The notes under the pieces: generated by a model
The model's database searches: none
What the model was told of the DNA's origin: nothing
The model's input: only the letters and a program-made list of their open reading frames with translations
Translations under genes and position numbers: made by a program
Origin: Campylobacterales bacterium
Lineage (GTDB): Bacteria; Campylobacterota; Campylobacteria; Campylobacterales; QNZT01
Length of the DNA stretch: 46,147 bases
Assembly (NCBI GenBank): GCA_024278835.1
Contig: JAJRSK010000060.1
Span: 1 to 46,147, forward strand
Direction: 5' to 3'
In this document: one piece after another, positions 1 through 46,147 of the stretch
Layout of the letters: each line of letters starts with the position of its first letter
Position numbering within the stretch: position 1 is the stretch's first letter

Positions 1-66
1 AGTACCCCATTTTCTGCTTTTTCAGGTGACTTCCAAGCCAAATACCTACTGTATGGAGCAGAGAGG

Positions 67-126
67 CTATCTACCCTTACACACTTCCCCAAGCGTACTC
101 TCCACCCAACCTTCAGGTAAACTCAT
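67..126 (-). pseudogene. hsdS: 5' remnant of type I restriction specificity subunit HsdS
   Basis: An ATG at 126 overlaps the stop of the RhuM-Fic gene (ATGA overlap) and opens a frame reading MSLPEGWVESTLGEVCKGR before a TAG at 69-67. The 'LPEGW...LGEVC' start is typical of HsdS specificity subunits, which normally run about 400 residues with two target-recognition domains. Only 19 codons survive here. The next 66 bases to the window edge can be read in another frame but show no clear HsdS continuation, so the gene is either disrupted soon after its start or frameshifted. The translational coupling to rhuM fits the usual hsdM-rhuM-hsdS operon order. The remainder lies outside the window. Confidence 0.55.
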
Positions 127-1121
127 AGCACATCTTCGTAGAGCATATTCATAATCAGCTTGATGATGATATCTTTTTGTTCAGGGGCAGAGGTGGCGAC
201 TAATAGTGCGAGTGATGCTAGGGCATTGTCGTTTATTTTGGGTTCGCCGTTGGGTTTGTGTAGCACACCATTTTTGTGTAAAAACAGCACAAATAAGTAC
301 GCCCCAATGCGTTTGTTGCCATCGTTAAAAGGGTGACCTTTGATGACATAGTAGAGAAGGTTGGCTGCTTTTTGTTCTATGCTTGGTAGTAGCTCTTCTC
401 CTCCAAAACTCTGATAAATGTTGAGTATATTACCCTTAAATTCTCCTGCTTTCTCTTGCCCGAAAAGCTCTGTGGCTTCGCCTTTTTGTATGAGTACTTT
501 TTTGAGCTCTGCTATGGCTTCTTTTGCTTCGGGATAGTCTAGTATAAATCTACTTTTTATAGTTTGTGCCACCTCACAAAGCGACTGCTCATCATACCCT
601 TGGAGCAATGCCCAACTTTTAGCATAATTGCCTATGATTTCTACAAATCCTTTGGCTTCTGTTACCCCTAGCCCTTGGTTATCCAAGCCTTGTTTTATGA
701 GTGATATAGTTTGCTCTAGCTCTTGGAGCTTTTTTTGTTGGAGTTTTTCTTTGTTTAGAGCGTAGCCCTTAATGATATACTGTTTTAAAACACTTGTAGC
801 CCACACTCTAAACTTCGTTGCTTTCTGAGAATTGACTCTATATCCTACAGAGATAATGGCATCCAAATTATAAAACTTAACTTTTTTTGTTTGTGTTTTA
901 CCCTCCATAGCACCATGCATAGTGGTATGTTCCATTTTGGAACATACCACTTTCTCTTCTAATTCATTTGATTTAAAAATATTACTAAGGTGCTTTGTAA
1001 TAGCAGGTCTTTTGACATCAAATAGTTGAGCTATTTGCTCTTGGCTTAGCCATACCGTCTCATTTTCAACAGTTGTATTTAGTGCAACTGTTCCATCTTC
1101 ATAGATTACTACATCACTCAT
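123..1121 (-). CDS. RhuM-family protein with C-terminal Fic/Doc domain
   Basis: This 332-residue protein has two parts. Residues 1-120 match the RhuM (virulence-protein-like) N-terminal domain, with a helix-turn-helix-like start (WLSQEQIAQLFDVKRPAITKHL) and the conserved 'YNLDAIISVGYRVNS' region. Residues 150-332 carry a Fic/Doc fold with the signature HPFNDGNKRIG at about 263-273, matching HxFx[D/E]GN[G/K]R, the site for nucleotide transfer to a target hydroxyl. RhuM-Fic genes often sit between hsdM and hsdS in type I restriction operons. Here the gene is coupled by ATGA overlaps both to the small upstream ORF and to the hsdS remnant downstream. The signature is intact, so it may be active; the cellular target is unknown. 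Confidence 0.8.
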   Translation of the reverse strand: MSDVVIYEDGTVALNTTVENETVWLSQEQIAQLFDVKRPAITKHLSNIFKSNELEEKVVCSKMEHTTMHGAMEGKTQTKKVKFYNLDAIISVGYRVNSQKATKFRVWATSVLKQYIIKGYALNKEKLQQKKLQELEQTISLIKQGLDNQGLGVTEAKGFVEIIGNYAKSWALLQGYDEQSLCEVAQTIKSRFILDYPEAKEAIAELKKVLIQKGEATELFGQEKAGEFKGNILNIYQSFGGEELLPSIEQKAANLLYYVIKGHPFNDGNKRIGAYLFVLFLHKNGVLHKPNGEPKINDNALASLALLVATSAPEQKDIIIKLIMNMLYEDVL

Positions 1122-1288
1122 AACTCAAACCCTATCTTGGCAAGTTGTTCTTTTATCTGCTCATCTAGCTCTTTCTCTTTTGTCATCTGCTCTTTGAGTG
1201 TCGCTGTAAGCTCTGCTATCTTCTCTTTAAACAAGTATGCCGCCGTCCTCTTTTTAAATAGTGTAGGCTCGAAATTTTTGGTTGCCAT
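1118..1288 (-). CDS. small coiled-coil ORF resembling an HsdM C-terminal tail
   Basis: This 56-residue ORF starts at an ATG preceded by AAGGA at good spacing and ends in a TGA that overlaps the rhuM start codon. The sequence is charged and helical, ending in KEKELDEQIKEQLAKIGFEL, which resembles the extreme C-terminal tail of type I DNA methyltransferases (HsdM). No methyltransferase motifs (for example NPPF) precede it. It may be a relic of a deleted hsdM that kept a usable start, or a small independent protein of the restriction locus. The translational coupling to rhuM supports real expression. Identification rests on tail similarity from memory only. Confidence 0.45.
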   Translation of the reverse strand: MATKNFEPTLFKKRTAAYLFKEKIAELTATLKEQMTKEKELDEQIKEQLAKIGFEL

Positions 1289-1358
1289 GTTGTTCCTTGG
1301 ATATTTATGTGGTATATTTTAGCTAAAACACTTTGCATTTTTCTCATCAGCATATGAA

Positions 1359-2123
1359 CTACTTACGCACTACCGCCTCCACACGTAATCTGACATAATC
1401 CACAGACCATCCCTTACTATCATGATAGAGTATAGGACGCAATATCTCTACGCACTCTGCGACAAAAATGTCTCTTTGTTCTTTGGTTAAATCTTTTGTA
1501 AGACCATTTGTAAATATATCAAGCCAATTCTTGATGTCATCCATGGGTGTGGGTCTAGGGATAAGCGCTATGTATCTCACTTCAAATCCTTCTGACTCCA
1601 AAAGTGCTTTATACTCTCTGATGCTTGGGAAAAACCAAGGATTGTCAAATGTGCCAAATTCTGGATGTTTATCAAACACCTCTTGCATCGCGGAGACTAT
1701 CGCAAAAACATTTCCTTCGCCGCCAAATTCACAGACAAATCGTCCACCATTTTTCAGTGCTGAGGCGATTTGTTGTACTGCTGTTTTGGCATCTTTGACC
1801 CAGTGCAATGTTGCATTTGAGAAAACGGCATCAAAGCTATCATGATAGGGCAACTCTGTCACTGAAGCAACATAGGCTTCGATTCCCTTTTCTCTACAAG
1901 CTTCTATCATCTGGCTACTCATATCTACACCGATGACTTTTGCGCCACTTTTTTCTATCTCTACCGCAAGTGTGCCATCACCACAACCCGCGTCCAATAT
2001 CTTCTCACCATGTTGAGGTGCCAATAAATCCACCACAGGCAATGCCAACTCCGATACAAATCCTGTGTGCTTCTTATACGCTTTTGGGTTCCATCTGTTT
2101 GTTTCTTCTGTTTTCATAATCAT
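1359..2123 (-). CDS. class I SAM-dependent methyltransferase
   Basis: The 254-residue product has a Rossmann-type methyltransferase domain. Motif I is LDAGCGDGTL at about residues 43-52, an acidic residue ends strand 2 (GVDMSS), and motif IV is near AVFSNATLHWVKD. The arrangement, including the 'SNATLHW' stretch, is similar to trans-aconitate methyltransferase (Tam) and related small-molecule methyltransferases; the exact substrate cannot be read from the sequence. The start used is the first of two nearby ATGs (MIMKTEE). The gene stands alone: a small restriction-linked ORF lies downstream and a decayed region upstream. Two copies of the dispersed palindrome lie inside it (1417-1428 and 1837-1848), each read as Tyr-His-Asp, which suggests the gene is long resident. 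Confidence 0.8.
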   Translation of the reverse strand: MIMKTEETNRWNPKAYKKHTGFVSELALPVVDLLAPQHGEKILDAGCGDGTLAVEIEKSGAKVIGVDMSSQMIEACREKGIEAYVASVTELPYHDSFDAVFSNATLHWVKDAKTAVQQIASALKNGGRFVCEFGGEGNVFAIVSAMQEVFDKHPEFGTFDNPWFFPSIREYKALLESEGFEVRYIALIPRPTPMDDIKNWLDIFTNGLTKDLTKEQRDIFVAECVEILRPILYHDSKGWSVDYVRLRVEAVVRK

Positions 2124-2460
2124 CTTTCTTTTTTGTATATATAAAATTAGGATAGAACTATCCTACAGCTAGTTTTTGGGGGGGGGCGGTCATCCAATCA
2201 AGGAATCTATAAAATTATGGTAGTTTGCTTAGAGACTAAGCAGCAGGCAGAAGAGAAGGAGCGTGATATTTCTTGTGTTGAAATATGTGATATATGATGT
2301 TTTCATCTTTGCGCTCCTATTTTTTTTTTGCTGAAAGTGTAGTGGATTTATCTTGATTTGTCAAGGGAGTGGACTAAATCATATATCAAAATAGAAAATT
2401 TCTATCATGATACTCTTCTCAAAAAGAGGAGGGGAGTTGCTGTGTGTGATGAAAAATGAG
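2124..2460. other. non-coding stretch with homopolymer tracts
   Basis: I see no convincing gene here. It contains a run of nine G (2178-2186), a run of ten T (2320-2329) and one copy of the dispersed palindrome (2403-2412). The upstream region of the minus-strand methyltransferase must lie within it. Together with the decayed stretch to 2935 it forms the largest gene-poor interval of the window. Confidence 0.5.
2178..2186 (+). repeat. poly-G tract (G9)
   Basis: Nine consecutive G residues sit 55 bases upstream of the methyltransferase start codon. Such tracts are prone to slipped-strand change in Campylobacter and Helicobacter. This one is not within any gene I can recognise, so an effect would have to be on transcription. 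Confidence 0.6.
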
Positions 2461-2540
2461 AGGGTTTTGATTTCAGGGGAGGCGGTTATCTATGCCTCTA
2501 TGGAAGTGGAAGTGCCATAGCGTTTTTTGAAGTGCTCTTA

Positions 2541-2613
2541 AGCAGGCTTAAACGCTTCTCTACTCTTACAAAACTCTCCCATAAAACACTCCTTTTCGCA
2601 GAGAGGTTTTTGG
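2541..2613. repeat. direct repeat, left copy (nth 3' end)
   Basis: This 73-base segment matches 5216-5288 in the same orientation with three mismatches by hand alignment. The pair brackets the AraC remnant and the Septu-like genes. A shorter similar block (agggttttgattt) at 2461 and 5160 extends the homology outward imperfectly. Confidence 0.8.
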
Positions 2614-2660
2614 TGAATTCCTATTTTTGGTATAGGATAATCCCAAATGATGTGCCACGC
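2541..2660 (-). pseudogene. broken duplicate of the nth 3' end
   Basis: On the minus strand this stretch encodes the last residues of endonuclease III, including KPLCEKECFMGEFCKSREAF and the stop, almost identical to the intact nth at 5213. Positions 2541-2613 match 5216-5288 with three mismatches. Positions 2635-2660 match another internal nth segment (5399-5424), so roughly 85-110 bases in between are missing or scrambled. The fragment cannot make a functional enzyme. It marks either a past duplication of nth or the far end of an insertion next to nth. Confidence 0.8.
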
Positions 2661-2692
2661 CATGATTTTGGAGTTTTATTGATTAAAGCTAT

Positions 2693-2910
2693 TTACCTCT
2701 TTAACAAATCTTTTGGATATACTCCAAAATTTTGAAAAAATAGTTTAGAAAATGCCCTTGATGTTTGTATCCTACTTTTAAAGCTATCTCTTTTATTGTT
2801 AAGTTTTGCTCTTTTAATATGCTGTTGATGTATTTTATCGAAAATTTCAGATTTTTTCTTTTCTCTAAAATTTTTGTGCTACTTTTTAAATCTTAGTCGC
2901 TTAGGTTGTA
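2693..2910 (-). pseudogene. AraC-family regulator C-terminal remnant
   Basis: Read on the minus strand, this stretch encodes the second helix-turn-helix of an AraC-type regulator (LTIKEIALKVGYKHQGHF), then after a one-base frameshift continues as SKLFFQNFGVYPKDLLKR and a stop at 2695-2693. Upstream of it, an in-frame stop and apparent deletions break the first half of the DNA-binding domain (recognisable fragments 'KILE' and 'SIKYI'). No intact sensor domain is present. The order nth fragment, AraC fragment, Septu-like genes suggests a decayed insertion. Confidence 0.65.
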
Positions 2911-2935
2911 TTTGATATTTGTAAGTTTTTTATCG

Positions 2936-3586
2936 TCAAGTAGTTTTTTTTAAATTTTCTTTTGTCATCCGATATGAAGTAATATACTCCACAGGTTCTG
3001 ATATGGGTAATTCTAATTCTATATTTTCTTTTAAATCTTTTATCTGTTTTGCTCGTTTAAATGCGTTACTATTAATACCTAGTATTTCAATCATCTCTTT
3101 AACTCTTGATTTTTCATCAGTAGTCAAATTGTTATTTGGTAAAAATAAATTCAATTCATCGTCAAATTCCAAATATTTATCTGGATTATACGCAGGATTA
3201 TCAGGTTTCAATATATTATCAACAGGCTTAGTACCTTTTACTCTGCAGTTTATATTACTATTTGCCATAAATAGGTTATCCCACAGGTAACCTTGTGTAC
3301 TTTTGAGCGTACAATCAAAATGTTCTAAATCACCATTAATCAAGTTCTGATTACTCAAATTACCAATATATTTGCCATCTTTCCACTTATCATCTGATAA
3401 TAACTCTCTATCACACAAAAGTTCTTCTGTATAGGCACATAAACCATTTTGACACTTAAGAAGACTCATTTTTATATCTTTAACATGGGTTTGACTACTT
3501 TTATATTCTGGATGATTATCGCCCAATCCCTCTTCCCAAGCTTTATATACAATAGAACGAATATATGACTTATCTATCTTCTGCAT
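2936..3586 (-). CDS. ptuB: HNH-type nuclease, PtuB/TIGR02646-like (Septu effector)
   Basis: The 216-residue protein shows the layout of the TIGR02646/PtuB HNH nucleases: a cysteine-containing turn (LCAYTEELLC, residues 49-58), then DLEHF (about 87-90) with the likely catalytic histidine, then YLWDNLFMANSNINC (about 100-114), and later a 'NPDKYLEFD' element like the family's 'NPxxHLxFD'. The second cysteine of the usual CAYC is threonine here, so metal binding may differ. The start codon overlaps the stop of the upstream ATPase (TAATG), so the pair is translationally coupled. In Septu systems the ATPase holds the nuclease until phage infection. Family assignment is from motif layout; no search was possible. 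Confidence 0.6.
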   Translation of the reverse strand: MQKIDKSYIRSIVYKAWEEGLGDNHPEYKSSQTHVKDIKMSLLKCQNGLCAYTEELLCDRELLSDDKWKDGKYIGNLSNQNLINGDLEHFDCTLKSTQGYLWDNLFMANSNINCRVKGTKPVDNILKPDNPAYNPDKYLEFDDELNLFLPNNNLTTDEKSRVKEMIEILGINSNAFKRAKQIKDLKENIELELPISEPVEYITSYRMTKENLKKTT

Positions 3587-5112
3587 TAGTTTTGCAATCC
3601 TAACAATGAAGAGAGCTTTTTAAACTGTTTTATCTTCTCTTTGGCGTCTTGTGAGGTTTTATCTTTCATCGCTTTTATCTCAGCCTTCAAAGTAGCATAT
3701 TCCATCAATTTTTTCTCTCGAAAGCTAAAGTTAGAATCTTCTTTGAGGTCAAAGACATCCGTAAGTATCCCCGTCCATGTAAGCATACGAGGATCTACAA
3801 TGTAGTTATCTACATGGTTGTCACCCTCGTAATACTTTTCTCTATAGATTTGATTGTTTTTATCAAACTTTAGCTCTACTACTTCCCATGGCTCAAAACT
3901 AGAAGCTATCAGTGGTGAATGTGTAGCCATGATGAGTTGATTGTTTTTACCTATATTCATATAGAGGTCTGTGAGTTGCCTTTGAATATTAGGATAAAAA
4001 GAGATCTCTGGTTCATCTATGAGAATGGTGCTGTCTTTTGGTTTGTGACTTTTAAGAGGTATAAATGTTGAAAGTAAATTTTTAGCTCCTGTACTTAGGT
4101 CATCATACTCTATGGTAGTATCATTGGATAAATCTCTAATAATCAACTCTTCATAACTTTGAGTATCTTCATCTATATGTAATTTTAGGTTAAACTTTTG
4201 GATAATCATATTTATATCATCAGCTATTTTTTGTAAGATATTTTCATTATCTTTTTCCCAAAGAGCCATATCTTTTTTATAATCATCTTTAGTATAATTA
4301 TCGTCATTTAATAATTTTGTAGATAATTTTTTTGTATATTTAGTTTTTTCTATTTCATAGCTGTCTATGCGTTCTTTTAATAATTTCCATGAATTGGTTT
4401 CTTCGTTAATATTTACTATATATTTATTGAGAAAATTTTTCTTTTTAAGATTTTTTAAAGTTTGGGGAATATCTTTTGTTTTGTAATATCTATCTTCAAT
4501 TTGATTCTTTTGTTGATTTAAAATATCTAATTCCATTTCATATTTAGTAAAATCCCCATTAGCTTTTATTAATAAATTGGTCATCGTATCTTCCAGAGAT
4601 AATAATCTTTCTTTATTATTTTGAGACATTTGTATAGATTCATTATGCAGTTTAATTTGTTTTTTTACATCTTTTACTGCACTAATAAAATAGTTTTTTT
4701 CATACTCAGTAAAAGTAAAATCGTCATAGAGAGGAAGTCTAGCTGTTGGCTTTTCTCCTATGGGTATAGGATTTAAAAGTTTACCATGAATCTTAGACTC
4801 ATCCATTGTAAATAATGTTTCTACAATTTTTTCATCAACTAATTTAAATTTAGTACGAATATACTTATCGTCCGTATCTTCTCCAACAAATTCAGAAAAA
4901 GGCAAATAATTATTTTTATCTTGTTCAGAAAAATCAACAGTAGATTTCTTAACTATATCAAGCAAGTTTGTCTTACCTGTGCCACTCTGACCGATAATAC
5001 AAATTTTATCTAAAGGTTTTCCTTCGTTAGGATGCCCTTTAGGATAGGTCAAATCCAATTCTAAATCTGAAAACTGTTTATAATTGCGTATATGTAAATA
5101 ACTTACTTTCAA
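3586..5112 (-). CDS. ptuA: AAA/ABC-type ATPase, PtuA-like (Septu sensor)
   Basis: This 508-residue protein starts with a recF/SMC-like strand (YLHIRNYKQFSDLELDL) and a Walker A GQSGTGKT at about 41-48. A long lysine- and asparagine-rich helical insertion spans roughly 130-300. The C-terminal half has a signature-like LSTGAKNLLST, a Walker B ending IDEPEIS, and a switch histidine in MATHSPLIA. This is the architecture of 'old-like' ABC ATPases used in defence, including PtuA and RloA. It is directly coupled to the HNH gene, the hallmark of Septu. The gene is more AT-rich than its neighbours and free of the dispersed palindrome, both consistent with transfer. Other ATPase-HNH defence pairs remain possible. 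Confidence 0.65.
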   Translation of the reverse strand: MKVSYLHIRNYKQFSDLELDLTYPKGHPNEGKPLDKICIIGQSGTGKTNLLDIVKKSTVDFSEQDKNNYLPFSEFVGEDTDDKYIRTKFKLVDEKIVETLFTMDESKIHGKLLNPIPIGEKPTARLPLYDDFTFTEYEKNYFISAVKDVKKQIKLHNESIQMSQNNKERLLSLEDTMTNLLIKANGDFTKYEMELDILNQQKNQIEDRYYKTKDIPQTLKNLKKKNFLNKYIVNINEETNSWKLLKERIDSYEIEKTKYTKKLSTKLLNDDNYTKDDYKKDMALWEKDNENILQKIADDINMIIQKFNLKLHIDEDTQSYEELIIRDLSNDTTIEYDDLSTGAKNLLSTFIPLKSHKPKDSTILIDEPEISFYPNIQRQLTDLYMNIGKNNQLIMATHSPLIASSFEPWEVVELKFDKNNQIYREKYYEGDNHVDNYIVDPRMLTWTGILTDVFDLKEDSNFSFREKKLMEYATLKAEIKAMKDKTSQDAKEKIKQFKKLSSLLGLQN

Positions 5113-5212
5113 CTTGATACCTTTATCTTTAAAAGATGATTAGAACTATTTTAGCATAAAGGGTTTTGATTTTAGGTGAAGCTACCATCAATACATGTAG
5201 CACTAGCCCATT

Positions 5213-5863
5213 TTAAGCGGGTTTAAACGCTTCTCTACTCTTACAAAACTCTCCCATAAAACACTCCTCTTCGCAGAGAGGTTTTTGGGATTTGCAGATA
5301 TACCTTCCAAAGAGTACCATCGCTTGATGGAGGATGTGTAAGTCGGTTTTAAATTTTTTTGTCAGTTGCTCTTCTGTTGCGATGGCGGTTTTGGCATCGG
5401 ATAATCCCAAGCGATGTGCCACGCGAAAGACATGGGTATCGACCGCCATGAGATTGGCTTGGGTGTACTCTATCATGATAACATGGGCGGTTTTTTGTCC
5501 TACACCCGCTAGCGTGACGAGCTCTTTTTCATCTAGGGGGATTTCTCCATCGAAATTTTCTATGACAGATTGTGCCATTTTGATGAGGTTTTTGGCTTTG
5601 TTGTTGAAAAAAGAGCAGGTGTTGATGAGGGCTTTGACATCATCAAGCTTGGCAAGGGCTAGTTCATGAACGGATGGATACTTTTCAAAAAGGGCAGGGG
5701 TGATGATGTTCACCCGCTTGTCGGTGCATTGGGCAGAGAGCAGTACGGCGATGAGAAGCTCATAAGCATTGTTGTAGTCAAGCTCTGTGACGGCATCATG
5801 ATAGCGCTCGATAAAGATTTTTTTTATCGCTTCTATCTCTTTTTTGGTCGCTTTTTTTGCCAA
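5213..5863 (-). CDS. nth: endonuclease III (base excision repair glycosylase/AP lyase)
   Basis: Nth removes oxidised pyrimidines from DNA and cuts the abasic site. The 216-residue product has the helix-hairpin-helix LAGVGQKTAHVI with the catalytic lysine, and VDTHVFRV with the catalytic aspartate. The iron-sulfur cysteines near the C-terminus are spaced CX6CX3CX5C (CKSQKPLCEEECFMGEFC); the common spacing is CX6CX2CX5C, so one extra residue is present. The start is TTG at 5863-5861, directly after the stop of the M14 gene and preceded by AAGGA, so the two are coupled. One dispersed palindrome is read as Ile-Met-Ile in HVIMIEY. Confidence 0.92.
   Translation of the reverse strand: MAKKATKKEIEAIKKIFIERYHDAVTELDYNNAYELLIAVLLSAQCTDKRVNIITPALFEKYPSVHELALAKLDDVKALINTCSFFNNKAKNLIKMAQSVIENFDGEIPLDEKELVTLAGVGQKTAHVIMIEYTQANLMAVDTHVFRVAHRLGLSDAKTAIATEEQLTKKFKTDLHILHQAMVLFGRYICKSQKPLCEEECFMGEFCKSREAFKPA
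5216..5288. repeat. direct repeat, right copy (within nth 3' end)
   Basis: This is the intact counterpart of 2541-2613, covering the final 25 codons of nth and the iron-sulfur cluster cysteines. Confidence 0.8.
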
Positions 5864-8449
5864 CTATTTTCCTTCGTAAAAAACCACTTCAGGGTCTGAA
5901 TAATTTGGCACATCATCATAAGAAAAGACGGCGTAGTATTTGTCTATCTTGGTGGAGCCAAAGTTATCATAGGTGTAGTTATCGTTTCCTGCGTAGAGTT
6001 TTACGCCATCGTATGGATTTGTTGGCTTGTGGAAGCGGTTTCTCACGACATAAGCACCTGTAAAATTCTTATCACTTGGATTTTCCCAAGTGAGTTTTAC
6101 CATACCTTTTTCTATGGATGTTCTTAGATTTGTGCATGGTGCTGGTGCAAACTTGGAGCGTTTGATGTATTTTACGATGAGTTTTACCTCTTGTTTATCA
6201 CCTTTGCTGTACCAGTTCACGGCGTGCTCTTTAGAAGAACTTACCGTAGTAGCTTTTACGATGAAGCTAGCAGGTTTGTCCTCTTTGTGAAAATTTTCAA
6301 GTTCTAGGAGTGAAAAACTATCAAAGAGAAGATGGTGTTTACTTTTGTTTTTCAGGTCTGCTAAAGAGAGTTCATAACCGATAAATTCTATGCGTTCTCT
6401 GTTCTTTATATCTTCATAACTATGGCTTTGTGTGTCAACAAACTCTACATTGTATCTTGCATCGTTTGAGAGTTTTGGCTTGTTTTTGTTTTGTATGATG
6501 ATATAGGCATCGGTGATAACGGTTTCATCAGGATTTGGCAGGGTGTCTAAGTCAAATTCCATATAGCCATAAATCTTTTCACCATATTTATCGTAACCAC
6601 AAGAGAGTCTCTCTGTGTCAATACCCTCTTTTGATATGCTATTTGCCATGGTTGGGGCGATTTCTAGGGTTGTAGCAGGCAGAGTGTACTTGATATCGAT
6701 GTGTGGACGATAGTGAATCCCTCCCCCATATGGACCATATCCCAAGTCAAACTGCATCATCTGAGAGTCTCGGCCAAGTGGTAGTTGGGTAGGACCTTGA
6801 AAACGAAAGAGTACTTTTTCATTTTTTATCTCTTCTTGGAGGAGAGATTTTTCATAGTCATTAAAATTCCATTGTCTCCAGATTCCTTGGGTGAGTTTTT
6901 CGGACTTGATAGTTTCACCTAGTGTTTGGATGATTTCTGCCTCATGTATCTGCTTGAACTCTGTAATCTCGCTCACGCTCTCTTGATTGACAAAAGAGAG
7001 TGACCATTCACCAAACTTTTCTATCTTTGCATTGACACGATTCATGGGATATAAAGAGATGGTTGCTTCTTGGATGATAGCATTTTCAGGAAGGTTTGTG
7101 AGTGAAAAAGCCATCACACCATAACTGATACCTCTGCCTTGGCTGACGCCAACAAAGATGGAATTTTTGCCAAAATGTTCTCTATTTTGCTCCCCAGATT
7201 TTTCTGCCACATAGCCAATTTCTTGGGGTGTTGGAAAAATGGTTTTGGAAAACTCTTCACGGTTTAAAAGTGTTTTGACCTTGAGTTGAGGTGCAAAGGG
7301 GGATTTTGTGTTGTTGATTTTATCAACGGCTCGGATATAGTAAAAATACTCTTTACAACTCTCTAGTTGGATATCGGTAAAGGTATGGTTTGATGTTGTT
7401 GCTATGAGGTTTTCTTCACGACACGCTTGTTTGTGTTGGGTACTTCTAAAGAGTTGATAAAAGAGATTTGGGTTGTTACTGCTGTCTTCCCAAGCAAGCG
7501 TGACTGTATCGCTATCAAAGGCATTGATATGAAAATTTTCTACTCTTTTTGGCGCGGCTTTACTATAGTTTTTGGCTTCTGAGAGTGCATAGAGAAGGGC
7601 GGGGATATTTTCATCGATGCTTTCAGTCATATTTTGCATATAGTCAGGGATATTTCTCGTGCCTACTTCAACCACGATAGCGATGATACCTTTTGAGTAG
7701 TAGTGTTCACGACCTGAGCCTGAGATAAGCTTTGTAGGTGGTTTACCACGATGTATGCCATACTCACGACCAGTTACTTTTTTGATTTCATAGTTCATAT
7801 TGGCGCATAGTAGATTTAAGTCTGTGCCATTTTCTTCGGCTTCATGGTTAAACATATGGGCAGGAAAGAAAACATTGCCTTGTGAGTGATAATCAAGGGC
7901 GATGGTGATATTGTTATGTGCTGCAACAAAGTCTCTCATGGCAGCTGTTTCTGGCTCAGAAAAAGGAGCAGGACCACTATAAACATTTGAAGAAGTGTCT
8001 TTGCTTTTTGTATAGCCTACATCAAAGTTTCTATTTAAGTCTACACCAAAGGTACCATCTTTATTATCACGTCTATTTTTTCTCCAAAAAGAGAAGTGTG
8101 TACGCGAGTATTCAAAGCCATCAGGATTGAGACAAGGTACGATGTATAGAGTGTTTTTTGTTAAAGCCGCAGTAATCTTTGGATCAGTTTGATAGTTTTT
8201 TAATAGATGGTCTATAAAGTGTACTGAGAGTTCATTGCCTATCCACTCTCTTGCATGTACGGTGCCTGTAAAGAGAAGGGCTGGTTTTAAGTCAGCATGT
8301 TCTACATCAATGGAGATGGTTGCCAAGACGATTTCTCTGCCTTCCCACGTCGTGCCTATGTTTTTGATAGTGATAAGGTTTGGATAAAGTTTGACACATT
8401 GTTTTAAAAAGTCTACGGTTTCTTGATAAGATTTATATTGTTGTTTCAT
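5864..8449 (-). CDS. M14 zinc carboxypeptidase with fibronectin III-like domains
   Basis: The N-terminal 300 residues are an M14 metallocarboxypeptidase: zinc ligands HARE (H65, E68) and H188 in DYHSQG, substrate-binding DLNRNF (about 137-142) and the catalytic glutamate E261 in VVEVGT. A fibronectin III-like domain follows (about 310-395), then two beta-rich regions (about 410-590 and 600-760) and a second fibronectin-like domain (about 770-861). Such accessory domains are usual in secreted enzymes, yet no signal peptide is present and an in-frame TAG lies two codons upstream of the ATG, so no longer start exists. The gene precedes nth with no gap and follows two ATP-grasp ligases on the same strand. 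It would remove C-terminal residues from a peptide or protein; substrate unknown. Confidence 0.85.
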   Translation of the reverse strand: MKQQYKSYQETVDFLKQCVKLYPNLITIKNIGTTWEGREIVLATISIDVEHADLKPALLFTGTVHAREWIGNELSVHFIDHLLKNYQTDPKITAALTKNTLYIVPCLNPDGFEYSRTHFSFWRKNRRDNKDGTFGVDLNRNFDVGYTKSKDTSSNVYSGPAPFSEPETAAMRDFVAAHNNITIALDYHSQGNVFFPAHMFNHEAEENGTDLNLLCANMNYEIKKVTGREYGIHRGKPPTKLISGSGREHYYSKGIIAIVVEVGTRNIPDYMQNMTESIDENIPALLYALSEAKNYSKAAPKRVENFHINAFDSDTVTLAWEDSSNNPNLFYQLFRSTQHKQACREENLIATTSNHTFTDIQLESCKEYFYYIRAVDKINNTKSPFAPQLKVKTLLNREEFSKTIFPTPQEIGYVAEKSGEQNREHFGKNSIFVGVSQGRGISYGVMAFSLTNLPENAIIQEATISLYPMNRVNAKIEKFGEWSLSFVNQESVSEITEFKQIHEAEIIQTLGETIKSEKLTQGIWRQWNFNDYEKSLLQEEIKNEKVLFRFQGPTQLPLGRDSQMMQFDLGYGPYGGGIHYRPHIDIKYTLPATTLEIAPTMANSISKEGIDTERLSCGYDKYGEKIYGYMEFDLDTLPNPDETVITDAYIIIQNKNKPKLSNDARYNVEFVDTQSHSYEDIKNRERIEFIGYELSLADLKNKSKHHLLFDSFSLLELENFHKEDKPASFIVKATTVSSSKEHAVNWYSKGDKQEVKLIVKYIKRSKFAPAPCTNLRTSIEKGMVKLTWENPSDKNFTGAYVVRNRFHKPTNPYDGVKLYAGNDNYTYDNFGSTKIDKYYAVFSYDDVPNYSDPEVVFYEGK

Positions 8450-8556
8450 GGTTCCCTACGTTTATAGAATAATCAATGATTATAACATAAATTTTAGGAA
8501 AAGAGTTTATCAAAAAAACCTTTTTTCTCTTGAGGTACTTGAATGACAGATTTACT

Positions 8557-8606
8557 CTATCATGATAGTCTAGCAATGTGTAGCCTATATGTAACTATCA
8601 TGATAG
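8557..8606. repeat. paired copies of palindrome CTATCATGATAG
   Basis: Two perfect 12-base palindromes (8557-8568 and 8595-8606) lie in the 171-base gap between the ATP-grasp gene and the M14 gene. They could pair with each other or each form a small cruciform. The rest of the gap is T-rich with no ORF. Confidence 0.8.
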
Positions 8607-8620
8607 GGTATAAGCGGTGT

Positions 8621-10036
8621 TTAAAGCTTTAACATCTCTTTAAATCTTCCCCATTGTTTTAAAAGCTTGCCAAGGGTTTTTTCTTTCATGCCATCTATCG
8701 TTAAAAGAACATTAGGGTTGTTTTCTATCACATCTACAAGACCCTCTTTTCCATGTGTTTCTAGCATAGCACTTGCTTTTTTGTTGCCGATGCCTTTGAC
8801 GGATGTAGTGAGGAAAGTATGTAACTCTTCTTCACTAAGGTTATTGACATTGAGACTTGACTCATCGTTATCTTTTGGTGCGTCTACTTCCATCGTTTTG
8901 ATACTTTTTAGTGGATATTTATCTTGATAATTCCACTTTTCACTTGGCCACTCTTCGTAGTTTCTATCTTCAGTATTGAGCATAGGATAACGGCTATCAA
9001 GTTCAAAGATATCTTCTGTGCCATCACTAGTTTCTCTTTTTTGATTCATGAAGTATTCACCATCAAAACTTTGTGAGTATTTTCCAAAAGTGATATAACG
9101 CATGGTTCTTAGCAGTGATGCGTCGATTTTACCTAGTTCTTCCCAGTTGTAAAGTGGGATATTGGGCTTTTTAAATCTTCCGTCGGAAAGCTTCCACATG
9201 ATGTACTGCCCAATCCAATCGCGGATATAAGGAAATGCAGCAAATGCCGTGGCACATTCAAGGATTCTATACTTTCCATCTTTACCCACCGCGACATCAC
9301 AAGCCCAGTATTCGGCGTTGGCAGCTTTAGAGACTTTCACAGCCAAATCAAGAAGTTCTTTAGGCACATCCATATAATCCATACTACCACCCTGTGAAGT
9401 GTTTGTGAGCCATTCCCCTTCAGGTGCGCGTCTCCAAAATGCACAGACAGGTTTATGACCGATGAGCATCACACGTACATCTGCTTCCATCGGGACGAAG
9501 TCTTGCATATACATAGGATGGTATTTTTTCACATCAAAGAGCTTTTTGGCTTCTGCTGCGGAGTCAGCTTTGTGGACAAAATATCCACCATAGTTAGAGG
9601 GACCATAACTCTTTTTGATGATTTTAGGATACTCAGTTTTTGCGACAAAGTCATAGCCTTTTTTTCTATCGTAGTAGATGTAGGTTTTTGGGATAGGGAT
9701 ATCATACTTCCAACAAAAACGGGTGACATTCTCTTTTGACTTGTTTGAAAACTGTGTGTCCATCGATGGGATAAACTTGACATGCGGTAACTCTCTGGCT
9801 ATCTCTCTAAATGTCTCATAAGCAGTCGCTGGGATATTTCCGATAAGCACATCAATCTTTTTACGCTTTACTTCTTTGATAAATCTCTCTTTATCATTTT
9901 TCCAGTGATAGGTGACTGTCTCTATCTTGTCTGGCCAGCCACGAAAATTTGAGTGATCAAAAAATCGTAGTACATAATCTAAATATAGAAAGCCTAATTT
10001 TGGTAGTTTTTTCTTGTTTTTCTTCTTTTTGCCCAT
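8621..10036 (-). CDS. ATP-grasp family protein with C-terminal helix-hairpin-helix
   Basis: This 471-residue protein begins with a very basic tail (MGKKKKNKKK). An ATP-grasp core spans about 90-290, with a lysine-bearing nucleotide segment (YPKIIKKSYGPSNYGG) and a late acidic motif CDVAVGKDGKYRILECATAF. In active ATP-grasp ligases the last motif is E-x-N; here it is E-C-A, so a metal-binding asparagine is missing. A linker rich in acidic and aromatic residues follows (about 300-410), then two hairpin motifs (VKGIGNKKASAML and IDGMKEKTLGKLL) like DNA-binding HhH pairs. It starts 3 bases after the stop of the other ATP-grasp gene with AAGGA before the ATG, so the two form an operon. It may be a non-catalytic or nucleic-acid-targeting partner. 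Confidence 0.7.
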   Translation of the reverse strand: MGKKKKNKKKLPKLGFLYLDYVLRFFDHSNFRGWPDKIETVTYHWKNDKERFIKEVKRKKIDVLIGNIPATAYETFREIARELPHVKFIPSMDTQFSNKSKENVTRFCWKYDIPIPKTYIYYDRKKGYDFVAKTEYPKIIKKSYGPSNYGGYFVHKADSAAEAKKLFDVKKYHPMYMQDFVPMEADVRVMLIGHKPVCAFWRRAPEGEWLTNTSQGGSMDYMDVPKELLDLAVKVSKAANAEYWACDVAVGKDGKYRILECATAFAAFPYIRDWIGQYIMWKLSDGRFKKPNIPLYNWEELGKIDASLLRTMRYITFGKYSQSFDGEYFMNQKRETSDGTEDIFELDSRYPMLNTEDRNYEEWPSEKWNYQDKYPLKSIKTMEVDAPKDNDESSLNVNNLSEEELHTFLTTSVKGIGNKKASAMLETHGKEGLVDVIENNPNVLLTIDGMKEKTLGKLLKQWGRFKEMLKL

Positions 10037-10039
10037 GCT

Positions 10040-10948
10040 TTATCCTTGTTTTACTTTTCTATCTATTAAATCGACAATTAATTGAATTTTTTTAGCATTA
10101 AATTCTAATCCCATCTTTTCTTGTTCAGGTGTGGCAAAGGCTGGAATACCATTTATCTCCAATACCACGTACTCTTCTCTCTCCTCATCATAAATCAAAT
10201 CCACACCAGCGATGTCAAGACCGGCTATCTTGGTCGCTTTTTTAGCGATTTCTACGACTTCATCATTGGCTTCACGAAGGATGACAGATCCCCCCGAAGT
10301 GACATTGGTTTTCCAATTGTCTTTGGGGGCTTGTCGTCCATAACAAGAGACAAATTCTCCATCAACGATATCGATGCGAAAGTCGGTGTTGTCATACTTG
10401 ATAAAGCGTTCTACATAAAAGTAACGGATATCTGTCTGGTTGAGAAAAGGCATGAGCATATCAAGGGTGGCTTCATTTTCTATCTTGACTAGACCCATAC
10501 CACCCCAACCGTCAGTTGGTTTGTAGACGATTTTTCCGCCCCATTCTCGGAGGATATCTTTGAGACTGCCCACATCATCTCTATGACAGAGCATGTAGTC
10601 TGCGGTGTTGATGCCATTTCTTTTGAGAAGTTGCGCTGTTTTAAACTTATCTTCACTTATATTAAATGCTTCATAGGAGTTGATAGTAGGGATGAAGTGA
10701 TTTAACATTTCATAGAGATAGACTTGATACTGTGTCTGTTCACCGGCATTGTAAGAGAAGAAAAGGTCAAGCTCTTCCATGACGGTGCCACGACAATTTA
10801 TCTCACCATTTTTTGCTGTTGCTTCTCGTAAGTTAAGGTCGGGAATGGTGATGATATCCCTCTCTCTGAGTGTGTCGATCAGTTCTTTTTGAATCCGATC
10901 ACCGCCACTGTTTTGGTACATCCACATACCAATTTTATGTGTTGACAT
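10040..10948 (-). CDS. RimK-like ATP-grasp ligase
   Basis: The 302-residue product (start MSTHKIGM, ATG at 10948 with AAAGGA upstream) is a complete ATP-grasp enzyme like RimK or glutathione synthase. It has the nucleotide-binding KIVYKPTDGWGGMGLVKI segment, a VERF hinge, an arginine-containing DFRIDIVDG, and the metal-binding LEINGIPAF with the E-x-N triad intact. Such ligases join an amino acid or peptide to a carboxylate through an acyl phosphate. It is first in an operon with the second ATP-grasp gene and its promoter is back to back with that of an M20 peptidase. Whether it extends a peptide, a small molecule or a protein tail cannot be told from sequence. Confidence 0.75.
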   Translation of the reverse strand: MSTHKIGMWMYQNSGGDRIQKELIDTLRERDIITIPDLNLREATAKNGEINCRGTVMEELDLFFSYNAGEQTQYQVYLYEMLNHFIPTINSYEAFNISEDKFKTAQLLKRNGINTADYMLCHRDDVGSLKDILREWGGKIVYKPTDGWGGMGLVKIENEATLDMLMPFLNQTDIRYFYVERFIKYDNTDFRIDIVDGEFVSCYGRQAPKDNWKTNVTSGGSVILREANDEVVEIAKKATKIAGLDIAGVDLIYDEEREEYVVLEINGIPAFATPEQEKMGLEFNAKKIQLIVDLIDRKVKQG

Positions 10949-10981
10949 GGCTTTTCCTTTGACAATTATAAAGATAGTGTT

Positions 10982-10996
10982 ATTATACGATATAAT
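10982..10996. promoter_or_regulatory. divergent -10 boxes between ATP-grasp operon and M20 gene
   Basis: A TATAAT reads on the plus strand at 10991-10996, 31 bases before the M20 ATG, and another reads on the minus strand at 10987-10982, 33 bases before the ligase ATG. They are only three bases apart, so the two promoters would share the same stretch and probably be co-regulated. Confidence 0.6.
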
Positions 10997-11027
10997 TGCT
11001 AGAAAATGGGCATATAAAGGGCAAAAA

Positions 11028-12134
11028 ATGGGCAAAGCGTATGATTTTTCAGAGTTAGCGTCGATTATCAACATAAATTCTTATACAAAGAACAAAAATG
11101 GGGTGGATACCAACGCTAAAATCTTTGCTGGATGGATGGAAGAATTGGACTTTGAGACAATTGTTTATGAGCGTGAAGAGATAGGCAATCATGTTTTATT
11201 TAAATCCAAGCAAAAAGAGGGGAAAAAGTTGTTGCTTTTAGGGCATCTTGATACGGTTTTTCCTGCGCACTCTTTTGAAAAGTTTAGTGAAGATGAGGCG
11301 TGGATATATGGCCCTGGGGTTTGTGATATGAAGGGGGGAAACTTTGTAGCTTTGGAGTCGCTTAGAAATGTGAAAAAGAGTCATCATGATATACACAATA
11401 TCGACTTTTTATTGGTGAGTGATGAAGAGAGTGGCAGTGATGATTCCAAGGCGCTTACCAAAGCATTGGCGGTGGATTATGACTATTGTTTAGTATTTGA
11501 AGCGGCAGGCAAAGAGGGTGAAGTGGTCATCGGACGAAAAGGTGTGGGAACATTTTTTATCGACATCAAAGGAAAAGCAGCGCACGCGGGCAATGCGTAT
11601 GTCAATGGCACCAATGCCAATTTAGAAGCCGCGCATAAACTCATCGCGCTTACCGCCTTAACAGACCTAGAGAAAGGCACTACGGTCAATGTTGGAAAGA
11701 TGGAAGGAGGTATCGGGGCAAATACTATCTCACCCTATGCCAAACTTGTAGTGGAACTGCGCTACACCAACACGGATGAGATAGATAGGGTGCTTAATGC
11801 CTTTGATGCTATCGTACAAAAATCATTTGTGGAGAATACGACAGCCATACTCAGTGGTGGGATACAGCGTGATGTGATTTAAAGTTCAGCAAAACAGTTA
11901 GCATTTCTCGCCAAACTTGAAGAGGTCTCAGGGGTGAAGCTCCCGACAGAAAAACGCGGAGGGGTGAGTGATGCCAATATCGTAGCAAGCCAAGGGGTCA
12001 TCACGCTAGATGGTTTTGGACCTTTTGGTGATGGTGACCATACCATCAATGAACGTGCATCCAGGAGAAGCTATCATGATAGGATAGAGATGGTGACAAA
12101 GATATTTTCTGCTTTTTTAGAAGGGAGAATTTAG
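11028..12134 (+). pseudogene. M20 family metallopeptidase (CPG2-like) interrupted by an in-frame TAA
   Basis: The frame from ATG 11028 (AAAGGG upstream) encodes an M20/carboxypeptidase G2-like enzyme: metal-ligand motif LLGHLDTVFP, metal-bridging GPGVCDMKGG, catalytic and metal-binding DEESGS, and FEAAGKEGEVVIGRKG. After 'IQRDVI' a TAA at 11880-11882 stops translation, then the same frame continues with SSAKQLAFLAKLEEVSG and the family's C-terminal GGVSDAN and FGDGDHTINE (final metal ligand region) to a TAG at 12134. So this is a single in-frame nonsense codon, not a frameshift. A truncated product would lack the last ligand. The next gene begins at the adjacent base. It may be a pseudogene, a read-through case or a sequence error. 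Confidence 0.75.
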
Positions 12135-13364
12135 ATGTCGTTTTCTACGCTTTCACCTGCCTTGCAAAAGGCAATTTCCAAAGAGGGGTTTAGCAAGCCA
12201 ACCCCTATCCAAGAAAAAGTCATCCCTGCTATCATGATAGGCGATGATATCATGGCGCAGGCACAGACGGGTTCTGGAAAAAGTGCGGGTTTTATACTCC
12301 CAATACTTGAAAATCTTTCTCAAAATGAGAAAGAAGGCAAGGCAAAGATACGGGTGTTGGTGTTGGCGCCTACACGGGAATTGACACTGCAAGTGGCAGA
12401 AGATTTTGAAAAGTTTTCCCTATTTTTAGCCAAGAAACTAAAGGTAGTGGCGGTCATCGGAGGGGAGAGCATAGGAGATCAACTCTATGATATCCAACAG
12501 GGATGCGACATCGTCGTGGCGACAACGGGGCGGCTTTTGGATATCTTTTCTAAAAAGCAGATGAATCTCTCTAGGTTAGAATTTTTTGTGCTTGATGAAG
12601 CGGATAAGATGTTGGATTTGGGCTTTGAAAAAGAGCTTGAAGAGATTTTAAAAGAGATTCCCGCGTTACGGCAAAATCTTCTTTTTTCCGCGACGTATCC
12701 ACCCAAGATGCTGGAGATTGCCAAGAAGATAACAGACAATCCTACATCTATCATGATAGAAGAAGAGTGGGCTGCAGTAGCGACTATATCACAGCGTGCT
12801 ATCGCGGTCAATCGGGAAAATAGAGGTCCGTTGCTTCGTCATCTATGGAAAGCCAATAAGTGGGATTTGGTCTTGGTTTTTATGGCAAATAAACGGGCCG
12901 CGGATAACATCGCCGTGAAGTTTCGAAAGTATGGTTTACCCGCAGAGTCTTTTCATGGTGACCTTGACCAAGAGGAGCGAAATCGTACCTTACAAGAGTT
13001 TAAAGATAAAAAGATTCGTATATTATTTTCAACGGATTTGGCAGCAAGGGGACTGCATATAGATGCGATTTCTTGTGTGATAAATTATGATTTGCCACGC
13101 TCTCCTTCTGATTATATCCACCGTATCGGTCGAACAGGTAGGGCGGGGAAGTCGGGTGTGGCTATATCGTTTATCGGGCTGGAAGATGAGGTGCATTTTA
13201 AGTTGATTGAAAAGCGTAGTGATGTGCACTTGAAACGTGAGCAGATAGAAGGATTTGCGCGTGTGGGAGAACTTCCCAAGAAAGAGAAAGGCAAAGCCCC
13301 AGTGAAGGGCAAAAGAAAAAGTAAAAAAGACAAGTTGAGAGAAGCAGCAAGTAAGAAAAGTTGA
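12135..13364 (+). CDS. DEAD-box RNA helicase (RhlE/DbpA-like)
   Basis: The 409-residue protein has the full helicase set: Q motif (FSKPTPIQ), Walker A AQTGSGKS, PTREL, TTGRLLD, DEAD in LDEADKML, SAT, then ARGLHIDAI and HRIGRTGRAG. The C-terminal 40 residues are strongly basic (KGKRKSKKDKL), typical of RNA-binding tails of RhlE-type enzymes. It would unwind short RNA duplexes, often in ribosome assembly or cold adaptation. Its ATG directly follows the M20 stop. Two palindromes are read as Ile-Met-Ile (AIMIGDD and SIMIEEE), at positions that are not conserved motifs. Confidence 0.92.
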   Translation: MSFSTLSPALQKAISKEGFSKPTPIQEKVIPAIMIGDDIMAQAQTGSGKSAGFILPILENLSQNEKEGKAKIRVLVLAPTRELTLQVAEDFEKFSLFLAKKLKVVAVIGGESIGDQLYDIQQGCDIVVATTGRLLDIFSKKQMNLSRLEFFVLDEADKMLDLGFEKELEEILKEIPALRQNLLFSATYPPKMLEIAKKITDNPTSIMIEEEWAAVATISQRAIAVNRENRGPLLRHLWKANKWDLVLVFMANKRAADNIAVKFRKYGLPAESFHGDLDQEERNRTLQEFKDKKIRILFSTDLAARGLHIDAISCVINYDLPRSPSDYIHRIGRTGRAGKSGVAISFIGLEDEVHFKLIEKRSDVHLKREQIEGFARVGELPKKEKGKAPVKGKRKSKKDKLREAASKKS

Positions 13365-13408
13365 TGGCACTCTTTGTGCTTTAAGTAGTACAAATAAAAG
13401 GAGATTTA

Positions 13409-15448
13409 TTGCAAGCAAAATTTGAAACGATTATCAAACATTTGATAGGAACCCCAAGTGCCTTAGAAGCTATCACAAAGATTGATATCTCTAGTCAGTT
13501 TAGGCCTAGTGAGGATACTGCCTATCATGATAGAAGTAGAAATATCAATGCCGCTTTTTTGATATTACTTTCAGGTACTTCACATCCTCTTTTTGAAGAG
13601 GCAAAAGCCTATCATGATAGCCACCAAAAAGATCCCATGGTGGTTTATTATCAGAAAATGCTCTCTTTAATACATCAAGAGATTGCCAATAGAGCCAAAA
13701 ATGAGTCAGCTCTTACAACGGATATCAATGCCCTTTATACGATGTTAGATAGTGATTCTCAAGTCTTGTCAGAGCATATCTGGAAAGTTTTTTTCCCTGA
13801 GGCTTGCGGTATATTGGGACATCGTGATGAAGAGATAGAAAAGCTTCGTCAAAAGAGAAAGATATCTATCAGCGCACTTAATGAAAATCCAATAGAAAAT
13901 ATTGCAAATGAGATGTTGTTTACTTCCAATATCCTTTTAACTATCCCACCTGCTTCAAAAGATATAGATGATTTAGGATTTACCCCTTCTCTTGCAAAGA
14001 GACTCAAAGAAGTTTCAAAAGAGAAGCAGAAATTTTGGTATGACCATCCTATTCAGATGGGCGTAGAGATAGAGAAAAATGAAGCGATATATGGCTTGGT
14101 AGGTCTCAATGAAGCGATTAAGTTTGAAAAGCAAAGAGGGACGCTTAAAGAAGATGCAAAAATCAACTGTCTGCTCTCTGTCTCTGTGACACATGATGGT
14201 TTAACGGCTATTGCCAAAGAATACCTAGAAGGGGAACTCAAAAAAGTAAAAGATATTGAAAATCTTAATATCTTTGTGATAACAGAGGTGGATGCGGCAA
14301 ACATTATAGAGACTTTGCTTTTACCAGCAGCGGATAGTTTTGGGATATCTTCTAGTGATGCGCTAAGCGAGATATTTGGTGTGGATGGTGAGTATGGCAG
14401 GCATTACTCTCTGCTTAAAGCCATCGCTGCTTTGTGGCAAGTGTTGGTGGATGCGCAGACACGGGCGACGTTTAAATTTGATTTGGATCAGATTTTCCCA
14501 CAGGAGGAGCTTGTGGCGCAGAGTGGATTGAGTGCATTTGAACATTTTAAAACCCCTCTTTGGGGCGCTAAAGGGACAGATAGTCAGGGTAATGCGGTGG
14601 AATTAGGGATGATTGCTGGTGCTTTGGTGAATCAAAGTGATATCGGTAAATCACTCTTTACTCCAGATGTGACATTTTCTACTAATGCGCCAAGGGGAAG
14701 TCAGTATATCTTTTATAGTGGCTTACCGCAGGCACTTTCGACTGAGGCAGAGATGATGCTTCGCTATGATACGCCTTCTTTTGATGGAAAATCTGCTTGT
14801 ATACAGAGGATTCATGTGACGGGTGGTACCAATGGTATCATGATAGAGAGTTTGCGAAAACATCGCCCATTTACCCCTAGTTTTATAGGGAGGGCAGAAG
14901 ATCAAGCGTATATCTTATCGGTTCTGTTTGATGATACAAGTAGTTTGCGTTATGTGCATAAAGATGGCTTAATCATGCGTCATGATAAACATGCTTTTGC
15001 GCAGGAGTCTATCGAAGCGGCGCATCTAGGAAAGATGGTGGGGGATTACGTTCGGATTTTGTATTTTTCTTATTATGTGAAGGCTTTACCTTGGGATGCG
15101 GCAAAGATTAAAGAGGCTATCAACCCTTTTACCGGTTCTTTTGTATCGCATATACCTTTTACTGTGGTGGCGTTGAGGATGGCTTTGGAGGCAGCAAGTT
15201 TTTTCGAAAAAGAAGAGCCTGAAGAAGCAGATGCTTTTTTAAAGCTAGGGATACAACGCGTGGATGAGACAATCACTTTGCTTAGTGATGATGATTATTT
15301 ATCCCAGTGTTTTCAAGATGAAAAGAGGGGTTGGGATAACTACTATGATATTTTAGATGCCATTGAAAAAGGATTGGGAAAAAAAGAAGAGTTTGCGCTA
15401 AGCTTACGTGCTAAAGCGCAATCCTTGATGCAAGATTTGAAGATATAA
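13409..15448 (+). CDS. large uncharacterised protein with GT-A-like motifs
   Basis: This 679-residue protein starts at TTG 13409 with a strong AAAGGAG upstream. I do not recognise the family. The first 230 residues are helical and charged. The middle has features of a GT-A glycosyltransferase: a strand ending FVITEVDAA, KFDLDQIFP (a DxD-like metal motif, about residue 355), GGTNG, and later GRAEDQAYIL (about 500; an E/D-D pair like the catalytic base) followed by MRHDKHAF (a histidine in the usual metal position). The C-terminal 120 residues are helical. These three motifs in this order suggest sugar transfer from a nucleotide sugar, but this is inference. Three palindromes lie inside (13522, 13609, 14836). 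Confidence 0.6.
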   Translation: MQAKFETIIKHLIGTPSALEAITKIDISSQFRPSEDTAYHDRSRNINAAFLILLSGTSHPLFEEAKAYHDSHQKDPMVVYYQKMLSLIHQEIANRAKNESALTTDINALYTMLDSDSQVLSEHIWKVFFPEACGILGHRDEEIEKLRQKRKISISALNENPIENIANEMLFTSNILLTIPPASKDIDDLGFTPSLAKRLKEVSKEKQKFWYDHPIQMGVEIEKNEAIYGLVGLNEAIKFEKQRGTLKEDAKINCLLSVSVTHDGLTAIAKEYLEGELKKVKDIENLNIFVITEVDAANIIETLLLPAADSFGISSSDALSEIFGVDGEYGRHYSLLKAIAALWQVLVDAQTRATFKFDLDQIFPQEELVAQSGLSAFEHFKTPLWGAKGTDSQGNAVELGMIAGALVNQSDIGKSLFTPDVTFSTNAPRGSQYIFYSGLPQALSTEAEMMLRYDTPSFDGKSACIQRIHVTGGTNGIMIESLRKHRPFTPSFIGRAEDQAYILSVLFDDTSSLRYVHKDGLIMRHDKHAFAQESIEAAHLGKMVGDYVRILYFSYYVKALPWDAAKIKEAINPFTGSFVSHIPFTVVALRMALEAASFFEKEEPEEADAFLKLGIQRVDETITLLSDDDYLSQCFQDEKRGWDNYYDILDAIEKGLGKKEEFALSLRAKAQSLMQDLKI

Positions 15449-15454
15449 ATCTTA

Positions 15455-15466
15455 CTATCATGATAG
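15455..15466. repeat. palindrome CTATCATGATAG in a convergent gap
   Basis: One perfect copy fills the 22-base gap between the stops of the GT-like gene (plus) and nadD-rsfS (minus), a position where a bidirectional terminator would be expected. There is no flanking T run. Confidence 0.7.
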
Positions 15467-15470
15467 CGGG

Positions 15471-16331
15471 TTAGTACTGCTCTTTTTCATCACGCTGGGA
15501 TAAAAACTCTTCTATGTTATACATGGCACGGTACTCTGGGGACATGAGGTGGATAAGCATATCACCCATATCGATGACTGACCATTCGTCACTTTGTTCT
15601 ATATCCAAAATACCGTCTGCTTTTAACTCTTTTTTGAGGTAATCTGCTAAGCTCATACCGTGTTTTGTGCCTAGTGTGGTAGCGATGATAACATCATCGA
15701 CAAAATAATCTTTATCGCGCATGTCAAAGGCTTCTATGTTTTCTGCTTTTTTCTCATCTAAAAAATTGATAATGCGTTCTATTTTTTGGTTCATTGGGTT
15801 CCTTGTATAATATTCTAGTATCTCATCTGCTATCATGATAGGTAAAAATTCTCTTTTTAATTCTTGACGCAGTTTTGTTGAAGAGATAGTAACATTTATA
15901 TCCAATTTTTGCAAGTTTTTAGGGATATTTAAGCCATCTCGGGTAGCAACTACAAAAGTGACAAGCTTTTTTAACTTTTCATAGGCGTGCCATTTGTTCA
16001 AATTGGCAACATTATCCGCACCTATTATGAGATATATGGTCTCTATCTCATATGTTTTTAAAAGATATTGAATCGTCTCTATACTGGGGACGGGGCGGTT
16101 CTGATTTATCTCAAAATCTAGTACTTCTGCTTTTTTGTAGGGTAAAAGTAACTTTTCTACCCACTTTAGTCTGATTTTGGCAGGGGCAAAAAATCTATTT
16201 TTGAAGGGATTTAGGTAGGTAGGGACGACAAAAAGCCTCTCGATATCAAGGGTTTTTAGGGATTGCTTGATGATTTCTTCATGTCCGATGTGAGGAGGAT
16301 CAAAACTTCCCCCGTAAATTGCTACATTCAT
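15471..16331 (-). CDS. nadD-rsfS: NadD-RsfS fusion: nicotinate-nucleotide adenylyltransferase and ribosomal silencing factor
   Basis: Residues 1-178 are NadD, which adenylates nicotinate mononucleotide in NAD synthesis: GGSFDPPHIGH for ATP binding and ISSTKLRQEL near the C-terminus. Residues 180-286 are RsfS, which binds ribosomal protein L14 and blocks subunit joining in starvation: IEAFDMRDKDYFVDD and SDEWSVIDMGDMLIHLM. In Campylobacter the two are neighbouring separate genes. Here no stop separates them: nadD reads through EILEYYTRNP into MNQKIERI. The ATG of RsfS at 15794-15792 still has AAGGA upstream, so a separate 107-residue RsfS could be made from within the fusion. Confidence 0.88.
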   Translation of the reverse strand: MNVAIYGGSFDPPHIGHEEIIKQSLKTLDIERLFVVPTYLNPFKNRFFAPAKIRLKWVEKLLLPYKKAEVLDFEINQNRPVPSIETIQYLLKTYEIETIYLIIGADNVANLNKWHAYEKLKKLVTFVVATRDGLNIPKNLQKLDINVTISSTKLRQELKREFLPIMIADEILEYYTRNPMNQKIERIINFLDEKKAENIEAFDMRDKDYFVDDVIIATTLGTKHGMSLADYLKKELKADGILDIEQSDEWSVIDMGDMLIHLMSPEYRAMYNIEEFLSQRDEKEQY

Positions 16332-16433
16332 TTAAACTTTTTTAAACCTTTTTTAAACTATTATACTAATAATATATCACAAATTGTCGATATTTATTTT
16401 ACAATTATACATTTATTTTAATAAGGGGTTTAC

Positions 16434-17441
16434 ATGGCACTTAAAGTGGCAATCACAGGTTTTGGAAGAATTGGTCGTTGCGTGGCACGCATATTGGATG
16501 AGAGAGATGATATTGATTTAGTCGTGGTCAATGATACGGCTGATCGTGAAATGACGCGATACCTTCTTCAGTATGATAGCGTGCATGGTGAGTTTGGTAA
16601 AAAAGTAGAAATTTTAGAAGATGATTATATGCAAATTGGTGATTCTAAAGTGAAGTTTTTATCAGATAGAAATCCTGAAAACCTAGACTTTGCCAAGTAT
16701 GGTGCTGAGGTACTTCTTGAATGTACAGGTGTTTTTTATACGCAAGAAAAATCGCAAGTATATCTTGATAAAGGGATTAAAAAGGTACTTTTTTCTGCAC
16801 CTGCCAAAGATAAAGAGACAGCAACATTTGTGATGGGTGTCAATGAAGACAAATATGCAGGTGAGAAAATCGTATCCAATGCCTCTTGTACAACCAACTG
16901 TTTAGGTCCTGTGGTCAAAGTACTGGATGATGCATTTGGTATCGAAAAAGGACTTTTAACGACGTGTCACTCTTATACCAATGACCAAAATATTTTGGAT
17001 GTGAAGCACTCCAAAGACCCAAGACGCGCACGCGCAGCCGCGGTCAATATGATTCCAACTTCTACGGGAGCAGCTAAGGCGATTGCGCTTGTCATGCCAC
17101 ACCTTAAAGGCAAACTTAATGGTCAAGCGATTCGTGTCCCAACACCCAATGTTTCGATGATAGATATCAATGTGATTGTAAAAAAAGATACAACAAAAGA
17201 AGAGGTCAATGCGGCATTTGCTAAAGCCCAAGAGGGTTATATGAAAGGCTTTATCGAGGTAGATTATGATAAGCGTGTCTCTTCGGACTTTATCGGTTGT
17301 GAGACTTCGGCTATCGTGGCAGAGGACTTGACGCAAGTGATGGATGGCAATATGGTCAAAGTGATGGCATGGTATGACAATGAGTGGGGTTATTCATGTA
17401 GATTGATTGATATGTGTGCGCATATCAGCAAGGAGGCGTAA
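16434..17441 (+). CDS. gapA: glyceraldehyde-3-phosphate dehydrogenase
   Basis: GAPDH oxidises glyceraldehyde 3-phosphate to 1,3-bisphosphoglycerate in the cytoplasm. The 335-residue product has the NAD-binding GFGRIGR, the catalytic SNASCTTNC and the C-terminal WYDNEWGYS, with normal family length. The ATG at 16434 follows an AAGGGG site. It is the first gene of a glycolytic operon with pgk and tpiA, and it is divergent from nadD-rsfS, with 102 bases of AT-rich promoter DNA between them. The order matches Campylobacter jejuni from memory. Confidence 0.96.
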
Positions 17442-17443
17442 GT

Positions 17444-18649
17444 ATGGAACTCTATTCAATCAAAGAATTAGATATCGATAATAAAAGAGTTTTTATTCGT
17501 TGTGATTTTAATGTGCCTAAAGATGAGTTTGGTAATATCACAGATGATAGACGGATTCGCGCGGCACTTCCTACGATTCGCTATTGCATGGATAGGGATT
17601 GTAAAATCATTTTGGCTTCGCACTTTGGCCGTCCAAAGGCAGGGGCTTGGAATGAAGAAAAAGATTCTTTAAAGCCTGTGGCTAAAAGATTACATTCGCT
17701 TTTGAAAAAAGATATTATCATGGCAGAGAATGTGGTTGGTGATGATACGATTGCATTAGCGCAAGGTTTAGAAGAGGGAGATATCCTTCTTCTTGAAAAT
17801 CTGAGATACAATCCGGGTGAAACGGGCAACGATTCAGAATTTGCTTCACGCTTGGCGTCCATGGCAGATATTTATATCAATGATGCTTTTGGGGCAAGTC
17901 ATCGAAAACATGGTTCTATCTATGCTCTGCCTGCATACTTCAAAGAAGGTGAAAAAGCAGCAGGATTTTTGATGCAAAAAGAGGTGAATTTTTTTGATAA
18001 GATGATTAAAAAACCATCGCGTCCTTTTGTAGCTGTGGTTGGTGGATCAAAAGTCTCTGGAAAACTTCAGGCTTTGGAAAACTTGATAGAAAAAGTGGAT
18101 AAAGTAATCATCGGTGGTGGTATGGCATTTACCTTCTTAAAAGCACAAGGCTATGAAGTAGGAACTTCTTTGGTGGAAGATGATTTATTGGAAGCTGCTA
18201 CAAGGATTATGGTACGGGCTAGAGAATTGGATGTGAAGTTTTACTTACCAGTGGATTTAGTTGTTGCTCCTGAGTTTTCTGATGAAGTGCCAGTAAAATT
18301 TCTGCCAATTCAAGAAGTCCCTAAAGAGTGGATGGGGCTAGACGTCGGACCCGCAACAAACAGACTTTTCCGTGAAGCCCTTAATGATGCGCAGACGATT
18401 CTTTGGAATGGTCCAATGGGTGTGTATGAGATGGATATCTATTCAAAAGGGTCTTTTATGATGAGTCACTACATCGCTGAATCTCACGCAACGACTATCG
18501 TTGGTGGTGGTGATACTGCCGATGTGGCACAGCGTGCGGGTGATGTGGATGAGATGACATTTATCTCTACAGGTGGTGGTGCAAGTCTTGAGTTACTTGA
18601 AGGAAAACTTTTGCCGGGTGTAGAAGCGGTCTCAAAGAAGATATCATGA
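17444..18649 (+). CDS. pgk: phosphoglycerate kinase
   Basis: PGK converts 1,3-bisphosphoglycerate and ADP to 3-phosphoglycerate and ATP. The sequence shows the N-terminal RCDFNVPKD, the substrate-binding HFGRPK, the hinge [10 protein letters not shown] and the nucleotide-binding GGGDTADV and [14 protein letters not shown] chose ATG 17444, two bases after the gapA stop, because AAGGAGG lies just upstream; this gives 401 residues, the normal length. The stop TGA overlaps the tpiA ATG within a palindrome copy (18642-18651). Confidence 0.96.
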
Positions 18650-19356
18650 TAATTGCTGCTAACTTTAAAACGAATCATACACGAGTTAGTACGAAAACGT
18701 ATATGGATAAACTTGCAGCATTTGTCGAAAAAGAGGCAATCACAGAGGATGTCTTAGTATTTCCTCCGGCGACTTCGCTAGATAGCTATCATTATCATGA
18801 TAATCTCCGTGTAGGTGTGCAAAATGCTTATCCAGTCGAGAAAGGTTCTTTTACAGGTGAGATAGGATTGGAGCAAATCTCTGAATTTGGCATCAAAACG
18901 ATTCTCATAGGACATAGTGAAAGGCGCCATATCTTGGGTGAGAGTCAAGAAGAGATAGCTAAGAAGTTTGCTTTTTTTGCAGAAGCTGGATTTGAAATCG
19001 TCTATTGCGTAGGTGAGCCCAAAGAGGTAAGAGAAAAGGGGATAGAGTCTGTGATGGCGTATAATCTTTCTCAATTTGAGGGCATAGACACCAACTATGA
19101 AAATCTTATCATTGCATATGAGCCAGTATGGGCGATAGGGACTGGTCTAACGGCAAGTAATGAGCAGATAGAAGAGACTTTGGGTGAATTGAAAAAACAT
19201 GTTGCAAAACCTTTGCTATATGGTGGTTCTGTCAAGGTCGCCAATACTAAAGAGATACTAGAGATTAAAAACTGTGAAGGGATTTTGGTAGGAACTGCTT
19301 CGTGGGATGTGGATAGTTTCTGCGAAATGGTTGCTATCGCTAAAAGGCTATCATGA
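18646..19356 (+). CDS. tpiA: triosephosphate isomerase
   Basis: TpiA interconverts dihydroxyacetone phosphate and glyceraldehyde 3-phosphate. The 236-residue protein has the N-terminal AANFKTN (catalytic Asn and Lys), the catalytic histidine in IGHSERR, the glutamate in [10 protein letters not shown] and the phosphate-binding LYGGSVK. The length is on the short side, as in other Campylobacterota. It overlaps pgk by ATGA, and its own stop TGA also lies inside a palindrome copy (19348-19359). A further copy (18793-18802) is read as Tyr-His-Asp. Confidence 0.95.
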
Positions 19357-19386
19357 TAGGAGGATTATCCTTATCTATCATGATAG
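19348..19386. repeat. paired copies of palindrome CTATCATGATAG at a convergent gene end
   Basis: Perfect copies at 19348-19359 and 19375-19386 are separated by 15 bases, between tpiA (plus) and the minus-strand gene that ends at 19393. Each copy can fold alone and the two can pair with one another into a larger hairpin, so they may act as a two-way terminator. Confidence 0.75.
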
Positions 19387-19392
19387 AAATGT

Positions 19393-20214
19393 TTATTTAA
19401 ATGGTTTTGAACAATCTTTCTCGATAGCGCCTGGGACGGTTGCAATCGTCATAAATTGTGACATACTTAAACTTGGATATGAAAGTGCTAAGTAATATTT
19501 AGCGGCAAGAATACGTGCTTTTCCATCTTCTATCAAGATAACATATGGTAAAAGTGCAGCGTTTTTAGTACCTATTTTTTTCACAAATTTAGCTGTTTTC
19601 TTTCCGATTTTGAATCCTACAATGGTTCTGTCTTTGTCGAGGTTTAGCTCAAAAACAAGATTTTTTCCACCTTTATAAGCTTTTACTTTTGCAAGTAATT
19701 CATTATGCGAACCTTTTCCTACTTTTGCCATATCATCATAGTAAGGCATACCCATCATAAAGTGGTACCCATCTAAATCATCAAAATCCATCCCATCACT
19801 TGAACCTTTTAATCCCGGAAATGCTTGGTTAATTTTGCCCAATATTTTTTTGGCTGCCCCATCATCATAAGATTTTTGTAAAAATGCTTTTGTAAAGTAG
19901 ACTGGGTTTGTGATAGAAATCTCATTGTCTGCCTTGTTTACCAAAACGCGCAACACAGCAGCAAATCCTTTTTCTTTTTTGTTTGCGATTTTTTTAAGTG
20001 TTGGACAGGTAAAAACTACTGTTGTTAAGTCCCCTTTTTTATCGATTTGATGTTCTGCAAGTACCTCAAATCCTGCGCCCTTTAGGGCATTTTGTACGGC
20101 TGATGCATCTTGTAATGTGCCTTCAAGGTAAGTACTGATTTTCTCAGCAAATGCTGAAGAACTGAGGAGTGTGACTGTAGCTACGGTAGCTATAACTAAT
20201 TTTTTGAATAACAT
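19393..20214 (-). CDS. secreted protein of unknown function
   Basis: This 273-residue protein has a clear Sec signal peptide (VIATVATVTLLSSSAFA, cleavage after about residue 23). I do not recognise the mature domain. It is rich in lysine and glycine, with the central stretch DDLDGYHFMMGMPYYDD and no catalytic motif I can name. It follows another secreted gene with a two-base gap, so the two are an operon. Their shared context and similar size of repeated alpha-beta segments ('GAGFEVLAEHQI' here) suggest DUF302-like proteins, which bind lipids or nucleotides in unknown roles. It is probably periplasmic. Confidence 0.75.
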   Translation of the reverse strand: MLFKKLVIATVATVTLLSSSAFAEKISTYLEGTLQDASAVQNALKGAGFEVLAEHQIDKKGDLTTVVFTCPTLKKIANKKEKGFAAVLRVLVNKADNEISITNPVYFTKAFLQKSYDDGAAKKILGKINQAFPGLKGSSDGMDFDDLDGYHFMMGMPYYDDMAKVGKGSHNELLAKVKAYKGGKNLVFELNLDKDRTIVGFKIGKKTAKFVKKIGTKNAALLPYVILIEDGKARILAAKYYLALSYPSLSMSQFMTIATVPGAIEKDCSKPFK

Positions 20215-20216
20215 AT

Positions 20217-21278
20217 TTATTTTCCTTCTAATTTTTTAAGCTCTTTTTGAAGTGCTTCTATTTGTTGTTTGATTGACTTGACCTTGGTTTCTTTACTAAC
20301 GACTGAGCCAAAATCAGACGCTATCTCTTTTGCACCCAGTACTGAAACCATGATTTGTGGAATCTCTGTGTCTAATTTTTTGATAAATGCAACACGTTTG
20401 GGATCAATTATCTTGCTTACAGCTTGCCAGTTTGCTAACTTTGGCATACCTATGACAAGTGTATTTGAATCTTTTTTGATATACATATACATCGTACAAG
20501 GGGCAAATACTCCAGCCCCTGCCCGTGAGCCTTCGTTGTCAAAGATTGAGTATGAAAACTTAAAGTGACAAAGTGAATAAGTCCAAAATGCATCATACAT
20601 CTCAAACTTGTCATCTGTCTCTTCATAGGCTTCTTTAAAGTTTTCAAAGCCAGCGATGATGTACTCTTTATCTTCAAATGCTTCTTCAAACTTTTCTTGA
20701 AAATCATCGATAAAATCATCTAGGTCACCTTCTCTATTGAAAGTGACTTCAAAGTTCATCATTGTATCTTCAGGAAGTGCATCATATTCTACATAGGAGA
20801 TATCACTGCCTAGCGTTTTTTCAAGTAGGGCATCAAGCGGGGGAAAGGTTGATTTGTAGCAGTCCCTCACTTCTGGATCGCTTATTTTTAAAATATCTAA
20901 AATAGTATCAGGGGTCAAGTGACCCACATGAGACATTTTATCATTTTGTCCTTTGTAGAGGTAGAGATCAAAGGGGTTAAATCCAGCAAGACGGGGCTCT
21001 TTTTCAAGTAGTTTTTTGAGTTTTTTTTCATGCACGATTGGAAAAAAATTTAGGGTGTCTAGGGTGGTACTACCATACTTCTTTTTATAGGCATCGTTAA
21101 TTTTCTTGTGTGGGTCAGTAACTGAAAACCCAAGAGTTGGTAAATCTTTTTCTATCATTTTATAGAACTTTTCTGATATATCACCCTTGATGTTATAGTA
21201 CTTTATACCTTGCTTGGCTGAGGCACCTACGGCAGAAAATGCCACGAGTGAAGTGACTAGTAGTAACTTCTTTATCAT
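20217..21278 (-). CDS. secreted DUF302-like protein with C-terminal coiled coil
   Basis: The 353-residue product starts with a signal peptide (LLLVTSLVAFSAVGASA). Two similar alpha-beta halves follow: about 25-150 with FDLYLYKGQND and LTPDTILDIL, and about 160-300 with CTMYMYIKKDSNTLVIGMP. Their 'x-x-Y-x-Y-x' strands followed by a 'G-x-P' turn resemble DUF302. The last 30 residues form a short coiled coil (IKQQIEALQKELKKLE). It is the first gene of a two-gene operon of exported proteins, divergent from an ABC permease. Function is unknown. The DUF302 assignment is tentative. Confidence 0.65.
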   Translation of the reverse strand: MIKKLLLVTSLVAFSAVGASAKQGIKYYNIKGDISEKFYKMIEKDLPTLGFSVTDPHKKINDAYKKKYGSTTLDTLNFFPIVHEKKLKKLLEKEPRLAGFNPFDLYLYKGQNDKMSHVGHLTPDTILDILKISDPEVRDCYKSTFPPLDALLEKTLGSDISYVEYDALPEDTMMNFEVTFNREGDLDDFIDDFQEKFEEAFEDKEYIIAGFENFKEAYEETDDKFEMYDAFWTYSLCHFKFSYSIFDNEGSRAGAGVFAPCTMYMYIKKDSNTLVIGMPKLANWQAVSKIIDPKRVAFIKKLDTEIPQIMVSVLGAKEIASDFGSVVSKETKVKSIKQQIEALQKELKKLEGK

Positions 21279-21444
21279 AATCTTCTCCTCTAAACTAACA
21301 TATTGTTAGAAATACTTATATAAAATATTATTATAATAGAAGTTTATTTAATGGTGACTTAAATTATAAGTTTTTATTATTTTATTCTTCTAGTTAGTTA
21401 CATGAATTTGTGATGTAACTTAGGTGACTTTAGTAAAGTTAGTA

Positions 21445-21450
21445 TATAAT
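21445..21450 (+). promoter_or_regulatory. -10 box upstream of the ABC permease
   Basis: TATAAT lies 29 bases before the permease ATG. The upstream 100 bases are AT-rich with periodic T tracts, as usual for Campylobacterota promoters, and no clear -35 is needed. Confidence 0.55.
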
Positions 21451-21479
21451 CGCCATACATTATATGAAAAGAGAAGCCG

Positions 21480-22445
21480 ATGAAATTGTTTGTGAGTAAG
21501 ATGCTTTATATTGTTTTTATGCTTTTTATTATTTCACTTATCTCTTTTTTAGCGATTCATGCTGCACCTAACTCGTTTTTTGCTGGAGGAGAGTTAAATC
21601 CCAACATTACCAAAGAATCGATAGCACATCTTAAAGAGATATATGGTTTGGATAAACCACTTTATATGCAGTATATATCTTGGATAGTAGCACTTTTCCA
21701 TTTTGATTTTGGGATATCGTTTGCTAGTGGTAAGGATGTGAAGGATGAGATACTTTCTCGTATACCAATTACTTTAATCATCAATGTTATTTCTATGGTG
21801 TTAGTCTTTATAATTTCCCTTTATTTAGGTATTAAGTCTGCTTTGAAACAGGGTTCAAAGTATGATAGTATGATGAAGCAATTTTCTCTATTTTCTTATG
21901 CCTTGCCTTCTTTTTATCTCGCACTTTTACTTATCATCATCTTTTCTGTGACACTTGGCTGGTTTCCTATTGCTGGTTTAGAGTCGATAGAAGCAAAAGA
22001 GGGGATAGGGAAGTTTTTTGATCAGGCATGGCATCTTGTGTTACCAATTTTTGTTATTGTTTTTGGGGGTGTTGGTAGCCTTATGATGTATGTGAGAAGC
22101 TTGACAGTAGAGATACTTAAAAGTGATTATATCTTTTTTGCCTCGTCGCGGGGGTTGAGTGAAAAAGATATTTTTTGGAAATACATCATGCCAAATCTTG
22201 CTCCCCCAATTGTAACGATGCTAGGTCTTTCCTTGCCTGGTTTGATAGGTGGATCTGTTATCTTAGAGTCGATATTTTCTATAGATGGGATGGGATTGCT
22301 TTTTTATCAGAGTGCTTTGAGTCGGGATTATCCTGTCATTATGGGGATTTTAATTATATCGGCATTTCTAACGTTGATAGGTAATATAGTAGCGGATTTA
22401 GTCTTGCTCAGACTAAATCCGCACTTCAAACGCTCACAAGTTTAG
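21480..22445 (+). CDS. oligopeptide/nickel-type ABC transporter permease (DppB/NikB-like)
   Basis: The 321-residue inner-membrane protein has the DppB/OppB plan: an N-terminal transmembrane helix, the periplasmic segment with IYGLDKPLYMQYISW, then five more helices and the cytoplasmic EAA-type loop (ASSRGLSEKDIFWKYIMPN) that contacts the ATPase. The C-terminus ends LVLLRLNPHFKR, typical of the family. It would move peptides or nickel complexes. No DppC, ATPase or binding protein gene is adjacent: nusA lies convergently, overlapping by four bases, and a secreted-protein operon lies divergently. Partners must be encoded elsewhere. Confidence 0.85.
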   Translation: MKLFVSKMLYIVFMLFIISLISFLAIHAAPNSFFAGGELNPNITKESIAHLKEIYGLDKPLYMQYISWIVALFHFDFGISFASGKDVKDEILSRIPITLIINVISMVLVFIISLYLGIKSALKQGSKYDSMMKQFSLFSYALPSFYLALLLIIIFSVTLGWFPIAGLESIEAKEGIGKFFDQAWHLVLPIFVIVFGGVGSLMMYVRSLTVEILKSDYIFFASSRGLSEKDIFWKYIMPNLAPPIVTMLGLSLPGLIGGSVILESIFSIDGMGLLFYQSALSRDYPVIMGILIISAFLTLIGNIVADLVLLRLNPHFKRSQV

Positions 22446-23584
22446 TCATCGTCATCATCTCCAAAGAGTGCTTTCATAGCATCAGAATTACTTTCTTTGA
22501 CTATCTCTGATTCACCGTTTTCATTGGTTGTTGTTGTGACACCACCAAGTTCAACTAGTTCTATCTCGTAACCAGTTAACATAGAAGCAAGTCGGATATT
22601 GATGCCTGATTTACCAATAGCTTTTGATTTTTGGTCACTTGGCAATGTGACGATGGCTTTTTCGCCTTCTATTCTCACAGCAGAGATGATAGCAGGAGAG
22701 AGGGCACGAGAGAGAAATTTCTCTGGAATAGTTGAGTATTCGATACAGTCGATATTTTCCCCACTTAACTCTTTACTTACCGAGTTGATACGGATACCTT
22801 TTGTTCCTACCGTCGCACCTACTGGATCAATATTCGCTGCAACTGATGAGAGGGCCACTTTGGCTCTTTCTCCTGGAATCCTCGCAGAGTTATGGATAAT
22901 GACAAGTTCATCTTTGATTTCCGGCACTTCTAGAGCCAACAACTCTTCTAAAAATTTTGGAGATGTACGAGAAAGTTCTACTTGCATCCCTACTTTTTTA
23001 TCAATATAAACACGTCGGATGATACTTTTGATGGTGTCACCTAGTTTAAATTTTTCACCTTTGATTCTACTTTTCATCGGTAAAATAGCACGAACTTCTT
23101 TAAATTCACCATAAGTGTTTTCATCATTATCGACACGTGTTACTCTTGTATTGATGATTGTGCCTACTCTTTCTTGATATTTATCAAAAATATTTTGTTC
23201 TACAACGCGTTGAATATGATACTCTAGTTCGCGGTAAAGCACTGAAGCGGCGGTTCTGCCCATATCGTTTAAGTCTACCTTATAGGTGAGTTCATCATCC
23301 ACTTCTAAATCAGAATCTACCTCTTTAGCTTCGGTGAGGCTCATGTACTTTTCTTCTGTTCCTTCTTCTTGCAGTTTCTCATCATCATCAGCTAGGATTT
23401 GTACCTTTTGGAAAAGTGCTAACTCTTTGGTATCTTCGTCAGTTTCTACACTGTACTCATATTCTTCGCCAAAAACACGTTTAGCAGTTTTAATTAAAGC
23501 GGTGCTGACGGCTTCTTTAGCGTCTTGCAATTTAAGCCCTTTTTCATGAGCAATAGATTCTATGATATTGGTTATCTTCTCCAT
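22442..23584 (-). CDS. nusA: transcription termination/antitermination factor NusA
   Basis: NusA binds RNA polymerase and nascent RNA to modulate pausing and termination. The 380-residue protein has the N-terminal polymerase-binding domain (about 1-125), an S1 domain (about 130-200) and two KH domains (about 210-345), including PVGATVGTKGIRI and SKAIGKSGINIRLAS. The tail is short and acidic (ends in DDDDD), without the acidic repeats of E. coli NusA, normal for this phylum. It overlaps the permease gene end to end. The start follows AAAGGAG. Confidence 0.95.
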   Translation of the reverse strand: MEKITNIIESIAHEKGLKLQDAKEAVSTALIKTAKRVFGEEYEYSVETDEDTKELALFQKVQILADDDEKLQEEGTEEKYMSLTEAKEVDSDLEVDDELTYKVDLNDMGRTAASVLYRELEYHIQRVVEQNIFDKYQERVGTIINTRVTRVDNDENTYGEFKEVRAILPMKSRIKGEKFKLGDTIKSIIRRVYIDKKVGMQVELSRTSPKFLEELLALEVPEIKDELVIIHNSARIPGERAKVALSSVAANIDPVGATVGTKGIRINSVSKELSGENIDCIEYSTIPEKFLSRALSPAIISAVRIEGEKAIVTLPSDQKSKAIGKSGINIRLASMLTGYEIELVELGGVTTTTNENGESEIVKESNSDAMKALFGDDDDD

Positions 23585-23651
23585 GAGTTTCTCCTTTTTT
23601 GTAGCGATAAAATAGTTTTCTGGAATATTATTTTTTCGTAGGACGTCATTT

Positions 23652-23686
23652 TATCATGATAGGCTTAATGTTAGCTATCATGATAG
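23652..23686. repeat. paired TATCATGATA palindromes
   Basis: Copies at 23652-23661 and 23675-23686 lie in the gap upstream of nusA and downstream of the chemoreceptor gene. They are 13 bases apart and can pair with each other. Confidence 0.75.
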
Positions 23687-23703
23687 TGTTCAAATCTTAT
23701 AGT

Positions 23704-24795
23704 TTATTTGTTATCTTTTTCGTGTAAGATTTTATCGAGTAAGTTAAAAACGTCATCACTTCCTTCTTCCATCTCTCTAATAATTAGAAACAATTTATCA
23801 AAGTTTAGTTCATCATCTTTGATAATATCAAATACTTTATGGGTGGCGTTGTGTACCAGTGCATGTGGTGATTTTAAGAGTTTATAACTTACTGTATTTT
23901 TAAAGTAAGTTGCACCTTCTCCTTCTTCATACCATTTACCAAGTCTACAGTTTTCGTGGGAAACAAAGTTAAATTTCTCGGTTTGCGTAATGGCGGAGAG
24001 ATAAGTATTTATTTTCCAAATTACATGATCTAGTTTAGCTAGTGTCATGAAGACTCTATCATTGGTACGACCGTTATTTTTTAATGTATCATGCATCATA
24101 GACGTGTTAGAGGTTAAAATTTCATTAAGTTCATAGACTGAGTTACTAGAACCTGTGATGGTGGTGAGGATTTGTGAAAATTGTCCCGTAATGGTCATGA
24201 CATCTTGTTTCATTGATTGTAAAGAGATATTGATTTCTGAGACGGCTTTATTGGTTTGGTCAGCTAGTTTTCTTACTTCGTCAGCCACGACGGCAAAACC
24301 ACGTCCATGCTCTCCAGCACGTGCCGCTTCAATGGCAGCATTAAGTGCTAACAAATTGGTTTGATCAGAGATGTCTTTGATGAGTGACAGAACGGATTCT
24401 ACATCATCTGTTCTTGTTGAGAGTGATTCTACGGAGTTCATGGTATCTTCTGAAAAACTATTTAACTCTTCTAAAGTTGTACCGATTTCAGAAGTTTTTG
24501 AACTTGATTGGGTGATGTTCTGAAGTAGTGATTCTAGTTTGTTTTGTCCCTCTTTGGCATTACTGACAGATTCAGCCATATTGCCTTGGATATCAGCTAT
24601 GTTGCGAATTAGCTGTTCATTTTGATACTGCATCAACCCTTTTGGTTTTTTACTCTCTTGTAGTTCATTTTTTTGACTTTCTTTTAAAGCTTCAAGCTTT
24701 TCTTTTAATAAAATATTTTCTTTGATGAGAGCATCATTTTTATCTTGTAGTCTTTGGGTGTCATCATGTTTTTGTTTGCGTTTAAATATAAGCAT
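23704..24795 (-). CDS. soluble methyl-accepting chemotaxis protein with CZB domain
   Basis: This 363-residue receptor has no transmembrane segment. An N-terminal coiled coil (about 10-70) precedes a short MCP signalling domain with the conserved hairpin tip [19 protein letters not shown]. The C-terminal 110 residues are a CZB zinc-binding domain: [19 protein letters not shown], and [14 protein letters not shown], giving the His/Cys zinc ligands. The layout is that of TlpD-type cytoplasmic receptors, which sense oxidative stress or metal state and feed CheA/CheW. It is monocistronic, with a paired palindrome downstream. Confidence 0.92.
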
Positions 24796-24925
24796 CCATT
24801 TTTCTCCAATGTTAAAATCATTTCATATTTGTTTTCTTTATATCGGAGTTTATGAGAAAAACTTTATTGTAGGGTTTTAAACGAAATTGCGCTATACTTT
24901 CCGCCAATTATATAAAGGCAAGAGA

Positions 24926-25168
24926 ATGAAGTTAAAATTGGCAAAACAGCATATTGATGATGAAGTAAGTACGGTAACGTTAAAAGATATTGAGGTATTG
25001 TTGAAGGAAAAAGAGTCAGTGATACTCTATTTTGATCAAGAAAATGCGCATAAAGATTTGGTAGCATTGGTAGAAAAGTTTGAAGAGAAAGATTATTCTG
25101 TCTATCTTAAAGAAGTAAAATATGGTTTGGATGAGAACGATTACATCTACGAAGTACATATTCTTTAA
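24926..25168 (+). CDS. HP0268-like small nuclease
   Basis: The 80-residue protein MKLKLAKQ... matches the Helicobacter pylori HP0268 family from memory: the N-terminal 'MKLxLAK', a central NAHKDL, and the end DYIYEVHIL against DFLYELHII. HP0268 is a Campylobacterota-specific protein reported to have nuclease activity. It directly precedes miaB, as HP0268 precedes HP0269, which supports the call. I chose ATG 24926 because AAGGCAAGAG lies just before it; a longer ATG start at 24887 has no such site. Confidence 0.8.
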   Translation: MKLKLAKQHIDDEVSTVTLKDIEVLLKEKESVILYFDQENAHKDLVALVEKFEEKDYSVYLKEVKYGLDENDYIYEVHIL

Positions 25169-25177
25169 TTTCTTATC

Positions 25178-26470
25178 ATGATGAATCCTCCTAAAAAACT
25201 TTTTATAGAAACGCTAGGTTGTGCGATGAATGTACGTGATTCTGAGCACATGATCGCAGAACTCTCTATGAAAGAGAACTATGAACTCACGACAAAGATG
25301 AATGAAGCTGACTTGATACTTATCAACACATGTTCGGTACGTGAAAAACCAGTACAAAAACTTTTCTCAGAGATAGGTGTTTTTAATAAAAAGAAAAAAG
25401 AAGGTGCCAAGATAGGTGTTTGTGGCTGTACTGCGAGTCATCTAGGCAAAGAAATCATCAAGCGTGCACCGGCAGTCGACTTTGTTCTAGGGGCAAGAAA
25501 TGTCTCTAAAATTACCGAAGTCTTGCATAAAAAAGGGGCAGTAGAAATTGATATCGATTATGATGAAAGTGCTTTTGCTTTTTCTGATTTTCGCTCATCC
25601 CAGCGTAAAGCAATGGTCAATATTTCCATCGGCTGTGATAAGCAGTGTACCTTTTGTATCGTGCCAAATACTCGTGGTGTAGAGATAGCTATCCCTGCTA
25701 ACTTGATAGTCCAAGAGGCAAAAAAAGCGGCACAAAATGGGGCAAAAGAGATATTTTTACTTGGTCAAAATGTCAACAACTATAAACATGAAGGGGTGGA
25801 TTTTCCTGATTTGTTAGAGTTGGTGTCGCAGATTGATGAGGTGGAGCGTATACGATTTACTTCACCGCACCCTCTACATATGGATGATAAGTTTTTAGAA
25901 GTCTTTGCAGCTAACCCTAAAATCTGCAAATCTATGCATATGCCATTACAAAGTGGTTCTACAAGGCTACTTAAAGAGATGAAACGCGGTTATACTAAAG
26001 AGTGGTTTTTAAATCGTGCCAAAAAACTTAGAGATATGGTGCCAGATGTGCATATCTCTACAGATATTATCGTCGGTTTTCCAGGGGAGAGTGATGAAGA
26101 TTTTGAAGAGACGATGGATGTGATTAACCAAGTAAGGTTTGAACAAATCTTTAGCTTCAAGTATTCGCCGCGTCCTGAAACAAAGGCGGCGGAATTTACC
26201 AATGTGGTAGATGCGTCTGTGGCAAGTGAACGATTGACATGTGTACAGGCTAGACAAGATGAACTTTTAGATGAAATTGCACAAGCAAGTATGGATAAAG
26301 TGTATGAGGTCTATTTTGAAGAACTCAGAAACAACGGTGGTGTTGCTGGACGTGCTGATAATAGTTTCATGGTGCAAGTAGAGGGTAGTGACGAGTTATT
26401 AGGCTTAACCAAAAAAGTTCGTATTACTAATCCACGGCGAAAAGTACTTTATGGAGAAGTCATTGACTAG
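25178..26470 (+). CDS. miaB: tRNA-2-methylthio-N6-dimethylallyladenosine synthase
   Basis: MiaB adds a methylthio group to the modified A37 of tRNAs using two iron-sulfur clusters. The 430-residue protein has the N-terminal cluster cysteines ([23 protein letters not shown]), the radical-SAM CDKQCTFC and a C-terminal TRAM domain (about 365-430). The start is taken at the first of two adjacent ATGs, nine bases after the HP0268-like stop. It overlaps the next gene by 20 bases. Confidence 0.95.
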
Positions 26471-27092
26471 AGAGAATAAAAGAAAAATACTCTCTTTTAT
26501 TATTCCTCCCATTTTGTACGTGCTTATCAGAATTATTCAACTTACGGTAAGAAAACGTTTTCATCTCCCCTCATCCATACCAAATGAGCCTGTCATGGTA
26601 GCATTTTGGCATGGGAAATTGCTTTTGGCTCCCTTTATTTATCAAAAGCTTCGCAAGTATGTTAAAATAGGGGTGATTATCTCTGACCATTTTGATGGTG
26701 AACTCATCGCTAAGACGATGGGATTTTTTGGTTTTGAGACGATTCGTGGTAGCTCTTCTGTGGGTGGTATCAAAGTACTTAAAGAGAGTTTTAGGAAAAT
26801 TGGTGAAGGGTATGATATCGCGATTACGCCTGATGGTCCCCGTGGTCCTTATCAGAGTTTGGCCGATGGAATAGTTTCTATATCTCAGAAGAAAAAGTTG
26901 ATGATTGTGGCATTTAACTATAAAGCGAGTAGTTTTTGGGAATTGAAGAGTTGGGATAAGTTTATGATTCCCAAACCATTTTCCACGGTAGATTTTTATG
27001 CTAGTGAGCCTTTTGATATCGCAGGGCTAGAGAAAGAGGAAGCCAAGAGAGTGATAAAGGGAAAACTCAATGAAAATGTTAAAGAGACATAA
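26451..27092 (+). CDS. DUF374 lysophospholipid acyltransferase family protein
   Basis: This 213-residue membrane-associated protein has one N-terminal hydrophobic segment ([19 protein letters not shown]) and the DUF374 motifs: [10 protein letters not shown] (acyltransferase-like histidine), [21 protein letters not shown] and ITPDGPRGP. Family members are acyltransferase-like and linked to lipid A or phospholipid modification. It follows miaB with a 20-base overlap, in the same order as HP0269-HP0270 from memory. Confidence 0.88.
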
Positions 27093-27109
27093 GAAAGGAA
27101 ACATGAGAT

Positions 27110-27580
27110 ATGAAAGCGTATAAAATAATTTTTAATACGATACTTCTTTTTACTATCTTTGCAGCTATCTTTTTCTTTGGATTTTCAGATTCGTACAAAC
27201 TGTCATTGCAGGCGAAAGTAAAGTATATGCGTGGAGAGTATGCTGAGGCTAGGGTGATGGCAAAAGAGGCTTTTGATTTAGATCCTTATAATCGTATGGC
27301 TATCTCTATACTCTCTCAGAGTAAAATCTCTGCTGAGATGGCAGACTATGTAAAAGATGGGAAACAGTATCTTGCAAAGATAGACAAAATTACTAAAAAG
27401 CAAGATTTTTCTCGTCAAGATAGGATTAAAATAAAAATGATGTGTGAAGTAATGATTGGACGCTATGTGAAGTTGAATCCTACTGTTTTGACAGATAAAG
27501 ATTTATATGCTGCTTGTACACAAACTTATCAAAATTTCAAGAAAATTTATGAAGAGCTTTTTCCAAAAAAAGTGCGATGA
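27110..27580 (+). CDS. membrane-anchored TPR-like protein
   Basis: The 156-residue protein has one N-terminal transmembrane helix (IIFNTILLFTIFAAIFFFGF) and a soluble helical body. Residues 33-60 look like a single tetratricopeptide repeat (YMRGEYAEARVMAKEAFDLDPYNRMA), so it may be a scaffold outside the membrane. AAAGGAAAC lies before the ATG. It is 17 bases after the acyltransferase gene and overlaps xerH by 32 bases. No specific function is recognised; conserved in position in related genomes from memory. Confidence 0.7.
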   Translation: MKAYKIIFNTILLFTIFAAIFFFGFSDSYKLSLQAKVKYMRGEYAEARVMAKEAFDLDPYNRMAISILSQSKISAEMADYVKDGKQYLAKIDKITKKQDFSRQDRIKIKMMCEVMIGRYVKLNPTVLTDKDLYAACTQTYQNFKKIYEELFPKKVR

Positions 27581-28394
27581 ATATCTTTTTTATCTTGAAA
27601 AGATACGGGGATATAGCCCAAATACATTACGTACGTATGCACTCAATCTAAAAGAAGCCTTGGACTTTGTTCATATAGAAGAGATAGATAAGAAATATCA
27701 TATTAACCTTATTCCTTATAGAACGAAACTAGTTGGGAAAAACAAAAAAACCATTTATAAAAAAGTAACTATATTTAGAAGTTTTTGTCACTTTCTTAGA
27801 GAAGATGAACTCCAAATAGTCCTTGTTGGGGACGATTCTATCAAGCTTGGACAAACTTTACCAAAGCCCATATCCAATAGACATATCACTGAAGCACTTT
27901 CTCTTTGTGATAAGGAGGAAAAATTATTGATTTACCTTCTTTATGCACTAGGATTGCGGATAAGTGAACTTGTAAATTTAAAATTGGAACATATAACGCT
28001 TGGCTGGGTGAGTGTTAAAGGAAAAGGTGATAAAATTCGTCAAATTCCTATTTTAGACAGATTGCAGAGAGAGTTAGATGATTTTATAGCCAAAAACAGT
28101 CCGCAAGTTTATGTTTTTGAAAAAAATCTGAAGCAGTCCAATGAAAATAAAATGCGTTATAAAGTGCAAAAGATTTTCAAAAAGATAGGTTTAAGAGCAA
28201 CGCCGCATCAACTTCGTCATGCATTTGCTTCTGATTTGCTCAATCATGGAGCAAGGATTAATGATGTGAGTGAATTGTTGGGGCATAGCTCTTTAACGAC
28301 AACACAAGTTTATACGAAACTTTCAAAAACGTTGAAAATGAATAACTATAAAAACGCACATCCCTTGTGCAGGAGTGAAGATGGGTCTGTTTAG
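27549..28394 (+). CDS. xerH: XerH-type tyrosine recombinase
   Basis: The protein (281 residues from ATG 27549) has the core-binding domain (about 1-120) and a catalytic domain with all expected residues: the first Arg in LGLRISELVN, Lys in KGKGDKIR, HxxR in HQLRHAFA, the second His in LLGHSS and the tyrosine in TQVYTKL. The ending HPL fits XerH of Campylobacterota, which resolves chromosome dimers at difH alone rather than as a XerC/XerD pair. It overlaps the preceding gene by 32 bases and the next by 14. I did not see a recognisable dif site in the window. Confidence 0.85.
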   Translation: MKSFFQKKCDEYLFYLEKIRGYSPNTLRTYALNLKEALDFVHIEEIDKKYHINLIPYRTKLVGKNKKTIYKKVTIFRSFCHFLREDELQIVLVGDDSIKLGQTLPKPISNRHITEALSLCDKEEKLLIYLLYALGLRISELVNLKLEHITLGWVSVKGKGDKIRQIPILDRLQRELDDFIAKNSPQVYVFEKNLKQSNENKMRYKVQKIFKKIGLRATPHQLRHAFASDLLNHGARINDVSELLGHSSLTTTQVYTKLSKTLKMNNYKNAHPLCRSEDGSV

Positions 28395-29346
28395 TTCTGT
28401 AAGTAAAAGATTAACAAGGCAGTATATCGCTGTCATCGTTGAAGAGAACAAATGTAAAATAAGACAAAAAATTGTTAAAAATAGCGATCTTTTACATCTG
28501 GAGGATTATAGTTTTGACATTAGTTCAAAAGAGCAGTTAGGGGAGAAGATTACTACTTTTCTCAATAACTTACAAGAAGAGTATGATAATACTTATATCG
28601 CACTATTTCTTAATACTCTAGGACAAGGTATCATCCCTGTATGTGATGAAAATATTCTCGAAAAGTATCATATAGACAGAAAAAGTATCAAAACTATTTG
28701 CGTGGAAGAGCGTTTTATGATGTATGCTACGCTGATAGATGTTAAATGGGCAGATAAACTATTTCAAGACGTTGGTTTAGATTTTGTATTTTCACCTTTT
28801 TTAATTTTGGATTATTTTATTCAAAAAGAAGAAGTTGTTACAGGACAGGTGACGCTTAATATCTTAAATACGAGCAATGCACTTACTATCATGATAAGTA
28901 AAGATTCACGTCTACTCTATGGCTCCTTTTTCAATGTGGCAAAAGATGAAAATCTCTTATATACGGATTACTCAGAAGGGGAAGAACTTGATGATGATGA
29001 GAGTTTTGATGAAATCGACTTGGATGAGGATGATGTAGAGATGGATGAGATAGGTAATATCACTGATAATAGTAACTTTGTTAACAATGTGTTAAAAGAA
29101 CAAGCCAATCTTGGTGCCCAAGATGAGAGAATTATAAAATACCTTTCTGCTGCCTTAAGAGAGTTTTATTCGGATAACCTTTATGAAAGTGAATTTATCA
29201 ACCATGCAAAAATTTATGATGGGGCAGGGATTCATGAGGGTGTGATGGCTTATATAGAAAATGAGTTATTACTTGATACGAGCGCAGTGAATATCTCTGT
29301 AAGAGATGCTATCATCAATCTTTCAGAAAAAGAAGTTTTAGCCTAA
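28381..29346 (+). CDS. PilM/GspL-like actin-fold protein with acidic insert
   Basis: The 321-residue protein (ATG 28381, AGGAG five bases upstream) is soluble and probably cytoplasmic. Alternating strands and helices such as QYIAVIVEENKCKIR and TYIALFLN, and its place before PilN- and PilO-like genes, suggest PilM, the ATPase-fold protein that docks the pilus platform. Between about residues 205 and 232 lies a strongly acidic run (ELDDDESFDEIDLDEDDVE), not usual for PilM. It overlaps xerH by 14 bases and is joined by TAATG to the next gene. Identification rests on context plus weak fold signs. Confidence 0.5.
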   Translation: MGLFSSVSKRLTRQYIAVIVEENKCKIRQKIVKNSDLLHLEDYSFDISSKEQLGEKITTFLNNLQEEYDNTYIALFLNTLGQGIIPVCDENILEKYHIDRKSIKTICVEERFMMYATLIDVKWADKLFQDVGLDFVFSPFLILDYFIQKEEVVTGQVTLNILNTSNALTIMISKDSRLLYGSFFNVAKDENLLYTDYSEGEELDDDESFDEIDLDEDDVEMDEIGNITDNSNFVNNVLKEQANLGAQDERIIKYLSAALREFYSDNLYESEFINHAKIYDGAGIHEGVMAYIENELLLDTSAVNISVRDAIINLSEKEVLA

Positions 29347-29879
29347 TGCACAGTTATAAAACACCCAGAAAAAAACCACTCTTTAGTAAAGATTCACTTT
29401 TGTGGATGATGTTTGTTTCTGTAATCTTTCTTGCCTTGGTAGTGTTTGGTTCTTATTTATACTATAAGTCATCAGGATATCAAGATAAGCTTACAAAGGT
29501 AGAATCCTCCAATAAAATACTCTCTGAGTCTGTGATAAGTTATGAAAAAGAGATGAAGATACTGAAAATGCAAAGTGTTTTAAGTCAAGAGGTAAAGTCT
29601 TCCAATATGCTTTTGAAAAATAGTATCAAAAATCTTTTTGATTTAGTGCCAGATCAAATTACACTCACAAAAGTGGTGATGGAAAAATATATGCTTCATT
29701 TGGAAGGTACTACACATACAAAAGATACGTACAGATTATTACTTGAACCGCCATTAAAATCCATTTTCAATACTAGTAAGGTTAACTTTAAATTTAATGG
29801 GCTGATTGGAAAATATGAATTTACTTCTATCAATAGTATGAGTGAAGATGGACAGGAGGAGATAGATGGCAAAAAATAG
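29346..29879 (+). CDS. PilN-like inner-membrane protein
   Basis: The 177-residue protein has a short cytoplasmic start, one transmembrane helix (MMFVSVIFLALVVFGSYLYY, about 24-43), a coiled coil (about 50-95) and a C-terminal ferredoxin-like region (LVPDQITLTKVVMEKYMLHLEGTT) typical of PilN. In type IV pilus or transformation systems it links PilM to PilO. It is coupled to both neighbours, overlapping each. No other pilus gene is visible in the window. Confidence 0.65.
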   Translation: MHSYKTPRKKPLFSKDSLLWMMFVSVIFLALVVFGSYLYYKSSGYQDKLTKVESSNKILSESVISYEKEMKILKMQSVLSQEVKSSNMLLKNSIKNLFDLVPDQITLTKVVMEKYMLHLEGTTHTKDTYRLLLEPPLKSIFNTSKVNFKFNGLIGKYEFTSINSMSEDGQEEIDGKK

Positions 29880-30384
29880 TGGTGATTCAACTATCAAGTT
29901 TTTAATCTATGTGTTGCTCTTTTTGATTTTTGTATTGTTGATGTTAGTACTTTTTATCATACCAAGTATCAAAAATTATAAATCTAAAAAGTCTGATTTT
30001 CGCACCTTCAATTCACAAAATGTACATTTGTCAAAAAAACAGGTAGATTTGAGTCGACGTATAGAAAGCTATAAAAAAGAAAATAGTAAATTATTAAGAT
30101 CTTTTTCTACAGATTTTAATAAAACAGCGTTTGTTGCTTTTGCTGAGAATTATTTTACCAATGTTACTTTATCCAAGGGTATGGTAAAAGATTCACAAAG
30201 TCAGTTTAGAGAGTATGCCTTTAAAGCAAGTTCACAATCCAAGACACCTGTTGATTTTTATAGGTTTATTGATGCTTTGGAAAACTATCCTTCTATAGTG
30301 AAAATAAACTTTCCTATCACTTTAGTTTCCAAAGGCAAAAATATAGAGTTAGATTTCAATATGAGTATTTATAAGGCAGAATAA
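29866..30384 (+). CDS. PilO-like inner-membrane protein
   Basis: The 172-residue product has one transmembrane helix (about 12-33), a coiled coil (about 40-80) and a C-terminal alpha-beta domain ending NIELDFNMSIYKAE, the plan of PilO. AGGAGATAG precedes the ATG, which sits 14 bases before the PilN-like stop. It closes the PilMNO-like trio; the next gene has its own promoter. Confidence 0.65.
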   Translation: MAKNSGDSTIKFLIYVLLFLIFVLLMLVLFIIPSIKNYKSKKSDFRTFNSQNVHLSKKQVDLSRRIESYKKENSKLLRSFSTDFNKTAFVAFAENYFTNVTLSKGMVKDSQSQFREYAFKASSQSKTPVDFYRFIDALENYPSIVKINFPITLVSKGKNIELDFNMSIYKAE

Positions 30385-30473
30385 TAGATAATTAATAAAA
30401 ATTTTTGTTACTTTTTGTTAATTATTCTAAAAAGACAGCATAACTTAAAAAAGAAATGGGTAGGATATTCACG

Positions 30474-30479
30474 TATAAT
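30474..30479 (+). promoter_or_regulatory. -10 box of the repeat lipoprotein gene
   Basis: TATAAT lies 21 bases before the ATG, giving a very short leader that holds the site TTAGGAG. Just upstream, 30386-30428 contains an AT-rich inverted repeat (AGATAATTAA / TTAATTATTCT) that may end transcription of the PilMNO-like operon. Confidence 0.6.
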
Positions 30480-30500
30480 AAATTTATTAGGAGTGAATAT

Positions 30501-31436
30501 ATGAAAAATTTAACTGTAAAAAGTTCAATTATCGTAGCAGCTTTATTGGCTGTAGGTTTTAGTGGATGTGCTGAGAAAGCAAAAAGTTGTAATTCAGTAA
30601 AAGCTGTAACAAAAGTTGATAATAGAGACAGTAGAATTGCGCAGCTTCAAGCTGAGTTAGCAGCTGCCAAAAATGCACCTGCAAGAGTAATTACTAAAAC
30701 AGTTGCTGGGAAAAGTGAGCTTTATCCGCCGAATGCTCAACCAGGTAAATGTTACGCAAGAGTTTTAACACCTGCAAAATATGAAGTAAGAACTGAAAAA
30801 GTTTTAGCATCTGAAGCAAGTTCAAAAGTAAAAGTGATTCCTGCAAAATATGGTTACAAAACAGAAAAAATTCTTGTTAAAGAAGCAAGTAATAGAATTG
30901 TTCCAGTAGCAGCTACGTACAAAACAGTAACTGAAAAAATTCTTGTTGCTCCGGCAACTGAGAGAATCGTAACTGTTCCTGCTACTTATGGTACTGTAAC
31001 TGAGAAAATTCTTGTTGCTCCAGAAATGACTGGTTGGAAAAAGGGTAACAGAGCTAAAAATGCAAATGTATGTTCTACAGGTGACTGTGAGCAAGTAAGA
31101 GGTGCAACAGGTGAAGTTATGTGTCTTGTTACTACACCAGCAAAATATAGAACTGTGACTAGAAAAGTTGTTAAAACACCTGCAACGACTAAATCTGTAC
31201 CAGTACCAGCTGTATATAAAACAGTGACTAAAAGAGTTGTTGTTACACCTGCAACGACTAAATCTATTCCCGTACCAGCACAATACAAAACTGTAAAAGT
31301 TAAAACTATTGTTGCTTCAGCGACTACAAGAACTACACCGATTCCAGCAGTTTATAAAACTGTTACGAAAAAAGTTAAAGTTGCTGATTCTGTACTTACT
31401 TGGAGAGAAGTTAAGTGTAAATCAGTTAGATACTAG
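30501..31436 (+). CDS. lipoprotein with two blocks of PAxYKTVT repeats
   Basis: The 311-residue protein (ATG 30501, AGGAG upstream) has a lipoprotein signal with lipobox GFSGC, so it should be lipid-anchored. Residues 45-70 are a short coiled coil. Then come two repeat blocks, each opened by a G-x-x-C...TPAKY element, and built of about 24-residue units such as PAVYKTVTKRVVVTPATTKS. Between the blocks is a cysteine-containing linker (CSTGDCEQVRGATGEVMC). The threonine/valine/proline pattern suggests a long beta-stranded surface structure. Similar repeats occur in uncharacterised envelope proteins. Strong own promoter and terminator suggest high expression. Confidence 0.8.
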   Translation: MKNLTVKSSIIVAALLAVGFSGCAEKAKSCNSVKAVTKVDNRDSRIAQLQAELAAAKNAPARVITKTVAGKSELYPPNAQPGKCYARVLTPAKYEVRTEKVLASEASSKVKVIPAKYGYKTEKILVKEASNRIVPVAATYKTVTEKILVAPATERIVTVPATYGTVTEKILVAPEMTGWKKGNRAKNANVCSTGDCEQVRGATGEVMCLVTTPAKYRTVTRKVVKTPATTKSVPVPAVYKTVTKRVVVTPATTKSIPVPAQYKTVKVKTIVASATTRTTPIPAVYKTVTKKVKVADSVLTWREVKCKSVRY

Positions 31437-31458
31437 TCTCTAGTAAATAACTATTAAG

Positions 31459-31483
31459 CAAAGAGGTTTTTCCTCTTTGTTTT
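31459..31483 (+). terminator. rho-independent terminator after the repeat lipoprotein
   Basis: An 8-base stem (CAAAGAGG / CCTCTTTG) with a five-T loop is followed by TTTT. It lies 22 bases after the stop. Confidence 0.85.
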
Positions 31484-31494
31484 GTCTCCCTCCT

Positions 31495-32070
31495 ATGAGA
31501 TGTCTTCTTTGTAAAAAATTCTCTTTTTCGCATATTTGTACGAACTGTCAAGGTACATTTTTAAAACCTACACTCTCCTCACGTTTTTTAACTGATGATT
31601 TTAAAGTCTTTTCTTTTTATCGCTACAGTGATATCGCAGCACTACTTAAAACTAAACATACCCATATAGGGGCAGCTATTTATAAGATATTAGCATATAA
31701 TGCGATGAAAAAATTTGCAGATAATTTTTCTTTTGAACAGAAGGTATATGCAATTGGCATAGATGACCATAGTAAGCATGGATATGCCCATACAGCTATT
31801 TTAACTAAAGCATTAAAGTCTGATATAATTACCCCTCTTTTTGCTACATTACGTGCGAGCAATAACGTGCATTATGCTAGCAAATCTTTATCGTATCGAT
31901 TGGCACATAAAAGAGGTTTCATTTATCATGATAAGAGCCCAAAAGATATCATATTAGTGGATGATATTATCACCACCGGAACGACTATTTTAGAAGCGCT
32001 AAAAGCGATAGAAAAAGCCCAATCAACCCCTATATTTGCGCTAACTTTGGCTGATGCGAGGGACTTATAA
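31495..32070 (+). CDS. comF: ComF-family phosphoribosyltransferase-like protein
   Basis: The 191-residue protein (ATG 31495) has an N-terminal zinc-ribbon-like set of cysteines (MRCLLCKKF...ICTNC) and a C-terminal phosphoribosyltransferase fold with ILVDDIITTGTT, the PRPP-binding loop. ComF proteins take part in DNA uptake in naturally competent bacteria. A TTG start at 31477 is possible but lies in the terminator. It sits directly before gyrA, an order I recall from Campylobacter. A palindrome (31924) is read as Tyr-His-Asp. Confidence 0.88.
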   Translation: MRCLLCKKFSFSHICTNCQGTFLKPTLSSRFLTDDFKVFSFYRYSDIAALLKTKHTHIGAAIYKILAYNAMKKFADNFSFEQKVYAIGIDDHSKHGYAHTAILTKALKSDIITPLFATLRASNNVHYASKSLSYRLAHKRGFIYHDKSPKDIILVDDIITTGTTILEALKAIEKAQSTPIFALTLADARDL

Positions 32071-32114
32071 GTGCATTTAGGATAGACTATACCAATTTAG
32101 TAAAAAGGCGATAA

Positions 32115-34589
32115 ATGGATAATCTTTTTGAGAACAATGACGGTGTGGATGATATCAAGATTGAAGAGTCGATTAAAGGCTCTTATCTAGATTATTCGAT
32201 GAGTGTTATCATTGGTCGTGCACTTCCTGATGCTAGAGATGGTTTAAAGCCAGTCCACAGAAGAATTCTCTATGCGATGAATGAACTCAATCTCTCTGCC
32301 CGTGCTCCTTATAAAAAATCAGCAAGAATTGTTGGTGATACTATCGGTAAGTACCATCCACATGGTGATAATTCTGTTTATGATGCATTGGTACGGTTGG
32401 CGCAACCTTTTTCGATGTAACATCCTCTCGTTGATGGTCAAGGAAACTTCGGTTCGATTGATGGGGATAACGCGGCGGCGATGCGGTATACAGAAGCAAG
32501 AATGACATCTCTCTCTGAGGAATTATTAAAAGATTTAGATAAAGACACAGTTGATTTTGTACCCAACTATGATGATAGTATGTCTGAACCTGATGTTCTT
32601 CCTGCACGTGTACCAAATCTGCTTTTAAATGGCTCTTCAGGTATCGCTGTTGGTATGGCGACAAATATTCCTCCACATCGTTTAGAAGAGCTTATAGATG
32701 CGCTTATGTTACTTATCGAAGATGGTGAGACTGATATCGAAGTATTAATGGACGTGGTTAAAGGACCAGATTTTCCAACGTATGGTGTGATTTTTGGTAA
32801 AAAAGGTATCCGTGATGCCTATACAACAGGGCGTGGACGTGTCAAGATTCGGGCAAAAACGCATATCGAAACCAAGAAAAATAAAGATGTTATTGTTATA
32901 GATGAACTGCCTTATCAAGTAAACAAATCAAAACTCATAGAAAATATCGCTGGGTTAGTAAGAGATAAACAACTTGAAGGCATCTCAGAAGTGAGAGATG
33001 AGTCAGATCGTGAGGGGATTCGTGTTGTTATTGAGTTAAAACGTGATGCTATGAGTGAAATCGTTTTAAATCATCTTTTCAAGTCTACAACGATGGAGAT
33101 GACCTTTGGTATCATTTTATTGGCGATTTTAAATAAAGAACCAAAAGTATTTAATCTCAAAGAACTTTTAGAAATCTTTCTTTCACATAGAAAAACAGTC
33201 ATTATCCGACGGACTATTTTTGAACTTGAAAAAGCCAAAGCAAGAGCACATATCTTAGAAGGTCTCAAAATTGCTCTTGACAATATCGATGAAGTGATCA
33301 AGACGATTCGTGCTTCTGCAGATACACAAGAAGCCAAAGATGCTTTAGTATCAAAGTTTGGTCTTTCTGTGATTCAAGCCACGGCTATTCTGGATATGAA
33401 ACTTCAACGTCTTACCGGACTAGAGCGTGAAAAGATAGAAAATGAACTTGCTGAATTGATGGCAGAAATTGAAAGACTAAGTGCCATTCTTAAAAGTGAA
33501 GCCCTTTTAAATGAATTAATCAAAGTGGAATTAGAAGAGATAAAAGCAAAGTTTAGCATCCCACGACGTACAGAAATAGTTGATGATTATGATGAGATAG
33601 ATATCGAAGACTTGATTCCAAATGAGCCGATGGTGGTGACTATCACGCATCGTGGATATATCAAGCGTGTACCTCTAAAACAGTATGAGAAACAAAACAG
33701 AGGGGGTAAAGGTAAAACGGCATTGACAACGTATGAAGATGACTTCATCGAAAACTTCTTTGTCTCAAATACCCATGATACACTGATGTTTGTAACAAAC
33801 TTTGGTCAACTTTACTGGTTAAAAGTTTATAAAATTCCTGAAGGCAGTAGAACAGCTAAAGGTAAAGCGGTGGTGAACTTGATAAGTCTTCAAGCAGAAG
33901 AACAAATCAAAGCAATCATCCCAACAACGGATTTTGATGAATCAAAATCCATGGCGTTTTTTACGAAAAATGGTATCGTAAAGAGAACAAACTTAAATGA
34001 ATTTAAAAATATTCGTTCAGTTGGTGTAAGAGCTATCACACTTGATGATAGTGATGAGTTAGTTGATGCGCGTATCGTTTTCCCTGAAGATCAAAATCTT
34101 TTTGTTGTTACGAAAAAAGGTATGTGTATCCGTTTTCTTATCAAAGATACGAGAGAGATAGGTAGAACGGCTCGTGGTGTAACTGGTATACGCTTTAAAG
34201 AAGAGGGTGATGAAGTAGTTGGTTCTGTGGTTATCAACAATGACCAGCAAGAGATTTTGACCATTTCACAAAAAGGTATCGGTAAGCGTACAACGGCTGA
34301 TGAGTATAGAGAACAAAAAAGAGGTGGTAAAGGTGTCATCGCGATGAAGTTAACAGCTAAGACTAAAGAGATTGTCGGTGTTGTACTTGTCAATGAAGAG
34401 AAAGACCTCATGGCATTGACTTCTACTGGTAAAATGATTCGCGTAGATATGCAAAGTATTCGTAAAGCGGGTAGAAATACTTCGGGTGTTATTGTGGTAC
34501 GTGTCGAGGGTGATGATGTTGTTTCTAGCATTGCTAGATGTCCCAAGGAAGCAGAGATAACAGGCGAAGAACAGAGTGATGAGGACTAA
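32115..34589 (+). CDS. gyrA: DNA gyrase subunit A with an in-frame TAA at codon 102
   Basis: GyrA cuts and rejoins DNA in the gyrase tetramer. The 824-codon frame is full length: winged-helix breakage domain, tower, coiled coil and C-terminal beta-pinwheel with the GyrA box (QNRGGKGK). At 32418-32420 a TAA interrupts the very conserved region between AQPFSM and HPLVDGQGN, where other GyrA proteins have arginine. It precedes the catalytic tyrosine (codon 125, AAMRYTEA), so the truncated product would be inactive. The frame continues perfectly after the stop. Every arginine codon needs at least two base changes to become TAA. Resistance-region residues are G-D-N-S-V-Y-D; Asn at the first site is natural in Helicobacter. 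Treat as essential gene with a stop needing verification. Confidence 0.9.
32418..32420 (+). other. in-frame TAA in gyrA
   Basis: The codons are ATG TAA CAT CCT, with intact gyrA reading before and after. It lies in the fluoroquinolone-target region, 23 codons before the active-site tyrosine. Confidence 0.9.
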
Positions 34590-34987
34590 TGGATAGGGAG
34601 TTTTTCCTTTTTCCATGCATTGATGCCACCTTTTAGGTTATATACGCTAAACCCTGCGTTTGAAAGTGTTCGGGAGGCAGAGATACTTCTGCTTCCACTT
34701 CTGCAATAGACTAAAATTTTATTATTTTTATAGGCTGATAACTTTTTGATATTTTTTGCAAGTGTTTGTAGTGGTATATGGATAGCTCCTTCAATCATCC
34801 CGTCTGTTTTTAGCTCTTCTTTAGTTCTGACATCGACAAGGGTTGTGTTGTTATCATGATAGAAACTGTAGGCTTGTTGGGCATCTACATTTTTAAAATT
34901 CACCATGATTATCCCTTTTTGATAGAGGATAAATGTAAGCGTTGCTGCAATGAGTACCCAGTAGAACATATTGTTTGTTAATTTCAT
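34586..34987 (-). CDS. membrane-anchored rhodanese-like protein
   Basis: The 133-residue protein (start MKLTNNMFYW at 34987) has an N-terminal membrane helix (FYWVLIAATLTFILYQKG) and a single rhodanese domain with the active cysteine in VYCRSGSRS and the conserved LVDVRTKEEL. It would handle sulfane sulfur, probably facing the periplasm. It overlaps the gyrA end by four bases on the other strand. Its upstream region is shared with the divergent MBL-fold gene. Confidence 0.85.
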   Translation of the reverse strand: MKLTNNMFYWVLIAATLTFILYQKGIIMVNFKNVDAQQAYSFYHDNNTTLVDVRTKEELKTDGMIEGAIHIPLQTLAKNIKKLSAYKNNKILVYCRSGSRSISASRTLSNAGFSVYNLKGGINAWKKEKLPIH

Positions 34988-35051
34988 GATAAGCCTTTTG
35001 TAGTAACAAATACTACACACTTTATCGTTATACTTTCCTAAAAGGGATGTT

Positions 35052-35915
35052 ATGAAAGTGCTGTTAGTTTTATTGTTACCACTGTTTTTGCTATCACAGT
35101 CTATCTCCATACAAGTACTAGGTTCTGGTGGTCCTGAGTTTAGTGAGAGGGCTTCTAGTTCTTATATCATATGGGTAGATGGTAAAGCTAGGGTTTTAGT
35201 TGATGTGGGTGGTGGTAGTTTTTTACGATTTTCTCAGAGTGGGGCAAAAATTGAAGATTTAAAAGTCTTGGCTTTGACCCATCTACATATAGACCATGTG
35301 GCTGATTTGCCACAGTTTATGAAGGCGGGATATTTTACTAACAGAAAAGAACTTTTACCCATTTTAGGTACGACAAGCCGTGGGAATTTTCCCGATATTT
35401 ATACATATCTAGAGCGACTGTTTGGCAAGATGGGTGCCTATGCCTATATGCAAGATATATTGACATCTAAAAGTGACTCTTTTCAAATCCAAGCTATTTT
35501 AAGAGATCAAAAACTAAGAAGTATGCAGATAGATGATATCAAAATCACCACGGTGGGTGTGCATCATGGCAAGATACCGGCTATCGCGTATGCTTTTGAA
35601 ATAGAAGGTAAAAAAATCGTTTTTTCGGGGGATACCTCTGCTAGTCAGGAGGTGCTTATCTCTCTTGCTAAAGATGCTGATTATCTCATCGTGCACCATG
35701 CGGTACCACAAGATGCAGGAAAATTTGCAAAACAGTTACATATGACACCAAGACGTATCGGTGAAGTGGCAAGTAGGGTAAATGTAAAACATCTCATCCT
35801 TTCACATAGAATGAAGCGTACCCTTAATAGAGAAGATGAGAGTGAGCAGTTAATAAGAAAAAATTTTAAAAATGAGATTATTTGGGCGGAGGATTTGATG
35901 AAAGTAGCACTTTGA
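35052..35915 (+). CDS. periplasmic metallo-beta-lactamase-fold hydrolase
   Basis: The 287-residue product has a signal peptide (VLLVLLLPLFLLSQS) and an MBL-fold core: the zinc motif THLHIDH (about 77-83), further histidines in VGVHHGK, an aspartate in FSGDT, and LSHRM. The beta-lactamase-fold family with GSGGP near the start is close to RNase Z-like and arylsulfatase-type hydrolases. A periplasmic RNase is unlikely, so I call it a hydrolase of unknown substrate. It is the first of a run of co-directional genes ending in the pentapeptide gene. Confidence 0.85.
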   Translation: MKVLLVLLLPLFLLSQSISIQVLGSGGPEFSERASSSYIIWVDGKARVLVDVGGGSFLRFSQSGAKIEDLKVLALTHLHIDHVADLPQFMKAGYFTNRKELLPILGTTSRGNFPDIYTYLERLFGKMGAYAYMQDILTSKSDSFQIQAILRDQKLRSMQIDDIKITTVGVHHGKIPAIAYAFEIEGKKIVFSGDTSASQEVLISLAKDADYLIVHHAVPQDAGKFAKQLHMTPRRIGEVASRVNVKHLILSHRMKRTLNREDESEQLIRKNFKNEIIWAEDLMKVAL

Positions 35916-35951
35916 TATTTCGGGTATAATCATATAAAAAAAGGAAGAAAT

Positions 35952-36305
35952 ATGGATTTTAATACGCTGCAGAAGGTGCTTTTGTCATTTCAAGGGACGA
36001 CATATGACTATCCTTTTGATGAAGAGACGCGGGTGTATCGTGTGGGAGAGAAGATATTTGCACTAACAAAAGATACGACGCCTTTGCGTGTCAATCTCAA
36101 ATGTGACCCTATCTATGCACTAGAGTTGCGCTCTTTATATGAGGGTATTATCGCTGGATATCATATGAATAAAAAACATTGCAATACCGTGACATTAGAA
36201 CAAAGTGATGTGGATGAGGAATTGGCAAAAGAGTTGATGGCACACTCTTATGAGTTAGTTTTTTCAAAGTTGAGTAAGAAACAGAGAGATTTAGTAGGGC
36301 GGTGA
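35952..36305 (+). CDS. MmcQ/YjbR family protein
   Basis: The 117-residue protein matches MmcQ/YjbR (CyaY-like fold, double wing): YPFDEETRVYRVGEKIFAL near the start, RVNLKCDP, and the KKHCNTV step typical of the family (usual 'KKHWNTV'). These proteins are thought to bind DNA, function otherwise unclear. It starts 36 bases after the MBL gene and is followed closely by the AlkD-like gene. Confidence 0.9.
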   Translation: MDFNTLQKVLLSFQGTTYDYPFDEETRVYRVGEKIFALTKDTTPLRVNLKCDPIYALELRSLYEGIIAGYHMNKKHCNTVTLEQSDVDEELAKELMAHSYELVFSKLSKKQRDLVGR

Positions 36306-36312
36306 ATACAGA

Positions 36313-37428
36313 ATGAAAGATGCTCTGTTTAACGTGGAAAAAGTCTCTAAAATTGCGCGTGAGATTAGTACTGTGTATAAAGAGTTTGAAGAAGAAGCAT
36401 TTAAAAAAGAGGTTTTAGAGAAGTTTCCTCTTCTTGAATTAAAAGAGCGTATTTATCACATACGGGATAGCTTGGCTACGTTTTTGCCTGATGATTTTCA
36501 AGAGGCAACAGAGATACTTTTAAAGGCTTTACCACCAGAACTAGATTCTACAAAAAGCGATGATGATTTTGGTGATTTTATCTATGCCTCTTATAGTGAA
36601 TTTGTACGTGCTTTTGGTTGTCATGATAAGTATCTTGATTTTTCACTTTTGGCATTGGCTGAGATGACTAAACGTTTTTCTGTAGAGTTTGCTATACGGG
36701 ATTTTATTAACTATTTTCCCCAAGAGACATATGCCATGCTAGAGGAATGTGCAAGGTCAAAAAATTATCATCAAAGACGCTTAGCATCTGAGGGCTTACG
36801 GCTTAAATTGCCTTGGGCAAATAAGATAGAGATTGATTATCATGATAATATCCCCATACTAGACAATCTCTATCATGATAAGTGCCGTTTTGTGACACGT
36901 TCAGTCGCAAATCACCTCAATGACATTTCAAAAATAGATGCGAAATTGGTACTTAATACTTTAGATAGATGGCAAAAATCAGGGAAACAAGAGAGTGCAG
37001 AGATGGCGTACATCATCGCTCATGCCCTACGCACATTGGTTAAAAAGGGAGATGAAAAGACATTAGAATTTTTGGGATTTTCTACGGAGCCTTTGATACA
37101 AGTACATCATTTTAATCTGCTCAATGATGTTATCATGATAGGGGAGAGTTTGGTTTTTTCATGTGAGATAGCGTCTCAAAGAGAGGAACGCTTAGTGATA
37201 GATTATATTCTCTATTTTAGGACTAAGGCGGGTAAATTAAACCCCAAAGTGCATAAGTTAAAGAAGCTTATCATGAAAGAAGGAGAATCTACAAAAATAG
37301 AGAAAAAACATCTCTTTAAAGCAGGGATGACAACACGAAAATTTTATGCAGGTGAGCATAAAATAGCCCTGCAAATCAATGGAAAAATAGTGGAGACATT
37401 GACATTTAATCTAAATGTTGTAGAATAA
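36313..37428 (+). CDS. DNA alkylation repair (AlkD-like) HEAT-repeat protein
   Basis: This 371-residue all-helical protein has HEAT-like repeats with AlkD-family features: RFVTRSVANHLNDISK and LASEGLRLKLPW, the usual region where an alkylated base is engaged. The last 110 residues (about 260-371) form a separate beta-rich domain (VHHFNLLNDVIMIGESLVFSCEI). AlkD enzymes remove positively charged alkylated bases. The activity of this variant is inferred. Three palindromes lie inside it (36838, 36871, 37131), the densest coding cluster in the window. Confidence 0.8.
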   Translation: MKDALFNVEKVSKIAREISTVYKEFEEEAFKKEVLEKFPLLELKERIYHIRDSLATFLPDDFQEATEILLKALPPELDSTKSDDDFGDFIYASYSEFVRAFGCHDKYLDFSLLALAEMTKRFSVEFAIRDFINYFPQETYAMLEECARSKNYHQRRLASEGLRLKLPWANKIEIDYHDNIPILDNLYHDKCRFVTRSVANHLNDISKIDAKLVLNTLDRWQKSGKQESAEMAYIIAHALRTLVKKGDEKTLEFLGFSTEPLIQVHHFNLLNDVIMIGESLVFSCEIASQREERLVIDYILYFRTKAGKLNPKVHKLKKLIMKEGESTKIEKKHLFKAGMTTRKFYAGEHKIALQINGKIVETLTFNLNVVE

Positions 37429-37444
37429 AATAAAAAGGTTTTTA

Positions 37445-38437
37445 GTGAAAAAAATTGTTTTTATTTTATCATTTTTTATGCTCTCTTTAGACGCTAAAGA
37501 TTATACACTTCATGTGCAAACACAAGCGTTTATCACGATGATGGTGGAGGAGTATAATTTTAAACGCGCTTACCTTGAAAAGCTTTTTAGCTCGGTAGAA
37601 AAACAGACAAGACCTTTGGCGATAGTGACTAGAAAACCTTCCAAGAAACCAAGCTTGGCTTTGCAGAAAAAATATCCTCGTTATGGTGCATGGGATAGGT
37701 ATGTGAAGCATAAAGTGACAGCCAAGCGTGTTAGACAAGGCAAAGTATTTTTAAGAAAATATCGCCGTGTTTTTGCGAAAGCAGAAAAGAGATATGGCGT
37801 GCCAAAAGAGTATATAGCAGCAATCATTGGTATCGAGAGTGTTTATGGTGGCAATGTAGGGAAATATCCTGTTTTTGATACTTTAACAACACTTGCATTT
37901 GAGAAAAATAGACGAAATAAATTTTATAAAAATCAGCTCAAAAAGTTTATCGTGCTCTCTTTTAGGAATAGATTTAATCCCAAAAATGTCAAAGGCTCTT
38001 ATGCTGGGGCGATAGGTCTGTGTCAATTTATGCCGAGTAATTATGAGCCTTATGGAGTGGATTTTAATGGTGATGGTCGGGTCACACTTCAAAATCCTGT
38101 TGATGCTATCGCTTCGGTGGCAAACTACTTGAAACAAAATGGCTGGAGAAGAGGAGAACCCGTAGCTACGAGAGTCTCTTATGCTGGAACTAGGTTTAAA
38201 AAGTATAAAACAGGCTATGATAGAACCTATAATAGGGCTGCATTGGTTGGCATCGCACCCAAGCAAAAATGGGTCTATCATGATAAGGTGCGTCTCATCA
38301 AACTTAATCGTGCAGAGTATGATGAGCTCTGGTATGGAGCGAAAAACTTTTATGTGCTTACGCGCTATAACCACAGTGCTTACTATGCGATGAGTGTGCA
38401 CCAACTTGCTAAGAAGCTTAAAAATTCACTATCATGA
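37445..38437 (+). CDS. mltB: lytic murein transglycosylase B
   Basis: The 330-residue enzyme (start GTG 37445, AAAGG upstream) has a signal peptide and the MltB catalytic glutamate in IIGIESVYGG, then SYAGAIGLCQFMPSNY and the Ca-binding-like DFNGDGRV. It cuts the glycan strands of peptidoglycan from the periplasm. No lipobox is visible, so it may be soluble. The stop TGA lies in a palindrome copy (38429-38440) and overlaps the ATG of the next gene. Confidence 0.9.
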   Translation: MKKIVFILSFFMLSLDAKDYTLHVQTQAFITMMVEEYNFKRAYLEKLFSSVEKQTRPLAIVTRKPSKKPSLALQKKYPRYGAWDRYVKHKVTAKRVRQGKVFLRKYRRVFAKAEKRYGVPKEYIAAIIGIESVYGGNVGKYPVFDTLTTLAFEKNRRNKFYKNQLKKFIVLSFRNRFNPKNVKGSYAGAIGLCQFMPSNYEPYGVDFNGDGRVTLQNPVDAIASVANYLKQNGWRRGEPVATRVSYAGTRFKKYKTGYDRTYNRAALVGIAPKQKWVYHDKVRLIKLNRAEYDELWYGAKNFYVLTRYNHSAYYAMSVHQLAKKLKNSLS

Positions 38438-39018
38438 TAGAAGAAGATAATTTTGCAGAAGCCTTTGAAAACTTAGATTTTTCAGGGCAAGAAATCATTG
38501 CAAAAGAGTTTGAAGATTGTACCTTTAGCAAGTGTGATTTTTCGCATGTCTCTTTTAAAAAGTGTAAGTTTGACTATTGTCACTTCTCCCATTGCAATCT
38601 CTCTTTGATGCAAGTGTTGGATAGCCAATTTTCAGGGGTGATTTTTGAAGATTGTAAAATCATCGGGGTGGATTGGACGAAGGCATCTTGGTCTGCGCTG
38701 ACCCAACGCGCACCAAAGTTTAAAAGAAGTGTTTTAAATGACTCCTCGTTTTGGGGACTTAGACTAGAAAGCATCATGATAAGTGGCTGTGAAGCGAGAG
38801 ATGTGGACTTTCGTGAAGCCAATCTCAAAGAGGCAGACCTGCAAGATACAGACTTTACTAGGGCACTTTTTAGAAATACAAATCTTACAGAAGCCAACTT
38901 TACACATGCTAGTGGCTTTGACATCGATGTGCGTGTCAATGATATCAAGGAAGCAAAATTTAGCCGTTATGAAGCGTGGCGTTTACTGGGTGGACTAGGA
39001 ATAGTATTGGTGGATTAA
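38434..39018 (+). CDS. pentapeptide repeat protein, Qnr-like
   Basis: The 194-residue protein consists of pentapeptide repeats (A[D/N]LxX), for example FEDCTFSKCDFSHVSF and AAREANLKEADLQDTDF-type runs, forming a right-handed beta-helix. The C-terminal helix ...YEAWRLLGGLGIVLVD resembles the dimer module of Qnr proteins (...YQASLLMERLGIAVIG), which mimic DNA and protect gyrase and topoisomerase IV from quinolones. The N-terminal residues also have Qnr-like spacing. Most such chromosomal genes are of unknown role, so Qnr function is only a suggestion. Start and mltB stop share a palindrome. Confidence 0.75.
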   Translation: MIEEDNFAEAFENLDFSGQEIIAKEFEDCTFSKCDFSHVSFKKCKFDYCHFSHCNLSLMQVLDSQFSGVIFEDCKIIGVDWTKASWSALTQRAPKFKRSVLNDSSFWGLRLESIMISGCEARDVDFREANLKEADLQDTDFTRALFRNTNLTEANFTHASGFDIDVRVNDIKEAKFSRYEAWRLLGGLGIVLVD

Positions 39019-39062
39019 GCATAAGTTTTGCATCTTATGTTAAAATAGCGAAAAAAGGAGTT

Positions 39063-39260
39063 ATGATGGTATTAATCGCTTTATTTAATCAACCTTTTTC
39101 ATCGCTCCTATTTAAAAAAGCTTGTCATTGTAACCGTTTTTTTCAGAGAAAAACGGTTTTGGCATTGAGCCTTTTTCACTTTATACCACGCTGTTCGTAT
39201 TATACGGTCTGTTTTGCATTTCGTAGAACAGGTGTGCACCCTCCTTTTTCTCTCTCTTAA
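39063..39260 (+). CDS. possible leader ORF upstream of metE
   Basis: A 65-codon frame (MMVLIALFNQ...) begins 54 bases before the hairpin noted below and has a strong AAAAAAGGAG site five bases before two adjacent ATGs. The product is hydrophobic at first and then Cys/His/Arg-rich, and matches nothing I know. A candidate -10 (TAAAAT) lies just upstream. The Shine-Dalgarno can pair with CTCCTTTTT at 39241-39249, so the region may be an RNA leader that regulates metE rather than a protein gene. Confidence 0.35.
   Translation: MMVLIALFNQPFSSLLFKKACHCNRFFQRKTVLALSLFHFIPRCSYYTVCFAFRRTGVHPPFSLS
39132..39158 (+). promoter_or_regulatory. hairpin in the metE leader
   Basis: AACCGTTTTT and AAAAACGGTT form a perfect 10-base stem with a 7-base loop, followed by TT then GG. 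It could be an attenuator or processing element in the roughly 250-base leader of metE. I do not recognise a known SAM or cobalamin riboswitch. Confidence 0.5.
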
Positions 39261-39313
39261 AGTTAACAATTTAAAATCACTACATAAAACAATATTATTA
39301 CAAGGATATACCT

Positions 39314-41581
39314 ATGTCAAAAAATTACATAGTAGGCTTCCCGCGTATCGGTGAGCAGAGAGAATTAAAAAAAGTATTAGAGAGTTTTTGGGCGAAAAAA
39401 AGTTCATTCAACGAAGTAGAAGAGCTTGCAAAAGCATTAAGAAAACGCCATTGGGAGTATCAAAAAGAGGCAGGGATAAGCTATATCTCTAGTAACGACT
39501 TTTCACTCTATGATACGATGTTAGATACCTCTATCATGATAGGGGCAATTCCTGCGCGTTTTAGGGATTTGGAGGGAGAGAATCGCTACTTTGCTATGGC
39601 ACGAGGTGATGAGAAGAGAGTGGCGATGCAGATGACAAAATGGTTTAACACAAACTACCATTATATCGTGCCTGAACTCTCTTTGGAAGATAGTTATAGC
39701 TTAGATGCCACAAAGGTACTCTCAGAGTATAAAGAGGCAAAAGATTTGGGGATAAAAACCAAAATCAATCTCATAGGCCCTATCACATATCTAGGGCTTT
39801 CAAAGCGTATTGATGATGGGGATACTTATGAATTGATAGGAAAAATTTTACCAATTTATGAGGCACTATTGGCTGAGATTTCTGAGCTTGATGATGAGAT
39901 TGTGGTGCAGTTTGATGAGCCTATCTTTGTTACGGGGTGTGAGGCAAAAGTCTTAAGCCTTATCAAACCTACATACGAGAAGTTAGCAGGGGTAAGTGAG
40001 AAGATAAAGATAGCAGTTGTTAGCTATTTTGAACACTCTGTCGAAGCGACAAAAGTTTTTGTTCATACGCCTATATGGGCATTGGGGCTTGATTTTGTTT
40101 ATGCAGAAGAGAATAAAGAATCTTTGAAAATCATCCAAGAGAGTGGAAAAGTACTCATCGCTGGTGTCGTAGATGGACGAAATATCTGGAAAAATGATAT
40201 GCAAAAAACACTTCTTTTGTTGGAAGATATTGCTAAAGTTGTCGATAGAGAGGCTATCATGATAGGGAGTTCTTGTTCACTCTTGCATACACCTTTTACT
40301 TTAAAGTATGAGCAGAAGCTAGAGAGTGAGATAAAGAATTGGCTTAGTTTTGCGCTTGAAAAATTAGAAGAGGTCTCTTTGCTAGAGAAACTATTTTTCA
40401 CCCCTGAAGATACCCAAGCACAAAAGGCATTAAAAGAGAATATCCAAGCCAATAAAAGCCGTAAAAATTCGACACTCATTCATGATAAAAAGGTACAAGA
40501 GCGTGTTAATTCTCTAAAAAAGTTTGAGCGAGAAGATAGTTTTGACTCACGCATCAAAGTTCAAAGAGAGGTGCTGGGATATCAAGATTTGGCAACGACA
40601 ACGATAGGCTCTTTTCCTCAGACACAAGAGGTGCGAGCTGCTAGAAAATCTTTTAAAGCAGGGGAGATTTCAAAAGAGATATATGAAAATGAGATGAAAA
40701 AGTACATAGAGGAGTGTGTGCGTTTTCAAGAGGAGTGTGGCTTGGAGGTGCTAGTACACGGTGAGCCAGAGAGAAATGATATGGTGGAGTATTTTGGAGA
40801 GCAGTTAAAGGGGTATGGTTTTAGTGAAAATGGCTGGGTACAAAGCTATGGAAGCCGCTGTGTGAAGCCGCCTTTTATCTATGGGGATATATCGCGTCCA
40901 GAAGCGATGACTGTGGAGTGGATTAGATACGCACAAAGCAAAACAGAGAAGATTATGAAAGGGATGTTGACTGGGCCAGTTACGATACTTAATTGGTCTT
41001 TTGTGCGTGATGATATGCCTCGTGATGCAGTCTCTAAGCAGATAGCTGTTGCTCTTAGTGATGAGATAGCTGATTTGCAAGAAGCAGGGATAAAAATCAT
41101 CCAAGTAGATGAAGCTGCATTTAAAGAGGGTTATCCACTTCGAGAGGAGAAGATAGCTAGCTATGAAAAGTGGGCGGTGCGTGATTTTAAGATAGCCGTA
41201 AGCAGTGCAAAAAAAGAGACACAAATTCACACACATATGTGTTATAGCGTCTTTAATGATATCATCGAAACGATTGAAAATATGGACGCAGATGTCATCT
41301 CTATCGAAACAGCACGAAGTGGCAATAGACTACTTAAAATCTTTAAAGAGACAGGTTACAAGCAAGAGGTTGGTCCTGGTGTTTATGATATACATTCGCC
41401 TCGTGTACCGAGTGTGGAGGAGATAGTAAAACAGATAAGATTGCTTCTTGAAGTATTGCCAAAAGAGCAGTTGTGGATTAATCCTGATTGTGGTCTTAAA
41501 ACCAGAAAATGGGAAGAGGTCAAACCAAGTCTTGAAAATATGGTCAAGGCGGTGGAGATAGTACGGGCTGAATTTTCTTAG
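39314..41581 (+). CDS. metE: cobalamin-independent methionine synthase
   Basis: MetE transfers a methyl group from methyl-tetrahydrofolate polyglutamate to homocysteine. The 755-residue enzyme has the duplicated barrel layout: folate-binding N-terminal half (GFPRIGEQRELKK) and the catalytic C-terminal half with VHGEPERNDMVEYFGE, zinc-binding HTHMCYS, and the later cysteine in NPDCGLK. AAGGATATACCT precedes the ATG. It is monocistronic with its own terminator. Two palindromes (39531, 40254) are read as Ile-Met-Ile. Confidence 0.96.
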   Translation: MSKNYIVGFPRIGEQRELKKVLESFWAKKSSFNEVEELAKALRKRHWEYQKEAGISYISSNDFSLYDTMLDTSIMIGAIPARFRDLEGENRYFAMARGDEKRVAMQMTKWFNTNYHYIVPELSLEDSYSLDATKVLSEYKEAKDLGIKTKINLIGPITYLGLSKRIDDGDTYELIGKILPIYEALLAEISELDDEIVVQFDEPIFVTGCEAKVLSLIKPTYEKLAGVSEKIKIAVVSYFEHSVEATKVFVHTPIWALGLDFVYAEENKESLKIIQESGKVLIAGVVDGRNIWKNDMQKTLLLLEDIAKVVDREAIMIGSSCSLLHTPFTLKYEQKLESEIKNWLSFALEKLEEVSLLEKLFFTPEDTQAQKALKENIQANKSRKNSTLIHDKKVQERVNSLKKFEREDSFDSRIKVQREVLGYQDLATTTIGSFPQTQEVRAARKSFKAGEISKEIYENEMKKYIEECVRFQEECGLEVLVHGEPERNDMVEYFGEQLKGYGFSENGWVQSYGSRCVKPPFIYGDISRPEAMTVEWIRYAQSKTEKIMKGMLTGPVTILNWSFVRDDMPRDAVSKQIAVALSDEIADLQEAGIKIIQVDEAAFKEGYPLREEKIASYEKWAVRDFKIAVSSAKKETQIHTHMCYSVFNDIIETIENMDADVISIETARSGNRLLKIFKETGYKQEVGPGVYDIHSPRVPSVEEIVKQIRLLLEVLPKEQLWINPDCGLKTRKWEEVKPSLENMVKAVEIVRAEFS

Positions 41582-41622
41582 TAAAGAAGCGGTTTATCGA
41601 TTATGATAAACCGCTTCTTTAC
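41581..41622 (+). terminator. long perfect hairpin after metE
   Basis: An 18-base perfect stem (positions 41581-41598 with 41605-41622) has a six-base loop GATTAT and starts at the last base of the metE stop codon. A palindrome copy follows at 41624. The right arm contains TTCTTTAC rather than a clean T run. Confidence 0.75.
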
Positions 41623-41680
41623 GTATCATGATAAGATATAGGTATAGATTTTGCTTTACAAGTGAGAAAAAGGAGAGTTG

Positions 41681-42877
41681 ATGCAATTTTTCAAAAAGAT
41701 ATTTAACGCGATTAGAAACTACAACAAGAGCTTTTTTACGATAAACCAAACAGAACTCACTACCTTTTCAAAAGTTTTAATGATACTTTTCTTTTTTACT
41801 TCACTTTGGCTCATCGCAGCAGGCATCAACAGTAGTGTGAGACAGACTGTATCACCTGCACAAAAGTATGGGTACCAATGTGAAAAGTTTGCCAATAGCA
41901 CTTCTTTACGCATTTTTGATTTTGAGAAGTCTGCCTCTGGCTACCATGGTATTTACAGTAGCTTTGGAAGTGAGCCTGAATGTAAGGCTTTAGAAAAAAA
42001 ATATCTTGATTTACTAGAGAACCATCACCTACAGTCAGAAATCTCTCAAGTGCGAATTTTAGAGAAAAGAACGTATGATATCACTGCAAAAGAGGCAAGA
42101 CTCAAACGACAATACGCCAACATGCTACTTGAAAAGATAAGTGAACAAGACAAAGCCAAGTCGATACTATATGCCGATACAGATAGCGTTAAAGAAAAGC
42201 TTGATGCATTGCGTAAAAAAGAGCAAAGTATCAAAGCACTTATCACCAAGAAGAGCAATATCTTAAATTATCCCTTATTGCAAGAGTTTATTTTACTTGT
42301 GGATAAGTCAAAAGAACGCATTTTAACAGGCTTGGAAAAAGAGAGAAAATTTTATCGTTTAAAAATGAGCATGCAAGTGTTTGCTTTTTTGATTCCTATC
42401 TGGTTATTGTTTTATTCTCTATACAGATTTTTGGCAAAAAGAGAAAAACATATCTTTGCACAACTCTCATTTTATGTGGCATCTGCGGCGACATTGTATG
42501 GGCTAGTCGAACTGATACAAGTGATATATAGCATCATACCAAAGATATTTTTAGCCAAACTTATCGCTTTTTTCACCTCTCACAATATGATAATTGTGTT
42601 AAATATCTTAGGGGTGCTTTTCTTTTTGCTTTTGTTTGGTGTCATTATCCATAGGATACAGCATAATAATGAGAAAAAGAGGGTCTTTAAAGATACCAAG
42701 GTACGCGATGTCAAACGAGAGAGTTGCTACAATTGTGGCACAAGACGTACCAAGGATGATAACTATTGTGCCTTTTGTGGGGTGGCGTTGAAAGTGCCAT
42801 GTGTGGGGTGCAAGAAGGCGATATATAAATATACACTATTTTGCACGGATTGTGGGAAAAAACAAGGGGCAATGTGA
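41681..42877 (+). CDS. membrane protein with C-terminal double zinc ribbon
   Basis: The 398-residue protein has a transmembrane helix near 33-51, a large coiled-coil region (about 105-210), three further hydrophobic helices (about 230-320) and a C-terminal cytoplasmic zinc ribbon: CYNCG...CAFCG...CVGCK...CTDCGKK, enough for two zinc sites of the zinc-ribbon/DZR type. I do not recognise the family. ATG 41681 follows AAAAAGGAGAG. It is monocistronic, transcribed with flgR's direction but separated by 190 bases with a promoter. Confidence 0.7.
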   Translation: MQFFKKIFNAIRNYNKSFFTINQTELTTFSKVLMILFFFTSLWLIAAGINSSVRQTVSPAQKYGYQCEKFANSTSLRIFDFEKSASGYHGIYSSFGSEPECKALEKKYLDLLENHHLQSEISQVRILEKRTYDITAKEARLKRQYANMLLEKISEQDKAKSILYADTDSVKEKLDALRKKEQSIKALITKKSNILNYPLLQEFILLVDKSKERILTGLEKERKFYRLKMSMQVFAFLIPIWLLFYSLYRFLAKREKHIFAQLSFYVASAATLYGLVELIQVIYSIIPKIFLAKLIAFFTSHNMIIVLNILGVLFFLLLFGVIIHRIQHNNEKKRVFKDTKVRDVKRESCYNCGTRRTKDDNYCAFCGVALKVPCVGCKKAIYKYTLFCTDCGKKQGAM

Positions 42878-43041
42878 TAACTAGAGTCTGTTCTTTGTGA
42901 AGTGATACGTCAATAAAAAGAGCTCAATGGCGTGAGTAAAGTTGGCTTATGTCTGGGATAGAAACTGACTTAAAATTGCGCATGATAGAGCACGTGATGA
43001 AGCCTTACTTTTCTAGTTTTTGAAGCTAAACAGATTTACGC

Positions 43042-43047
43042 TATAAT
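43042..43047 (+). promoter_or_regulatory. -10 box of the flgR-asd-yqhA-hemE run
   Basis: TATAAT in CGCTATAATCGC lies 27 bases before the flgR ATG. Otherwise the interval 42878-43041 shows no ORF or repeat. Confidence 0.6.
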
Positions 43048-43074
43048 CGCGCCCAATAACAGGAAAGGGTGCCA

Positions 43075-44436
43075 ATGAAGATAGCGATAGTAGAAGATGA
43101 TATCAACATGCGTAAATCTTTAGAGATTGCACTCAAAGATGAGGCAGGTTTTAACATCACAACTTTTAAAAATGCTCCTGAAGCTTTAAAAAAGTTAGAT
43201 GACTCTTATGACCTTATCGTTACCGATATCAATATGCCAAAAATGGATGGTATTGAGTTCATCAAAGCGCTTGATTTTCCTTGTGATATCATTATCATGA
43301 CAGGCAACGCGACACTTGGACGCGCGGTTGAGTCTATGCGCCTTGGTGTGAAGGACTTTTTAACCAAACCTTTTGAGATAGATGACTTGGTTGAAGCCAT
43401 CAAAAGAAGTGCAAAAGTACGTGAGATTCATGAAAGCAATGACTACCGTTTTGAGGGTAAAGATAGGCGGACAGGGGCTGAGGATACAAGAGATGAAAAG
43501 GTAGAGAGACGCAAAAAGGGGAGTGATAGACGACAAAAGTTTTATGGTAAATCTCCAGAACTTGAAAAGATTTTAACCCTTTTAACCAAGGCGTCTGCTA
43601 CAGAAGCATCTGTGATGTTGCTTGGAGATAGTGGGGTAGGTAAAGAACTTTTTGCCAAGTATATCCATGAAAATTCTCCTCGTTACGCTGGGCCTTTTAT
43701 CGCGATAAATATGGCAGCTATCCCTGAAAATCTCTTAGAGAGTGAACTCTTTGGTTACGAAAAAGGAGCTTTTACCGATGCGACAGCAATGAAAAAGGGG
43801 CACTTTGAAGTAGCAAATAAGGGCACACTTTTTTTAGATGAGATTGGTGAGATGCCTATGGCGTTGCAGGCAAAAATTTTACGCGTTTTACAAGAGAGAG
43901 AAATTGTGCGTGTGGGCGGTACGAAGCCGACAAAGATTGATGTGCGTATCGTTTCCGCAACCAACGCCAATATCCTTGAACAGATAGAAGATAAAGAGTT
44001 TCGTGAAGATTTGTATTACCGTTTAAATACGATTCCTGTGAAAATCCCGCCTTTACGAGAGCGAAAAGAAGAGATAGTAGATATCGCAGAAGAGTCACTT
44101 TTTGGGATTTGTCGTAAAAATAAGATAGATAAAAAAGTATTGAGTGATGAAGCAAAAAAGGCACTTTTAGACTATGATTGGCCAGGAAATATCAGAGAAC
44201 TTTTATCGGTTGTAGAACGTGCGGCAATTCTTTGTGATGGCGAAATGATAACAGTTAATGATTTATTTTTAGAGACAAGAAAGAGTAAAAAGGGTATAAA
44301 AGAGCTCGAAATTGAGTTGATAGAAGAGATGTTGAAAGAAGAAGCTGGTGACTTGAAGGCTACGGCTAAAGCACTAGGCATGAGCCTTCCAAATCTAGAG
44401 AAAAAAATAACAAAATATAAGATAGAGGTAGATTGA
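43075..44436 (+). CDS. flgR: sigma-54 response regulator FlgR-like
   Basis: The 453-residue protein is an NtrC-type regulator: receiver with phosphorylation Asp D51 and Lys in TKPFE (about 98), then a charged linker (about 112-150, with repeated KDRR/GSDRR), the AAA+ core with GDSGVGKE, the sigma-54 loop GAFTDA, DEIGEMP, and a C-terminal helix-turn-helix (DLKATAKALGMSLPNLEKKI). FlgR activates sigma-54 flagellar genes with kinase FlgS. The flgR-asd order matches Campylobacter jejuni from memory. ATG 43075 follows AGGAAAGG; a GTG six bases earlier is less likely. Confidence 0.8.
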   Translation: MKIAIVEDDINMRKSLEIALKDEAGFNITTFKNAPEALKKLDDSYDLIVTDINMPKMDGIEFIKALDFPCDIIIMTGNATLGRAVESMRLGVKDFLTKPFEIDDLVEAIKRSAKVREIHESNDYRFEGKDRRTGAEDTRDEKVERRKKGSDRRQKFYGKSPELEKILTLLTKASATEASVMLLGDSGVGKELFAKYIHENSPRYAGPFIAINMAAIPENLLESELFGYEKGAFTDATAMKKGHFEVANKGTLFLDEIGEMPMALQAKILRVLQEREIVRVGGTKPTKIDVRIVSATNANILEQIEDKEFREDLYYRLNTIPVKIPPLRERKEEIVDIAEESLFGICRKNKIDKKVLSDEAKKALLDYDWPGNIRELLSVVERAAILCDGEMITVNDLFLETRKSKKGIKELEIELIEEMLKEEAGDLKATAKALGMSLPNLEKKITKYKIEVD

Positions 44437-45470
44437 TGAGAAAATTTAATGTGGCAGTTGTCGGGGCGACAGGGGCTGTGGGTGAAGAGTTTTATGCCTT
44501 GTTTAAAGAGTATGACTTTCCAATAGCAAAGCTTCTTCCATTAGCGAGTGAAAGATCCGTAGGTAAAGTGATAGAGTATGGCAATCAAGAGATAGCGGTG
44601 CAAAAGTTGACCCATGGAATTTTTGAAAAAGAGGAGATAGATATCGCTTTCTTTTCAGCAGGTGGCAGTATCTCTGCTGAGTTTGCAGCATCTGCTGTAG
44701 AAGCTGGGGCGGTTGTCATCGATAACACGTCTCACTTTAGAATGGATCCTGAGATTCCTTTGGTCGTGCCTGAAGTGAACCCTGAAGATATCGCGCAGTG
44801 GAGAAACAAAGGTATCATTGCTAACCCTAACTGTTCAACCATTCAGATGGTACAAGCACTTAAAGCAGTGGATAATCTCTATGGCATTACGCGTGTGGAT
44901 GTAAGTACCTACCAAGCAACGTCAGGGGCTGGAAAAGCAGGTATGGAAGAGTTAGTTAAGCAGATGCAAGACTTTTTTGCCTTTAAGCTTTCTGAGAGTG
45001 AGTGCAATGCTTTTGCCCATCAAATCGCGCTCAATGTTATCCCACAAGTGGATGTGCCGATGGAAAATGGTTTTACCAAGGAAGAGATGAAGATGGTCAA
45101 TGAGACACAAAAAATTCTTCATAAAGATATCGAAGTAGCCGCGACTTGTGTGCGTGTGCCCGTGCTTAGAAGTCATAGTGAGTCTATCACCGTGACTTTT
45201 GAAGAGGGGACAGTTGTAGATGTGGACGCTGTACGCGAAGCTTTTGCTAACTTTGAAAATTTGATTGTAGAAGATGACTTGGAAAATGGTATCTACCCGA
45301 TGCCTAAAAATGCGACGGATACAGATATGACCTATGTCGGGCGTATCAGAAAAGATATCTATCGTGATAATATCTTGCACTTTTGGAATGTGGCAGATCA
45401 GGTACGTGTAGGGGCAGCGACAAACTCTCTCAGAATCGCACAAAAATGGATAGCAATGGAGGATTCCTAG
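44436..45470 (+). CDS. asd: aspartate-semialdehyde dehydrogenase
   Basis: Asd makes aspartate semialdehyde for lysine, threonine, methionine and diaminopimelate. The 344-residue protein has the NADP-binding VVGATGAVGEEF, the active-site cysteine in NPNCSTIQ and the YQATSGAGK turn. ATG overlaps the flgR stop (TGATG), so the two are coupled. The length is normal for the family. Confidence 0.95.
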   Translation: MRKFNVAVVGATGAVGEEFYALFKEYDFPIAKLLPLASERSVGKVIEYGNQEIAVQKLTHGIFEKEEIDIAFFSAGGSISAEFAASAVEAGAVVIDNTSHFRMDPEIPLVVPEVNPEDIAQWRNKGIIANPNCSTIQMVQALKAVDNLYGITRVDVSTYQATSGAGKAGMEELVKQMQDFFAFKLSESECNAFAHQIALNVIPQVDVPMENGFTKEEMKMVNETQKILHKDIEVAATCVRVPVLRSHSESITVTFEEGTVVDVDAVREAFANFENLIVEDDLENGIYPMPKNATDTDMTYVGRIRKDIYRDNILHFWNVADQVRVGAATNSLRIAQKWIAMEDS

Positions 45471-46028
45471 ATGGGCCATGATAATGAATATAAAGTAGAA
45501 ACAAGTAAGAAGCAGGGGATAGTAGAGAAGGTATTTGAAGGGGTTCTTTGGAATGGGCGACTCTTTATACTTTTGGCAGTCATTTTTTCGATGATTGGGG
45601 CTATCATCCTCTTTATCATAGGCTCAGTGGATATCTATGGTGTGATGACAAAGACGATTTCTGTTTTTATCAATCATGAACATCCTGAAGATTTTCATGA
45701 GATGGTTGTGGGTGGCATCATCGGTGCGGTGGATTTGTACTTGATGGCAGTGGTGATGTTGATATTTTCTTTTGGATTGTATGAACTTTTTATCTCTGAA
45801 ATTGAAGCGGCAAAAGGGCATGGTGCTTCTAAAGTGCTAGAAATTCATTCACTAGATGAACTCAAAGATAAACTTGCAAAAGTTATCGTGATGGTTTTGG
45901 TGGTGAGTTTTTTCCAAAGGGTATTGCACACACAGTATAATGGTGCACAAGAGATGTTGTATTTTGCTGGGTCGATTTTGGCTTTAGCAATAGCGTTATA
46001 TTTTTTACATAAAGGTGGAGATCATTAA
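45471..46028 (+). CDS. yqhA: YqhA/UPF0114 family membrane protein
   Basis: The 185-residue inner-membrane protein has four hydrophobic helices and the UPF0114 elements [38 protein letters not shown] and [10 protein letters not shown]. Function is unknown. It starts immediately after the asd stop and overlaps hemE by TAATG, so it is part of the same operon. Confidence 0.88.
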
Positions 46029-46147
46029 TGGGTAAGATATTTGTAGATGCGTGCTTCGGGAAAGAGACTCCTTACACGCCAGTATGGATGATGAGACAAG
46101 CAGGGCGGTATTTGCCAGAGTATATGGCAGTAAGGAAAGAGTCAGGG
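46028..46147 (+). CDS. hemE: uroporphyrinogen decarboxylase, partial (cut by window end)
   Basis: The first 40 residues are present ([10 protein letters not shown]...). The motif [16 protein letters not shown] with the substrate-binding arginines is the HemE signature. HemE decarboxylates uroporphyrinogen III to coproporphyrinogen III in heme synthesis. It is coupled to yqhA. The rest lies beyond the window. Confidence 0.93.

Follow-up and report, generated by a model that had tools for sequence, protein, structure and literature searches.

The stretch of DNA analysed here (the window, 46,147 nucleotides) carries 31 exact copies of the palindrome TATCATGATA between positions 1418 and 41633, all of them recorded without strand. 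The original prediction of about 31 copies where fewer than one would be expected was borne out, apart from a start that was one base off, as 100 dinucleotide shuffles of the window gave a mean of 0.07 copies and a maximum of 1. The first sites, at 1418–1427, 1838–1847 and 2403–2412, are followed by a site-free stretch: there is no copy between 2413 and 5470, which agrees with the reported absence of the word from a Septu-like island. This stretch contains a PtuA-like ATPase gene (3586–5112), whose PtuA match lies far under the curated cut-off. A decayed DNA methyltransferase, suggested in the window by a weak PF01555 match, was rejected, and the score of the gene concerned (1359–2123) is that of a standard SAM methyltransferase (Methyltransf_11). 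The site at 5471–5480 lies within a HhH-GPD repair-protein gene (5213–5863), and those at 39532–39541 and 40255–40264 lie within a metE-like gene (39314–41581). At 18642–18651, the TGA of the site is the stop codon of the open reading frame (ORF) 17414–18649 and its ATG is the start codon of ORF 18646–19356; the site at 38430–38439 connects ORFs 37445–38437 and 38434–39018 in the same way. Another site (15456–15465) occupies the gap of the convergent ORFs 13409–15448 and 15471–16331. Three close pairs could each fold as a single stem, namely 8558–8567 with 8596–8605, 19349–19358 with 19376–19385, where convergent ORF ends meet, and 23652–23661 with 23676–23685. The pair formed by 36838–36847 and 36871–36880 is intragenic. 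The other sites are located at 12072–12081, 12230–12239, 12749–12758, 13523–13532, 13610–13619, 14836–14845, 15831–15840, 18793–18802, 28887–28896, 31924–31933, 34852–34861, 37131–37140, 38276–38285 and 41624–41633.

The word extends far beyond the window. The genome of this Campylobacter-related bacterium (2,507,854 bases, 2.51 Mb) contains 1549 copies, a density of ∼618 per Mb for the 10-mer, and the reversed pattern, counted as a control over the same 2,507,854 bases, occurs only 7 times. In a 765,734-base sample of the genome, 479 copies were observed versus 12.8 and 97.9 expected from order-3 and order-5 Markov models, respectively, both trained on the identical motif-laden DNA. Neither outcome named beforehand as refuting, a genome count close to the Markov expectation or restriction of the copies to the window, was seen. 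That the word is kept up genome-wide is well supported. Two of its ten bases are G or C (20% GC). The full word is longer, near CTATCATGATAG, with C (0.60) or T (0.25) as the base flanking TATCATGATA outward. The palindrome is perfect over 10 bases and mostly over 12, the outer bases of the two half-sites (CC 171, CT 151, TT 27) are chosen roughly independently, and no base preference is visible more than 3 bases outside the core. Words that deviate from TATCATGATA once are enriched at outer positions (CATCATGATA, 85 versus 17.2 expected; TGTCATGATA, 35 versus 7.6) and also at inner ones (TATTATGATA, 22 versus 8.2; TATCTTGATA, 34 versus 19.6); in the source genome, positions 0 and 1 are up 4–5 fold, with smaller rises for the inner changes of C to T and A to T. 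Literature searches for the word itself returned only papers unrelated by title, and those for TCATGA with palindromes and over-representation only unrelated work. Matches for TCATGA with methylomes were unrelated by title, apart from one Ureaplasma restriction paper, and among the matches listed for uptake sequences in Campylobacterota none was about the word by title.

The placement of the sites was analysed with genes called by a simple script, not a standard gene finder. With these gene calls, 217 of 352 intragenic sites are read as Ile-Met-Ile, 135 as Tyr-His-Asp, the two readings noted in the original prediction, and 0 in the frame with TGA; the density of sites is ∼2.4 times higher in intergenic than in coding DNA. 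Their spacing, described earlier as irregular, is near random, with close pairs over-represented. The two longest site-free stretches in the sample are at island-like loci and contain CRISPR-Cas I-F genes in one case and surface-sugar genes in the other. Across 5-kb bins, GC content and number of sites are correlated (Spearman 0.25 and 0.26), which is compatible with AT-rich acquired DNA being free of sites and is not proof of it.

A congener genome contains 1009 copies of TATCATGATA, and the other 20 family members searched contain 3–88. Of the 56 sites that can be aligned between the congeners, 25 are identical, versus 6.8% of 92,210 control 10-mers. Where the amino acid is unchanged, 75 codons within sites are kept versus 55.1 expected (z 4.6), and in the opposite comparison direction 83 versus 60.2 (z 5.2), a higher retention than for codons outside sites. 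Alignment gaps contain only 3 of 59 sites (4 of 53 in the opposite direction). Private sites match other codons of the congener base for base, ungapped, and the substitutions that create sites change amino acids. The sites originate by substitution, not insertion. Of the earlier claim that selection or a copying process acts on the DNA, the part supported is that a process acts on the DNA word itself; a short element being copied or inserted is rejected because the sites align ungapped. The sharing of site positions between genera is weak or absent, as 8 of 51 sites are shared in the sister genus g4, 7 of 31 in genome G006 and 3 of 49 in G056, versus 8.5%, 9.5% and 9.0% of control hexamers, respectively.

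In a survey of the order, high TATCATGATA copy number is restricted to one genus. Of 199 genomes of the order, 8 have more than 800 copies per Mb of the iterated core, TCATGA. The core is flanked by CTA..TAG in the source genus (g1) and by YT..AR in three species of g4. YTATCATGATAR occurs 1161 and 761 times in the source genus and at most 33 times in g4, and YTTCATGAAR occurs 416, 567 and 480 times in the three g4 species and 35 and 24 times in the source genus. The common core with different flanks is not visible from the window alone and is new here. In its own genus, G056 alone is TCATGA-high, with nine low congeners, and within another genus the core is high in G008, G011 and G016 and low in G004, G014, G018 and G020. 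One scan for the pattern in viruses returned 18 viral stretches with 2–4 copies each and inconsistent flanks, and we draw no inference from it about use of the word by viruses.

A solitary chromosomal D12 adenine methyltransferase gene is located outside the window, on contig C77 of the source genome. The ORFs listed for loci L041 and L042, which were named by eye with the exception of SelO, include no nuclease gene adjoining the enzyme. In a search for DNA methyltransferases that covered the classes PF01555 and PF02086, the solitary enzyme was found in 7 of the 8 genomes with TCATGA above 800 per Mb; the high-count G039 gave no match to it. No solved structure matching its sequence was found, and NCBIfam has no model specific to it. 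Among 41 loci of its homologues, 8 contain 0–3 CATG versus 33–50 expected, and in two of these eight (L090 and L124) an ICEA gene adjoins the homologue. The ICEA-type nuclease (PF05315) resembles NlaIII. The CATG depletion and the ICEA neighbours of the homologues suggest that the solitary methyltransferase probably targets and methylates CATG inside TCATGA. These neighbours recall CATG restriction-modification with an ICEA-type nuclease, but the source genome differs from such systems in that no nuclease gene adjoins the methyltransferase in the stretch read and CATG occurs without depletion (2838 copies versus 2590 from base composition and 3312 from a second-order estimate). Active CATG restriction in the source genome is disfavoured because of this lack of depletion. 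The methyltransferase is not sufficient as the sole cause of iteration because it is also carried by many low-count genomes; in the genus of G056, it is present in 7 of 10 members, and the count is high in G056 only.

The word of the CtsM system of Campylobacter jejuni is reportedly RAATTY. The available part of the published account, which prints this different word as RATTY, describes uptake restricted to DNA with the CtsM-methylated motif (PMC8468864). C. jejuni belongs to the same order, as judged by relatedness to the survey set, and both systems would combine a short word with a dedicated methylating enzyme, the methylation here being predicted. The parts of the sources available for DNA uptake sequences (DUS/USS) describe hundreds to thousands of copies, over-representation outside genes, some inverted pairs and, in Neisseriaceae, dialects with a common core and flanks that vary by lineage (PMC3630211, PMC1939737), all similar to what is observed here. 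However, DUS/USS are non-palindromic (PMC1939737), whereas TATCATGATA is a perfect palindrome, and these parts do not connect them with a methylated core (PMC3630211, PMC1939737). The uptake function has been demonstrated for DUS and for the C. jejuni motif (PMC8468864) and is a proposal for TATCATGATA.

We propose, with a probability of roughly 40%, that the word tags self-DNA, is methylated at CATG and is read by the natural-transformation apparatus as an uptake signal. Arguments in favour are the genome-wide iteration, the conservation between congeners, the ungapped origin by substitutions that alter amino acids, the common core with different flanks, the solitary methyltransferase in 7 of the 8 high-count genomes with the CATG-poor loci and ICEA neighbours of its homologues, the higher intergenic density, the site-free stretches at island-like loci, the ComEC-type gene and the precedent of C. 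jejuni. The tag would be spread across the chromosome, the solitary adenine methyltransferase would methylate CATG within the core TCATGA, and the flanks (CTA..TAG, or YT..AR in the sister genus) would confer lineage specificity. If the transformation machinery reads the methylated tag as a signal, tagged DNA would be taken up and recombined more frequently, so that point mutations completing a site would spread through molecular drive, both within genes and between them. Sites would be excluded from highly constrained genes, and acquired islands would not yet be populated. Both G000 (the source genome) and G001 have a ComEC-type gene, and PF03772 was found in 20 of 23 genomes including G000, equally in high- and low-count ones; G008, G014 and G039 gave no match, and of these the high-count G008 and G039 are incomplete assemblies. 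Several observations count against an uptake tag: the known DUS/USS, in the part of the source available, are non-palindromic (PMC1939737), the methyltransferase and the ComEC-type gene are common in low-count genomes and gave no match in some high-count ones (G039 for both, G008 for the ComEC-type gene), positions are scarcely shared between genera, and a symmetric 12-mer would suit a dimeric binding protein too. The wider proposal of a methylation-gated palindromic signal for self-recognition or uptake, with dialects in Campylobacterota whose flanks and CATG mark would restrict exchange to kin, is less likely than not.

The word may instead be the site of an abundant dimeric protein that binds DNA as a nucleoid or chromosome-organising factor, with selection keeping sites for chromosome coating and flanks varying by lineage owing to changes in the protein's recognition surface. 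The dyad symmetry over 12 bases with about independent outer bases, the near-random placement across genes and gaps and the conservation between congeners would all be expected of such sites. We nevertheless consider this explanation unlikely, as the core shared with the CATG methyltransferase is left without a reason and sites that alter amino acids would be a steep cost for coating alone.

The likeness to HIP1 or to uptake sequences noted in the original prediction holds for iteration, outer one-off words and dialects and breaks down for GC-richness, the cyanobacterial host and the non-palindromic form. In the available part of the source, HIP1 and alternative HIPs are, as here, palindromes found genome-wide in genes and gaps, far above Markov expectation; HIP1 surrounds the target (predicted in our case) of a methyltransferase without an adjacent nuclease, its deviants lie mainly at outer positions, and other palindromes take its place in some relatives (PMC4390886). 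In contrast, HIPs are 75–100% GC (50% in one accessory HIP) and reach 1000–2000 per Mb (PMC4390886). They are cyanobacterial, whereas the host of TATCATGATA (Campylobacterota) is placed among Campylobacter-like bacteria by its relatives and a FlgR-type protein, and the TCATGA variants have a common core and one methyltransferase kind. In a model like that proposed for HIP1 (PMC4390886), mismatch repair or a methyl-directed process acting near CATG would favour word-completing mutations, and the word would be a functionless by-product. A palindrome around a methyltransferase target, as in HIP1, and a one-off excess mainly at the outer two positions (CATCATGATA and TGTCATGATA), as reported for HIP1, fit this model. 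The raised inner deviants (TATTATGATA and TATCTTGATA) do not, alternative HIPs go with different methyltransferases whereas here one kind goes with different flanks, and the word is absent from most genomes carrying the enzyme, which makes such an origin improbable. A short mobile element that bears the word and is inserted or copied would agree with high copy number in a single genus, but the near absence of sites from alignment gaps, the ungapped private sites and the lack of preference more than 3 bases beyond the core make it extremely improbable.

For HIP1, a 2015 account still describes the cause of palindrome-filled genomes as a mystery (PMC4390886). The pattern described here, a highly iterated palindrome outside cyanobacteria, looks like that of a lineage-specific DNA tag. 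Because sister genera share the core and not the flanks, and congeners differ in having the core (G056 versus nine others; G008, G011 and G016 versus G004, G014, G018 and G020), its cause is separable from ancestry, and the gene responsible for reading or driving the word should be among the differences between high- and low-count congeners. If the word is an uptake tag, it would set barriers to gene exchange. If a methylation-gated signal proves true, a single system would unite the dependence on methylation known from Campylobacter with the dependence on sequence known from Neisseria. An ordinary CATG methyltransferase would provide the mark, and the iteration of such a palindrome would have a cause open to testing.

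The original prediction that a short palindrome is iterated across the window was borne out, with 31 copies of TATCATGATA present there and at most one in any of 100 dinucleotide shuffles. The copies are not limited to the window: the whole genome (G000; 2,507,854 bases) contains 1549, and only 7 of the reversed control, in which the reversed pattern is counted as background. In a G000 sample made up of the window and 40 further stretches (765,734 bases in total), 479 copies were observed, compared with 12.8 or 97.9 expected from order-3 or order-5 Markov models that were built from the same DNA. The site in this sample is longer than TATCATGATA, approximately CTATCATGATAG (171 seen, with 0.68 and 8.5 expected at orders 3 and 5), the next outward base being C (0.60) or T (0.25). 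No base preference was visible past the third base outside the TCATGA core in the samples whose flanks were compared.

Among 119 genomes, more than 100 copies of TATCATGATA were found only in G000, its congener G001 (1009) and G056 (166), which belongs to a different family. The 20 remaining family members that were searched contain 3 to 88 copies each, and the runner-up to G056 in its own family (44 genomes) has 39. When outer bases are added, the 398 genomes of the order yield 1161 and 761 copies in the genus of G000 and G001, 64 in G056, 49 in G006, 33 in G021 and at most 26 in any other. The iterated core is TCATGA, and its flanks vary by lineage. In counts over 199 genomes of the order and 21 more, TCATGA exceeds 800 per Mb (values based on rounded genome sizes) in eight genomes (G000, G001, G006, G008, G011, G016, G039 and G056), and the next is near 580. 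In the samples, the core is flanked outward by A, then T in G000 and G001 and by a weaker A and T preference in G056, whereas in three species of a sister genus (G008, G011 and G016; 43, 61 and 67 sites) position −1 is T (0.56–0.58 vs an order-3 expectation of 0.31–0.34) and position −2 is C or T; the samples of G006, G039 and G004 were too small for flanks to be read. The sister-genus variant YTTCATGAAR, spotted in these flank samples and then counted in the 199 genomes, occurs 416, 567 and 480 times in G008, G011 and G016 (reversed control 14, 27 and 22), 35 and 24 times in G000 and G001, and elsewhere 111 times in G039, 85 in G018, 75 in G006 and at most 62 in the others. Site positions are barely common to different genera, and therefore the sites have mostly accumulated separately. 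The G001 sample is also enriched in GATCATGATA (32 vs 7.1) and TGTCATGATA (56 vs 7.4); GATCATGATA is not enriched in G000 (3 vs 2.9), which may reflect slight variation inside the genus. The reversed control for TCATGA, AGTACT, reaches 1738 copies in the 2.0 Mb of G007, far above other family members, and is perhaps another iterated word.

The word is maintained as DNA between the congeners. Reciprocal-best matching of proteins from the G000 and G001 samples yielded 156 pairs, aligned over 141,363 bases at 72% identity; their G000 genes contain 59 sites, 3 of them in alignment gaps. Of the 56 ungapped sites, 25 are identical in G001, compared with 6.8% of 92,210 control 10-mers (binomial p 4e-15, assuming independent sites); in the reverse direction, 25 of 49 sites are identical and 4 more lie in gaps. 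Where the amino acid is conserved, G000 sites keep their codons more often than the same codons elsewhere (ATA 22/28 vs 281/689, ATC 25/30 vs 809/1361, CAT 10/10 vs 304/417), except that TAT and GAT show excess retention only in the reverse direction; pooled, 75 codons are kept vs 55.1 expected (z 4.6), and 83 vs 60.2 in reverse (z 5.2). The amino acids at G000 sites are retained less or equally (Tyr 0.67 vs 0.85, His 0.53 vs 0.72, Ile equal), in reverse roughly equally with Ile higher (0.85 vs 0.69–0.77), and the protein also differs at 29 of the 31 non-identical G000 sites. Substitutions thus make sites and can cost amino acids. The stretches around sites are slightly less conserved than their host genes (flanking identity 0.59–0.70 vs 0.76). 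A less likely reading is that the word is a by-product of repair.

Within the G000 sample, 352 sites lie in called genes, 79 are intergenic and 48 are at edges or junctions; as gene calls cover 91% of the sample, density between genes is ∼2.4 times that within them. The ATG of a site is a called gene start 42 times in the G000 sample and 33 times in that of G001, and its TGA a called stop 24 and 17 times. An AGGAG-like string often precedes such starts. Shine-Dalgarno-like strings accompany 45% of them in G000 (59% of other starts) and 52% in G001 (57% of others), so a fraction of these starts, not all, is probably genuine. Sites are spaced almost at random, with a dispersion over 5-kb bins of 1.22 (G000) and 0.82 (G001), except that pairs <40 bases apart are in excess (22 vs a null of 11.9, and 13 vs 5.8, respectively). 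Spacers between convergent genes carry the most sites (0.31 each; divergent 0.19, tandem 0.13), and three window pairs that were folded all give stems (z −4.7 to −6.7). The word may also be read by a dimeric chromosomal protein, another less likely reading.

The longest, second and fifth longest site-free stretches of the sample were annotated. The longest (14.4 kb) carries csy1-4, cas3 and cas1 of a type I-F CRISPR-Cas operon (G000 contig C45, about 54–69 kb; L133 14316–20000 and L134 1–8669), the second (12.2 kb, 31.5% GC) surface-sugar genes such as neuB, and the fifth (8.0 kb) ATP synthase genes; their kind suggests that the CRISPR-Cas and surface-sugar stretches were acquired. In the window, a 3-kb site-free stretch includes an AAA ATPase gene (3586–5112, minus strand) with a weak PtuA-like match far under the curated cut-off; the adjoining ORF (2936–3586) had no Pfam match. 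Elsewhere in the window, a protein at 8621–10036 (minus strand) unusually combines a RimK-like ATP-grasp with a C-terminal helix-hairpin-helix region like the repeats of ComEA and RecD2; 123–1121 (minus strand) matches the death-on-curing (Fic/Doc-type) family barely above cut-off, and one protein matches the FlgR model of Campylobacter under the curated cut-off.

G000 and G001 each encode one D12-class adenine methyltransferase, adjoining a SelO-like gene (named by search in G000 and by eye in G001); a search of both for the other class considered, PF01555, gave no match above cut-off. The D12 target is likely CATG. Among 41 loci examined from the 80 returned for homologues, eight contain 0–3 CATG where composition predicts 33–50, and the remainder are near or above expectation. 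Ten ORFs beside homologues were scanned, giving two ICEA proteins (ICEA is an NlaIII-like CATG nuclease), one acyl-CoA dehydrogenase and seven without a match; both ICEA neighbours come from CATG-poor loci (L090 and L124). D12 homologues are widespread, with some match, often distant, in 86 of 199 genomes. Half of the 22 genomes of the family have a close homologue (in one genome it is split in two, in another truncated at a contig end); TCATGA stands above 800 per Mb in 6 of these 11 and in none of the 11 others (Mann-Whitney p 0.008, uncorrected for kinship). However, in the genus of G056 the gene is present in 7 of 10 genomes and TCATGA is high only in G056, and high-count G039 had no D12 match in the 199-genome search, which counts against a simple link between enzyme and word. 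The enzyme looks permissive rather than causal.

We found no description of the word in the open-licence literature. It resembles HIP1 in form, as a palindrome with inner methylation (putative here) and outer-position deviants, and uptake sequences in distribution, which in Neisseriaceae form dialects around a common core (PMC4390886, PMC3630211). However, HIP1 is described there as a GC-rich cyanobacterial word (PMC4390886), which this one is not, and uptake sequences are non-palindromic. With one tested defining feature lacking for each, it is a highly iterated word that belongs to neither family. Of 23 genomes tested, 20 have a ComEC-type gene, including G000; low-count genomes carry it just as often, and no match turned up in G008 and G039, both high-count. 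The data best fit a putatively methylated, lineage-specific self tag, for which the nearest precedent would be Campylobacter jejuni, where DNA with a CtsM-methylated motif is reported to be taken up (PMC8468864). DNA carrying the tag would then be taken up preferentially.

Follow-up and report, generated by a model that had tools for sequence, protein, structure and literature searches.

The window analysed here, i.e., the whole 46,147 nt stretch of a Campylobacterales contig (JAJRSK010000060.1), encodes two ATP-grasp ligases (A and B), an M14 carboxypeptidase and an M20 peptidase that probably act as one unit adding and removing acidic residues on a putative target. Given the co-occurrence results reported below, the arrangement of the four genes is far beyond chance. 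Our best explanation, held with moderate confidence, is a module for reversible acidic tailing of an intracellular acceptor (a protein or a peptide-like cofactor), the added residue being most likely alpha-linked L-glutamate.

Locus organization

Ligase A (302 aa, 10040..10948) and ligase B (471 aa, 8621..10036) lie 3 bp apart on the reverse strand, which agrees with the preliminary description of an operon formed by a RimK-like ligase and a second ATP-grasp protein. The start of gene A was set at about 10948 from the starts of its homologues; the mechanical ORF extends to 11074. The M14 gene (861 aa, 5864..8449) follows on the same strand 171 bp past B and lacks a signal peptide, i.e., both its position after the ligases and its cytosolic look were described correctly. 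Within the B-M14 gap (8450..8620, reverse strand), there are two copies of the palindrome CTATCATGATAG (8557-8568 and 8595-8606), which according to palindrome counts is genome-wide and not operon-specific.

The M20 frame (11028..12134) is located on the forward strand. It is separated from A by a divergent intergenic region of 79 bp (10949..11027), for which a scan gave promoter-like matches only. Thus, the divergent starts of M20 and A that had been reported are found as such, but the M20 frame itself is broken by an in-frame TAA.

Co-occurrence and spread

The preliminary description proposed to check the idea by the co-occurrence of the four genes in other genomes, and this co-occurrence is strong. 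All four are present in 21 of 59 relatives while 31 of the 59 carry none, and the presence of each pair is correlated (Fisher p between 1e-10 and 1e-14 per pair, and between 1e-7 and 1e-9 when counted by genus). Genes are also retained when they are not linked: one relative (G031) keeps all four though they are spread over four contigs, another (G036) has B apart from M20-A-M14, and ligase A is retained in 21/27 genomes where B stands alone. In addition, 12 gammaproteobacterial loci show the identical block M20 / A-B-M14 in one fixed order with unrelated flanks; their B proteins form one clade. Median spacings are 3 bp for A-B, 30 bp for B-M14 and, where co-directional, 12.5 bp for M20-A. That is, the four genes stay together across free-living members of two bacterial phyla and therefore probably represent one working unit.

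The hosts of the block are marine or vent bacteria. No relatives of the block were found among IMG/VR contigs, and a phage origin was rejected since phage records offer distant RimK-like proteins only (<30% identity). A plasmid origin was likewise rejected, the plasmid match being the 2.1 Mb replicon pDA100 of Photobacterium, as was a defence system, given that 0/4 proteins match PADLOC. The RimK and M20 genes of a Photobacterium damselae salinity transcriptome could not be linked to the four-gene block.

Ligases

Judged by its residues, ligase A is a member of the RimK-type ATP-grasp superfamily, with the lysine pair, the aspartate and the E-x-N ligands present. Within an alignment of 24 rows, K101, K143, D250, E264 and N266 are invariant, where E264 and N266 provide the canonical E-x-N metal motif. 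The catalytic residue set is thus complete and the ligase intact, as had been noted before. Beside the Pfam RimK match (E 9.3e-20), the top NCBIfam model is MptN with 136.9 bits vs. a curated cut-off of 350, followed up by rimK_fam (131.7 bits, cut-off 143.4) and PRK10446 (60.6 bits, cut-off 331). PDB matches are ArgX, which is the top sequence match, and RimK, such that NCBIfam, PDB and alignment point to the RimK/MptN-like alpha-L-glutamate ligase family. The poly-glutamate chain of RimK is contacted by R64 and R189 (PMC10092738). While the latter is conserved in A as R191, the R64 position is aligned to Y66, and the acceptor pocket of A is therefore unlike that of RimK.

Ligase B combines an N-terminal pre-ATP-grasp domain, a divergent RimK-like ATP-grasp core (Pfam RimK, E 8.7e-15) and a C-terminal helix-hairpin-helix at about 400-470 (HHH_5, E 4.8e-05). 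E260-C261-A262 replaces the E-x-N motif and is invariant over 39 rows. The fold is otherwise RimK/ArgX-like, with Foldseek matches to ArgX (top), LysX and RimK. Since the asparagine of the motif is missing, enzymatic activity of B is not assured. The AF2 model of B is of low confidence (pLDDT 66.6), and we therefore draw our active-site statements on B from sources other than this model. For A, B and M20 alike, all family matches stay below the curated equivalog cut-offs of NCBIfam.

Peptidases

The M14 protein is an M14A-type zinc carboxypeptidase (Pfam PF00246, E 2.6e-59), for which the AF2 model has a pLDDT of 86.8. Its catalytic domain (~1-295) is followed by an FN3-like domain (~304-392), a DNRLRE-like beta-sandwich (~400-590) for which there is an NCBIfam DNRLRE match, a second sandwich (~600-765) and another FN3-like domain (~770-861); the limits of the C-terminal sandwiches were read from the strands of the model and are approximate. 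Relatives in the PDB are CPB, CPA, CPT and CPO, and the model matches the fold of CPB/CPA with a TMt of ~0.83. Zinc ligands and catalytic glutamate (H65, E68, H188, E261) are invariant. This also holds for Arg247, which is aligned to the S1' specificity residue Asp255 of CPB and is found in all copies aligned.

From the S1' arginine and the missing signal peptide, we predict that the enzyme works inside the cell and removes acidic residues from C-termini, in keeping with ligases from a family that adds glutamate. Among M14 enzymes, acidic specificity is associated with a basic residue at S1'. Carboxypeptidase O has an arginine at the S1' position, too. It prefers acidic residues (PMC6214572). 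For the M14 enzyme BcCCP, Lys330 was read as the acidic-specificity residue, but despite the predicted acidic specificity little deglutamylase activity was seen in vitro (PMC3940198), so that a basic residue at S1' does not prove specificity.

For M20, a Pfam Peptidase_M20 plus M20_dimer architecture (carboxypeptidase G2 / ArgE-DapE-like) is observed. The in-frame TAA at 11880-11882 leaves 284 codons, and a further 83 codons up to 12131 are still in frame and conserved. Intact M20 relatives have a sense codon where the window copy has TAA, i.e., the stop arose by a recent nonsense change or else stems from misassembly of the MAG. The best match of the window protein, shortened by the stop, is the NCBIfam glutamate carboxypeptidase PRK06133 (171.5 bits vs. 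a cut-off of 349).

Interpretation and alternatives

For the tailing module, we infer which residue is added to which acceptor, in what direction and by which division of labour, as follows. The acceptor would be intracellular and receive acidic residues at its C-terminal carboxylate. Ligase B may recognise or prime this acceptor, the extra N-terminal domain and the helix-hairpin-helix tail of B being candidates for the recognition. Ligase A would lengthen the tail via the acyl-phosphate mechanism of RimK/MptN. The cytosolic M14 would then remove acidic residues singly, with the S1' arginine binding the side-chain carboxylate, and M20 might cleave off the final residue or degrade peptides once they are released. 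The preliminary description had already proposed possible reversible tailing by ligases and peptidases, which is partly supported by the co-inheritance and the S1' arginine of M14. A clearly unrelated small-metabolite substrate, which it had named as a refutation, did not turn up; tubulin tyrosination, to which it appealed, holds as an analogy only, given that the nearest relative is neither TTL nor M14D. A more far-reaching version, i.e., a stress-tied bacterial writer-eraser for acidic C-terminal protein tails, with two dedicated ligases and two dedicated carboxypeptidases inherited as one module in parallel to tubulin glutamylation/deglutamylation, appears rather unlikely to us.

A serious rival, which we regard as quite possible although we would not bet on it, is a cycle in which the module both produces and recycles a free acidic oligopeptide or peptide-like metabolite, be it a solute against stress, a ligand for metals or a store of nitrogen. 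Here, A and B could join residues in two steps, and M14 and M20 could degrade the product. Two ligases plus two exopeptidases without a carrier protein fit such a small-molecule cycle equally well. LysW homologues are found in 0/59 relatives, and no small ORF of the block is conserved in more than two loci, which also rejects a dedicated small peptide substrate. Both the marine or vent hosts and metal induction point in the same direction: in a published transcriptome, the Nitratiruptor ligase gene NIS_RS04835 is among 27 genes up under both cadmium (log2FC 1.03) and copper (1.29) (PMC10092412), where we deduced its identity and block membership from gene counting. However, the induction amounts to roughly two-fold for a gene that was assigned by counting only, the HHH tail of B and the large beta-domains of M14 exceed the needs of a dipeptide cycle, and the block has no conserved transporter, GNAT or amidotransferase. 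Another alternative is an amino-group-carrier system for lysine/arginine synthesis, in which A would load the carrier and M20 would free the product as in LysW/LysX/ArgX/LysK. The ArgX matches of A (top in PDB) and B (top in Foldseek), the M20-type hydrolase LysK and argG adjoining M20 in some Arcobacteraceae speak for this system. But while three control genomes scored over the LysW cut-off, none of the 59 relatives did, such that LysW itself was rejected, the LysZ/LysY/LysJ set is absent from the block, and M14 and the second ligase would be left unexplained; we see a very slight chance for it.

A special case of the tailing module would be RimK-like translation control, the acceptor being EF-P or S6, i.e., a translation factor or a ribosomal protein. 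S6 is the tailing target of RimK itself, and efp is located about 20 bp upstream of B in about 20 Sulfurimonas genomes and ahead of M20-A-B in three Sulfurovum-type loci. Moreover, rpsP-rimM-trmD-rplS precedes the cassette in Sulfurimonas, and rimM-trmD-rplS is near it in two gammaproteobacteria. Yet housekeeping operons often come to lie next door by chance, and the neighbours vary widely (purL, argG, nth, leuBCD). We set EF-P aside as a partner because its adjacency is mostly limited to Sulfurimonas, with efp distant from the cassette in other lineages; its modification loop furthermore does not differ between parsed genomes that have the cassette and those that lack it. S6, the one protein candidate put to the test, has C-termini that are acidic in cassette-plus and cassette-minus genomes alike and thus give no signal. 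Overall, we consider such an acceptor improbable. That four independent housekeeping enzymes are adjacent by accident is hardly credible: each protein does come from a broad enzyme family, but block conservation in two phyla, unlinked co-retention and correlated presence contradict this view.

Significance and relation to known systems

In bacteria, RimK and a few cofactors provide most of the known cases of reversible acidic tailing. In the proposed tailing module, ligases and matching peptidases form a small genetic unit that occurs in two phyla and is missing from many close relatives, and in which single-gene deletions could separate the addition of the tail from its removal. Since Alteromonas, Photobacterium, Sulfurimonas and Nitratiruptor are culturable hosts, the module can already be put to the test. 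Were the product a free peptide instead, vent and marine bacteria would have a stress metabolite that is new. The four-gene set had been called undescribed, and we found no description in the literature searchable outside subscription; it could be listed in the amidoligase survey of Iyer and colleagues (2009).

The S6 polyglutamylation system RimK/RimABK (E. coli, Pseudomonas) also combines an ATP-grasp alpha-L-glutamate ligase with a proteolytic regulator in an operon, yields a tunable acidic tail, and shares the catalytic residues retained in A. In contrast, A stays under the RimK cut-off, does not have R64 and is accompanied by a second, divergent ligase (B), and the partner RimB is a retropepsin-like protease and not M14/M20 (PMC11957791). 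In methylofuran synthesis (Methylorubrum), two sequential ATP-grasp ligases, MyfA and the MptN-like MyfB, make a glutamate chain (PMC8141765), which is a precedent for the proposed tailing by two ligases. There, the acceptor is a C1 coenzyme, an M14/M20 partner is not reported in PMC8141765, and MyfA resembles MfnD while B resembles ArgX/RimK plus an HHH domain. LysW-LysX/ArgX-LysK likewise pairs a RimK-fold ligase with an M20 hydrolase; unlike it, the block lacks genes for the LysW carrier, kinase, reductase and aminotransferase and has an extra M14 and a second ligase.

With tubulin TTLL and M14 CCP enzymes, the module would share the logic that a ligase adds acidic residues and an intracellular M14 removes them. 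That system is eukaryotic, however; A and B are RimK-like and not TTL, and the M14 is of CPA/CPB type (HAREW motif) and not an M14D CCP (HPGE motif). Finally, carboxypeptidase O, with its acidic preference (PMC6214572), and other M14A/B funnelins have the same fold and catalytic residues, whereas the M14 described here has no secretion signal or pro-domain, carries four extra C-terminal beta-domains and is part of a bacterial operon.

Cassette genes and their co-inheritance

The window comes from the chromosome of a Campylobacterota MAG, with gap-pgk-tpi, nusA and nth nearby. Four genes occupy 5864-12134. The minus strand carries the RimK/MptN-like ATP-grasp ligase A (10040-10948, 302 aa), the ATP-grasp ligase B (8621-10036, 471 aa; 3 bp after A) and, 171 bp after B, the M14 carboxypeptidase (5864-8449, 861 aa), while the M20 peptidase starts at 11028 on the plus strand, divergent from A and 79 bp apart. 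The preliminary description, which saw here a possible reversible tailing cassette, took M20 as whole; its reading frame in the window is broken by a TAA (11880-11882), with the remaining frame conserved, whereas M20 of the relatives is intact.

The co-occurrence check proposed alongside that reading came out in its favor. When each gene was searched in 59 related genomes, all four were found in 21 and none in 31, and every gene pair is associated (Fisher p <1e-10; by genus <1e-6; shared ancestry not fully corrected). Presence is patchy within the families f1, f6, f9 and f18. Partial sets are mostly explained by contig ends, the real exceptions being one genome with A and M20 only (G029), one with M20 only (G056) and one in which M20 was not found (G018). 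The four genes belong together, and physical linkage is not needed for keeping them: genome G031 retains all four though on four separate contigs, G036 shows 0.8 Mb between B and M20-A-M14, and A is present elsewhere in 21/27 genomes where B was found alone. Among 298 good Campylobacterota genomes in the sample, B occurs in just 31, the genome collections being samples and not exhaustive.

The same order, i.e., M20 divergent from A-B-M14, recurs with differing flanks in 12/12 gammaproteobacterial loci, namely in three Alteromonadaceae (L106, L109, L110), in Photobacterium sp. DA100 (L141) and in eight other genomes sampled from the order to which Alteromonas alba belongs (L220-L227). B is present in only 9/296 genomes of that order. 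One of the 12 (L225, genome G377) shows several stops in the B frame read to full length. In the tree, these 12 B proteins cluster together (96/92), separate from Campylobacterota B, and a second B clade comprises some of the B proteins encoded by cassettes of Sulfurimonas and Arcobacteraceae. This second subfamily (441-504 aa), and the two tandem A genes that some Sulfurimonas genomes hold, the second with a stop in 2/3, were noted at L143, L179, L181, L182, L184 and L186.

Ligase and peptidase features

The best NCBIfam scores of A are MptN (136.9 bits) and RimK-family (131.7), both under the cut-offs, and its catalytic residues are retained in the alignment. B is a divergent family member: E-C-A replaces E-x-N, invariantly in 39 sequences from both phyla, and a helix-hairpin-helix domain is added. 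M14 is of CPA/CPB type with invariant catalytic residues, and the equivalent of CPB Asp255 is Arg247 in every M14 aligned (36 rows plus 12 gammaproteobacterial rows, overlapping). A simple hydrophobicity check found no signal peptide in any M14 copy, such that the enzyme is probably intracellular.

Genomic surroundings and expression

In many Sulfurimonas, efp lies ~20 bp upstream of B. Within this genus, rpsP-rimM-trmD-rplS precedes M20-A-M14; these ribosomal and RNA genes are also near the block in two gammaproteobacteria. Both adjacencies are weak leads. At L062, L064, L073 and other Sulfurimonas loci, efp-B is apparently one operon, remote from the remaining cassette.

Adjoining the cassette, a gene pair (2936-5112, minus strand) has PADLOC matches to PtuA, the ATPase of Septu-type systems (202 bits), and to PtuB/HNH proteins, and is likely an anti-phage system. 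Further features of the window are a RhuM-family protein with an additional C-terminal Fic/DOC domain match (123-1121, minus strand) and, downstream of a DEAD-box helicase, a 679-aa protein (13409-15448, plus strand) with no match in Pfam, NCBIfam or PDB at the thresholds applied.

Copies of a 12-bp palindrome, CTATCATGATAG, are far more numerous than expected. The window holds 17 exact copies, both inside genes and intergenic (1417, 1837, 8557, 8595, 12071, 12229, 12748, 13522, 13609, 15455, 15830, 19348, 19375, 23675, 38429, 39531, 40254), and 27 with one mismatch allowed vs. 0.12 expected. Genome-wide, the palindrome occurs 583 times in the genome that contains the window and 258 times in the genus's other genome, but 0 to 14 times in 38 other relatives, with counts of 0 to 2 for the reversed control pattern. 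It is reminiscent of the cyanobacterial HIP1 palindrome.

Genome G080, which we take to be Nitratiruptor sp. SB155-2, has the block at 891649-897667 and genes for an SO_0444 transporter, cytochrome c, a regulator and TolC at 913-917 kb. The latter genes are NIS_RS04910 to RS04935 of a Cd/Cu transcriptome (PMC10092412), in which NIS_RS04835, 'ATP-grasp', was induced by both Cd and Cu (~two-fold, two replicates). It stands fifteen gene numbers before this group; judging from spacing, i.e., counting back from the transporter gene, it would be A, or B if the interrupted Cu-ATPase is two genes.

Discussion

Ligases of the A/B family first turn a C-terminal carboxylate into an acyl-phosphate and then couple it with an amino acid, which is often glutamate. 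A carboxypeptidase that is intracellular and has a basic S1' pocket, as predicted for M14, would take such residues off. The pairing of ligases with such a carboxypeptidase, inherited as a set, is best explained by acidic residues being added to and removed from one acceptor. This reading, like the other functions named here, is a prediction. The main rival is a free peptide as product; the large extra domains on B and M14 slightly favor a protein or cofactor acceptor. Such domains of M14 (FN3 and DNRLRE-like) are of kinds usually seen outside cells. Export of M14 by a route without signal peptide is less probable than an intracellular location.

The novelty of the cassette is provisional, given a paper search that is thin in subscription journals. 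Compared with the poly-glutamate contacts of Pseudomonas RimK, R64 is Tyr in A while R189 is kept. MyfA/MyfB provide a known case of two ATP-grasp ligases able to act sequentially on one tail.
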